Shown here piece by piece: positions 1 to 64,000 of a stretch of DNA of 64,000 nucleotides. The stretch comes from Physcia stellaris (lineage: Eukaryota > Ascomycota > Lecanoromycetes > Caliciales > Physciaceae): contig JABSSW010000059.1 in assembly GCA_018902385.1 (NCBI GenBank), positions 124,001 to 188,000 on the forward strand, written 5' to 3'. Below the pieces are notes generated by a model. That model was not told the origin of the DNA, ran no database searches, and worked only from the letters and a program-made list of their open reading frames with translations. Within the stretch, counting starts at the first letter, position 1. Each line of letters opens with the position of its first letter. The position numbers and the translations under genes are program-made.

Positions 1-716
1 AAGGAAGTACGCAGCATTAGTCACATCAATTATTAATCATCATGCTCTGCATCAAATCATTAACTATCGGTTTACACCGATAGTGCACTAATAGCACTAA
101 TAGTTCAGTGCACTATTGCGAGCCTTGGTTATTTCACCATGGTCAGGACCCTTATCGGCTATGGTGTCCGCGACCGCTCTTACCATCTCGTGAAAGTTTA
201 TCTCGTTGATCTTCAAATCCTGTTTATAACCCAAACACCGATAGTGGCTGGAATTCGTTTTAGGCGCCCGGAGGCTGGGCCGAGGATGATGAACGGGACC
301 TAGTTTAGAGTAGAGGCTCACTTAGAAACGAGTGCCACACCGGCGGTGCGACCGTTGGAGGAGTGGCCTTCAGCAGCATTTTAAGCCTGGAATGTGCTTT
401 GATTGGCTACACTTCTTCGCTATTATGATCATCTAATCGCGGAGTTGAAAGCAGAATATGTCCCCGCTCCCCTCCCCTGCCCACAATACATGTCCTAGGC
501 AACTCTCACTGAAACCTCCCAGGTTGTGACTCACCGACAAGCTCTGAATCTTGACCCTCATTTGCCGATACAAGCATGGGAGCCCACATGATCAATATAA
601 ATACTTGTAGCAGAGCTTGTAGCAGCGGGAGTAATACTCCTAAGCCACCGGAACTGGATTGAAGATCAGATCTTGCGTCACCGCCATGGCGTGCCAAACT
701 TCCGGCTCTCCTCTTC
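1..716. other. Intergenic, no supported gene
   Basis: No reading frame here resembles a known family. It holds a small inverted repeat near the left edge (63-84) and pyrimidine-rich tracts around 460-500. It lies downstream of the hydrolase gene that ends at 717, so part of it is presumably that gene's 3' flank. The sequence ACACCGATAGTG in the right arm of the inverted repeat recurs near 236. Confidence 0.6.
63..84. repeat. Perfect 8-bp inverted repeat
   Basis: ACTATCGG, a 6-base spacer, then CCGATAGT. The right arm recurs around 237-247, and the stretch just after it contains two copies of the palindrome AGTGCACT and a doubled CACTAATAG. It could be a binding site or the relic of a small inverted-repeat element; nothing decides between them. 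Confidence 0.5.
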
Positions 717-2321
717 TCATAAGGCAACCTTCACGATCTTCCTGTACTCAACGGCCGGCACGCCGACGTCATGAACCCAGAAGACCTTCTCAATCTCACC
801 GTCACTGTTCGCCTCGAATCGCAGTTTCCAAAAATCCGCCCCTTGATCGACCCAGCGACCACGCTTTGCAAGCTCGTTGCGAGGTTGCAGCCAGGTAAAA
901 GTGTCATTCTCGTAATGCTCAAGGCTGAATTTCTCTGAAGGTAGTCCCTGCAAGGCCCAATGCAGGTTCCCCTCCTCCAAAGATACTTCAATCTTCACGA
1001 CATGGATAGCGTCCCAGTAAGTCCCAATATATTCCTCTAGCTTCTTTGGGGAGGTATTGGTCTTGCGGCTTTTGGAGAGCTCCTCGCGCGTATCTGAATA
1101 CCATTTGGCATTTTGTGCGACACTGGTCGTAGCAGCTGCCACGTAATCATTCTTGTCAGGCACTTCAAGCATCTCTTCGAGAACAAGCTGAGAGACCCAG
1201 TCTGGAGTGTCGTTAAGGCTCAAAGTGTTCGTCAAGACTACGATCGCACTCTCCGTGTCGGGGAGCAGTACTACTGCAGCCAAAGCACCAGGTAGACTTC
1301 CCTGGTGATATATCACTAGCTGCGATGGAGCGCCCTTCCCAACAATGGGCATACCGCTTGGCATAAGGCCAGGATTACATCCTATGGCGCCCATTCTTCC
1401 AGGAAGTTGAGTTCGAGCCCAGCCGAACGCATACGATGTTTCTGAGCGGGTCGGCTGACTCATGGGCATCTTGGCGGACATGAGATAATTTACCTGCTTC
1501 AAAGGGGAATCTTTGGTCGACGTTCGTTCATTGGCGAACTGATCGTTGGCAGATGCGAGGAAGACGCCATAGAGTCGAAGGAGGTCTGTGACGCAAGAGC
1601 GAATACCACCACTCGAAGCACCGAATCCATCGTCACCAGCCTTCACGCAGGGAATGGCTGTCGGAGTGCCGTCGTCTAGCACGTTGTAACATGTTGCAAC
1701 GTTGTCGGTGCCTGCTTGTGGAGACTTGAAAGAAGTACGTGGCATACCAATTGGCTGAGTGAGCCGTGAAGTGACGAAGTCTGAGTACTTTTCCCCACTG
1801 ATCTTCTCGATAACGTAGCCAGCTAGCTCATAGTGAAGATTGTTATATCGGAATTGTCCCCGGAATGGCGATATGGGCTCTTGGCTATTAAGGTACTTCA
1901 TCCCAGCCTTGCCAGGTATGATGACATTGTTCTCACTGCTAATATAGTAATTATCGCCCCATGACATGCCAGTACGGTGACAGAGTAGATCTTCAACGGT
2001 TGTGTGATTGCGTAATATGTCATCTTTGATCCCAAACTCTGGGAGTATGTCCTTGAGTCGAGTGTCCCAGGTGAGTTTATTCTCTTCGACGAGCAGAGCG
2101 ATACTTGCTGCAGTCATTGCCTTCGCCAATGAGCACCCAGGAACAATCGTGTCTTCCGTCATCGGTAGTTTTTCCTGCACATTGCGGAACCCATAGTTGG
2201 CATGGTAGATCGGCTTGCCATGTTGCAGAATACCCAAGGACAGGCCTGCGGTACCTCCAATGCTCATAAGCTTCTCAATCGTTGGGCCAAGAGCAGCCAC
2301 GCGTTCAGGAACACCAGCCAT
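717..2321 (-). CDS. Class C beta-lactamase-like serine hydrolase/transesterase
   Basis: A single-exon gene of 534 residues. The serine beta-lactamase fold is recognisable by three catalytic motifs in order: S-L-A-K (nucleophile Ser about 64, Lys about 67), Y-N-N (Tyr about 159) and H-Q-G (about 339-341, the position of KTG in penicillin-binding proteins). A C-terminal part from about 435 looks like the lipocalin-like tail of this family. Fungal members are mostly esterases or transesterases, some serving secondary metabolism, rather than antibiotic-degrading enzymes. I see no signal peptide, so it is probably intracellular. The start is the ATG at 2321; one GTG codon precedes it in frame. The substrate cannot be inferred and the neighbours give no pathway context. 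Confidence 0.9.
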   Translation of the reverse strand: MAGVPERVAALGPTIEKLMSIGGTAGLSLGILQHGKPIYHANYGFRNVQEKLPMTEDTIVPGCSLAKAMTAASIALLVEENKLTWDTRLKDILPEFGIKDDILRNHTTVEDLLCHRTGMSWGDNYYISSENNVIIPGKAGMKYLNSQEPISPFRGQFRYNNLHYELAGYVIEKISGEKYSDFVTSRLTQPIGMPRTSFKSPQAGTDNVATCYNVLDDGTPTAIPCVKAGDDGFGASSGGIRSCVTDLLRLYGVFLASANDQFANERTSTKDSPLKQVNYLMSAKMPMSQPTRSETSYAFGWARTQLPGRMGAIGCNPGLMPSGMPIVGKGAPSQLVIYHQGSLPGALAAVVLLPDTESAIVVLTNTLSLNDTPDWVSQLVLEEMLEVPDKNDYVAAATTSVAQNAKWYSDTREELSKSRKTNTSPKKLEEYIGTYWDAIHVVKIEVSLEEGNLHWALQGLPSEKFSLEHYENDTFTWLQPRNELAKRGRWVDQGADFWKLRFEANSDGEIEKVFWVHDVGVPAVEYRKIVKVAL

Positions 2322-2324
2322 CAC

Positions 2325-2885
2325 TACGACAGAGTGGGTTTTAGAGCTAAGAGCGAGGGGAATGTGAGCTTCCCAGAGGCAGAACCGGAGCTTACTAGGC
2401 GTTGCTCCTCCCCTGTGTTGTGGTGACCACAGCCAGCCGAGACCTTGGCGGTGATGAAAAAGAACACAAGTAAGGTAGAACTTGTGTCAAACGACACATA
2501 CATATAATTCGATCTGTTGAGTGGGCATTTAATGTCGAGGGATCTGAACGGGAACTACTCCCGAGTACCTCCCCAATCTCTCTCTGTATTTTAGTCGTAA
2601 TATCATCAGCGCTTTGGTTGACGGAAGAACCCTGCTGGGATTTTGTTTGGATTTGAGGTTTGTGGATCCTTAGCAATTCAATGTGATCTCATCGACTAGG
2701 AGCCCCACCGGCTCAATTTCTTCCTTACCTCACTCCATGGAATAGTCGCCTTCGCTCTTCGATGCTCCCACGTCGAACGACACATCAATGAGCGCCGACG
2801 GGATCAGAGTCTAGGTCTTTGCAGTCTCCCACCTCCTCTCTTCGCCGCCTTACTGTAGGATCTTGACGTCTTCTCTACCTGCGAT
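2325..2885. other. Intergenic, no supported gene
   Basis: Upstream region of the hydrolase gene. I see no conserved reading frame, RNA gene or obvious repeat here. Confidence 0.5.
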
Positions 2886-2993
2886 TTAATTATAGAATTT
2901 TGATCCTGTTGACCTTGACTGAGCTCCACCTCGTTGCTGGCCACGTCCACGTCCACGGCCTCGGCCAATGTCACCGCCGCCTTGACTAGCCAT
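2886..2993 (-). CDS. Possible small RG-rich ORF (35 aa)
   Basis: An ATG in good context (ACCATGG) opens a 35-residue frame that begins M-A-S-Q-G-G-G and contains an uninterrupted run of Arg-Gly dipeptides followed by R-G-G. RG/RGG stretches are typical of RNA-binding proteins, but no domain follows and the frame ends soon after. The first bases overlap a triple 14-bp repeat. It could be a first exon, a decayed gene or chance coding in GC-rich sequence. Weak call. Confidence 0.2.
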   Translation of the reverse strand: MASQGGGDIGRGRGRGRGQQRGGAQSRSTGSKFYN

Positions 2994-3023
2994 GGTTGAC
3001 TAGCCATGGTTGACTAGCCATGG
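2982..3023. repeat. Three perfect tandem copies of a 14-bp unit
   Basis: The unit TTGACTAGCCATGG occurs three times without a mismatch, each containing the palindrome CCATGG. On the minus strand it reads as a repeated ATG context upstream of the small RG-rich frame. Confidence 0.85.
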
Positions 3024-3261
3024 TCGCGAAAGGACAGTTGAGCATCAGTCGTGGACCATTGCTGCAAGGAAACTTTAAAGGAAGTATCCATGTAAGATCC
3101 GAAACGGATTAATTGCGTGTTGTAGATCTTATCTACATTCTCAGCGAGCAAAAAACCCTCCGTGAGTACAGCTAGCAGAGAACTGACCTCCCCCTCCTCA
3201 TTCCTCCTTTGCCGTAAGGTGATACAAAAGCCAACCCAATCACGCGACTCCTCTCGCCCAC

Positions 3262-7462
<4,201 letters not shown>

Positions 7463-8051
7463 TTACTTGTCCTCGCTCCCCTTCCTTTCATTTGCCTCAA
7501 CATGGTTATGGTTATGCGAAGTATCACAGAATTCCTTGATCTGCACAATCTTTCCTTCCGAATTGAACCGTACGAGGTCCACCCACTCGTGATGATACGG
7601 CTTACCTAACGTTCGTACCAATCAGTCTCGATAACGAGTCTCAAAGATCACACAGTGTCACAACCACCACTCTTGGTTGAACTCGAAGCAGTGAAACCAC
7701 GGGAGATATTAAATCCTCCTAAGGCGCACCAAGCAGTACGAATCACTCACCGTTCTTTCCTGTCGCCGTGCACAACGTCTCCACAGCCGCCCATGGCGAG
7801 TTTCCTCCCCCAATTACACGGACCACCGACAAGCGCATGGTGTCGAGATCCAGAGACCTCGTGATGCGGCCGTAGATTGCTTCGTGGAACGCCTCTATTG
7901 TTTTGTAGTGGCCGCCCAAGTTGAATTCTTGACCCACAACGACCGCGTCGAGCGGTTCGGCGAGAAACTTGTTGAAGACCGTAGGGTTGTCGCGGTCATG
8001 GAATATTTCTTCGATCTGGTGCACGTTGGGGTAGGGAGTAGCGGTAGCCAT
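7463..8051 (-). CDS. SnoaL/NTF2-like fold protein
   Basis: Two exons (8051-7751 and 7605-7463) joined in phase across a 145-nt intron with GTGAGT and TAG ends give 147 residues, the usual size of a one-domain SnoaL/ketosteroid-isomerase-like protein. The pattern fits the fold: an N-terminal helix (H-Q-I-E-E-I-F), D-N-P-T-V-F, a G-x-Y-x-T-I-E-A-F-H motif, then beta strands ending in H-E-W-V-D-L-V-R-F-N and G-K-I-V-Q-I-K-E-F-C-D. Members bind small ligands or act as isomerases, cyclases or dehydratases; the specific activity cannot be told. The C-terminal tail is short, His-rich and charged. There is no signal peptide. Confidence 0.88.
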
Positions 8052-9455
8052 GACTGAGATGCAATAGAGACGAAGATATGGGACTTTTCAAGAATCGAAG
8101 AGAGTTCTCAATAAGGGTGCAAACACGAGGGCGTAAGGTAGGACAATCGAGAGCAGCATCATCTTTATTTGTTTGATTAGCATGCTATCTCGGCTTTTTT
8201 CGTTCTCGTTTCCCCCGTTTCCCCCGCATAATTCTGTCTGCTTCCCCACTTTCTTCTTGGAGGTTCTTCGTATAGCACGAACATATAGAAGCTGCGGGGT
8301 CCATCGTCGATGACATGCCCGGATATTTGCCTGGCAAATGGCAGAATGGCGCCAATGGAGAGCACCACGATTCACCGATCTTGGGCGTCTGATATTCACT
8401 CAAGGTGCTCACACCATAGTCAACACTGCGTCGTTGCATCTCCTAATTGGCTGGTAGCTGCGATTCATCTACCCCGCCTAAAAAGCAAAAGTTGGATCCG
8501 AACCCACGGATAAACCTACAGCTTCACGGGGCGTGAATATACGGGAGTCGAACCAAGTTAGTTCAACTTATTTGGCTTTCTGGAGTAGCGTGGAGGGCGC
8601 AGTAAAGAGAATCCTAACCTTTGGATCATGCTGCGTCTCAATCGGATCATTTTCCATTCAGGTGCGGAAAGTCATGCTCACTCGGATGGTCGGAACTGTG
8701 AAATCCTTAGCTGCCAAGAACGATAGCAGTGGCCTGCACGCGTCGTTACTTAAAATGAGAGCGGGTTCGTGCGGTTGGATGGCTTGAATTTCTCGGAAGC
8801 CCCCGTCTGCAGAACGACCGGCTGGTTGACGTGGCAGCCACTTCGAGGTTGAGGATTATCGAGAACTTGGGTTGCCGTGCATGCATGATTTTAAGGTTCC
8901 CGATATGTGCTGCATGCATGCAAAGATATCCAGTTACACGGGCTCTGCATCGCAGAAGACGGTGATTTGTTGTACGACCCGAAATATGGAAGCTATGACA
9001 TCTAACATCAAGTATAGATCTAGTATCTCTACCTACTCCTCTCCTTCCCCCAACAGCGAACCCAGCCAGCTTCCCAGATTCAAGAGACAACGAAAGACTA
9101 GGAAGAGGGAAAATCTGCGTGCCCCCTCATACGGTAGGAATTTCAGTGTCGCTTTTGAATGGGAAGGTAGAGGGTAGGAGAGCGCTCGGTCGGTTGGGGG
9201 ACTGGAAGGCCAATGAGTCCCCATTTTGGTACTGATGAACTCGTCCATAATGCGACCGACGTTCTTTCTCCTTGAAAGCTTTGAATTCATGATCGACAAG
9301 AAGCACCACCGGTCTCGCCTATCAAACGTCCGTCATCGGACACAGACGCATTGTGACGGCAACGCTAAGTCCACCAAACCCTGAATTCGTCCTACTGAAA
9401 CCTCTCTGGAGAGGAGACGAGAGCAACAAGATCCTCTATACACTCCCGGTACCCA
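8052..9455. other. Intergenic, no supported gene
   Basis: About 1.4 kb without a recognisable coding region. Around 8,878-8,925 the palindrome TGCATGCA occurs twice about 35 bp apart. Open frames here have no family resemblance. Confidence 0.5.
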
Positions 9456-10682
9456 TCATCCCACCGTCAGCGCAGCACCCACCGCCGCGACCTCCCAATA
9501 ATAACTATACGCCTTCCCCCTAAACAGCGCCGCACCCCGACTCGCAACCACCTCCCTCATCGCCTCCGCGAAATTCACAACCCACGTCCACGCAATCGGC
9601 TCCTGGGACTCCAATCGCAGCCTATAAGCCCCGTAGCTGAATCCAATCCTCCGCCTCGCAAGCGCAGCTGTCCCCAGCTTTCCCAGCTGCCCCGCCGCGA
9701 TCTGCACTATGGAGTCATACATACTCTGCAGCTCAGTAACAGGGGCGGTCAGGGATGGCTCGACGGAGGTGAGGGAGTCGAAATCGAGGTACCAGCCCCC
9801 GCCTAGACTGCGGGTGCGGGATGGAGTTCCCATGCCGGTGGCGAGATCCGTACCGCCGCCTCGACGCTTCTTGCTCGAGAAGGACTTGTCAGGTTGATGG
9901 TTTGTGGGGTCGTCTTCTTCGTGGATCGAAATGGGCAGGCTGTCTTTGTAGTCGGCGGTGATTTCGTTTTCGAACTGTGAGCGGGGCGCGTAAAGGATCA
10001 GGCGCAGGTTTTCGTTGTCGCCTTTGTTGGGGTCTTAATTGGGCCATAATATTTGGGAAAGAAAGCAGGGAGAGGGAAAAGGGGAGGGGGAAGGGGCGAC
10101 AAGACTTACCAACGCGTTCGACGCCCCCACGCCCAGCGACTGGGAGCCCCATCGCTTCGACGCAGTAGTGGTTGATCTGTTGTCCGACTTGCGCAATGGG
10201 CAGGTAGCGGCCAGTGTCCCATGACATCTCAAAGGACAGGCTTTCGACTGGGAGGAGAGCTACTCTGCATCCGGGTGAAGCTTCTACCAAGGGAGGCTTT
10301 AGCATGCATCTCTATAATTCCTCCTGCTCTTTGCTTTACCGAGAAAAGGAATGGAAAAACAGAAAAAGAAAAAAAGAAGAAGAAGAGAAAGAGAAAGAGG
10401 AGAGGAGGAATGGTTCAAACACCTACGCGAACTCCAAAACTTGGGAATATCGACCTTCTGAGCGTACTGCGGCCGCGACACCCCCGCACTTGGTCGATCC
10501 AGCCCCGGGATCCCAAAGAAGTGGCTCACTCCCCTTTCCGCCCCTGTCCCCAGGTACGGAGCGAGGAGATTGGCGCAATCGGCCGCGGTGGGCTGGCCGT
10601 AGATCTCGCTGCACGACGGCGGGTAGGCGAGTATCAGGTTCGTGCACAGTGCGATTACCACGGAGAATAAAATGAAACCCAT
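9456..10682 (-). CDS. Secreted protein of unknown function (fungal family)
   Basis: Three exons fit: 10682-10427, about 10283-10110, and 10033-9456, giving 335 residues in one consistent frame. Donors are GTAGGT and GTAAGT. The exon 2 acceptor could be TAG at 10284 or AAG three bases on; both keep the frame. The N-terminus is a clear signal peptide (about 18 residues, ending I-L-A-Y). It is followed by P-S-C-S-E-I-Y-G-Q-P and a cysteine, then P-K-F-W-S-S, G-C-R-V-A-L-L-P and a late L-I-L-Y-A-P-R-S-x-F-E-N. This spacing resembles a common uncharacterised family in ascomycete secretomes; I know no biochemical role. A basic, Gly-rich low-complexity stretch lies near two thirds of the length. Confidence 0.8.
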
Positions 10683-12242
10683 GTGAGCTCTCCACGGTGG
10701 AAAGGCACAGACACGGAGGTTTTATGCAGGATGCAGATCACTGGAGGACCGACAGTGTCCGAGACATTGTTGAGGGTTAACAGTGTTCGCGGATAGCAGG
10801 GGCGGGTCGCCGTTCGCTACAGAGGCGCGAGGATCGCTTGGATGGAGGATAGTAGTATACTTTGCAGGATTTCGCTTGTCGCCTAGGGATATCCCATGGT
10901 CTGGGGTGATGCTATTTTACCACTCATACATCGTCACTGACATAAGGAAAATCGATTGGTGCTAAAACAGACAATTTAGCACCACCATGTACTAGGCCAT
11001 GGTATAGTTGCTCATATCGATCGAATCAGAAATTTGGCCGGCGAAGTCCTTGGGGATTTTGTGGTCGACATCCTACAGTTATATATCAGCCACGTGTACT
11101 CCCTTCGAGGTGAACACCTTGTTGTGAAGTATTAAATGAAAGGCCTCCAGCTAGAAGCTCGAAGATCTAAGAAGAGGCCTACAGATGAACTTCATGCCTC
11201 TCCAAAAAAGCACCACTGAAGCATTCGACACAAGTTATTGACATGTAGCAAAATCTTGAAACACAACCTGTTCAGATATCTGATGTTGGCCCTTTGGCAT
11301 GTCAACACAAGGCACCAAGTAGGGTATTTTTCTCTGGACGCTTCGTGTCAGATCGTTGGTCACCCTGACTTTGGCATATCATCTGGTGCGAAAGAACAGG
11401 TCTGCGTCTTGCTACGAGGTGTATGAATGAGTACTGGAGTGACAAGAAATGCTTGAGAGGCACAATAGACCTTGGGATCAGGGCAATCCATATCATATCC
11501 CATAGTCTGGTACCATCCCTTCTTTTTTTTTAAAAAAAATCAATGACAGACCTACGATGATCCGAGTATCGAGGACGGAATCACGAGTATATCGTTTCAT
11601 GCTCGTCGTCATACGCTTTGTCTCCAGACACTCGGGAGGTGGATCCTTATTTCAGATGTATTTCTGAGGGATCGCATCACATCACGCCCGATCATGGGAT
11701 ACTGCGTCTGTGTGGGCTCGTGTGTGCAGTCAGTGCCCGTCTTGTGATGTTCTCTACTTTATTGGATATAGAATGTGAAGTTCCAGAAGTAAGCCAACAC
11801 CAGGCCCATGTCGGTGGAAGTAGGTTACGATTGAGAAACGGGGTTGTTGAGCGCAGTGCTCCCGACGCGTAGGTTTGGAGATATTAGCGTCTAGCTCAGA
11901 GAACAAGACGCTCGATGTACTCATTGCTGTGCCTTGTATGGAAATCCAGCTGTAGCTCATGTGGTAAGGATAGCCGAGCTCCGACCATGAGTGACCCTTC
12001 GTGATATTCTTCGAGGCGACATCACATTGGTGATGCCGTTGTGTCGCGACAACAATAACGAAGTTTGACGCGCCGTTGCCTGATGAATGTCAACGAAGGC
12101 AGCCACTCATCAGTCATCACACTCCACCAATCACACCTCGCTACGCACTCTTAGCGCCAGGGCCATGACTCAGGGTCAGGCAACCACCGCCTTGGCACCT
12201 TTTCTTTTCCGTCACTCCTCCGGAAAAGTTGCGCAGCCTGAT
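10683..12242. other. Intergenic, no supported gene
   Basis: About 1.6 kb between divergently transcribed genes. A T8/A8 run lies near 11,523-11,538. No coding region or RNA gene was recognised. Confidence 0.5.
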
Positions 12243-12250
12243 TATAAAAA
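12243..12250 (+). promoter_or_regulatory. TATA box of the RBR gene
   Basis: TATAAAAA stands 80 bp upstream of the preferred start codon at 12330. It argues that transcription begins between the two and that the in-frame ATG at 12087 is not the start. Confidence 0.5.
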
Positions 12251-12329
12251 CTATTCACCGAACCATAATCTAAAGCCAGTAATCAACCAGACTCTTGACT
12301 CTTCCGAAATTCCAATCAAGGGTACAGTC

Positions 12330-13450
12330 ATGGGTGCCCGCCGCAATCGAGAAGACCGATCGCCAAGTCCAAGTCCCCGTCCCCGCCTCACTCGCTCATC
12401 TGCCGATAATGTGAAAGCTCGCGAGTTTGACTTCCGTCGGGTTCAGTCGCAGGCTGCGGCTGGTCGTCAGAGTGGCGTTGGAAAAGAGGTTGCTGCTTTG
12501 GATGTCGACACCCCTGGAGCTCAGGAACCGAATCGGAGAGGGGTCAGCAGCCGCTATGATCTCCGTGGTGGAGGTAAGACTTTGACGGAACCTGCTGGGG
12601 TGACGAAATCGCGGAGCACTGGGAAGTCGAAGGCGAAGAATGTGTATCGCGGTCCTGGGTATCAGAAAAAGGGCGCGAGCCGGACTGCAAAGAAGGGGAT
12701 GGAATGTCTTATTTGTGCGGAGCCCCAGAAAGAGTAAGTGGATTCCTCTGTCAAGTTTTGAAAATGGATTGTTGTTGTTGACGAGTGGGCTCTAGTAATC
12801 AGTTTCCTACTCCGGAACAAATGGACGGATGTAGTCACGAGAGCAATGTCTGTCGATCTTGCATCGCGCGCCATGTAGAGACCCAGATTCCTGCAAATGG
12901 AAAGTGGCAAGGTGTGCAATGCTTGGACTGTCAAGCGAGTTTGAACAAGCGGCAGATCAGCAACTTGGTCTGGATGGATGAGTATGAGAGGTAATGTAGT
13001 CCACTCACTCACCTACCCTGCATACTTACTCTGAGTGACAGACTCGAGGAGCTTGCGGCTCAAAAAGCCCGCGAATCTCACATTCGATACCGCTCATGTC
13101 TTTCGTCAACATGCGACGCCGGCCAGATCCATTGGTCATACAAGAGCCCCATCGTGACGTGCAAGGAGTGCGGCAGCCGCTCGTGCTTCAATCATCGCAT
13201 CCCCTGGCACGAAGGGTACAGCTGCGATAGCTATGACGACAGCCATCCAGATGCTCAATCGACCAGGACGTCGGAGGAGAGGTTGAAGAGTTTAGCGAAG
13301 AAGTGTCCTGGAAAAGGATGCTCATTCTACGTCGAGAAAGATGGTGGCTGCGATAGCATGTACTGTAATCAGTGCAATCAATCATGGGACTGGGGGAAGG
13401 TGAAATTTGAAAACAAGGGAGCCAAGGCGATGTATCGGACAAGAGGGTAG
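12330..13450 (+). CDS. RBR-type (RING-IBR-RING2) E3 ubiquitin ligase-like protein
   Basis: Three exons (12330-12733, 12796-12990, 13042-13450) join in phase to 335 residues. The N-terminal about 125 residues are basic and disordered. RING1 begins at C-L-I-C in exon 1 and continues with C-S-H and C-R-S-C in exon 2. The IBR part in exon 3 has C-x4-C, then C-K-E-C-G, C-F-N-H and a late C. The RING2 part has C-P-G-K-G-C and E-K-D-G-G-C, where the cysteine after G-G matches the catalytic cysteine of HHARI-type RBR ligases, followed by Y-C-N-Q-C. The protein stops soon after W-D-W, so the last zinc pair of RING2 looks shortened. These enzymes pass ubiquitin through a cysteine thioester; the substrate is unknown. 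A start at 12087 would add 81 residues; the TATA box favours 12330. Confidence 0.88.
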
Positions 13451-15283
13451 TTCGGATGCTATGAGCAGCTAAAAAGCTTGGGTTTGGTGATGGAGTTAAT
13501 TAGCTTGAGGATTTGGTAGTTCAGGAAAGAGTGAGACTTCACGAATCAATCGATGCTTGCATGATAGGGTACGCTCAGCTCTAGCAGCACCGTCTCTCCT
13601 CCTATCCAGTTGATCGTTCTCTCGTCAGATAGGGTGCGAAAGTGTTTGGTAGCGGGTTACAAGGAAGATGCCCACGTCGCTCAGCGGTAAAAGACAGGTA
13701 GAAGGACAAGATCGTGATTAATCTCACCCTGACCTCAGACGCGCAAGAGATCAGGGTTGAAACAGATCAAGACACAAACCAAGTTATACGAATCTGGCAA
13801 GTAAGTATCGTGTATCGGTGACAGCATCAATTAATTCGCGCTGGACAATAATGAGTGCCGCAAGACCATGGTTCTCGATTCCGGGATGTAGATGATAAGA
13901 TGCATATGGAGGGAACTCTGAAACCGTTATTAATTTCTCGATGTGGGCCTCCCATTTGTACAACGCGGTTTGGCGCTCCACGGCGAGTGATCTAAGACAT
14001 ACTCTTCCTGGAGAGATGCGGCGACTTGATTCCGTCGTAAATCTGGGCATTTTCCACCGGTGAATAGAGACCAAGAAGAAGCTACCATTGACTGCCAGGC
14101 TTCGACACAGAAGGATATTGCTTCCAGCATTGAGTCTCGCAGGTGGGCGGGAGAAATGCCTACGCAGGGTCCTCTACAAGATCCAGTCAGGGCAGTGGTA
14201 GGACGGATAGGTAGGACAGTTACACCTTTTGATCACTGGGATGATGGAGCGGGTGTTCTTCGTCCGATCATGTGTGAACAGGTTACATATGGATTAGGAA
14301 GGTGCGGGGATCAAAGCTCATGGAGGCACGTCCGTAAGGTACGTGTGTTGATTATTACCACGTTGCTGGCTCCGCATGGATTAGCGGTGTCATCTCTTGT
14401 TGTTGTTTGGATCGTCTGAAAGTTGGACAGCAGACGCGACGTGGCTGGGTGTAAGTTACGAGTAGCGCCGTACTGTCCAACGTCCCCGCACCCCATTTCA
14501 CGACATCACGACATGGAAACTCCTCGTCGTCGAATCAAAACCCCAGGGTCGATCCCCAGACCAGCATCTTGCATGTTCTTCCTTCCACAAACGGCCCGCA
14601 AGCTAACACATGGCGTTACAACTGCGTCTGGGGTAAGAGCGCAGACATGGTTGGTGGATTTAAACATCCGACGATGATCTCCGTTGACCCGAATCTTCTA
14701 TCCGCAACTCCTCTCGCTCTTGAAGCCTGCCAGATGCGGTCATCCTGGTGCAGTATGTCGTAGAGTAAGAGGTACTCGCCATACAGTTGGAGCCCTTCGC
14801 TATCATGACGCAGCCTGCGGAGGCTGCGCCGGGCAGTTCGAGGAGAGAAAGCCTGAAGGCCGCGTTCTAGCCCACATCAACTAAGTAATGCCAGTGGCTT
14901 GTGATACTAGCTATATTACAGCGGCCTCCTCTCGACTCGGCATAGAGGAAGCTGGGAACGAGAGGAGGTCAATGCTGGTGCAAGTTAACTAGTAGAGGTC
15001 CAATCCCCCTCCCAAGTAGATTCGAGCTCGCATCCACGAAACGCTGCCAATTTCTTTCTCTGTCTCTGTCGAGGTTCGTTCCACTCTCATTTCTCACTGT
15101 TCACAATATTCTCCCGGGCAATATCCAGACGCGTGATCTTTAGCCTCCAAGCTTCATCCTAGTACACGTGTTCATCAGTTTAGACGCGATCCATTATTTA
15201 CCTCGCTTCAATCTTACATTCAATCATCAATCCTCGTTTCCTCACACATATTTCCATCGCCAGACTGAACTAAACGTCTCGAA
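13451..15283. other. Intergenic and probable leader of the transporter gene
   Basis: About 1.8 kb. The last 250 bases are pyrimidine-rich (CTCCC, TTTCTTTCTC runs) as expected for a fungal promoter and 5' leader. A tRNA D-arm-like string near 13,675 lacks a matching T-arm. No gene supported. Confidence 0.5.
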
Positions 15284-16588
15284 ATGTCCAACAACCACGA
15301 GTCAAGCGAGGATTTGCCTCTCGAGAAGGATTTCTCCAGGCACGCTGGCGCCAATGGTACCGGCACTGGCCAAGGATTGAATCCGTACGATGTCAACAAT
15401 GGCGGCGAGCACTTGGGAGACAATGAGCATCCTGATCACGCCCTGAGGCGTATCCGCACCGCTGGGAGCATCTCAATCTCTCCGGAACTTTTTGAGAAGC
15501 TGTACCTTTCGCCCGAGAACCGCGTCAAAGGCGATCTTCGCAAGACTTTCGGTAATCCAACTCCGCTGTAAGTGGCTCGACCCTCAAGGGCACTAGGGGC
15601 GCCTCTGATCATGGCTTAGAGCTCTTATCGGCTTTCTCTTGAGCTTGACTCCGTTGTCATGCGACCTCATGGGTTGGCGTGGGGCTGGAGGCAACGGGGC
15701 AGCATCTACCGGTGAGTCAGCCCATGACTTTCTATCAACAAAATTGAGTAGACGTGAGCTGACGACTTTTAAAGGGGTGTTTTTCTTCTTCGGTTGTATG
15801 CTGATGATCCTTGGAGCTGTTGGCGAGTGGATCGTCGGAAACACCTTTCCTTTCGTGGTCTTCGGTACCTTCGGTGAGCATATCTAGAAATGAACATCTT
15901 AGTCATCAAGATGAAGATAGAAAAGAACCAAAGCTGATGGCGATATCAAGGTTCTTTCTGGGGTGCTTTCGGTGCGACACTTGTCCCATGGTACAATGCC
16001 TACGGATCCTATGTTACAGATCCAACGGTGGCAGCGACCCAGAACGGAAACCCTGGCAATCCGGCTGGTCTGATGGCTCCAGCTTTCAACTCTAGCTTCG
16101 CCTTCTTCCAGATATTCATGGGTACGTCTACCATCTACATGGGCAAAAGAGAGCACAGAAAAGCACACTCACATCTTCTCTTAGGACTGGTGTGCTTGAT
16201 GTTTCTAGTCTGCTCGCTGCGTACCAACATGGTCTTCGTCCTGATCTTCTTAACCTTGGTCTTTGCATTCAGTTGTCTTGCTGGGGCCTATTTCAACTTG
16301 GCCTTGTATTACGAAAACAACATGAACCTCAGCGCCTCGGTCACAGCGTCAAGACTTGTGGTGGTAAGTCATGATGATCGCCTCTTCGATTTGGATACGG
16401 GTTTTGACTCTTGGCTTTAGGCGGGCGGTGCGTTTGCGTTCGTGACGTGCTTGGCAGGATGGTGGATCTTCTTTGCTATTCTTCTCGCATCGGTGGACTT
16501 CCCACTCGCAATCCCGGTCGGTGATCTCTCCACGATGATCAAGGGTGCCAGCGAGCGTCGCGATGGTGGTGCGGGCGAAGCCGTTTGA
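15284..16588 (+). CDS. GPR1/FUN34/YaaH family acetate/ammonium transporter
   Basis: Six exons (15284-15567, 15620-15711, 15775-15873, 15951-16121, 16185-16363, 16421-16588) join in phase to 330 residues. The family motif N-P-T-P-L-A is at about 91-96, at the start of the first of six predicted membrane helices. Later helices carry G-x-M-L-M-I-L-G, a Trp/Phe/Gly-rich G-S-F-W-G-A-F-G segment, the N-S-S-F-A-F-F-Q stretch and the last helix with W-W-I-F-F-A-I. The N-terminal about 85 residues are hydrophilic and cytosolic. Relatives (Ady2/Ato in yeast, AcpA in Aspergillus) move acetate or are linked to ammonium export at the plasma membrane. This is the last gene before the AT-rich island; its stop lies about 370 bp from the boundary. 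Confidence 0.95.
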
Positions 16589-16960
16589 GGCTGTTGACAA
16601 AAGAGAAGAAGAATAAGGTGATATGGGCTAGCGATTGTATCGAGAATGCTCTGGACGCTGCTGGATCATAACGCATAGCGGTTCATTAATCTGGCATAAC
16701 AGCTTTTCTAGGGTATATGTAGGTGTCGGCTAATGACCGAGGCGTTCGATGTACTAGTATCGAGGTGTGGCTTACTTGAAAGGGTTTCGATTGTTCTGCT
16801 GTGCGAAGTCCACTGATCTCATTGACGACAAATCACAGTGCACTAACGCCCAAATTCATCGCTCTGATTGAGGTTCTGGCATATTAAGCCAGTACAACAA
16901 TGATTTCTTAACGTGAAAAGCACGGCTTGCGGATAAAGTTTATCCCGAGACAGCGTGAAA
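16589..16960. other. 3' flank of the transporter up to the composition boundary
   Basis: Normal-composition sequence downstream of the transporter gene. Base composition changes abruptly at about 16,950-16,990. No other feature seen. Confidence 0.6.
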
Positions 16961-19900
16961 TGCGAAAGAATTAAAATTACAATGTATCGAATTGTTGAAT
17001 GAATGAAAATAATCACGATGTTTTCGAACAGAAAAATTGATTATTCAAATTGACGAATACAAAATAGTTACAAAAAACGAATTATTGAATGTAAAAGATG
17101 TCAAAATTGCAAATTAATAAAACGAAAAAATGAAAAATTGATTGAAATGTTATTTTGATTGAAAAAATGTAAATATGTTTGAATATCGCATAATGTATAT
17201 ATATGCAAATAAAAAATCAATATTTTAATGAAACGAATTTGACTGAATGATTTAACGATTAAAATTGTAAATAAACATTTTTCATTCAAAATTATTTGAA
17301 ATTTCGAATTCGAATCGCGATGATGACAACAATTAATTGAATTATCATGTAATCAATCAATAAAAATTGATTTCAATCAATTTGTGTGTATAAAATGCAA
17401 TTGAACGACGAAAAAATTTTCAAATAATTGAATTGATAATTTGAAATCATTGTTAACATGTGAAATATAACAAACAATAAACATCATTTTTTTTTGATTG
17501 TTTTGACATCGTTGAAAACTAATGTTGAACGTCGAACAAAAAAAAAATGATTGAAATGTTAACGAAACAACGACGATTGACGATTGCACAAAAAATCGAC
17601 AAAACAATATCGTGAAAAAATGATATACGAATCGAAAAAAAGAAAATGTTGAAAACGTCGATCGAAAAAATAAAAACGATGTAATAATATTGACGAAACA
17701 AATAATGAAAAAAAAAAAAAAAAAAAAAAAAATCGAGAAAAAAAAAACGAAAAAGATGAAAATGACGAACGAAAAAAAAATCGAACAAATGTTTCGACAA
17801 ATTTCTTGATTTGAATTGTAACAAAAAAAAAACGCAATAAATCGTAAAATTGTTAATGATCAAAAAAATCAACTGAATGTATTGATGTGAAAAGTCATTT
17901 ATTTCGTCGTCATTGAAAACATCGTCGCACGATCACAATTGAACGTATGTGAAATTTACGACGTGATGAAAATTCAAAAACGCGTTGAATCGTGTCAGAA
18001 ATACGTTTTTGAAATTCAAAATTTCGTATTACAATTCATCGTCACGATGTAAAAAAATGTACGATCGTGCGAATTGATGTATGCAATGCAAAAATTGAAA
18101 ATGCAAAAAAAATTGCAAAAACGACGATTATTGATTGAAACACGTGCGAAATAAAATTTTTTCGAATTCGTAACAATAATTTTACGAAATGTTGATCATG
18201 AAACATCAATTGTTGATTGACAACAAAAACAAAATGATTTCAACATCATTGAATTCAAATTTCGTTTTTTTTAAAATTTCAAATTTCATATTTCATTTGC
18301 GTAAAATATTGTACGCAATTAACGACATTTGTGTATAAACATTAAAATTTATTGTCGTGTTGAAAATTTGTCATCAATGTCATAAAATTGTTTGTTTCAT
18401 GATATTTTCGAGTTACAACTAAAAACATCGAAAATTGATAACAAAAACAAAATGATTTTTATATCATGAATTGTTGAATTGATTATTTTTTAAAATTTTC
18501 AATATTTTATTTCAATTGTTTAGAATATTGTACGCAATCAATGACAAAAATGTATAAATGTCAAAATTATTTTCGATGTGAAAAATTTGTTTGCATTATG
18601 ATGAAATTGATTTTTTCGTTATGTTTATCGATTTCGTTCATTTCAATTTGATTCGAAATTATGAAATTGTGATTAACAATTCGCATTGTCATGATTAACA
18701 ACAATATCGTTTTTTGACAAACAGCATGAATTCGAACGATATTGATTTTTTGATTATACGATGAAAATTTCACGATTTTGCATTTCAATATTTTCATAAT
18801 CACGTTCAAATTGCAAAAATCGAACGTTTCGTCGAAACAAATTTCATTTAATTTTTGATAAAATTAACATTTTTCATATCATGACATAACATGACATGAT
18901 ATGTTATAATATACAATATAATTATCATATGCATATATCATACATTTTTTATAAGAATTTTTTTTAATGTTTTTTCTTTTAACGTGTTTTTTTTTAATAA
19001 TTTTTGTTACATATTTCGAATTCGATTAATTCAATTTTCAACATTTCGTATTTTTTTGATATTTCGAATTCGAATTATTCAATTTTTCGAATCAAACATG
19101 AACATTTCGAACTCGAATGAACAAAATTTTCGAAATTCAAAAATTCAATTTTCAATATTGAATATATAATTTTTTTTTTTTTTTTTCGTTTTTTTCATTT
19201 TTTATCATTCAATTATTTTTCATAATTTACATTTTTTCATTTTTTTTTTCGTTGCATAAATTTTCTTTTTTGTAATTTCAATTTTTTCAAATTTCACACG
19301 ATGTATTTCGTCATCATCGATCAAATTGACGATCAAATTCAAATTGTTAACGATTTTCGTCAAAACGAAATCGTTTACATTCAAAAATGAAAAATTCAAA
19401 AAATTGTGTTTTTTTTTTATTGACAAAACAATGAATTCAATATCGATTTCGAAAACACGTATTTGTTGAACGACGACATGTTGTTCAAAACGAATTTTTC
19501 ATGTCAAATATGATTTCGTTCGTGTTTTTTCGTTTTGATTTTTGTTCATGTTTTCAATTCATTTTTCAATCGACTGTTTTGATTCAAAATTTCGCAATCA
19601 ATATTTTAATTAAATTTCAAATAAACGAATGTGTGCGAATGTTATGTTTCGCAATATTTAAAAACGATAAAACGTCAATCTTTGCAAATCAATGAAAAAT
19701 TTACGATTTTGTTCGTGATAATCAAAAAAACAAAAACGTTATTCAAATATTGTTTTTATATTCAAAATTCGTGAAAATTTCATTAATCGATTGTTCAACA
19801 AACGTTTTCATTCATGTATTATCATAATTCGAAAAAATATATCAATAAAAACGTTTATTTAAACGACAACAAAAATTCATTTGTCGACAAAATATTGAAC

Positions 19901-20860
19901 ATAACAATCATTTACATTGTCGTATTTGATGAAAATGATTGATGTTCATTTTTTTTATTTTTTTCGTCGTTTTTTCGTATGAATTTTAATCAATTGTTTC
20001 GTTATTTAATTTTCGACGAAATTACAAATTTAAATTTTATCAATTTGTCGACGCGTTCGTTGACGACAATTTTCAATGATTTTCTAAACAATTTTGTGAA
20101 CGAAACAATGTTCATTTTCGAACGTTTCGTTTTTTCAAATTTTGCGTCGACGCAAATTTCTTTTTGAAAATTTTTTCAATAATTTTTTTCACATTTGATT
20201 TTTTCATCGAATTCGTCGCGATTCGAATTCAACAATTTTCATTTATTTCGCATATGTTTCAAATCGAAATTGAAAACGACGATGATTTTCAAATTATGAT
20301 TTCAAACGATGATTATTCAGTTTTCGTTGAAATGAACATCGAAAATGCGACAGCAAAAACGTTTGACGATAAAATAAAAATCGAAATTTTCATCAAAAAA
20401 AAATCAAACGTGAAAAGAAAATTATTTGAAAAACAATGAATGTTATTATGAAAACGATTAACAAAAAATTTCAAATAATTGTTTTTGCAACGCGAAAATT
20501 CAACGAAAAAAAAACAATTTTAATAATGATTTGATTTAATGTTTAATTTTTTGTTAATAAACAAATAATAAATGATTTTGTTTTTTTGATTTTTGTTGTA
20601 TCGTTCGAATTGATTTTTTCGATTAAACAAAATAAATGTCAAAATTAACATCTTTTTCGAATTGAAAAAAAATCATTTTTGTCAATCGTGATTCGCATTT
20701 GATTTTTGTTTTAAATTGTCATCAATTTCGTTTTCGATCATTAATGTTCGTATAACGTTTTTCGTTTCAAAAATAATTTTCGTGATCAATATATTCAACA
20801 TAACGATCAATTAAATCAAATTTTTATCACGTGATTTTTCGAACATTAATGTAACATATA
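16961..20860. other. Heavily decayed sequence, no family recognised
   Basis: Extremely AT-rich with long A and T runs (A-run near 17,705-17,731). Open frames are low-complexity Phe/Lys/Asn/Ile products of base composition. A frame at 20,164-20,439 (+) is longer and more varied, but I could not assign it. Confidence 0.5.
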
Positions 20861-20864
20861 AAAC

Positions 20865-21150
20865 ATTCAAAATTCAAATCAACAAAAATTGAACAAAATC
20901 GCATGCAAAACAAACATCAAATCAAAAAAAATGTTGTTTACATTTCTTTGTATCACAATAAACAATCAGTTCAATGATTTGCAATTGAAACACGTTATTT
21001 GATTAATTCGTATTAATGAACATGCGAAACGATTTTATAATTGAAAATTTGCAAAACGAATAATTTTGCATTTATTAATTTAAAAACAATGTTATTTTTG
21101 ATTATACATTTTTGATGTCACATTTCGTATTTTATATTTTTGACAATTTT
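20865..21150 (+). repeat. Dispersed ~300-bp repeat, copy C (oldest)
   Basis: Begins ACATTCAAAATTC and ends at TTTTTGATGTCACATTTCG, matching copies at 22,485 and 27,965 over its whole length but with more decay. The sequences outside the shared part differ among the three, so the ends are real boundaries. It lies in the same orientation as the other two. Confidence 0.75.
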
Positions 21151-21540
21151 GTATTTTTCGATTTGTTCGAATCGATATTTATTTTTCAAATTGTTTACGT
21201 TTTTTCGTTTTGTCGTTATCGTCGTGTTTTTGTTTTCAATAATTTTTTGTATGATCAAATTTTTTCGTACAATTAATACTGTGCAGTTTGTCGACGAAAA
21301 TAAATCAAAAATGATATTTTATAATTTATTTCGTTTTCATATTCGATTGTGATAAAATGTTTTTTTATTCACGATTTATTTTTCGAATGAATTCACGTTT
21401 TTGACATCATATTTATTTAAATTACGATAATTATTATTGAGAAATCGAATTTCATTATCGCGATTTATGATATCAAAATTGCGATTAAACAATTTAACGT
21501 TGAACACGCAATTCAAATTCAACGAAAAAATCGTTACGTT

Positions 21541-21687
21541 TGTAACACGTGTGAAACAATTTTCAATAAAAATCATAATAAAACAAAACATTTTTCGATT
21601 CATAAAAACGATCAAATTTGAAAATGCGAAAAATGCAATCGTTTTTTTCGACGTCAAAATCATTTAAATCGACATTTATTAATTTAT
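21541..21687 (+). pseudogene. Fossil of two tandem C2H2 zinc fingers
   Basis: In one frame the first finger is intact in spacing: C-N-T-C, 12 residues, H-F-S-I-H. After one in-frame TGA (readable as a former TGG) comes C-E-K-C, 12 residues, then His and, four residues later, a Tyr where His is expected (TAT for CAT). R-Y-V precedes the first Cys, as is common in C2H2 fingers. The surrounding frame is decayed, so it cannot be told whether this was a host regulator or part of a mobile element. Confidence 0.55.
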
Positions 21688-22039
21688 CAAACGAACATGA
21701 AATCGAAAATCATCGTATCGATCAAAGTTGTATATGTTTCTGTAAAACTCGTACTAAAAATAGTATAGTTTAATGAATTATTGACATCAGAAATGTATAA
21801 CTTGAAATGTAATATATTGATTTATTAATCGTTACAGAACAAATTACGTTTTGCAATTGTTTTTTATTTACATTTTATTTGTTCAATCGTACGAATTCGA
21901 TCGACTTCGACTGAAAGTATGAGCTTGTTGAATTTATCGTTGATCGAGTTGTAAAATGATTGAGATTGATTTTTTTCGAAATCATTCGAATTTCGATAAT
22001 CGAATTGCTTGACGAAATGCGAATCGCATTTTCGGAAAT

Positions 22040-22390
22040 TTTGAATTTTTATTTCTTACATACGTCTTTTTCTTAGCATCGAAGTTTCTTGAAATCAACA
22101 TGTTAACAGAAATTTTGACGTATTCTGTTTGTCTTGTTCTTGCATCGATTTGAAAAATCACTATGATCGTGATTTTCGCATTTCGAAATATTTTGTTTCG
22201 AATTCGATAGTCAGTTTGCGTTAAAAATCTGAGAAAACATTTTCTTGAATGTTTCAGAAAAAACATAGTTTGATGAATCAATTGTTTGTTGCTTTCATGA
22301 TCGAATGTTTGATTTCGTACAATTCACAATTTTCGATATGATGATTGACAACTGACTTGTTGACAAAAAGTTCTGAATTCGAACATCTTT
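22040..22390 (-). repeat. Left arm of a ~360-bp inverted repeat
   Basis: The reverse complement of this stretch matches 27,581-27,962. Shared landmarks include GAATTCAGA at the inner end, AGATTTTTAACGCAAACTGA in the middle and AACTTCGATGCTAA near the outer end. Similarity by eye is roughly 70-75 percent. The minus strand reads partly open, with a peptide containing N-A-K-I-T-I-I-V-I-F-Q that recurs near 25,350 and 27,770. Confidence 0.7.
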
Positions 22391-22484
22391 TCATTTTTTC
22401 ATTTTTTTATTTCGAATATCAACATCGATATCATGAGAAAATATGTAACGCGATAAACGTTCATTAATCGCGATCGTTGTAAGA

Positions 22485-22795
22485 CATTCAGAATTCATGT
22501 CAGCAGAAAGTGCGAATCGAATCTCGATATAATCATATGATCGCATGCAGAGCAAACATCGAATCAAAAGAAAGTCTGTTTGCATTTCTTTGTATCACAA
22601 CAAGCAGTAAATCGAGTGATTTGCAATTGAAACACATTGTTCGATTTATTCGTATCATTGAACATGCAAAACGATTATATAATGAAAAGTTTGCAAGACA
22701 ATTAGTTCTGCAATTATTAGTCTAGTCATAATATCGTTTTCTGTTATACATTTTTGATGTCACACTTCGTATTTTACATTCTAATAACTACAATA
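22485..22795 (+). repeat. Dispersed ~300-bp repeat, copy A
   Basis: Closely matches copy B at 27,965 and more distantly copy C at 20,865. It contains a 71-residue open frame (22,510-22,725) conserved in copy B, with the shared string L-Q-L-K-H-I-V-R-F-I-R and the same stop position. I do not recognise the peptide. Confidence 0.75.
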
Positions 22796-22799
22796 ATCT

Positions 22800-25700
22800 A
22801 TCGATTAGCATCATTCGTGTATAACTAGCAACTCAATGATCAGACGTGAAATCACGTTCTCAACGTTCGATTTTGCACGAAAAAGCGATTTTACAGAAGT
22901 CTGAACGAGAAACAGATCGAGAACGAAAAATCTATATCATACAGTTAAGTATCGCATTCATGACTGTTTGTGCTGTCTTGCTATCATGTATTGTTCAGTT
23001 TAGAAAACAAATTCGAGCTTGAAGAAACTGAAAGCTTCAAAACAGAAATTCAAAAGCAAGCTATTTCGATGCAACAAGAAGTCTGCACAAATAGTTTCAA
23101 TCATTCGATCTAATTAACGTTTTCAGCGACAAGCGCAAATCATTTCGAGCTTTCGACTATTCATATCGAAAACGACAAATCAAGAACGTCAAGACGATTG
23201 AAAAAATAAACGCAAATTGCTGAAAATTTCTATTCAAAATGAATTCACTATATTCAAATCATGAAGAACAATTTCAGAGCAACGCTTTCGATCGTCTTAT
23301 TCGCAACAAGAAACATCATGAATCAAAATAATAAAAACATCTTTAAGAGCAAAACGAATGCTGATTTCAATAAAGACAAATGACGATCTGAACAGAATCT
23401 TCTTTGACGATTGCGAAGTCATATGAATACAATGTCATTCAAAATCAAGAAACGATAAGAAACTTCAGTTCGATAAAATTAACAAACATTCAATCAAGCA
23501 AAGTTGCGAATGTGACAAGCTTGATCAGCATTTGATACGATGACAAAAATTTCGTATTGATTCAATAAAAGCTGATTTGCAAAAATTGATTTCAAAAACG
23601 AATAGCAAACGAACGACATGATCAATTCGATTGACTTCGCATATTGAATGCTCATAAATAATAAAAATAGCAACAACGAGTTTTTTGTGACGAACTTTGC
23701 TGACAATATCATCAAAAACTGTCGCAAAAAGCTTTGCATGACTAAAAATCAATTCGAAAAATAATGCTTTGTTGAATTCGAACAATTTCATTTCAAATTC
23801 TTAATTACAAGACTGTAATCTTAAGCAGCAATCGATTCAGATCTTAGACGTCTACTTCGTACGAATAGAACTTTTGTACAGAAACAGTCGCAGACGCTTT
23901 CTCGAAAAAATGTTTTTAAAAATGATTTGAATCAGTGAATTTCGTGAATCACATGAATGCAATCAAATCAAAATGAATATATCGATCAAATTCGATCTTG
24001 ACATTCTTCAATACAAATCTCTTCATCAAATGCTGTATCAAGCACATCGAGTCGAAAAAATCAATCAGTTTTGCTCTTCGCAGCAAAAAAAGAATTTTCG
24101 TGATATTCGTACGAGTCTTTCATGACGAGAAAACGATTTCGAATGAGACGCATTTTGAACAATGAGCTCGCATAGATCAAATTCTATCGAAAATCGAAAA
24201 CATGCAACGAACATACATTTTGCTCAACAGATTTGCAATAGATTTGACGAGCATGCGATATGTTTGACGAATTCGCAATGAATCACGAGCATGCAATAGA
24301 CTCGCAGCGAAACAAAAAATCATCTCATAATTCTATTTATTTTTTATCGAAAGATGATTAACAGTATCGAGAATATACTTGATTGAATATCTAGACAACG
24401 ATTTCATCAGATCGCTCGTTTTTTCTATTCTCATCGCTGAAGTCGAATAAAGAATTATGCTGTACAAGCATCGAAAACGATCTTATCAGATTTTTCAGTT
24501 TTGTCATTTTCTAAAAAACATCAATTCATCATCTGATCAGAAATTCGTTCAACGAAGACTTTCAATTCATAAATTGTATGATTGCACACGCAGCAAATTT
24601 CGCATCTACAAACTTTCATATGATTGAGACATACAGTTTGCAACAAACTTCAGCACACAACGAATTTCGCATGAAACAAAATACAAACGCAATGAACGTT
24701 AAAGCAAACTATAAATTGTTGAGTTTCGTTTTATTCTTTGTCTCGCTAATTTGCTCAAATAGATTTTTGACGAAACGTCTCGATTTATATGTTACGATGT
24801 ATTCAGACAAAAGTCATACGTTTCGTGAAACATAATACAAATTCGTCTTCTTTTAGATTGTGCAGACGTAGAAGCAAGAAACTTCGTCGTTTTTTTCGAT
24901 TGATGCGTAAACGCAGCAACACGAATTGCTATACGAGCAATGAATTATCTCAAGAAACGTGTCATTCTCGAAGCTGTACAAATTATAAACACAAAAAAAT
25001 TTCAGTAAATTTGATTTCTTGATTTTATGCTAAAAGAATTCAGCAAAATTTCACATAGAAAACAAAACACGAAACGCATTTTTGAAAGCATTTATCATGC
25101 AATAATTCGATTCGATTAAATCGTTCGTGTGAAAATCAACGTTCAGAACAAAACAATAAATTTTATTTTTCGTTAGATAAATTCTGCAATGTAATAAGTT
25201 CACAAAAATTTGTGATCATGATATCATCGAAATCTCAACAGATTCAGACGATTTGATTAGAAAAAATCATTGAGAAAGAAATTGCAAAAACATTCGTCAG
25301 TTTGACGCAATTGCGACGATCTTTGCAAACGTCTCGATCAATTCGAGTTTGTCAAATGCGAAAATCACGACTATAGTGATTTTTCAAGTCATTTCGATGC
25401 GATCAAACAAAAATGCAAAAGTCAAAATCGAAAAACAAGTATCTCGTGCTCGAATGAGCTTCAAATCAGACGAAAAGCAAATACTTCATGTTCGAGTGAA
25501 CTTCAAATCAAAAAGAATTGCGAATTCGAATTTCTGACAACGAGAAAGTATTTCGTGTTCGAATGATTTCGTTTTCATTTTCGATTGCGCATCAGACGTG
25601 ATCGTCGATGAATATAGTAGTATTGATAATGCGTGAATTCTCGAGTTTGATCAATGAGATGACTGAGCAAAAACATGTTCACGAATCTGATGTAAACATA

Positions 25701-27580
25701 TGTCGACGACTTTCAATGTTTTGAATCGTTCATTGCTCAAAATCTCGTGCGCGATTCAAGTGAAACAGAAATTAACTATTTTTGATATGTCACGCTCGCA
25801 TTGACATGACGAAGAGAAAATATTATGACACGATGACTGTTTGTACGTCTCGATCGAATCTTATAAAGAAAACGTCGTTCATGCGAAACAATTTCTGATC
25901 GAACATTTGATGTGAAACGCATCTTGAAATCAATACGAAAATATTGTAAATCGAATCAAGCAAACGAGATGATTCATCAGACATCGAACACGATTCGAGC
26001 ATGCAAAAAGCGATCATAAATTGCGAAACATATCGTCATACGTTAAGACATCTCGTCAAAATCTGAACATGTGAACAAGAATCGAAAAATGTTACGAAAT
26101 CAAAAACTGCGAAATATATAAATCGTTTGTAAAGACGTCTCGTCAAAATTTCATACTTTTCGTGTAATGAAACAAGTCGAAAGCGAGATACAGATCAATT
26201 GTCAAGACATTTCGTCCGAACTGAAACATACGAATAATCAAGTCGAAAATCATGCATCAATTGCAAGCAAGCAAAACATCTCGTCAACACTCGATCATAA
26301 TAAAAAACATATTACGAGACATGCGTCACGTGCAAACAAGCACAGCATCTCGTCATAAACTTTTAGCATGCAAACACGATCAGAAATTACAAAATATAGT
26401 GTCACTGTAAAACATTTTGACAAAATCTAAACATGCGAGCATGAATCAGAAATTTTTAGCAAGCATTTCGTCACAAGTTACACGATAAACTATCGTTTTC
26501 ATTCAACGAAACTAAAATGAATTAACTTTATGTGAATTTCGTAGCAAACTATCAGAGAGTAAAGCATGAACTGTGTATTCACAATATGATGATCGCAAAA
26601 AATCTCATAAAATGTTATTAAATTTCATGACGACAGTTTGTTTGCAAAACATGTTCAAAAATAAATCAATTTTGCAAATCAATGCACGAAAAATCACGAT
26701 GCTTTTAAACGTGCATAACTTGAAATTCAAAATCAATAAAGTCAATAAGTTTGCAAACTCGCAACAAAACATCAAGAATGAAAATTTTTCAATCATTCAA
26801 GATATTCAAGAAACGAATTCATCACATAAATATATTCAAAACGTTTATGCGTTGACGTTTCGTCTCGTTGCTCGAGAAAGCTCAAACTAAAAAAAAAAAG
26901 AAAGTTTCGCTAAAACTCACGTATCAACTTATAAAACATCGACAATGACAAAACGAACAAATCATGCAACAAAAACGTATCGAAGTCGATGACAGACAAA
27001 TGCAAATTTTCTGACGATACAATTGATTCGAACAATCATATCGATATCGTGACGCGTTCAGCGTTTTGTAAATGCAATTCTTGATGAAACAATTGACTCG
27101 AACAATCATGTCGAGTGATCAAATCTCGAACAAATCGTACAGCGAAAAAATATCTGATGATCAATCGCACGACGAATGCAATTTTTTGATGATACAATTG
27201 ATTCGAAAACAATTCAATATCATGACGCGTTCAACGCTTTGCAGATATAATTTCTTTGACGAAACAATTGATTCGAAAACAATTATGTTCGTATCACGAT
27301 TTCATGTCATCATTTTGTGTTGTTTACTGTCAAGAATTTACGACGCATGAAGAACTGAATCGTGTCAAAAACATCTTCAGAAACTGTTGTTCGATTTAAT
27401 TGAGCGTTAAGTATCGTGAAAAAATAAAAATAGAAAATCGAGAAAATTTTCGAAGTTTGATATATCAAGTGCGATCGCGTCTATTCGGCGTTTTTCGCGA
27501 TTAATCATTTCTTTTTTTTCGAAGCAACTCATCGATTTCAATATAGAGAACAGAAAGAAAAAAAAAATAAATAAAAATTC
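22800..27580. other. Moderately decayed block, family not recognised
   Basis: Less AT-rich than its surroundings (CT and AG still present), so probably a younger insertion. It lies between the arms of the 22.0/27.6 kb inverted repeat. Open frames on + at 24,578-24,835, 26,167-26,358 and 26,573-26,890 have varied composition, the last ending R-L-V-A-R-E-S-S-N, but none matches a family I can name. The string ATGCGAAAATCACGA recurs at 25,357 and 27,779. Confidence 0.5.
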
Positions 27581-27962
27581 GAATTCAGATTTCGCTGTCA
27601 ACAGTCAATTGTCAATCATCAAATTCAGAATCGCAAATTGTACGAAATCGAATTTTCGATATTGAAAACAGCAAGACAGACGAATCATCAAATCATGCTT
27701 TTTCTGAATCATTCACGAAAATGTTCTTTCAGATTTTTAACGCAAACTGACTATGAATTGCGAGAAGAATGAAATTCGATGCGAAAATCACGATCACAAT
27801 GATTTTTCAAATCAGCATATTCGATGCGAAAATCGCGATGACAACGATTTTTCAAGTTTTCAAAATGAAACATACATACACACAAATTCAAAAATCTCGA
27901 TGCAAAACATATGAAAGAAAATCATCTCAAAAAACTTCGATGCTAAAAAGAAAACGCATGTA
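27581..27962 (+). repeat. Right arm of the ~360-bp inverted repeat
   Basis: Partner of 22,040-22,390 in opposite orientation. It runs directly into the ~300-bp repeat copy B. It contains a short internal duplication of the motif GATGCGAAAATC (27,779 and 27,824). Confidence 0.7.
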
Positions 27963-27964
27963 AA

Positions 27965-28262
27965 ACATTCAAAATTCATGTCAACAAAAAGTGCGAATCG
28001 AATTTCGATATAATCATATGATCGCATGCAAAGCAAACATCGAATCAAAAAAAAATCTGTTTGCATTTTTTTGTATCACAACAAGCAGTAAATCGAGTGA
28101 CTTGCAATTGAAACATATTGTTCGATTTATTCGTATCATTGAACATGCAAAACGATTATATAATGAAAAATCTGTAAAACAATTAATTTTGCAGTTATTA
28201 ATCTAGTCATAATATCGTTTTTGCTATACATTTTTGATGTCACATTTCGTATCTTACAATCG
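27965..28262 (+). repeat. Dispersed ~300-bp repeat, copy B
   Basis: Starts ACATTCAAAATTCATGTCAA and ends TTTTTGATGTCACATTTCG. It carries the same 71-residue open frame as copy A (27,991-28,206) with mostly conservative replacements. Confidence 0.75.
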
Positions 28263-28299
28263 CATTGATATTCAGATTTCGAAATTCTTTTTGATTTCA

Positions 28300-31200
28300 T
28301 TTCACATTTTTTATTCAACGATTTATCGTTCGATCAAATCGAACAACAATTTTTGAAAATGTTTTTGACACAATTCAACTTTTCATGCGTCGTAAGTTCT
28401 AAGCAATAAATAGCACACAAAGTTTTTGAAAACGAAAATGTGTTAACATGCAATAAATATTTCAATTCATTTTTTTCGTGACTTTCGATGATTTGTTTCT
28501 TTATTGACATCAAATTTTTTTGAATTTTCGTTGTGAAATTGTCGTAAAGTTCTTCGAAAATGTTTAACAAACGATACAAACTTTCAAATCGCGTTTTCAT
28601 AATTTTTTCATTTTATCAGATAGTAAAAATCGAATTCGCTGTAAAACTTGTCTGAAATCTCATCTGTTTTGAAAATTTTGCTGTTTTTAATGATTTCGAT
28701 TTCATAAAATTTCTTCGTGATTTTCATTTTCATGTTTTCGTCGAGTTCAATATTTTCAGATTCAAAAAAATGTGACGTATGTTTTTTCTTCTTCTTAACA
28801 TTGAACTTTTTTAGAAAAAAGACGTGAAAAACGTCGTGAATGCGTCAACGTTTGAATAAATCTAAACGATAAATTTGATTTTTTATAGTTTTTAAAATCT
28901 AAAATGACTCAAAGAATTTTCATTTCAACTTTTTGTTTCGTTTAGTTTTGATGTTTTTATCGTTCAGATTCACGTAATTTTCGACGTTGTATGATATTGA
29001 TTTTGTGCGTTCGTTCTTGTACATCGTTTGCTGTTGTTGTGTCACGAGTAAATTGTTTTTCAATATTCGAAATAATTCAATTAAATGTTCAGCGTGTTTC
29101 TTTGCGAATTTGAATTTAATTTTCTTGTTTCATGTTTTTTCGAAAAACATACGAGACGAATATTCAAACATAATTTCGAACGAAAAAATGTTTGTGAATG
29201 CGTGTTTGCTATTGTTGTAAACGAACTCGATCATGAACAACAGTTTTATTCAATCATTTTGCTCGAAATTGACGAAAACGCGAAAAAATTGCTTCATGAC
29301 GTTGTTCATTCGTTCGATTTGTTCATCGATTTGAAAATAAAAAACGATTGACAATTTACGTTTGATTTTCAAAACGTAACACAACGCATCGTTGTATTTG
29401 AATGTGAAAATGAAATTTCTGTCGATAACGATTGACGAAAAAAAATCGTGAAATCGAATGATTTCGCGAAATAAAATTTCGATTAGATTTTTTGCGAAAA
29501 TCGTTTTAGTCATTGATATGTAATGAATCATTTTCGTTAAACGATTCACAATTATTAAAATCGAGTCGTAAATCGTTTCATTTCACGCTTTATTTGAAAA
29601 AAATTCTGTCACGAAATTCATGAAAAAATTAATTCACTTAAATTCAAAAATCGAAAGAAAAAAGAACTCGTCGTATGATTTGTGTCGTGCAATTTTGTTT
29701 CGTTTGCAAACGACGCATGTTTCACAATGTTTTTTGATTTGCTGTCGCATTTCAAGAATTTCGATAAAATTTTGATTCGATCAATAATATTTTCGACGTA
29801 TCAATTTCAACGTTCGTTCGATGTCGAAATAATCAACGAGCGAATTATCGTGATGTGTACGAATAACGTTTTTACGCAAATTTTTTGAAATGTAAACGAC
29901 ATCGTCGTAATACAAAAATTCATTTTTGTGCTGTCAATGATTTGTTTTTGTTTTCGAAGTAATTAATTTTCGACATATTTCAGAAACGAATTGATTTTTA
30001 TCGATCAAATTTCGAACGAAATTCAACAATGAAAATGTTGATTCGTCGTTATATGTCGTTTTTTCTCGTAAAACAATCTGTATTCGAATTTTATGCATTG
30101 CGCGTTCAAATACAATCGTTGATTTTAACATAAAAATTTTTCATTTTATGAATGTCACGTTTGATTTTTGCTCAATCGAATGTTTCGAATTTTTGAATTT
30201 TTTTGAATCGAATGTTTTCGAAACAATTTGATTGAAATTCGATTTCGTTTTGAATTTTTGAATCAAATGTTTCTGAAACAACGTTGATTGATTCGATATT
30301 TTTGAATCATTTAAATGCGATCGACGTTTCATGTTATGCATCGCATTCATGAATCGTTTCATGACATGCATCGAAAAAAAATTATTCAATTGACTTTAAT
30401 CGCATTTATTCGCATTTTTTCGAAACGTTTCGAGTTTGCGATCAATGACTTTTGCAATTGTTTCAAAATCTGACGATTGTTTTCGACGTTTTTCTCAATA
30501 ATTATCATGTGATCAAGTCGTTTTGAAAATTCGTCAACAAAATTTTTGTTATCGAAACGATAATCGATTAAAAAATTATATCGATTCAATTTTGAAAATC
30601 GAATTTGACGTGACGACAATTTAATTGTAATCATAAATTGTTTCAAATTGCGATGATCAATAAAAACAAAAATTTGTTTTTTTGCGTTTTCGAAATAGTG
30701 TTTTCATTGCTTGAACGAAGTCACAATAGTCAGCAATTTCTTGTCATGAATTTCGTAATTGCATTCGATCGAAATCATTTTGCGTAAAAAATACGCAACA
30801 AAATGTCAATGATTTTCGTCGTCTTGTTGACATAAAATAATTTCGATGATTTTGTCGAATGCGTCGATTTCGACTCGAATAACACGTTCGAAATCGAAAT
30901 GACGTAAAATTGATATTTCGATAAATGTTTTGCGAAATCGTTTGAAAATTTTCAACGTCTCATTGATCAAAAAAATGTGAATATTCGAAAATTTGTTGCG
31001 ATTTCGACTTTGATTTCGTTTACGTTTACGAATATTCTTTCGTAATTTTTGCGATTTTTTTAGTATAACGATCAGAAATTCAACAATCTTACTGAAATGT
31101 TTAATGAATCGTCGATAAAAGTTAACGATATCGAGAAACTGCATGATGTCGAAAACGTTGCGAAATACAAATCATTGTTGAATAATATCGATTTTCTTGT

Positions 31201-31340
31201 TTTGCAAATTCGTATTTCTTTGAATGAAATAACGAATTCAAGAAATCTATTTTCAACGAATCATTTGCATTTCTCAAAAACAATATATAGTTTATTTTTC
31301 TTAAAACGATCAAAAATTCATTTGATATCGTCGATATGAA
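28300..31340 (-). mobile_element. Ty3/gypsy retrotransposon relic, partial
   Basis: A fossil on the minus strand with pol domains in gypsy order: end of reverse transcriptase (about 31.3-30.8 kb, with F-Y-R-R-F-I-K and I-L-R-H-F), RNase H (about 30.9-30.4 kb), then the integrase core (about 29.55-29.25 kb, recognisable by I-D-R-x-x-x-F-T-F-K and the Q-x-D-E-Q-I-E-R region). The gag and early pol part seems to be missing, and no LTR pair was found. It is broken with many breaks and heavily mutated, so it is older than the copia element at 44-50 kb. Confidence 0.8.
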
Positions 31341-31344
31341 TTTC

Positions 31345-31560
31345 GAGATTCGAAAAATCGAATCAAATTTGAAATGAAAAGTTTGAAATTTGTTTTGACG
31401 TTAAATTCAAATTTTTAATTTTAATGTCAAATTTAAATTCAAATCGACATATTCGATTTGAAATTTGTTTTGACGTCAAATCAAACTTTTTTTTTGAATT
31501 TGAAATTTGATTTGAAAAATTTGATTTGACTTGAAATATTATTGATAAAAAATAATAAAA
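31345..31560. repeat. Left-edge block of short TTTGAAT-type repeats
   Basis: Irregular repeats of TTTGAAATTTG, TTTGACGTCAAAT and ATTCAAATTT. The same kind of sequence occurs at 43,960-44,155 at the other side of the hAT/histone block. Similarity is of motif content rather than a clean alignment. Confidence 0.45.
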
Positions 31561-31751
31561 ATAAATTTTATTCTTACAAATTTTACTGAAAAAAAAAAAA
31601 TATTACAAAAAATTTTAAACATGAATAATGAATAATGAATTTTGATAATGCAATTTGAAAAAAAAAAAAAATTGATCATTATTCACAAACAAATGATAAT
31701 GCATCATGATAATGCATATTCGTTATTTAATCAAATTAAAAATCGAACATT

Positions 31752-32640
31752 ATGAAATTTGCATCGTTCGTATTTTCGTTATTTTCGAATTCGTTTTCGT
31801 CATCGAAATTTTTCACGTTGTTTTTTTTTTCGTCATCGTCGTCGTTTTTTGCATTTTTTTTTTTGATCGCATTGAAAAATTCGATTTTAATATTTCGATT
31901 TTTCGCATTGTGCGAAAATGCAAAATTTTTAATTGTTTTTCGCATTTTTTTCATCGCGTCAACAAAATTCGTCGTTTTCAATGCGCGAATTTTCATATTA
32001 TCATAAAAAACGCGTTGCGCGATCAATTTCGTCATTGAATACAAATATTTTTTTATTGCGTTTTGCGTTCGTTCAATGTTTTTATCGTTTTGAAATTAAA
32101 ATGAATCATTAATGAAATCAACAAATTTTGATATTCAATATTTATTGATTGTTGCGAAAATTCGAAATTAATTGTTTGACGTATGATTTCGATTGCATTT
32201 TTTTTGATATCGTTTTGTCGTGTTTGTTCGTCGAATTTTTTTTTGTTTTGTCGATAAAATTCATTTTTCAAAAAACACGTTAAAAATTAATTAAAAATCG
32301 CAATTTTTATATGCATTATTCGATTGCATTATCATGATTGTCGTTTTCAATACGAACATCGAACATTTTTTTTTTTTATTATTTTTTTTCATAATTTTGC
32401 GATTTTTTTCATCAAATTCAAATCAAACAATAATTTTTATCAAATTTTTTTTGAATTTGAACACAACGACATTGTCGACATTTTGTGTTTTGTAAAATTT
32501 GATTTGAATTTTCGATCAATTTTTTTTTTTTCGCGATTAACGACATTTTTTGAATTCGTCGAATAAATTTTAACAAATGTAAATTGTGCAAATTCGAACA
32601 TTTTGAATGTAAATATCAACACGATAATGCGACAAAAAAT
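31752..32640 (-). pseudogene. Fossil Cys-rich/coiled-coil gene, copy 1
   Basis: Minus-strand open segments at about 32,622-32,440, 32,271-32,053 and 32,044-31,736 follow each other. In one frame the first shows clustered cysteines (clearer in copy 2: K-C-R-Q-C-R-C-V-Q). The second has a charged helical stretch with Q-N-K-K-K-F-D-E-Q-T-R-Q-N-D; the third ends in an acidic D/E/N-rich tail. The layout resembles the short 'Cys cluster plus coiled coil' proteins often found among fungal repeats, of unknown function. A paired ATAATGC motif separates the segments at about 32,312, so it may mark a former intron. Confidence 0.35.
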
Positions 32641-34073
32641 GCATCATTTTTGAACAATGTTCAAAACGTACGTCGAATATAAATCAATATCAATTAATCG
32701 ATAAAATTGAAAACAAATTTGTGATTGAATTCATCAACAAACGTGTTGCGATAAACAATTGAATCATATTTGAAAACGAAAAATGAATCAAATTTGAAAA
32801 TTCAAATTAATGTTTATTCGTCAAATTTGTGAATTTGTGTGCAATGAAATTGATTAACATCGATAATGCGATATGATCATGCATTCAATTTTGAAACGAA
32901 AAATAACGAATATTACACACGAAAATAATCAGATTTGACAAATGATTTATCAATATCGAAAAAAAAAAATTGAAAATGTTATAAAAAATCGATCGAAAAT
33001 TGTCGACACGCGATTGTTGCGTTTATCGAAAAAATTTAAACGTCGAAATTAAAAACAATATTTCGATGCAAAAAATTTAATCAAACATTCAACACGATCG
33101 CATCGATATTTTCGCAACGTTTGCAAATAATGCAAATTTGTATCGCGAAAAAATGAATTTATTGATTGATAAACAACAATCGATTTATCGCATGTTTAAT
33201 TTTGTAATCAATGACATTTTTATTAAATTTTCATTTGTAACAACATTAAATAAATAAAATAATGCATGAAAATAATGCATAAATTAACGAAATTTAAAAT
33301 ATTTCGACGTTCATTCAAAATTTAAAAATTTTCAAAACGTTCAATCAACAATTGCTATTGCTATGACGATGAATGAAAACGATAAAAATATTGTTGATAA
33401 TATTTCAACGAAAAATGTGAACATTGATAAAAATGATAATGCAAAAAAATAATGCATAAATTAACAAATGATAAAACGTTTTGTTGAAAAAATTGCATTG
33501 TTTGTTTCGTTTTCAATCAATATTTCGTCGATCAATTGAAACGTTTTTGCGAACGTTGTTCGAAAATTTAAATCGAAAATCGTTGTTGAAATGTTTATTG
33601 AATTTGCTAATGATAAAAAATTTGAAAAAACGCGAAATGATGAAATCGTTGATATTAATAATCATAATGATTTTTCGTTTTGTAAATTGAATAATGCATG
33701 ACGATAATGCATAAATTAACAAATCATCGCAATTGTTGAAAATAAAAACATTTCAAAAAAATTCGAAATAACAACATTTCAAATGTTTGAAAATCGAAAA
33801 AATGTCGAAAACGATGAATCGAATGAAAAAATATTTGATGAAAATGAAATCAAAATTGCTTACAAATTCGATATTCATGATATTGTCATTATTCATATTG
33901 AATTCGAAAATGATGATCAAATTTCAAATAAATCGAATAATGCGTCAAAATAATGCACAAATTCACAAATCGAAACACGCGTCATGAAAAAAACAAATCG
34001 ACAAATGAATGATAACATTGATGTGAACAAAAACAAAACGTCGATCACAAAACGATTAAAAATGAACATGATC

Positions 34074-34148
34074 GCGTTCAAATTTTTCGCGTTCAAATTT
34101 TTTGCGTTCAAATTTTTTGCGTCGAAATTTTTCGCGTTCAAATTTGTC
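34074..34148 (+). repeat. Five 15-bp units in the H3-like gene tail
   Basis: Five in-phase copies of GCGTTCAAATTTTTC or close variants, encoding A-F-K-F-F. A C-to-T origin from a Pro/Ser/Lys/Ala unit such as A-S-K-P-P is likely (inference), which would suit a basic disordered histone tail. Confidence 0.8.
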
Positions 34149-34270
34149 AATAAATCGAACAAAAAATCAATCGCAAAACGTTTGAATTCATTGATTAAAA
34201 AAAAAATCGCGAACAAATCGATAATGCATTCAAATCATACGTTATCGAATATTGATTAACACATCAATAA

Positions 34271-34645
34271 AAACACAAACGAACAAAATTCGAAATGATC
34301 GCATTGCGCGAAATCAAACGTTTTCAAAAAACGATTGAATTTTTAATTGCAAAAAAATCGTTCGCGAAATTTGTGAAAAAAATGATGCAAAACATAAAAA
34401 AAAATGTCAAAATTCAAACATCGATTTTTGAAATTTTGCAAAAAAATATCGAAACGTTTGTCACAAAAATGTTTGAAAATAAATCAAATGCATTATTTTT
34501 GCGCATTATTTTGTTGATTAATTTTTATGAAATAATTAATGCAAAAACGATTCATGCGAAACGAATGATTGTTCAAATGAAAAATATTCATTTTGTTCGA
34601 AAAATTTTGAAAATGTTTGTGAATAACAATGTTTCAATCATTTAA
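34271..34645 (+). pseudogene. Histone H3-like gene fossil, copy 1 (C-terminal exons)
   Basis: The frame from 34,295 aligns without a gap to the H3 fold: A-L-R-E-I-K-R-F-Q-K, then L-I-A-K-K-S-F-A-K-F-V for L-I-x-K-L-P-F-x-R-L-V, then Q-T-S..L-Q-K-N-I-E-T-F-V..M-F-E-N for the alpha-2 helix. After an insertion of about 54-60 nt comes I-H-A-K-R-M-I-V-Q-M-K-N-I-H-F-V-R-K-I for the last helix. Eight codons upstream (K-H-K-R-T-K-F-E) match the H-R-Y-R-P-G position. Changes are mostly Glu/Arg to Lys, Pro to Ser/Phe, Asp to Asn and Leu to Phe, as G-to-A and C-to-T would give. Loop 1 has the canonical H3 length. The insertion sits where copy 3 has an intron. Upstream exons are too decayed to place. Confidence 0.75.
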
Positions 34646-34879
34646 ACACAATGTTATTTTTGTTGAATAATTAATTTACATAATTTGAATTCGTGTTTGA
34701 ATTGTTTTTCATATCAATATTTGTCATGCGTGAATTGAAAATTAAATGATAATGCATGATGATAATGCATTTTCGTTATTTAATCAATTTAAAAATCGAA
34801 CATTATGAAATTTTTATCGTTCGTATTTTCGTTGTTTTCGAATTCGTTTTCGTCATCGAATTTTTTCACGTTGTTTTTT

Positions 34880-35716
34880 TTTTCGTCATCGTCGTCGTTT
34901 TTTGCATTTTTTTTTTTTTGATCGCATTGAAAAAATCGATTTTAATATTTCGATTTTTCGCATTGTGCGAAAAAACAAAATTATTAATTGTTTTTCGCAT
35001 TTTTTTATCGCGTCAACAAAATTCGTCGTTTTCAATGCGCGAATTTTTATATCGTTATAAAAAACGCGTTGCGCAATCAATTTCATCATTGAATACAAAT
35101 ATTTTTTTATTGCGTTTTGCACGCGTTCAATGTCGTTATCGTTTTGCATTTAAAATGAATCATTAATGAAATCAACAAATTTTGACAAATTTTGACATTG
35201 AAAATTATCGATTGTTGCGCAAATTCGAAATTTGTTGTTCGACGTATAATTTCGATTGCATTTTTTTTTGCATCGTTTTGTCGTGTTTGTTCGTCGAATT
35301 TTTTTTTATTTTGTTGATAAATTTCATTTTTCAAAAAGCACGTTTAAAATTAATTAAAAATCGCAATTTTTATATGCATTATTCGATTGCATTATCATGA
35401 TTGTCGTTTTCAATACGTGCATCGAACATTTTTTTTATCATTTTTTTTCAAAATTTTGCGATTTTTTTCATCAAATTCAAATCAAACAACAATTTTCATC
35501 AAATTTTTTTGAATTTGAACACAACGACATTGTCGACATTTTGTGTTTTGTACAATTTGATTTGAATATTCGATCAATGTTTTTTTTTTCGCGATTAACG
35601 ATATTTTTTGAATTCGTCGAATAAATTTTAACAAATGTAAATTGTGCGAATTCGAACATTTTGAATGTAAATATCAACACGATAATGCGACAAAATAATG
35701 CATCATCATTGAACAA
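34880..35716 (-). pseudogene. Fossil Cys-rich/coiled-coil gene, copy 2
   Basis: Counterpart of the minus-strand frames in unit 1: segments at about 35,716-35,477 and 35,334-35,107, then 35,149-34,886. One frame of the first segment reads K-C-R-Q-C-R-C-V-Q, a tight cysteine cluster. The coiled-coil segment again has K-K-K-F-D-E-Q-T-R-Q-N-D. It is transcribed away from the H3-like gene of the same unit. Function unknown. Confidence 0.35.
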
Positions 35717-37561
35717 TGTTCAAAACGTACGTCGAATATGAATCAATACGAAATAATCGACAAAATTGAAAACAAATTTGTGATTGAAATCATTAACAAA
35801 CGTCATGCGATAAACAATTGAATCATATTTGAAAACGAAAAAAAAAACAAACGTGAAAATACAAAATAATGTTTAATCGTCAAATTTGAAAATTTATTTG
35901 CAATAAAATTGATTAACATCGATAATGCGATATGATAATGCATACAATTTTAAAATATTCACAACGTAAATGATGAAACGAAAAATAACGAATATTACAA
36001 AAAAATAATCGAATATGCGAAATGATTTATCAATATCGAAAAAAAAATTGAAAATGTTATAAAAATCGATCGAAAATTGTCGACACGCGATTGTTGCGTT
36101 TATCGAAAAATTTAAACGTCGAAATCAAAAACAATATTTCGATGCAAAACATTTAATCAAACATTCAACACGATCGCATCAATATTTTTGCAACGTTTTT
36201 GCAAAAAAAACAAATTGTTGAATCGATAAAACGAAATCGACAATTTTAATTGAAATACAATAATAAATAAATAAAATAATTGAAAATAATGCGTTGATTA
36301 AAATTAATTAAAACATTTCAATTTAAATCGCAAAAAATTCATGTTTTATAAAAAATCGATGTCATCAAATAAATATTTCGAAATCGATTTTCAAACAAAC
36401 ATTGAAAATAACGAAAATAACAATAATAAATCAAAAAATAAAAATAATGCATGAAAAAAATAAATTAACAATTTTCAAAATTTATGTTCGCGAAAAATTT
36501 GTTTGTTTCGTTTATAACGAATATTCAATCGTTTCATTTCAATTTAATTCAAATCGAAAAAAAACGTTTTAAAATTGAATCAATAAAATCAATAATAATT
36601 AATTTTTTTTTTGATTCAAATAATCAAATCAAATGTTAAAAATCGAAAATTTCAAAAAATTCAAATGAAAATTCAAAAATGAAAATCAAAAAAATGTCGA
36701 AAAAAATAATGAAAAAAAAATTTGAAAATAATGAAAATGCAAATAATCGATGATGATAAAACGATAATTCGAAAAAAACACGAATAAAAATAATAATGCA
36801 TGAAAATAAATCGAAAAAATGAAAAAAACAAATCGACGAATAAATAAATTAACAATTTTCAAAAAAAATTTATGTTCGAAAAAAAAATTTTTTGTTTGTT
36901 TCGTTGTTTCGTTTCAATGAACGAATATTCAATCGCAAAACGTTTCAAATTTTAAAAAAAATTTGAAAAAAATGAATCGAAACATTTAAAACGACAATCG
37001 ATACGAAATTTGAAAAAAAAAAAACGAAAAATGAAAAATCATTGATGCAAAAACAAAAAAAAATAATAATATCAATAATAATAATAATTTTTTTTTTGAT
37101 AAATCAAATAATGCATAAAAAATAATGCATAAATTAACAAATTATAACAATTGTTAAAAATACGAAAATTTCAAAAAAGTTCGCATTTAAAAAAAACGAT
37201 TCAAAAATTTGAAAATCAAAAAAATGTCGAAAACAAATTTTTGTCGAAAAAATTTCGAATTTCAAAAAAAAAATTTACGAAAAAAAAATAAAAATGAAAA
37301 TTTGAATGCAAATCAATTCGATGATAATAATTTTGACGATAATAAAACGAATAACGATAACGATATTCGAATTTTGAATAAATCGAATAATGCGTCAAAA
37401 TAATGCACAAATTAACAAATCGAAAAACGTCGCATGAAAAAAAAACAAATCGATAAAAAAATAAAAAATAAAAATTAATAATCGTAATAAAAAAACAAAT
37501 GAACAATCAAATAAAAAAAATTCAAAATTCAATCAAAAAATCAAAAAAATTGATTTTTATC

Positions 37562-37683
37562 GCGTTCAAATTTTTCGCGTTCAAAATTTTTATTGCGTTC
37601 AAATTTTTTGCGTTCAAATTTTTGCGTTCAAATTTTTTTGCGTTCAAATTTTTGCGTTTTTTTTTTTTGCGTTCAAATTTTTT
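37562..37683 (+). repeat. GCGTTCAAATTTTT-type minisatellite, unit 2
   Basis: About eight units of 13-18 bp. The unit length has drifted out of phase, so the frame kept in unit 1 is lost here. Confidence 0.75.
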
Positions 37684-37817
37684 CAAATTCAAATTTGCAA
37701 TCGAATCGAAAAAATCAATCGCAAAACGTTTGAAATCATTGATTAAAAAAAAATGACGAACAAATCGATAATGCATTCAAATCATGCGTTATCGAATATT
37801 GATTAACACATCAATAA

Positions 37818-38192
37818 AAACACAAACGAACAAAATTCGAAATGATCGCATTGCGCGAAATTAAACGTTTTCAAAAAATCATTGAATTATTAATTGCAAA
37901 AAAATCGTTCGCGAAATTTGTGAAAAAAATGATGCAAAACATAAAAAAAAATGTCAAAATTCAAATATCGATTTTTGAAATTTTGCAAAAAAATATCGAA
38001 ACGTTTGTTACAAAAATGTTTGAAAATAAATCAAATGCATTATTTTTGCGCATTATTTTGATGATTAATTTTTATGAAATAATTCATCAAAAAACGATTC
38101 ATGCGAAACGAATAATTTTTCAAATGAAAAATATTCATTTTGTTCGAAAAATTTTGAAAATGTTTGTGAACAACAACGTCACAATCATTTAA
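37818..38192 (+). pseudogene. Histone H3-like gene fossil, copy 2 (C-terminal exons)
   Basis: Nearly the same protein as copy 1 (A-L-R-E-I-K-R-F-Q-K, then I-E-L-L-I-A-K-K-S-F), with the same upstream K-H-K-R-T-K-F-E, the same intron-like insertion after M-F-E-N (38,027) and the same I-H-A-K-R helix from 38,097. E-L-L-I here is closer to canonical H3 than E-F-L-I in copy 1, so the copies have decayed separately. No stop lies within the histone fold, because glutamines remain as CAA. Confidence 0.75.
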
Positions 38193-38305
38193 ACACAACG
38201 TTAATTTTGTTGAATAATTAATTTACATAATTTAAATTCGCGTTTGAATTTTGTTTTTCAAATCGATATTTGTTATGAATGAAATGAAAATTGAATCGAT
38301 TAACA

Positions 38306-39391
38306 TTTAAAAAACGCGAAATGTCAAATTATGTATGTATTTGACGATTTTGTTGTCGAATCATCATCAAAATCATATGAAACGAAAACAAAATTTTTGT
38401 CAAATATGACGTAACAAAATATCATCAATTTTCATGTTGTTTATAATTGATTTCGATTTATAACAATATTTCATGAAATAATAATAATATGATAAATGAT
38501 TTTTTGTCAATTTTGAACAATACATTATATCATTATTTTTCATTTTAATTTTTGAATTGTTAAAATTTTATTTATGTTTTTCAAATAACGCAATATAAAT
38601 ATGAATTTTAATTTTTGCATTAAATTATTGCGTGCAACAAAATATTAAATATCGAATTATTCGAATATTTAATTTTTCAAAAAATCAAAAATCATCATAA
38701 ATAAAACAAAACAAATGTTCATAATAACAATATTTGTTTTTTAATAAAATTGAAATTCATTTTCGATTGTTGAAAACAAATAATTTTAATACATCAAAAT
38801 GAAAAATAAAAAAAATATCGATTTAAAAAAACAAAAATAATAAAATATTATTCGATTAATTTCGTATATAAATCAAAACTTTACGATTTGATATGTTATT
38901 TCAAATATATCATATATGTTTGTATAAATCATTTAAATTATTGAAACATATATTATTTATATTACAATTATAAATTTATAATTATATTATTATATTATTA
39001 TATTTTATTTTCGCAATTCGCATATGATTAATAAAATGACAATTTTTGTAATTTTATAATAATTTATATATAATATAATATTGAAATGTCAATTCATATT
39101 ATTTCGTACGTTTTTATTGTGATTATATTTTCATTTTATTAATTGTTTAAATTATTGTATGTTAATATTTTAATTTCAAATTTGTATTTTTTAAAAACAA
39201 ATATTTGTATCATATATATGTTTGAATTTGAATTGAAAAAACGTTTATATTGAATTTCAAATTTCTAATTTTAAAAATGTATTTCAATTAAATTTTAATT
39301 TTTTCAAAATTCGAATATAATTAATATCAATATTCGTTTTGAAAATTTCAATTGATTGAATTTTTCAATGAAAAATTTATGACATTAATTT
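38306..39391. other. Very AT-rich spacer, nothing recognised
   Basis: About 1.1 kb with even fewer CpG than the rest of the island, many TpA and ATATAT tracts. No open frame of interest. Its different look may mean it was a non-coding spacer that was always AT-rich. Confidence 0.5.
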
Positions 39392-40235
39392 CTATATACG
39401 AATTAACATGTTCAATAATTTTTTAATTAATTTAATATTTTTGTTTTGAGCAATTATTCGTTTTGCATGAATAATTAATTTGTTAACAATTAATAAATAT
39501 CAATAAAATTATGATTTCAAAATTCGAACAATTAAAAAGAATATTTATTTTCGAATATATCAATGACATAAATTTCGATTGTTTTTTGTAATGTTTTCAA
39601 AACATTTGTTTGAATTCGCATTTCGACATTTTGATCAATTATTTCAAACAAAATTTCTCGAATCATTCGTTGAAATGACAGTTTTGATATCATAAAATCA
39701 ATCGATTTTTGATATTTTCGAATTTCTTTAAAAGCGTTCAATCGCGTTTTGCTTTTGATTCAATAAAAATCAACTTATGCGAATCAAATGCATTATCAAT
39801 ATGCATTATTTTTTTTGATTTCGATTTTTTGTTCGAAACATTATTCGAAACAATTTTACGCGAAATTTCAAAAACGATCAAATCGATTTGAAAATTTTTT
39901 TGTTGAATCACAAATTTTTTTTTTGCGCGAACTTTTTTTTCAACATCATTTTCACGATTTTTATTTCGTGAATTTTTAATTCGTTTATTCACGATTTTTT
40001 TTCGCGAATTATTATTGATTTGAAATTGATCAATTCGTTTTTGAATCGTTAAAAATGCGACGATGTTTTCGTTCGCAACAATATCGTTAAGTTTCGATAT
40101 TTTTCGCGATTTTTGATGCACATTATCAATATTTTTTTCGAAATTTTCAGCAAACGAATTGATTTTTTCATTTTTTTTGTTTTCGATATCATTCAGAAAT
40201 TTCGTGATCACGATATTTAAAAAATCATTTTTCAA
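39392..40235 (-). pseudogene. CenH3-like (centromeric H3-type) gene fossil, long tail
   Basis: Histone-fold exon at about 39,741-39,547: F-K-E-I-R-K-Y-Q-K-S, then I-S-K-L-S-F-Q-R-M-I-R-E-I. Loop 1 is three residues longer than in canonical H3 and ends E-M-R, as I recall for Neurospora-type CenH3. Then L-Q-K-T-I-E-I-Y-V and F-E-N. The last exon lies past an intron-like gap at about 39,472-39,392 (I-H-A-K-R-I-I-A-Q-N-K-N-I-K-L-I-K-K-L), ending in TAG. Upstream, in a frame shifted by one base, 39,738-40,235 is open for 165 residues rich in Lys, Arg, Asn and Ser, adjoining the fold. Known fungal CenH3 tails are much shorter. The frame change may be a true shift or a lost intron. Likely a copy of, or relative of, the host CenH3 gene, now dead. 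Confidence 0.65.
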
Positions 40236-41078
40236 TTTTTAATCGTCAAATGCATTATTATCAAACATTATTTCGATTCATTTTATCGATGATTTTTTCG
40301 AAATTTTCAACAAGCGAATTCGTTTTTTCATTTTTTTTGTTTTTGATATCGTTCGAAAACTCGATAATCATTATATTTAAAAAATCAATTATTAATATTT
40401 AATTGTCGAATGCATTATTATTAAATTTTATTTCGATGCATGTTATTGTTGTTTTTTTTTTGCTTTTTATTCGTGTCATTCAGTTCAAATTTTAAACATT
40501 TTTTCAAAATCGAAAAATCGATATCAATTTCGTTTTTCATGAATGTTTCATCGTTTCGCGAATTGAAATTTTCAATTTCGAAAATGTTTGAATTTTGAAA
40601 ATGTTTTGATAAATTTGTCGTTGAAAAATATTTTCGAACAAATTTTGTTGTATTATCAATAATATATTCAAACAATAAAATGAAAAATACAAATTTTCAA
40701 ATTTTATAAAATTCATGTTTGTTTGCGTTACGAAATAATTTATCAAATAAATTATTAATAATAAATTAATTAAAATACTAAAATGAAAATTGAAAAAAAA
40801 AAAAAAAAAAAAAAATCAACGTTTATACGATTCGAAAATTAAATTTTGCAATTATATGCGATTATGCGCAATTTAATTAATATTTTCGATGTTTTGATTG
40901 AATGCAAATAATTTATGCATTATTTGTTTGCATTATCGATAATTATTGCAGATTTCACTTCAAATCGTTTATTATTAAATTTTGAAATCATAAAACGAAA
41001 CATTTTTTTTATTGAACGACGAAAAGCATTTTTCATCGCAATTTCATTATTTTCGTTTTTTCATCGTTTTATTAAATT
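40236..41078. other. Spacer between the CenH3-like fossil and hAT gene
   Basis: Holds an 84-residue minus-strand frame (40,675-40,421) with no family match, ending in an Asn/Lys run, perhaps more of the CenH3-like tail. An A19 run lies near 40,796-40,815 and a paired TGCATTAT motif at about 40,917-40,935. Confidence 0.45.
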
Positions 41079-43661
41079 TCAAATTTTCGAAACAACATTT
41101 TTAAATTTTGCATTTATCGTTCGATTATAATATTTGATCATTATCGTTTTTTCAATCGTTTTTTGATTCAACATTGTTCGATCATATTTACAAATTCGAC
41201 GTGTCAAATTGAAAATTCGTTTTATTTTTATCGATGAAATAAAACAAAACAAAATATTTTTCGTCATTCGAATTAATCGAGAAAAGTTCGAAACATTATC
41301 GTTTTAATATTGTTAATTAAAATTTCTTTTCATGATTGATATAAAGAAATAACGTTCGATTTCGTTTTGTGATTGTTTCGATTTTCGATTCGATCGCAAA
41401 ATCGAATTAATAAAAAAAATTTATTGTTTTGTTAAATTGAATTTCAATGCATTATTTTGATGCATTATTTTTTTATCGAACGATTGAAAAATAACGCGTT
41501 GAAAATTATCATATATTTTGTCATCATAATGATTTCGATAGTAATTCAAAAATCGTTTACGAACGTCATTAATATACGCATGCTTTTTTTTTTCTGTGAT
41601 TTTCTCGAAATTGTCATTTTCATTTCAAATTTCATAAATCGATAATTTGTTGATTGAATTTAAAATATTAACAAAATCGTATATCAATTCATCATTTTTC
41701 TTTGTTTTCGCATAATATTTGAAAAGTTTTTGAATGATTTTCGCACAAACAATCAAAATTAATGATTTGTCGAAACATTGATTTTGTCGTATCGTTTCAT
41801 TGAAATAATTCAAATGATCGTATAAAAAATTGAAAATTTTAAATTCAATTTGCACATTAATGTTCGTGATTCGTGAAACAATCAACGTGATTTCGTAAAA
41901 TGTTTTTAACATGTTTTCGAAAAATAAAATTTGATTTCAATCATCATCAAATATTCGAATTTTGACAATTTTGACATCGTTGCGATTTTTTTGAATTCAT
42001 TTATCAACGAATCGTCGAAATTGATAAACACGTCGTATCATAAAATAGCAAAAATTTCAACGAATTTTGACATTTTGTTTCAATTTTCGAAAACGTTTAA
42101 TTTTTGTTTTTTTTTGTAATTTCACAAAACGAATTTTTCGTTGCGAAAAAAAATTGATAACAATCGTCAAAACACGAATTTGATTATTTTGTTAACAAAT
42201 GCATTATTTTTTTGCATTATCAAATTGATTTATTTTTTTGACGATTTTTGACATTTTTGTATTTTGTTCGATGTCATCGATTTGATCATTTTTCAAATTT
42301 TGAATAACATTATCGTTAATAATTTCGATTTCAATCGAATTGATAAAGTTTTGTGCGACTAAATTGCACACATGAATTAAACAATTCATGAAATTTTGAT
42401 TCACATTTCAATTAATGTTCATTTCAATCATCGTTAAATTCAATAATTGTTTGAAAATGCGATTATTGAATGCATTATCAATCGTGATCGTCATTAATTT
42501 TTTTGTTATTTCATAGAATTTTAGTATTGACAACAAAAAATTTAACATTTCTTTTTCGTCATGACAAACATTTAACGAAACAAAATCGATAAATTTTTTT
42601 TGATATTGAAAATTAATATTCATTCAATATATCATCACATTTAAATAAGCGATTTTTTGTTGATTGAATCAAACATTTAACGAAATAAAAATTCGATCAG
42701 CATTTTTCAATTCGTTTTTCAATTGATCACGAATCTTTTCATAATTTTTCGTTACAAACTGATTTAATTTGATGCGATATGATAATTTCAAAATGAATCG
42801 ATTCATTTTCAAATATATTCGAAAACGTTCGTTTTCGATCGTTCGATAAAAAAAATCACAAACAATAAAAATTTTGATTAAATGTTTTTCAAAAAATTTC
42901 TCGTCGAATGTTGCACGAAAATCGAATTTGATTTTTTTTTAATAAAAATAAATAAATGCATTATCAATATGCATTATTCAACAAATTTACATTGACATTT
43001 TCGAAAAACTCGATTATTTTTTGAAAATCAAACGACATTGTTCGATTTTTTTTTCAATTTTAAAACGATGTTTTGCGTTTTTCAAATGTTTGTTCATGAC
43101 GTTGATGTCGTCATTTGCGTTTGACGAATGTTGTTGAATTTTATGACATGTTTTACAAACAATCATTGATGTTTCGTCAAACATTTTCGTTATTTGAACA
43201 AATTTTTGTCAACATGAAACAATTTTATTTTTTTTGTTCGATCAATGTGAATTATTGTATTTTGTTTGAATTTTGTTCAAAATATTTTCATCAAAATTGA
43301 TTTGTTTTCATCATTTTAAAAAAGCATTCGAATTTTTTTTTTTTCAAAATACATATTTTTTATTGTTATGAAAACTAAAATCAAAATGTTTTGTTCGAAA
43401 TTTTTTCGTCAATTTGATTATTTGATTTTGACGATTATCAAAAATTGAAATTATCGATGATTGAAATTTGTGATGATTATCAAAAATTGAAATGATTGAT
43501 TGTTGAAAATTGTCAATTGACATATCGTCATCGTCGTTCATGATGAACGAGTTTTTTAAATTTTGAATTGAAAACGAAAAAAAATTCGAAAACAATTCGA
43601 AATTCGACATTTTATTTGACATTTGAATAAATGATAAAAATAATGCAAAATGATAATGCAA
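41079..43661 (-). pseudogene. hAT-family transposase fossil, near full length
   Basis: On the minus strand the family's blocks appear in order. An acidic N-terminus lies at 43,661-43,344. At 42,623-42,408 are F-Q-Y-Q-K-K-F and T-I-D-N-A-F-N-N, the conserved DDE region. Then comes C-x-L-V-A-Q-N-F at about 42,370, K-x-I-I-K-F-V with Y-D-V at about 42,170-42,020, and Y-A-K-T with I-L-N-S-I-N-K-L-S-I-Y near 41,640. The C-terminal dimerisation domain (hATC) is at about 41,340-41,079 with I-K-R-I-F-N-L and D-R-T-M-L-N. In-frame stops are TGA, for example at 42,408 and 41,625, as expected from TGG by GpG-to-GpA change; CAA codons stay intact. A paired ATAATGC motif at about 42,196-42,216 followed by TTAAC marks a frame change and may be a former intron. 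Confidence 0.8.
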
Positions 43662-43959
43662 TTTGAAACATTAATTGTATATAACACGAAATCAAATTTC
43701 AAAATAATGCACAAAAATAATGCAAATATGATAATTGCAATTGTTCGATGAAAATCTTGAATCAAAAAATAATATAATTCAAAAAATAATAAATTGTCGA
43801 AAAAAATTGATAATAATTTCGAATACAAAATAATATTATGATTATCACGTTTGATTTATATGAAATAATGCAAAAAAAAAATTCGAAAATTTTGAAAAAA
43901 AGCATTTATAATTAGTATCAAAATATCGCGAAATAATGTAATACGTCATGAAATTAGAA

Positions 43960-44155
43960 TTTTTGACGAATCAAATCAAATTCGACATCGAAATTTGAAA
44001 TTTGATTCAAATTCAAATCAAATTTTGACATTTTGATCTTTTTTGAAATTTGATTGATTCAAATTCAAATCGAAATTTTAACGTGTCAAAATTTGAATTT
44101 GATTCAAGTTTATTCAAATTCAAATCGAAATTTTCGATTTGCAAATACAACGACA
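43960..44155. repeat. Right-edge block of short TTTGAAT-type repeats
   Basis: Irregular repeats of ATTTGAAATTTGATT, ATTCAAATCAAATT and TTTTGACATTTTGA, ending about 35 bp before the copia end repeat. Same type as 31,345-31,560. Confidence 0.45.
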
Positions 44156-44189
44156 AATAAATTTGTACGTTTTCGAACGCATTCAAAAC

Positions 44190-44289
44190 ATAGTGATCGA
44201 TCTTGACACGTTTCGCTTAATCGATCAATCAGAAATTCTGATTTTATTCGTGCTCATATTTCAATTTTTTGTCATCGTACTTTTCAACA
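44190..44289 (-). repeat. Copia end repeat (3' copy)
   Basis: About 90 percent identical by eye to 49,864-49,963. On the minus strand it starts TGTTGAAAAGTACGATGAC, so it has the TG start expected of an LTR, and CA occurs near the other end. It is short for an LTR; the true repeat may be longer and eroded. Confidence 0.75.
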
Positions 44290-47200
44290 TTTTCACTCGA
44301 TGACAATCATGTTCATTGCATTCGTGAATGCGATTCTCACTGAATTTCGATTCTTGCATTGATTGTAAACTCTCAACAGTGCTAATTCGTGCAACGGCGT
44401 AACTTTCATTGAGTTTCAATTTTTACGTTCATTGATGGAGAAAACATTGAATTTCTTTGATCAAAAAATCGAGTTCGAACGATTTCGAAAAAAATCATTT
44501 TGAATCATCATGCAATTCGAGTTTGAGCACGATCAACGAGTTTCTGTTTTCAATCATAATTTGTCAAATTTGTACAATCGAGTCATCATCGCTTTAAAAT
44601 GAAAAAAATGACGTGATTTCAATCAAATTCGAACTTTCTTGATTATTGACGAGAAAAACATTGACTTTTTTTGATCAAAAAACTAGACTCGAACGATTTC
44701 AAAAAAAATCATTTTGAATCATCATGCAATTCAAATTTGAACACGATCAACGAGTTTCTGTTTTCGATCATGATTCGTCAAATATGTACGATTGAATCAT
44801 CAACATTTTAACATGAAAAAAGCAATTTTGATTATTGAGAAAAATTTAATTGATTTTCGATTTCTTCAATTTCGACTGTTTCACGAATTTCTTGAATTTA
44901 TTTTTTGACAATGATTTAATCAAATCATCGACTATCATGTTTGCACTTGAAACGTAATTCAATTGAATCAAATTCTTCTGATGCAAATTTCTGATATTAT
45001 GATAAATCACATCAATGTGTTTTGATCGTTCGTGAATATGTGCGTCTTTGATCAACAAGTTAGCGATTTGATTATTTCTCAAAAATTGCATTGATAAGCA
45101 AACTTCATGTTTATCGTTTTGAGTGATTGCTATTTGATTCAGTTCGATTTCGAAATATTTGATGAAATTCAAATTTCGAAAAAATTGTGTTATTCATAAT
45201 TTTTTTTTAACGCATGTCGATAAAATCATATATTCGATTTCAATGATTGAAATAACGATCGATTTTTGTTTACGATTCATTCATGATATTGATTTTTCAA
45301 CGAACATGTAAACGTATTCGAAAATCGACTTTTTGTTCAATTTATCGATTGCGTAATCAAAATTCGAATAAATTTTGACTTTGAAACTTTCATTGTTGTT
45401 CAATCTCAAATCGTATACAAAGTTTAAGTCGATGATCGATCGAATGTAACGAAGCAAAGTTTTCAATTGCTTTGTCGTGATGTTTCGCAAAATCATTGAA
45501 ATATTGATTTAATCGTTTTAATGCGAAAACGATATTTGAACGAATGTGTATGACAACATACATAAACTTTTCAATTTTGTGTTGATAGTTTTTGAATCAA
45601 TTCGCTCGTCGTTCGATTGATTGATCTGAGTGAGTCGTAATCGTTCATGAATAGTTTCGTGCGTTCGTGTTTATCGATGTTCATATGCAATTCATTCAAT
45701 ATTTCATTCAGATAATGAGTTTGATTCAATCGAATAGTTCGTTTTTTACGATCGCGAGTGATTTTAATGTCAAAAATTTTTTTCATTTTTCTCAAATTCT
45801 TGACTTTGAATATTTTTTTGAACTTATCTTTGAATCAATTGATTTGCTCGTTGAATTTGACGACAACAAAAATGTCATTCACGTAAAAAAATAATATGAT
45901 TTCTCGTTTTTATGACGAAACATGCAAGAGTCAATCGAAATCTGTTCGAAATTCAATTTGTGCAATTCTTTTACGCAACGCTCGTGTCAATTTCTAATCG
46001 CTTGCTTCAATTCATAAAGATTTCGACGAATCAAAAGTGCTTGTTCGAGAAATAAATTCACGCCGAATGACGATTTCATGTAAATTATCTTCTTTAAAAA
46101 TGATTTCGTGAAAGCATTGTTGACGTTCATTTGATAACATTCGAAATTTTTCAACGCGACGATGACAAAAAACAGACGAAAAGTATCGAATTTGACAGTT
46201 GAAACAAAGATATCTGTATAGTTTATTTCATATATTTGCGAAAAATTTTTGCAACGAATTTGACTTTCAATTTGTTCAACGTATCATTCATATGCATTTT
46301 GACCTTGAACATTCATTTACTAATGACGATATTGACGTTTTTCGATGAAATGACGACGTTTCAAATTTCATTAATTATTAACGTCGTCAATTCGGTCTGA
46401 ATAATCTCGAGTCAGAATTTATTTCAAATGAAATTATTGACAGTTTTCTGATAGTTTTCGAACACAGATATGATTAGCTTTTCAACGAATTGTCGATTTA
46501 TTTTTTTGTTGTTGCAAATAAAATTCATTTATCGTGTTCGCATGTATCAAAATTTTCGACTAGAAAAATCATCATGACGCGTGCAATTTTGTTGCGATGT
46601 TCATTTCGTTTTTTCTCGTTCGTGATATTTCGTTTACGTTTAAAAATTGTCACGTGAAGAAATTGTTGCATCATGCGTGAAAATTTCGTGAAAAATGCTA
46701 GTTTACACGCGTTTGAATTGTCGATTTCGCGATAAATTCGTTGATTTCATTTTTTCATTTGATGTATCGATAAATTCATCGTTTTTTTTATGTGCATTGA
46801 TTGAATTTTTTTTGTTTTCGAAATCATAGACGCAGTAAAAGTCGAAGATTTCGCAAAAATTGATGCAACAAATGCTGATGCAAACGTCGATGTCATCGAA
46901 ACGACTGCAAATGCAAAAGTTATTTTGCGTGATTTTTCGACAAATCGTTTTCAAATAATTCGTTTATCGTAATCGTGAACAAATTCAACGATTCATTTTT
47001 TCATTTTTCACGTTCAAAAAACATTATTTTGTGATGCTTGATGACATCACGACGATCGAAAATTCATATTTTGTATTGAATCGTGATGTTTTCGTCATAA
47101 TTCATGAACACGTTCGATTTCTTTGTATTGACGAATTTATTCTTTTTATTTTTTTCAAACAATGATTTGATATCAACGAACGAATAACATTTGCATTTTC

Positions 47201-49863
47201 AAACGCGTATGTGATTTATCGACGATTTAATATCTGTTCAGATTTCAATAAAGCTTGTTGAATTGTCGTCGATTACTGATTTCGTGTTAATACGATTGCG
47301 AACATATCATTTGTTTTTTGTTTCAAATCAAAATTCTATAAACAATTTTGCATTTTGAATCATTGTTCGAATCTGATTTTCGATCGTTTTTATGACACGT
47401 TTTATTACGTCATTTTGAATGAAATTATACGAAACGATGTACTGTGAAACAATGTCGATAAATTCGCATCAAAGAATCGAGTATAAATTTCAGTTTTTTG
47501 ACGTTGTCACAACGTATTGTCTGTAATTTTCGTTGAGTTTCTAATTTCATTTTCAACTTTCATTTGTTGAAAGTTTTTGATGCATCGACTCGTTTGCGAA
47601 AAGATAGAATTCACGTTCGTCGAAAATGATTATTCACGATTTCTAAAAAGTATTCGTAATCGAATCTTGAAGCGGATAAAAATTCACAAATATCGATAAA
47701 TATCAATTTCAATATGTGAGTTTTGCGTTCGGCTAAACGACGATTATGTGCATTAATCATTTTCGTAATCGCACATATTTTGCATGAATCGTTGCGATTT
47801 TCAACAATGAATATTGACTTGCGTAAAGTTGTGATTCTTGTGCAAATTTCGAAGTTTTGCAGATTTCATATGATCAAGAACGTCGATATCATAACTCGTA
47901 TAAATCACGTCTCTTTTGATCGGCATTTGAATCAATACTTATCAACATTGAGTCAATTTTTAGTCAACATCTTGATACTTGAATCAACATTTGAAATACT
48001 TGAGCCAACATTCGATGATTGAAAATCGATTTCGATATCATTTCGAAAATCAATATTTGCATCGGGCAAAATTTCGTTCGAGTTCACGATTGTTGACATT
48101 GCAAATGAAACAGACAAGATTTTAAAAAATTCAATTGCAAACATCGTGTTGCTCGTTAACAATGCGTATTTTTTAAGTTTTGATGTGATTTTGTTTATTA
48201 TGTAAACATTTTTTGAACGAATGTTCGAAATATTTCAACGTTTTGCTTATTGCGCATGAACAAATTATCGTCATTGAAATTTTTATCAAATTCTTTTTGA
48301 TAAAGTGTTTGTCGAATAGAAAATTGACGTCGAAATCAAATACATAAAACATTTTCGTCAACGTGTTTTCATCGTTTTTGACGCGCATCGTCATTGAATC
48401 ACACTGATTTGAGTACAATTTTTTTTTTTCGATTTTAATCGTGCGTCTTTTAATCGACTTGAAAAACTCACTAAAAAATCGAAAATCGTCAATCATGTGA
48501 GACGAACGTCGATATTTGCAATTCAGACGAATTTGAAAAATCTACTGATCAATTTTTTGAATAAACGACGATTTTTTCATGTGTTTTTCATTGTTTGAAT
48601 CGATGTCGATGTCGAAACTTGAATTGCTGTTGAACGAAAAGAAATCGACGACGTTGTACGCTTTGTGCTTTTTATTTTTTTTGCGTAAAAATTTTTTTGA
48701 TTTTTTGTTTCTTCGTTCATTTTTTTAATTTTTCAGAAAATCGCATTTTGCGATTCGATGTGAATCATCGCAAAAAAACATTTCGTCTTTTTCGCTTTAA
48801 TTTTGAGACGGCGAGAAAATTTTCGTCGAAATTGAAAAATCGTCGTTGAAATATGCGATAAAATTGACGACGATTGTTTTGATCATCAATATCGATTCGA
48901 CGATCTTGCTCGCAATGAGTTTGTCTTTTTTTTTTTGCAATTTCTGAATAAATTTATCGACATCGAGATTGTTTTGTGCGTTGATTGCATCACGAATGAC
49001 ATCGTATTCGACAAGGCAAAAATGTTAAAAGTGTTTGAAAACGACGTTTTGATTTGAACAAATTCGTCATGTCTGATTGCATGCTTGCAATTTTGCGACT
49101 TTTTTTGATGATATCGATATAAACGATCTCAATGATCACGTTTGGAAATTTCTTGTAATTTATGAATTTTTGCAACAATTGTCGTTCAATTGTAACAAAT
49201 TTTTGTTTGTATTTGTTGACAAAAATTTTTCAAATCTCTCTGACAGTTTTCAGTTTCGTCATCAATTTTTGATCATCGTCATCGATACATTCGATAAATT
49301 GATATTGTGTTTTTGCGTCGAATTTCTTTTCAATTTTTTTCTTATCAAAATTCAAATCGACATTTCATTTTGATTTTCGAAAATATTCGGCAACAATTTT
49401 CGACACATAATTTGAATCGACGATCATTCAAATTTTTTCGTCGATGAATCATTGCTTCATTAATTTGAATCATTTTTCGCAATTTTGACGAATAAAAATA
49501 TCGCAAACTCGACGCGCGTTGAATTTAATGAACTCGAAATCGTTCATGATGCGTAATGTGATATGTAAATATGTATTCGAATGTAAATTCTTTTTACTGT
49601 CGTGTGTTTTCTCGTGAAATTGTCGATCGAGTCGTGTAAATTCTTTTTATTGCTTTAACGCGATCGAACGATGAGTTTTTCACAATTGTTTGACTTTCGT
49701 GATTTCGTGATCGAACGATTGACGTTGACAGTCACAGAAAGTTTATGTTAATTCGAATCTCATAACTTATTGAACGAATGTGAGTGATTGTCGTTACATT
49801 GCATGCAATATTATCGAAGTTACGTACAAAAGTAAGTACAATTTGATTGCGCAAATGTTTCTA

Positions 49864-49963
49864 ATAGTGATCGATTTTGACACGTTTCGTTTAATCGATC
49901 AATCAAAAGTTTTGATTTTATTCGTGTTCATATTTCAATCTTTTGTCATCGTACTTTTCAACA
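49864..49963 (-). repeat. Copia end repeat (5' copy)
   Basis: Direct-repeat partner of 44,190-44,289. No matching target-site duplication is visible outside the pair. Confidence 0.75.
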
Positions 49964-51984
49964 ATCGTGAACAAACAAATTCGAAATTTTTTTTAAAAAA
50001 ATTCTTTCAAACGTTTTCAAAATTAAAATTGAATTTGATAAAATTGTCAAATTCGACATTTCGTCATTGTTTTGCAAATTCACGAATTTCGCATTGCAAT
50101 AACGTTTATATTTAATGAATAAAACAAACAATCGAAAATTCGTTTTGAAATTCAAAATGAATTTTATTCAAATAATTAATAATATCGAAAATTCATCGAA
50201 TGCGCATTGAATTATAATCGAAATCGCATTAAAACGTTGCAAACATTGCGAAAAATCGCAAAACGAACACAAATTTGACAACAACATAATTTTTCAAATC
50301 ACAAAATTATTGCGATAATGAATCGATTTTCGTTGTTTTTGCAAAATTGAATTGCGTTCATTTCGTTTTACAATTTTGATTAAATAAATGAAAATCGTAT
50401 GTGATTGTTGATTGCGATACAAAATGTGCAACAATTGTACGAACGCAACAATTTTGATGATTGATCGAATCAAAAATAACAAATTATTTTTTTGAAAACG
50501 TGAATTAAATATTGATTGAATTTATCGACTTTAAACAATACGAACGCAAAATTGATCAGAAATTTTTTCGATCGATCATTCGCGTTAAACGATTTTAATG
50601 AATATTTTTTTATAAATTGTGTTTTATAAACGAAATCGTTAATTACATTATGAATCGTACATTTTTCAAAAACATGAATGAAAAACATCGTTCGAAATGA
50701 TTATCGACAAAAAGTTTAATTTTGTTCACATCGTTCAATATAAAACAAAAATATATTTTTTGAATAAAAATATTTCGAAAAAGAAAAAAATGAAAATCAA
50801 AACACATATCGACTTTTTTGTAAATTATAACAACATCAACATTTTTCTTATTTGAATTTTTAATCAACGAAAAATTATTCGTACACGTGATGTCATATTC
50901 AACGAAAATTCACGTTATCGTTTTAACGAAATAAATTCAATTCAATTCGTTAACGAATTTTTTTTAATTAACGATACGCTTGATATATCGCAAAACGATT
51001 TCACGAAAATAATGAATAACGAATCAAACAACGACGAAAATTTATGAAAATTAACATTTACAAAATTTATTATCGATCGCGATGCAAAAAAATTTCACAA
51101 ACAAATGATTGAAAACGATTTTGAACGAGAATATTTATTTTCATTTGTTTCATTTTCGTCAAAAAATGAAAACGTTTCGAATACGTTTGATTTTTCGTTA
51201 TTTGTCGTTACAAAAAATTTTTCGTCATTTGTCGTTGCAAAAACAATGAAAAAATTATTCTTGTTTGCATCATTTTTGAAAAAAAAAAATCGAAACATTG
51301 AACAAAAACGACGATTGACGAAACGAATATTCAATTTGAAAAAATTATTTGCATTCGCAAATCAAATTCGTTTCGAAATTTCAATTATTACATTGTTTTG
51401 AAAAACGCGTTCGCAAAAAAAATGCGTTCATTTTACGAAATATTTATAATTTCATTAACGATAAAAATGAAATCGCATCGTGACAATTTTTTCGTCGAAT
51501 TAAAATTTTATTATTAAATGTTCAAACATGTTGAAATCGTCGATTTTTTACGAATTATTGACGTGAAAATCAAAACATTACAATCAAAACAAATTTGAAA
51601 AAAAATATCATGAAATCATGTCAAACAAACAAAAAAATTTTTATATTTATCACATGAGTATTCAAATACAAATTCGACAATGAAAAATATTTGATAAAAC
51701 ACAAAATTAAATTGTGTGTTCGAAAAAATTTTCAACAAATCGAACAAAACGTTTATGCAATTACATTAATTATTAAAATATTTCGAACATTAATGATCAT
51801 AATTACAATTTTCGATTTGAATATTCGTTAATATGACGCAATCAATGCATTCGCAAATAACGATATCGACGAATTCATTTATTGCAAATCGTTTAACGAT
51901 TGAAAAAAAACAAACAATGTGTTATTTTTTCTATTGAAAACATTATACGAATTGAAACAATTTTCAATATTATGATATCGACAT
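49964..51984. other. Heavily decayed sequence, no family assigned
   Basis: About 2 kb with almost no CT, CC, AG or GG. A plus-strand frame at 51,105-51,401 is Phe/Ser/Lys-rich and unassigned. It may belong to the older copia scrap that follows on the same strand. Confidence 0.45.
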
Positions 51985-52676
51985 TTGTCGATCATTTTTA
52001 ACAATTTAAATTTGAAACAAATGTTCGACATCGAATGTTTATTCATATGCGATTACATAATTTTATTTTTTTTTCGTGAACGATATAATTATCATGTATT
52101 ATTTTCAATATTTCAAACAAATCGACGTTTTCGAAAAAAAAATTTCGAAACATACGAGATAAAAAACATGAACGAAATCGAATAATTTTTCAATATTCGC
52201 ATTACACGCGATAAAAACAACAAATAACGTCGTTTTGTTAAAACAATTATATCGATAAATTCATTAATAAATTCAATATCAATATGAACAAAAACAAATC
52301 AAAATCATTTATAATCAATTATATTTCGATGATAAAAAATGAAAATAATATTATTTCACAAAAAATTCACATGTATCAACAAAAAATCGATTCGATTAAT
52401 TTCGTTGCAACAATTTTTCGATTAAATGTAATTGTTATTGCATCATTATTATTTGAATATTTTACGAATTCATTTAAACATTATGCGAAACAAACGATTC
52501 GAACGTTAAAATATTTGACACATATCAAATATTACGTTATTGTTTACAAAAATCAAACAAATCATGAAATTATCATTTTTTTAAATTTTTCAAACACGTT
52601 ATTCGCAAATTATTTAAACATTCGTCAAAATTTAAATGAATATTGTTTTATGTTTTTCGACGATTTCATGAATTAA
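51985..52676 (+). mobile_element. Older Ty1/copia scrap
   Basis: The frame at 52,284-52,676 matches the end of copia reverse transcriptase: Y-Q-Q-K-I-x-S-I-N-F-x-A-x-I-x-R-L-x-V, then S-F-K-H-Y and L-K-Y-L-T-H-I-K-Y-Y. It is opposite in orientation to the 44-50 kb element and far more mutated, so it is a separate and older insertion. Broken and partial; no end repeats seen. Confidence 0.65.
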
Positions 52677-53640
52677 AAAATCACAAAGCAAAAAACAATC
52701 ATTATCAATTTTATCGAAATCGAATTATTGATCATATCAATGACGATTAACATCAAAATGTGATAAAATCGTTTTTTTGAATCAATAAATATGAACATGA
52801 AAAAATTTATTCACATTCGAATGCGATAATCGTCAAATTATACGAATTTTTATTACGTTAACGACGAAATTTATTATCAAATTACATTATGTGAATATAC
52901 ATCGTCATTGATTACGTCAAATAATACAGAAAAACATGATTAACATTCAATGAATTTTTACAACGAACATTTTGATCGACGATTTTATCAAAATTTTATC
53001 ATTTCAAAAACAAAAAATCTTCGTGAAATTGATTGATTTAAAATTTATTTCTGTATTGAAAAAATCATGAATGATTATCGTTTTATTGTTTTGAATTTTG
53101 TTTTTTTTTGTAACATACATGAAATGACAACACAAAAAGTGTGCGAATGTTAAAACATTAATTTTAACAAAAACGCATTAATTTTTCTTTCGTCAAATTA
53201 TATTAATTGAATTTTGATTGCAATATTCGCGAAAAACATTTGCGAAAATTGTATTTTAACATTCTGTATCAAATTCGAAAAAAAAAAAACGACGAATTCG
53301 ATCAATCAAAAATCGCATAAATCGCATCGAAGAATAAAATAAAACATCAAAAATAAAACGAAATATCAAATATTTTTTCTAAAAAGATGTGTAAAACTAA
53401 ATAATCAATCAAAAATCGTCAAAAACTTAATAATTAATGCGCATTTCAATGACATTAAATGTTAAAAATTAGCACTTTATAAAACAACATGCAATCAATG
53501 ATTTATCTATTCAGAAATTTTACATTTTTGTTTTTCGTTTTAATCATGTTCGTATTCAGTTTTCGTCATTGTTGATGTTGCGAACGTGCGTTATGAACGC
53601 ATCATCGATAGAATTTCTGAATAAATTCGGAAATCTGAAC
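52677..53640. other. End of the AT island, nothing recognised
   Basis: AT-rich decay up to about 53,570, then a short intermediate stretch with normal composition restored by about 53,650. No coding region seen. Confidence 0.5.
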
Positions 53641-54035
53641 TAATGTGAAGAACTTCAGATATCAATGACTGAAGGTCATTATAGGGTTATTGCCAGGAGA
53701 ATGGTCTCAGCCAATTTGCAGCGTATACGGAATACTACGATGCTTGGCAAGGGCAAAGCACTAGCGGTCTCCAGGACCGACGAAGCGCCTTGGCAAAATA
53801 CCAACCTGCATCTGCAGCGAACACGCCCCCAACAAACAAAATCTGCATTCAAGATCCAAAGCGTCATAGAATCACCAAAAGATTCCGAAGTGAACACAAT
53901 GCGGTATACCGAGCTCATCGCCTCAACTAATCATACCGATACACCCTCCGTGCTAAATCACACCCCGTCCCTCTCGCCACACCCCACTCCGACCCTCAAA
54001 CCTCAAACTTTCCACCGTCAAGCCAGCCAGCAGCC
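53641..54035. other. Upstream region of the phosphatase gene
   Basis: Normal composition. An open frame from 53,665 has no family resemblance and runs across what should be the promoter and leader; pyrimidine/CA-rich sequence precedes the start codon at 54,036. Confidence 0.5.
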
Positions 54036-55210
54036 ATGACGACTCTCGAAACCGATGCTCGGCGGGGCCTGAAACTCGTGTGGCAGAAATCCCTCCAGCG
54101 ATGGCTTACACGCTCATCCATGGACCAAGTGTTGCCGAACCTGTTTCTTGGCGGGTGCGTTACTTCCTTCTCTTCGCTTTTACCTACGGCCGCAGCACAG
54201 ATCCTGTGACATAGATCTATACCTACCTTGTATAATTACACTTATATCAATATCAATGATCACATTTATATCCATCTCCATAACCCCCCCTCTCACCCTT
54301 CAACCCATCACCCTTCCCTAAAACTAAGACCAACACACCACCACAGATCCTACGCCGCCCAAAACATCCCCACCCACAACCCGAACAACATAAACTTCGT
54401 GCTCTCCATCATGGATAAGGAGCTCCCCGCCGAGACCCAGCAGCGCTACCGCGAGCTCGACATCGAGCACCACTTCGTGAAGAAGCGCGACGAGCGCGAC
54501 GAGAACCTGCTCGAGAGCTTCGAGGAGCTGTGCGCCGTCATCGAGGGCCGGTTGCAGGCTGGCCAGCGGGTGCTGGTGCATTGCGTCATGGGTATTAGCC
54601 GGAGCGTTAGTGTTGTTTGTGCTTTTGGTGAGTTGGCCCTCTTTGTAGTTTTCTCTTTGTTCCCCCTTCCGCCTGTTGCTTTCTTTTCCTTTTCGACTTG
54701 CATCAATCTCATTTGAGTAATGGGGCGGGACCCAAACGGCGAAACGACAAACTGCGGAGAGAGAAGCACCAAAGAAGACCAAATGTGACTGACACGGCTC
54801 CGCAGTAATGCAGCGCTACGGCCTCCGCCGCTCCGAAGCCAAGCAGCTGGTGAAATCCCACCGCAACGTCGCGAACCCGAACCCAGGCTTCTACACCCAG
54901 CTGAAAGTGTGGGGGAACTGCAAGTATGATATCCGCTCTCCCATCTTAATCAATGGGGCGAGACCGTTCAAGGATGCTTATCAGGTACGTTCAACTCATG
55001 TCTCTTAATACCTTATCTATAACGTGATTTTTCTTTGGTGGACGGGAGGGGAGGGGTGGTATAGAGAGAGAGACAGTGATAGCTAATCTGGAATTACCGT
55101 AGCTCTGGCTGATCTCATTCACGGTCATGAAACTGGAGAAAGATGCCGGGGAGCTGAGGGAGAGGAATCGGGAGAGGAGGGATGAGGGAGGTGCGGCAAG
55201 TCAAGGATAG
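54036..55210 (+). CDS. Dual-specificity protein phosphatase
   Basis: Four exons (54036-54154, 54347-54627, 54806-54984, 55103-55210) join in phase to 228 residues. The active site H-C-V-M-G-I-S-R-S fits H-C-x5-R-S, with Cys about 119 and Arg about 125. An Asp in D-E-R-D-E-N-L-L (88 or 91) is the likely general acid. The entry motif is V-L-P-N-L-F-L-G-G, typical of DUSP domains, and N-P-x-P-G-F after the P-loop helix also fits. It would dephosphorylate phospho-Tyr and phospho-Ser/Thr, possibly on MAP kinases, though no docking domain is seen. The C-terminal 25 residues are highly charged. The first intron is long for this window (192 nt). It is the first gene after the AT island. Confidence 0.93.
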
Positions 55211-55626
55211 GAAGTTCTCATGCGGATTTGTGAATAAGAAAATAACCCGACTGATGGTTGGACAATTGGTGTCTAATGGGAATCCATATTCTACTTTTAC
55301 TGAGATGGGATTCTGCTCTTCTTCAAGAGAGTGATTTCCCGAGATTTGCTGGCGCAACGGAGCAATGAGGTAACGGAGCAAAGCGTTGTTTACGGGGATT
55401 GGTATCTAAACTCTTTCCGATTCGCTAGAAACGGATCAGGCGTCCTTTGGAGATGGTAGAGTCGATTCGAGTAATAAGATAAAGGCCTCGAGAGTGGCGG
55501 GAAGTGTTCTGGCTGGTCGTGTGCGAGTATCATCATAGCCTTGTCAATGGGCGCTGTTGTAATGCTACTACGAAATCATCCATCATCCAGCCCACCCCGA
55601 CATCCAATCCCCAAAGGAAATAAACC
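55211..55626. other. Convergent intergenic region
   Basis: Lies between the 3' ends of the phosphatase (+) and the 2EXR-type gene (-). No further gene or clear structure seen. Confidence 0.6.
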
Positions 55627-56373
55627 TCAATCAGCCACCTCCCGCCCATTCTCCAGGACCCTCGCCCCACTAACCCGTCTCAAGCCCTCCACCCACTTCC
55701 GAGCAACCTTGCCCTCCATTTCGATCCTCTCCAAGCCTTCCAACCTGCCAATCTCCTGCACCAGCAACCCCGGATCCGTCCCTGAGCCCGAGACCTGAAA
55801 CGTCAAATGAAAGCCCACACCCAGCGTCCTGAGCCCCGTGGCCTCGGAAGCGAATCTCCGGAACAGCGAAAACCAGTCCTGGCTCGCGCCCTGAATCTCG
55901 AGCGTCAGGCGCTCGGGATCCAAAGGGTTGAGCAGCCTGTGCATTTGCGCATTGCTCATGCTGTATGGGTGCGGATTCCTCTCTAAGGAAATATAGAGGG
56001 TGAGTGACAGCTGCAGTTGTCGGACGCTGAGAGAGTTGGTGGTGCCGATTTGGGTGAGCCAGTGATTGAGGGTTGTGGGGTCTGAGAATTTGAAGGTATT
56101 GGAGCCATACAGCGTTGATGCTGCCTCTGCGTGGATTTGGCGGTTAGAGCGGAGGAGAGCTGGGGATGGAGGAAATCCTTGTTCATCGTCACAAACAACG
56201 ACGATGTGGTCGTCCACAGTGCTATTTTCGCGTCTTTTTACTATGGTAATAGGGTTGTGCACGGTACCATCTTCGAGTCTTTTTACTAAAGCGAGGTCAT
56301 AAACTTGGAGTCGTATCTCCAATGGAAGCGATAGGAATGTATGCCGATGGGTTGAGAAAGGTGCAGGATCCAT
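55627..56373 (-). CDS. 2EXR/F-box-like fungal protein of unknown function
   Basis: Single exon, 248 residues from the ATG at 56,373 (the frame is open further upstream but has no ATG). The N-terminal F-L-S-L-P-L-E-I-R-L-Q-V-Y-D-L-A-L is the signature of the fungus-specific 2EXR group, which resembles an F-box. L-L-R-S-N-R-Q-I-H-A-E-A-A-S-T-L-Y-G-S-N-T-F follows, as usual in this group. The rest holds Leu-rich segments without a named domain. Such proteins are numerous in ascomycetes; roles as substrate adaptors are suspected but not shown. No introns are needed. Confidence 0.85.
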   Translation of the reverse strand: MDPAPFSTHRHTFLSLPLEIRLQVYDLALVKRLEDGTVHNPITIVKRRENSTVDDHIVVVCDDEQGFPPSPALLRSNRQIHAEAASTLYGSNTFKFSDPTTLNHWLTQIGTTNSLSVRQLQLSLTLYISLERNPHPYSMSNAQMHRLLNPLDPERLTLEIQGASQDWFSLFRRFASEATGLRTLGVGFHLTFQVSGSGTDPGLLVQEIGRLEGLERIEMEGKVARKWVEGLRRVSGARVLENGREVAD

Positions 56374-56791
56374 GTCTTTAAGCGAGGGGTGTATGTTTTC
56401 GGTAACGGTTGGTGGACTGCGGTGAATTGAGAGATTTATCAATATGTAAGGCCCAGAGAATAAGGCCAGTCGGAGGACTCTGATCTAGAAGGCTGTAAAG
56501 AGATTTGGAAGGTGCCCAGGAGCAGAAGTAATAGCCGTCAGCAGTATGCTGATTCGTTTGAAGAGCTGATGGCTTGACTGAAGGATCGGGATTCTGGAGA
56601 CTCAAGATTTTTTTTAGTTGCTTTCAGTTACCGAGTCAATACCAAAATAAGAGAGACTATGTTATACCTCATTCATTACATGTCTGCCTAATGTGTGAAG
56701 GTCGCGTGAATTGGGAAGTGTCGAATTTTAAACTTAACACTCGCCGGTTTTGGTGGTTGCAGACCGAGAAACAACACCTTGCACCATGAGG
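56374..56791. other. Intergenic, no supported gene
   Basis: Upstream of the 2EXR gene and downstream of the methyltransferase gene, both on the minus strand. Nothing else recognised. Confidence 0.5.
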
Positions 56792-57815
56792 TCAAACCCT
56801 CATAACAGAAAAGTACAGTCGCCTTGTCTCAGCTCCGGTGAAGTACTTCTTCTCCTTGGGCGAGATGTCGAAGCCAGAATCGACACCCTTCCCAAACGCA
56901 TCCGGCGCTCGAAACACAGCAGACACCCTCAATGGTACACCAACGGCTCTACCAGCCTCCATCCAAAGCTTGTTGAATGAATCTGGATTATGGCGGTACA
57001 TAGTCCTTTTCTCGCTGCCTGTAGCATCAGCGAAAGGTGGTTTCAGCGGCAGTTCGCCAGCCTTCACTGAGCCGGCTTGAGAGCCTATGACTAGGCTTCC
57101 TGGCTTGTGGGATAGCAAGCGAAGGATCCGAGTCGCGGCTCGGAGTTGATTCTGCCAATTGAAGAGATGCAGGAACATTGTGATGGCGATGATGTCAATC
57201 TGTCCAGGCCCAATTTGCGTCATCAGAGGTCCTTGAGTGAAACGAATGTTATCTGCAAGGACGTCGTCGGCGATGAAGTGGCCCGGGCGGAAGATGTCTT
57301 TGTCGCGCCAAAGTTCGTATGACAGATCTTCGTACTCAGTAAATAAATCCGAGGCATACAATTGATCTGCTGGAGCGCCGTCAAAGATACACTTTCGGAG
57401 ATCCTGACCAAGGCAGCTTCCGAGATCCAGTAGGGAGCTACCAGCTTTGAGACGCGGCAGCACCATGGTCTTGTACAGAGGATGAAGTGCCAGACCAAAG
57501 CGAATGAACCAGAATTCGCCAACACATGGCCATGGGAAGATACCCCAAGCTTTATCTCTCTGCAAAAGCTCAGCGAATGACCTTTCGCAGGATCATGCCA
57601 TCGAAAAATGGATTGGGTAACGACGAGGGAACACTAGTGCTTATGCTTACAACGCTATAAATGTGCGACTCAACGTCGTCTGGCGGTATGCCACTGTAAC
57701 CCTCAAGCATGCTTCTCGCGTCAGGCGTCAATTCATTGGTAAGTACGTGATGATACCATGGCCAGGAGACACTGCGGGAGCCCTCTGGCGCGGGGCGGTC
57801 GAGCATTTGTGCCAT
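56792..57815 (-). CDS. SAM-dependent methyltransferase
   Basis: Two exons (57815-57651 and 57559-56792), phase 0, 91-nt intron with GTAAGC and CAG ends, 310 residues. The SAM-binding motif I reads L-L-D-L-G-S-C-L-G-Q-D at about 98-108, with Y-A-S-D-L-F (the acidic end of strand 2) and I-D-I-I-A-I-T-M-F-L-H-L-F (post-motif region) downstream. The N-terminal W-P-C-V-G-E-F-W-F and the overall plan resemble fungal methyltransferases of secondary metabolism such as those near meroterpenoid clusters. No polyketide synthase or terpene cyclase is in the window, so it may act alone. There is no signal peptide, so it is likely cytosolic. Substrate unknown. Confidence 0.88.
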
Positions 57816-58665
57816 TTTGACGTATCAAAAGCCGGCAGTGTCGACGATTGAGCAGTGATAGAAACGGGACCCTTCTTCTTTGCTAGTCACTAGCGATGTC
57901 CGATATATTGGGTGGAGAAGATGGTGTATGAGTGGCCTGAGTGGATCTTAAATGGATCCCCGTGTCCAAGATCGATCCTCTTCGAACAAGTTCCGGGGCA
58001 GCCAGAGACGTCTATTGTACACGGGGCCAGAAGTAAAGTTGCCTAGGACGCCTCATCCCAAGGTGCGTCGAATGGGCGATCACTGCCCCACAATTTCATC
58101 GTCGGAGGCTTGCATATCACACACCATCATCGAATTTGGGGGAATGTCGCCAAGAGACATACCTTCCCTGTTATCATAGGTCAGAGGAAGATCAGCATCG
58201 TCCTTAAGCCGTTAGACAACGGCGCCGGGTGGATGGAGGAAGGAGAGACTAGACTCACTAGAGGTTCAGCTGTCGAAAGATGAAACACGAGGCGTCCGTG
58301 AATTACGTCAGCTGCTGCATCATGATAAGGCAATTCAAGCCGATACCTGCCATTAAGTCGGGGTCCGTCTTTCGGAGAAGTTCGTTCATAAATTAATGAA
58401 ACCCGTTAATTGATTTTCCCGAAGTCTCTCTAGTGTATGGTACATCCATGCCCGACTATCTAAATCTCGCTTAGCAAACCCTTTGTCCCACCAAAACCGA
58501 ATCTCGAGGAAATAATTGACTTCAATGCAAATCCTTAGATTTCCACAGGCAAGGCAAGCATGCATGCGACTATGCTGAATGAATGCGTCTCCAGCCCAAA
58601 ATAGGACCACGTAAGGACAAGAAGAAACACAAAACGATCCTCTCCGCCCCCGACCGAGGATCCCA
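57816..58665. other. Intergenic, no supported gene
   Basis: About 850 bp between the methyltransferase start and the end of the CAP gene on the same strand. No coding or RNA gene recognised. Confidence 0.5.
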
Positions 58666-59282
58666 CTAACGCAGATCGCAGACCCACAGCCCCTGCGATG
58701 ACCAAGATGAATCCGCCTGCGGATTCTTAGTGAAAGCACATCCAATTGTTTTGTACTTGTCATCCGTCAAAATGGCATTGTGTCCCGTCTGACCATTGTA
58801 CACGCTATCGAGCATCAGCATCGGTCGCCACTCCTTTTGCAAGGAAGGAGGTAGAAAACTTACGTCCACATGATATCCTTCTGCAGTTTACAAAGATCCC
58901 CCAGCCGACCGTCCGGCACCTCGCATAGCCAGCTGATGTAGCTGATCTCGAACGGCGAATGTCCCTGGAGGTCTTTACCCATGCTGTTATCGCTGCCGGG
59001 GGCGATGACCTCGGCCGCCATTTGCGCATTGTGATGGACTTCATTGGCCGAGCTGCCGCCGTCGAGGGTGCCGGTGTTGCGTGCCGCGTCGGCGAGCTCG
59101 TTGGACCATGTTAGTGCGGTTTTACCGTACGCGTTGCGCCAGTAGTTGATATCCGTGAGCATGGAGTCGCCAGCTGAAAGGGGAGAGCCGTCGGTACTGC
59201 CAGAGCCTTGCCGTGGTGAGAGGATAGGCACACTGATGACGGCAGTGACAAGCAATGAGAGGGAGACAAGTGCGGAGAACAT
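58666..59282 (-). CDS. Secreted CAP/PR-1 superfamily protein
   Basis: Two exons (59282-58864 and 58804-58666) joined in phase give 185 residues. M-F-S-A-L-V-S-L-S-L-L-V-T-A-V is a clear signal peptide; R-Q just after it may be a processing site. The CAP (SCP/TAPS) layout follows: L-T-D-I-N-Y-W-R-N helix, L-T-W-S-N-E-L-A-D-A-A helix, H-H-N-A-Q-M-A-A-E-V-I, W-L-C-E-V, then G-H-N-A-I-L and I-G-C-A-F-T-K-N-P with a final L-W-V-C-D-L. The family includes sterol- and lipid-binding secreted proteins, some acting at the host interface. An in-frame TTG codon lies upstream, but the ATG at 59,282 is preferred. A TATAAAAG on the minus strand at 59,474-59,481 could be its promoter. Confidence 0.88.
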
Positions 59283-59294
59283 TTTGTCCAGCAA

Positions 59295-60206
59295 AATGGA
59301 AATTGGGCCCCTAAGCGATTCCGTGAAAGAAGTATGGAGAAGCTACAATATACCTACAGTTGCAGCGGGAGCCAGCCAGCTTCTGTAGCACGAGAACAGA
59401 GGGAGAGAGCACAACAAAGGACTGTGGTTTCATAAAATAACAGGATTGAGATATCTATTTCCGAAGACCAGGCAGCTTTTATAAGAGATTATCTCACTTC
59501 TTGTGTGGTTTCACAAGCTCGACTGCTGTGATTGCGTAACGGATGAAGACAGCAAAGGTTTCAAATGTCGTGGAACAACAGGACTGACACACCTATTTTG
59601 GAAAAGACCAGACAGAATGTATAAGGGATGGGCTCATGCTTGGTACCGCTTCCTAGAAATCGCTGCTGTGATTGCGTTTCGCCTATCTTGTACAACATTA
59701 ATGACTTCATGTCTACGATACACAATCATGAAGCTGTCGCAGATTCGTGATCATCATCTCGCAAGGTCTCGAGTCGCCCAACGGATGAAGAGTCCGTTGG
59801 AGATGTGGCACGTACATGTCGAAACAGGCCGGCCGAATCACTGACCTGCCTGATGTGAGACGCACATGTGAACGCCAGCGCAATTGAACACATCTGCACT
59901 GATCAAGTGACTGCTTGAAGCCTTACGCATATGCGTTGAATGGAAAGTCTCGAGTCAAGGAAGTGCCCGAGCAAAAGAAACAGCTGGTGGTCTGTGCACA
60001 CTCAGCTCTTTGGCTCTTGGCAGCGAGCTTGGCGTTCCGTTAGGGCATTCTTAGGGTTGCATATCATCGTTCGAACCTGGCTGAGTCTAATAAAGTGCGA
60101 TTCAAGACAGCCATATGTGCGGAGAACTCTCACTTCTCATCGCCCGACATGCAAAATCCTTCTAATAGCCTATCAGTATAGCGTAGTGTATCTACAGACC
60201 CACCAT
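59295..60206. other. Intergenic with a degenerate internal duplication
   Basis: Two stretches of about 110 bp (about 59,440-59,540 and 59,575-59,680) resemble each other, both with AACAGGA(T/C)TGA, a GACCAG(G/A)CAG core, TATAAG(A/G)GA and GCTGCTGTGATTGCGT. A 7-bp hairpin CAACGGA/TCCGTTG lies near 59,779-59,799. No gene supported. Confidence 0.5.
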
Positions 60207-61612
60207 CTACGCACACCTTCCATCATACCCAAAAGGACACTTCCCGTCAACCAGCTCCTTCGTTGGACACTCCGCCTTCGGATTACAGCTCAAGTAAATG
60301 GGTAACTGGCTCAAACAGCTCACATCTGGCGTCGAATCAAAGTCGAACTGCAGCACACTCTTGCCCGCCCTGCCCGAAGCGGTACAGTTGTAGCTCCCAT
60401 CGAAGAGCAAATCCAAGCTAAGCCAATTATCCGACACAATCCGGGTCAGTAGATCGTTATCGCTCGGACCACGTCCTTTGTGGGAGAAGGCGTATGTCCG
60501 CTTTGTCGCAGCGCTCCAATAGATCGTTTTCCCATTCTGGGTGCAGAAGCTCCCTGCCTCGTTGAGAGTCTTCGCTTCACAATCCGCTTGGAAGGCCTCA
60601 ACAGTAGCGACCGGAGCGCCAGGAACGGCATACCGCCCGTTTTGCTGGAGTAGGGCGGAATAGGCATAGGCGTTCGGAGCGAGCTGGAAACTGCGAGGAT
60701 ACGGAGAGAAGGAGGGTGTAGAGTCGTTGTTGTAAGCACCATGGATCGCAAACGCGAGGAATTGCGTATGATCGGTCATGACCAATGTGAGACCGGGCTG
60801 AAAACTGTTCCCGAAGTTGGCGGTTTGTGAGCCGGCGGTCGTCGGGTCAGATTTAGTGAGCCAGATTGCCTTTGAAACAGCTGGGGCCTCCTTGAGCGAT
60901 TTGGAGAAAGCCATGGCACCGGCTATGTCGTCTGGTTCCACCCCTGCACTGGGAGTTGACTCCGTCTAAGTATTTGTCAGAGACTCTTGCAGATTCCAAA
61001 ATCATGAACTTCGGGAACCTACTGCTAGTAACAATGGTGCAGCCGAGAGAGCGGTTCTCGAGTTGTTGGAATTCAGGTTAGGGGTTTTTGGTGAAGACAG
61101 TATATCTTGGGTGACTCCAAGGTCAAGGTAATTTCGGGTTAATTTGAGACCTAGAACTTGTCAGCGTACGATGGGCTTCGGGGTTCAAGCTCAGGGAGTG
61201 TACCAGAAGACAAGGTGGTGAAGAGACTATTGATTACATAAATATTCCGCATAACGTATGTTACTTGCGGCTTGATGGCCGGTGGTAAATCAGGTGCTAG
61301 CGTAGGATCCCACGAGCATGTGTTAGAAGAGATCTCGGAGCAATCTGCACCGGCAAGTCCATGCGCGAGGCGAAGAAAGCAAGTTGACCAAGGTTCATCA
61401 GCGATGCAACAGCTCCTACCATCTTCACATGTTGGCGTTGTCTTAATCCAATTATTAAGATAGTTCGGAATGTCCAGTGTATCCCAGCATGAGCTGGAGA
61501 ATACGGCGGCTGGATTAACACAGTTGGACTTTTGCCTTTGATTCAAGAGTGGTGAGGCAGCAGCCAGGGAGGTAAGAAGGACCGACGAGCCCAGAACAAT
61601 AGAGTATTGCAT
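60207..61612 (-). CDS. Secreted cysteine-rich protein of unknown function
   Basis: Three exons (61612-61204, 61105-61023, 60965-60207) join in phase to 416 residues. The first intron's acceptor is less certain (AAG at 61,106 or GAG seven bases upstream). An N-terminal signal peptide (Q-Y-S-I-V-L-G-S-S-V-L-L) is followed by a Cys-rich part: S-S-C-W-D-T-L-D-I-P-N-Y-L-N-N-W, T-T-P-T-C, C-C, E-P-W-S-T-C-F-L-R-L-A and C-S-E-I. The second half has S-F-x-P-G-L-T-L-V-M-T-D, then late cysteines in I-Y-L-S-C-N-P-K-A-E-C and K-C-P-F-G-Y-D-G-R-C. I recognise the first half as a recurrent pattern in ascomycete secretomes without a known role. An S/T/P-rich linker joins the two halves. Confidence 0.75.
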
Positions 61613-64000
61613 TCTAGAAGATATAAGTGAACTTTGCTAAGTGGAGATAGTTCAGAAAAGTGATATTTGATGGTCATGCATCACAAGGGTATTTGTACTG
61701 AAGTCGAAGGAATGCGCAAGGCGCCTACAGCGTGCGAACAAGCGAAACGCTTGCGCCCTTGGGCTTAGACAGGAACTAACATCTGGCGAGAAATACTAAT
61801 CCCTATGACAAGACTCGCAAGCAGTTTATGCGACCCGCGTTTGGCGTCAAGGACGTCTCGCTGCGAACTCGGTGTGCTTTTTAGACACGATTGCCCGTAG
61901 AGTACCGCTATAGCTTCTTGGGCTCGAGGATCTTCGTGGCAAGTGGAAGCAATTCTCTTGAGCTCGCATAGCCTGCATCTGTGAGAAGTTCTCGTCTCTC
62001 TGATAGGGGACGTGAAATGATAGTTAGCGCAGGCTGTCATAAGCGCAGAGCATATTTTATCGCTGTGAGTTGCCCACGTTAGAGGGACCAGTATCAAAGC
62101 TGCGGGTAGGCGCTTAAAAAGACGCCATACGAGGAGCATCGATTTTTCCGTCTTCCTATCCCCTTGTTCGTCAGCTCCTGATTTGATGAACGACAGTAGG
62201 CTATGGCAAATCCTCCTGTGTCGTAGAGCTAGTTAATTAGCGATTCACTTGGCGTTGGTATACCTAGAGAAAGTAAGACATATCAGCCGGTAGGATAGAC
62301 TACAATGGTGTTGGTTGTTTCCTCTATAACAAGACCAAATCGCGCATGTTATCAGGAACGAAGGATTCGAGAGATCCTCCTACATGCGAGCAGGGATGCT
62401 TACTGGGGAACAAATAAACAACCTCACGTTCGAAAGGACTAATTTTAGGTACAACAATTCTTAGCTCGGTTTAGGAGCCATAAAGAACTTCGAGAGACAG
62501 GGACGTTCGATGAGAGTCCTACCTTTTCATCTAGGTCTGCGGACAATTTGATGGCAGAACGATAACAAACAACTCACACCGAGAAGCTAGTTTCAATATC
62601 TAAGCGACATTGAGCAGACCAGCTACACCAACTCTTCCCTTCTTATACCAGGACTGGCTGAGCCGGTTTTGCGCCTAACATCTTAGGTCAAGAGCGTACC
62701 ATTGAGCTCTACTGGGCTCTGGAATATATCGCATGTGGTATACTTGTTCTGTTTGTACCCAATTATCTTGATGGACCTTTGTTGTAGCTTGAAGAGTCGC
62801 AGCACTTCCTGATCGGCGATGGAAGGCAACCGGTAAGGCCTGAATCGGAAGCTGGGGGCTTGGAGTGGAACTAGCATCTAAGAATGGGTGTCTTTGATAT
62901 AGGCGCCGTACCTGTACCACATTGCAGCTCTTGATATGATTACCGTCACCAAATAACGTCGTAGAATTTGCCAACGCCGGCCTGTATGATGGAGCAAGCT
63001 CGTGCAATGGATTCGTTGGATCAAGGATGACGGCCGATGGCGTCGCTATAGATGAGCCGTTACCAGGCCCAGTAGCTTTTGAGGTGTGGGATTCGTCGCT
63101 TCTCCCTTGCGATGTCGTCTAAGTAGTCCAGATGGCAGGCCATGGCAATAAACTCGAGCCTTCTTACTTTGCCGTTTGTGTGGGCCGTCTGGATGACAAT
63201 GCCTTGTCGTTTCGAGAAGGTTCCAAGGTAACTCGTAGGCTGGGAGTTAGCCAGAAGAAAGTGTTCTTCGAATGGATGTACTACAGAATAATGCTGTTAA
63301 GTGACTGTTGGAGACCGAGAAGGCTCGGAGCACAGGACGGGCCGACTGTCGGAGCTCAGCGGCTTGGCAGCTTGGCAGGGCTTGTGCCTTGATTCTGGCT
63401 TGGCACAGTTAAGCCAGCATTCCGTATGTAGGTGAGTTCTGTTGTTCGAAACACTTTCGATTCTTCAAGGGTATCGGGTAGAACAGTCACGACCAGTCTG
63501 TGTTGCGTGTGGCTTTGGTGGGTGAGGGGGAACCCCCGCGGCTTGGCCCTGACTGACGTGTACGCACATACTGTACGGCGACGTGTGGAATTCTGATCGA
63601 CGACGCATAAATGATAGAGTCGTCATCTTGCAGGTTCATCTCTATTTACAATTGACCATCATCTTCATGCAGCTACGGTAGTTCGATCTCTAGCTGCTTG
63701 TCTCCTCTCTCTCAGAAATCCGCCTATTGGCCGAATGTCCTTGCTCAACGGCAATGTGCATCCCTACATGCTGCTCTTCGTGGGGTGGCAGGGTATTTTT
63801 TTTGTTGCGCATTTGATCGGGATCGTATCAGAGAGTGGGGTCAAGTCTTTGGTATGCTGTGCTACTCATCAATCCCCGATATCATCGATGCTCTGCTTGT
63901 TGCAGTCAACAATTCCCTTCATTTGGGACTACCCGACTTCTCTTTCATATGCCACCTCTTCTCTCGAATCAGCGAATTGATCACCCGAGAATAAAGTTTG
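61613..64000. other. No gene supported; two weak open frames
   Basis: A 124-residue frame at 61,765-62,139 (-) starts with a hydrophobic segment and has C-R-L-C-E-L-K and C-H-E-D, but no family match. A frame at 62,675-63,007 (-) continues upstream with I-L-D-P-T-N-P-L-H-E-L-A, which faintly recalls fungal nucleotidyltransferase C-termini, but no catalytic motif is visible. Neither is convincing. The right edge shows nothing that must continue beyond the window. Confidence 0.35.

Follow-up and report, generated by a model that had tools for sequence, protein, structure and literature searches.

C-to-T hypermutation at CpC and CpT in a retrotransposon island of Physcia stellaris

Organization of the hypermutated island

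The analysed window, a 64,000-nucleotide stretch of a contig of the lichen fungus Physcia stellaris, contains a hypermutated island of 36,682 bases (Table 1). The edges of the island are sharp, as the last CC/GG before it occurs at 16,945 and the first one after it at 53,629. Relative to the numbers expected from base composition, CC+GG are nearly absent (18 observed, 1,249 expected) and CT+AG are strongly reduced (947 against 3,537). CA+TG (4,708 against 3,537) and CG (1,948 against 624) are in excess, and the latter is not the loss of CpG that CpG methylation decay or a Masc2-type process would leave. The longest runs devoid of CC/GG measure 16,908, 5,088, 4,239 and 4,181 bases. Per kb and strand, CA, CC, CG and CT amount to 67, 62, 60 and 66 in the flank (1-16,800), and to 61, 0.0, 51 and 3.9 in the core of the island (29,300-44,000); CpA and CpG in the island stay near gene level.

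Dinucleotide tables compiled in a sequence-only reading for two 240-base segments proved exact on recount. The segment 33,781-34,020 contains 17 CpA, 12 CpG, 1 CpT and 0 CpC, ApG or GpG, with TpA/ApT of 10/41 (0.24) and (CpA+TpG)/(ApC+GpT) of 37/14 (2.6), and CpC, CpT, ApG and GpG are all zero in 52,381-52,620. The same reading held that TGG is turned into TGA and that open frames survive. The former agrees with the six-frame translation, which features zero tryptophan residues; the latter was overstated, as standard stop-to-stop frames there reach at most 166 aa.

Table 1. Features of the island (window coordinates)
Feature	Position	Strand	Remarks
Hypermutated island	16946..53628	.	C-to-T at CpC and CpT, both strands; from dinucleotide counts and sharp edges
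Ty3/gypsy repeat, other end	21741..22476	-	same repeat as 28259..31243, separated from it by the nested element
Younger nested LTR element	22478..28258	.	CC 0.2/kb (lost), CT 36.5/kb (kept)
Longest CC/GG-free run	27,488-44,395		inside the island
Ty3/gypsy relic	28259..31243	-	RNase H and integrase zinc-binding remains; PF17917 E 7e-22, PF17921 E 2e-11 (TGA read as W)
Tandem duplication, ~3 kb	31681..37560	.	diverged, both copies mutated; direct repeats D5, D6, D8, D9, D11, spacing 3,053-3,063
Histone-H3-like frame, mutated	34271..34645	+	PF00125 E 8e-9
Second histone-H3-like frame, mutated	37818..38192	+	PF00125 E 5e-7
Ty1/copia LTR retrotransposon	44190..49963	-	nearly without CC (1.3/kb), CT partly mutated (21/kb); RVT_2 E 6e-16, Pol_BBD E 1e-4
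Further retrotransposon relic	50643..51446	+	PF25597 SH3_retrovirus E 3e-6 (TGA read as W)

The two parts of the Ty3/gypsy repeat adjoin each other, the first continuing into the sequence from 28,259 onwards, in all six copies compared (29 were fetched). The portion at 28,259-29,000 matches at least 39 other places in the genome, and the relic is collinear with the fetched copies as far as 30,516. The nested element is bounded by 301-base terminal repeats (22,478-22,778 and 27,959-28,258; 92.4% identity), which differ by 20 CpY and 2 CpR changes and by 0 transversions; the LTR pair of the copia element differs only by 7 CpY changes. Elsewhere in the genome the copia element has 26 match stretches of at least 1 kb, some of which may be pieces of one copy, and 13 of these are at least 5.7 kb long and 88-92% identical. 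The tandem duplication is old, since its copies differ by 423 transversions in 2,711 columns. The H3 label of the first histone-like frame derives from reading its translation, the matching profile being PF00125.

Sequence context of the mutations

Intact rDNA, sought as an ancestral sequence, was not found, and the search turned up the mutated unit alone. Conserved letters of the Rfam consensus were therefore used as the ancestor, and each block was checked against the loci. At conserved rRNA positions, changes hit 103/108 CpC and 73/120 CpU, against 2/96 CpA and 0/82 CpG (Fisher p = 5e-64), and 674 of the 682 conserved A/U letters are unchanged. When all consensus letters are counted, including unconserved ones for which the consensus may not be the ancestor, 20% of CpA and 22% of CpG are changed. 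Of the two C in conserved CCG, the first is altered while the second persists, as in AUCCGC to AUUCGC in the LSU.

LTR pairs, which are identical at insertion, were recovered from three of the four copia copies searched and from both elements of the window. Over 959 compared sites, the five pairs differ by 62 CpY and 8 CpR changes and by 2 transversions. In LTR pairs and rDNA alike, C:G has turned into T:A on both strands, in a burst, as in RIP.

In six copia copies, the T fraction according to the next base is.10 for A,.05 for G,.75 for T and.83 for C; in 30 gypsy copies the values are.23,.11,.89 and.98. The base 5' of the C has a flat profile in the copia set (T fraction.75/.73/.75 for A/G/T), as does the +2 base. 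At CpT in the 30-copy gypsy set, the fraction is somewhat higher after T (.73/.80/.89 for 5' A/G/T, on 30/30/533 cells). CpC is mutated earlier than CpT, since 22.5-28.2 kb (0.2 CC but still 36 CT per kb) and 44.2-50.0 kb (1.3 and 21) are nearly devoid of CC yet keep CT. The mutations thus run from C to T at CpY, CpC ahead of CpT, without a clear effect of the 5' base. Copy alignments, LTR pairs and rDNA bear out the earlier proposal of a process that changes C before T or C and spares CpA and CpG, CpY and not CpA being the main mutated context; the CpC-before-CpT order, the lack of a clear 5' effect and an odd RID-class methyltransferase gene go beyond it. A weak CpR component may accompany CpY, as the T fractions at CpA (.10 and.23) lie above zero and copia copies differ from one another by more CpR changes (100-153) than transversions (40-93).

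Strand coordination of mutations is seen in classical RIP. Among three copia copies compared for CpT mutations, the same-strand excess was weak in one (0.060, null SD 0.026), one was clustered on both strands alike, and one showed neither pattern; nothing clear emerged from 12 rows of the gypsy set.

Repeats, gene-like DNA and RIP indices

CC depletion extends to 29 gypsy loci (mean 0.14 CC per kb per strand; zero in 17, maximum 0.87), six other copia copies (0.0-0.1 in five) and an rDNA unit. CpT is lost to different degrees in different repeat copies. A divergent copia copy on contig C15, considered as a possible less-mutated copy, is fully mutated.

We split a random sample of 80 windows of 1 kb by GC content. 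The 65 windows with gene-like GC have normal means of 59 CpC and 66 CpT per kb, so that gene-like DNA does not share the depletion, whereas 13 of the 15 AT-rich windows have at most 1 CC per kb. The remaining two (23 and 10.5 per kb) are suggested by their neighbours to be island edges. Repeats are mutated and gene-like DNA, as defined by GC, is spared, as in RIP. Short repeats escape RIP in the general sense; here, seven of eight 5S matches may be intact, judging by their scores of 77-89 bits.

None of 72 island windows is positive at published RIP index thresholds, as predicted by the sequence-only reading. TpA/ApT is 0.43 and the substrate index 1.54, so the island lacks the signature of canonical CpA RIP, in which TpA/ApT rises and the substrate index drops.

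Candidate enzymes and alternative explanations

We interpret the island as a block of retrotransposon relics; the agent of their inactivation would be a RIP-like mutator that is directed at repeats and turns C into T on both strands where a pyrimidine follows, CpC before CpT, sparing CpA and CpG (probability about 0.82). Duplication would be the trigger, as in RIP; action putatively precedes meiosis, and a RID/Masc1-class C5-cytosine methyltransferase is the candidate enzyme.

A search for methyltransferases, proposed along with the original reading, identified three C5-methyltransferase genes in the genome: DIM-2-type on contig C3, RID-type on C5 and divergent RID-class on C6. The C3 protein, which we label DIM-2-type, matches PDB 9bap (E 2e-181; molecule name DNA (cytosine-5-)-methyltransferase). 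The C5 and C6 genes fall within one tree of what is presumably the RID/Masc1 class, a label applied to a tree holding no protein named RID or Masc1; genes of the class expected for RIP are thus present. Among readable rows, the loop after the catalytic Cys reads FED[KR] in 26 of 28 from the divergent clade and in 0 of 116 from outside it. We tentatively favour the C6 paralogue, with its rebuilt catalytic loop, as the mutator, at somewhat below even odds; the C5 gene is a less likely candidate, and the C3 gene slightly less likely again.

The strongest rival, though improbable, is that a DIM-2-type enzyme methylates heterochromatic repeats with a leaning to CpT/CpC and that deamination follows. 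The genome does encode such an enzyme, and a review gives a CpT preference for Neurospora DIM-2 with all CpN contexts methylated (PMC13297926); here, CpC exceeds CpT, and the conserved rRNA CpG sites are unchanged. Context-preferring thymine glycosylases exist, and broad RIP at every C followed by repair of CpA and CpG might therefore be envisaged; such repair would have to be near-perfect at CpA and CpG (2/178 changed) and near-absent at CpC, which makes it very unlikely. Slow decay of ordinary methylated cytosines is about as unlikely: CpT loss does vary between copies, but 70 C-to-T-type differences against 2 transversions in the LTR pairs indicate a burst. A single-strand cytidine deaminase of the APOBEC or AID kind would suit the near-saturated C-to-T changes and the simple dinucleotide rule, but is hardly plausible, as these enzymes recognize the base preceding C, whereas here the 3' base decides, the 5' base is flat in the copia set, and conserved CCG loses its first C and keeps its second. 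Errors of assembly or sequencing, or an origin in foreign DNA of odd composition, have a negligible probability: although the assembly is a nanopore/Illumina hybrid (PMC7513301), the change is confined to specific dinucleotides, affects both strands, and extends over rDNA and several repeat families on many contigs; normal genes adjoin, and copies differ individually.

The RIP-like mutator favoured here shares with RIP of Neurospora crassa and other Pezizomycotina the C-to-T changes on both strands, the mutated repeats and spared gene-like DNA, and the presence of RID- and DIM-2-type genes. The order is CpA>CpT>CpG>CpC in N. crassa and CpA~CpG, then CpT>CpC, in T. reesei (PMC5496416). In contrast, Physcia follows CpC>CpT with CpA and CpG near zero, which is why TpA/ApT falls. 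Mutation at CpT also occurs in Magnaporthe oryzae, Botrytis, Sclerotinia, Colletotrichum truncatum and Anisogramma; unlike in Physcia, CpA is mutated too and the portions consulted do not name CpC as a signature, and for families of C. truncatum and Anisogramma most of the RIP indices given are canonical (PMC4352252, PMC6180176, PMC10998396). CpG-type repeat mutation in basidiomycetes and Tuber also has a species-specific context, which its authors tie to methyltransferase class (PMC4352252), but Physcia spares CpG. Same-class methyltransferases of Aspergillus and Penicillium are the tree rows nearest to the C6 clade (SH-aLRT 83) and differ from it by the rebuilt loop. In the parts of the fungal literature examined for CpC/CpT/CpA contexts (including PMC2621366, PMC5496416, PMC4522978, PMC4014442, PMC8959702, PMC7493409 and PMC5555474), the main target is given as CpA, CpT or CpG and never as CpC, and a restriction to C before C or T is not described. 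According to a survey published in 2025 and covering 1,239 fungal genomes, a preference for CpA is common to RIP-like defences; the 130 species it finds strongly marked all belong to four other classes, with 0 Lecanoromycetes (PMC12543289).

Physcia would thus have a strong RIP-like system with a preference opposite to CpA, and index-based surveys can therefore under-count RIP. Two RID-class paralogues with different catalytic loops in one genome open a direct way of testing what determines the RIP target. The lack of proline and glycine codons offers a simple protein-level marker for such DNA, which also helps to spot false proteins in metagenome databases.

It is conceivable, with odds a little short of even, that a second RID-class enzyme, its catalytic loop rebuilt, arose in the Physcia/Heterodermia lineage of lichen fungi, moved the RIP target from CpA to CpC/CpT and yielded an index-invisible defence leaving almost no proline, glycine or tryptophan codons. 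Scans of viral and genome contigs for DNA of other species, with related relic proteins as queries, gave no match. Other lichens may share CpY mutation, judging by amino-acid composition, because related relic proteins in other contigs contain hardly any proline or glycine, as CpC loss would leave them. The composition test is biased, as a relic is matched only through 5-residue words in common with a query free of proline and glycine; beyond the aligned parts, the relics comprise 1,165 residues with 0 P and 4 G.

Composition and repeat content of the island

The hypermutated island (16,946–53,628 of the window) has sharp edges, the nearest outside CC/GG dinucleotides lying at 16,945 and 53,629, and the DNA flanking it is of ordinary composition. 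Within the island, CC+GG occur 18 times and CT+AG 947 times (1,249 and 3,537 expected from island base composition), CA+TG and CG both exceed the expectation, and the longest CC/GG-free stretch measures 16,908 bases. Each dinucleotide count of the sequence-only reading was exact on recount. GC content falls to 26% because almost only cytosines followed by a pyrimidine (CpY) were consumed. By comparison, the bulk of the transposon-derived sequence in Cladonia rangiformis has 10–20% GC (PMC12542154).

The island is a nest of retrotransposon relics, including relics beyond those in the table. At least 39 further scored matches to the gypsy part lie elsewhere in the genome. For the copia element, 26 match stretches elsewhere are 1 kb or longer, and 13 of these measure no less than 5.7 kb. 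In the repeat part of the 29 gypsy loci examined, CC averages 0.14 per kb per strand; 17 loci have none and the maximum is 0.87. Five copia copies have 0.0–0.1 CC per kb per strand, and a sixth, on contig C15, is similarly depleted. One repeat family carries a histone-H3-like gene. Weak histone matches, often with stops, occur on other contigs (C30, C47, C72, C27, C4 and others), a plus and a minus copy often lying a few kb apart.

Repeat features of the island (window coordinates)
Feature	Position	Strand	Remark
Ty3/gypsy relic	28,259–31,243; other end at 21,741–22,476		Split by the nested LTR element
Nested LTR element	22,478–28,258		Interrupts the Ty3/gypsy relic
Diverged 3-kb tandem duplication			Between the gypsy/nested-LTR part and the Ty1/copia element
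Histone-H3-like frame	34,271–34,645	+	
Histone-H3-like frame	37,818–38,192	+	
Histone-H3-like frame	39,547–39,750	-	
Ty1/copia element	44,190–49,963		

Direction, target and order of the changes

The direction of change was assessed by comparing mutated rDNA with Rfam, LTR pairs with each other, and sets of repeat copies. The sole 45S rDNA unit found in the assembly (C41:41,000–51,500, loci L041–L043) is hypermutated; neither a 5.8S search nor a search with the DNA of this unit found an intact one. Counting only sites whose target letter and adjacent letter are both conserved in Rfam, changes affect 103/108 CpC and 73/120 CpU, 2/96 CpA and 0/82 CpG sites; other letters occur at three CpC sites and one CpA site, and 674/682 conserved A and U letters are unaltered. 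When unconserved letters are added, the values are 82% (CpC), 64% (CpU), 20% (CpA) and 22% (CpG), as would be expected where the consensus differs from the ancestor. The SSU gene of the unit contains long insertions, which may be introns.

The two LTRs of an element are identical at insertion. Five pairs, compared at 959 sites, differ by 62 CpY changes, 8 changes at C followed by a purine (CpR) and 2 transversions. Alignments of repeat copies, which infer ancestry from the copies themselves and to which sites changed in every copy are invisible, bear out the proposal that C-to-T change acts on CpY rather than CpA: the T fraction before A, G, T and C is.10,.05,.75 and.83 in six copia copies, and.23,.11,.89 and.98 in 30 gypsy copies. 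The CpY pattern is real and strongly polarised.

At CpT sites of the copia set, neither the base 5' of C (.75,.73 and.75 after A, G and T) nor the base two after C (.72–.75) has an effect; the gypsy set leans, in few cells, to T before C. CpC is lost before CpT. The nested LTR element retains 0.2 CC and 36 CT per kb, and the copia element 1.3 CC and 21 CT per kb. By contrast, three older stretches are down to 0.0 CC and about 4 to 5 CT per kb.

Genome-wide scope and protein fingerprint

The assembly used here (44 Mb, 147 contigs) is somewhat smaller than the published P. stellaris draft (46.57 Mb, 184 scaffolds, 43.3% GC; PMC7513301), and the part of the draft paper seen describes no RIP (repeat-induced point mutation) analysis. 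We sampled 80 one-kb windows from 20 stretches, set by hand at round coordinates. GC is below 0.38 in 15 windows, which average 2.5 CC, 15 CT, 63 CA and 59 CG per kb; CC is at most 1 per kb in 13 of them, and the remaining two, adjoining normal DNA, have 23 and 10.5. The other 65 windows, of gene-like GC, do not share the depletion and are normal on average (59 CC, 66 CT, 68 CA and 56 CG per kb). As predicted from the sequence, a RIP-index scan misses the island: published sliding-window thresholds (PMC7882544) flag 0/72 island windows, and by the same criteria no RIP-positive window occurs among 258 in loci L006–L043 or 140 in the sample. Among eight 5S rRNA matches, that at C14:433,396–433,503 scores 57 bits (77–89 for the others) and may be a mutated copy.

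CCN, GGN and TGG codons are almost gone from the island. Proline and glycine each make up 0.02% of its six-frame translation and tryptophan 0.0%, versus 6.2%, 6.2% and 1.9% in the flank; arginine drops only from 9.5% to 5.9%, and glutamine and histidine are each close to the flank value. A protein search with one island relic yielded 34 relatives (P0238–P0271) among 116 candidates. Their pooled 5,854 residues include 3 P and 9 G, and the 1,165 residues outside the query-aligned part 0 P and 4 G, although a proline/glycine-poor query itself favours such matches. These sequences do no more than suggest that the same process occurs in other genomes, probably of lichens other than this one. The simplest explanation for the 39 tryptophans among them is that gene callers applying code 4 translated TGA as W, and the proteins are probably relics of hypermutated lichen DNA mistaken for genes in databases.

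Relation to RIP and candidate methyltransferases

The pattern is RIP-like in the features examined here, except for the target, which is inverted. In the portions of the fungal RIP literature examined, the dominant targets named are CpA, CpT or CpG. CpC is the least favoured context in both N. crassa and T. reesei (PMC5496416), a survey of 1,239 genomes concludes a CpA preference (PMC12543289), CpC-to-TpT double changes in Monilinia occur beside classical CpA changes (PMC8959702), and CpC depletion in S. nodorum accompanies dominant CpA-to-TpA change (PMC2621366). No description of CpC-targeted fungal repeat mutation was found in searches of an open-licence library, in which most papers were represented by titles and abstract openings. 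We class the Physcia pattern among RIP-like defences, as a new form distinct from canonical RIP, and treat the methyltransferases below as candidate enzymes.

A genome search with PF00145 returned four matches, read as three genes, on contigs C3, C5 and C6. Both methyltransferase types sought, RID and DIM-2, appear to be present, these labels being provisional, with no protein so named among the matches. The C3 enzyme, presumably DIM-2-type, matches PDB 9bap, named DNA (cytosine-5-)-methyltransferase, with E 2e-181. In a quick LG+G4 tree with long-branch warnings elsewhere, the C5 enzyme, which we take to be RID-type, groups with Xylona and many lichen fungi, and the C6 enzyme falls within a divergent 38-row clade of the RID class (SH-aLRT 98) whose only named member is Heterodermia and which Aspergillus and Penicillium rows adjoin (SH-aLRT 83). 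The C6 gene appears intact by eye, with plausible introns.

C5-methyltransferases have a loop, following the catalytic cysteine, that sits over the target base and might alter how the 3' base is read. This loop resembles AQxxKPxDFEDKQA in the C6 clade versus AHTxxGxxDExN in most other rows. FED[KR] occurs in 26/28 readable C6-clade rows (FEDI in the other two) and in none of the 116 readable rows from outside the clade, among which 97 show the usual motif. Only rows with the motif searched for were scored, which excluded 10 C6-clade rows and 8 others. The idea that target choice in the RID class has a basis in sequence is not new, since Amselem et al. tied CpT signatures in three other fungi to a RID motif (PMC4352252).

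At the catalytic motif, PPCP replaces PPCQ in nine C6-clade rows (P0137, P0140, P0147, P0151, P0152, P0154–P0156 and P0158), eight of which retain the FE/YE-type loop.
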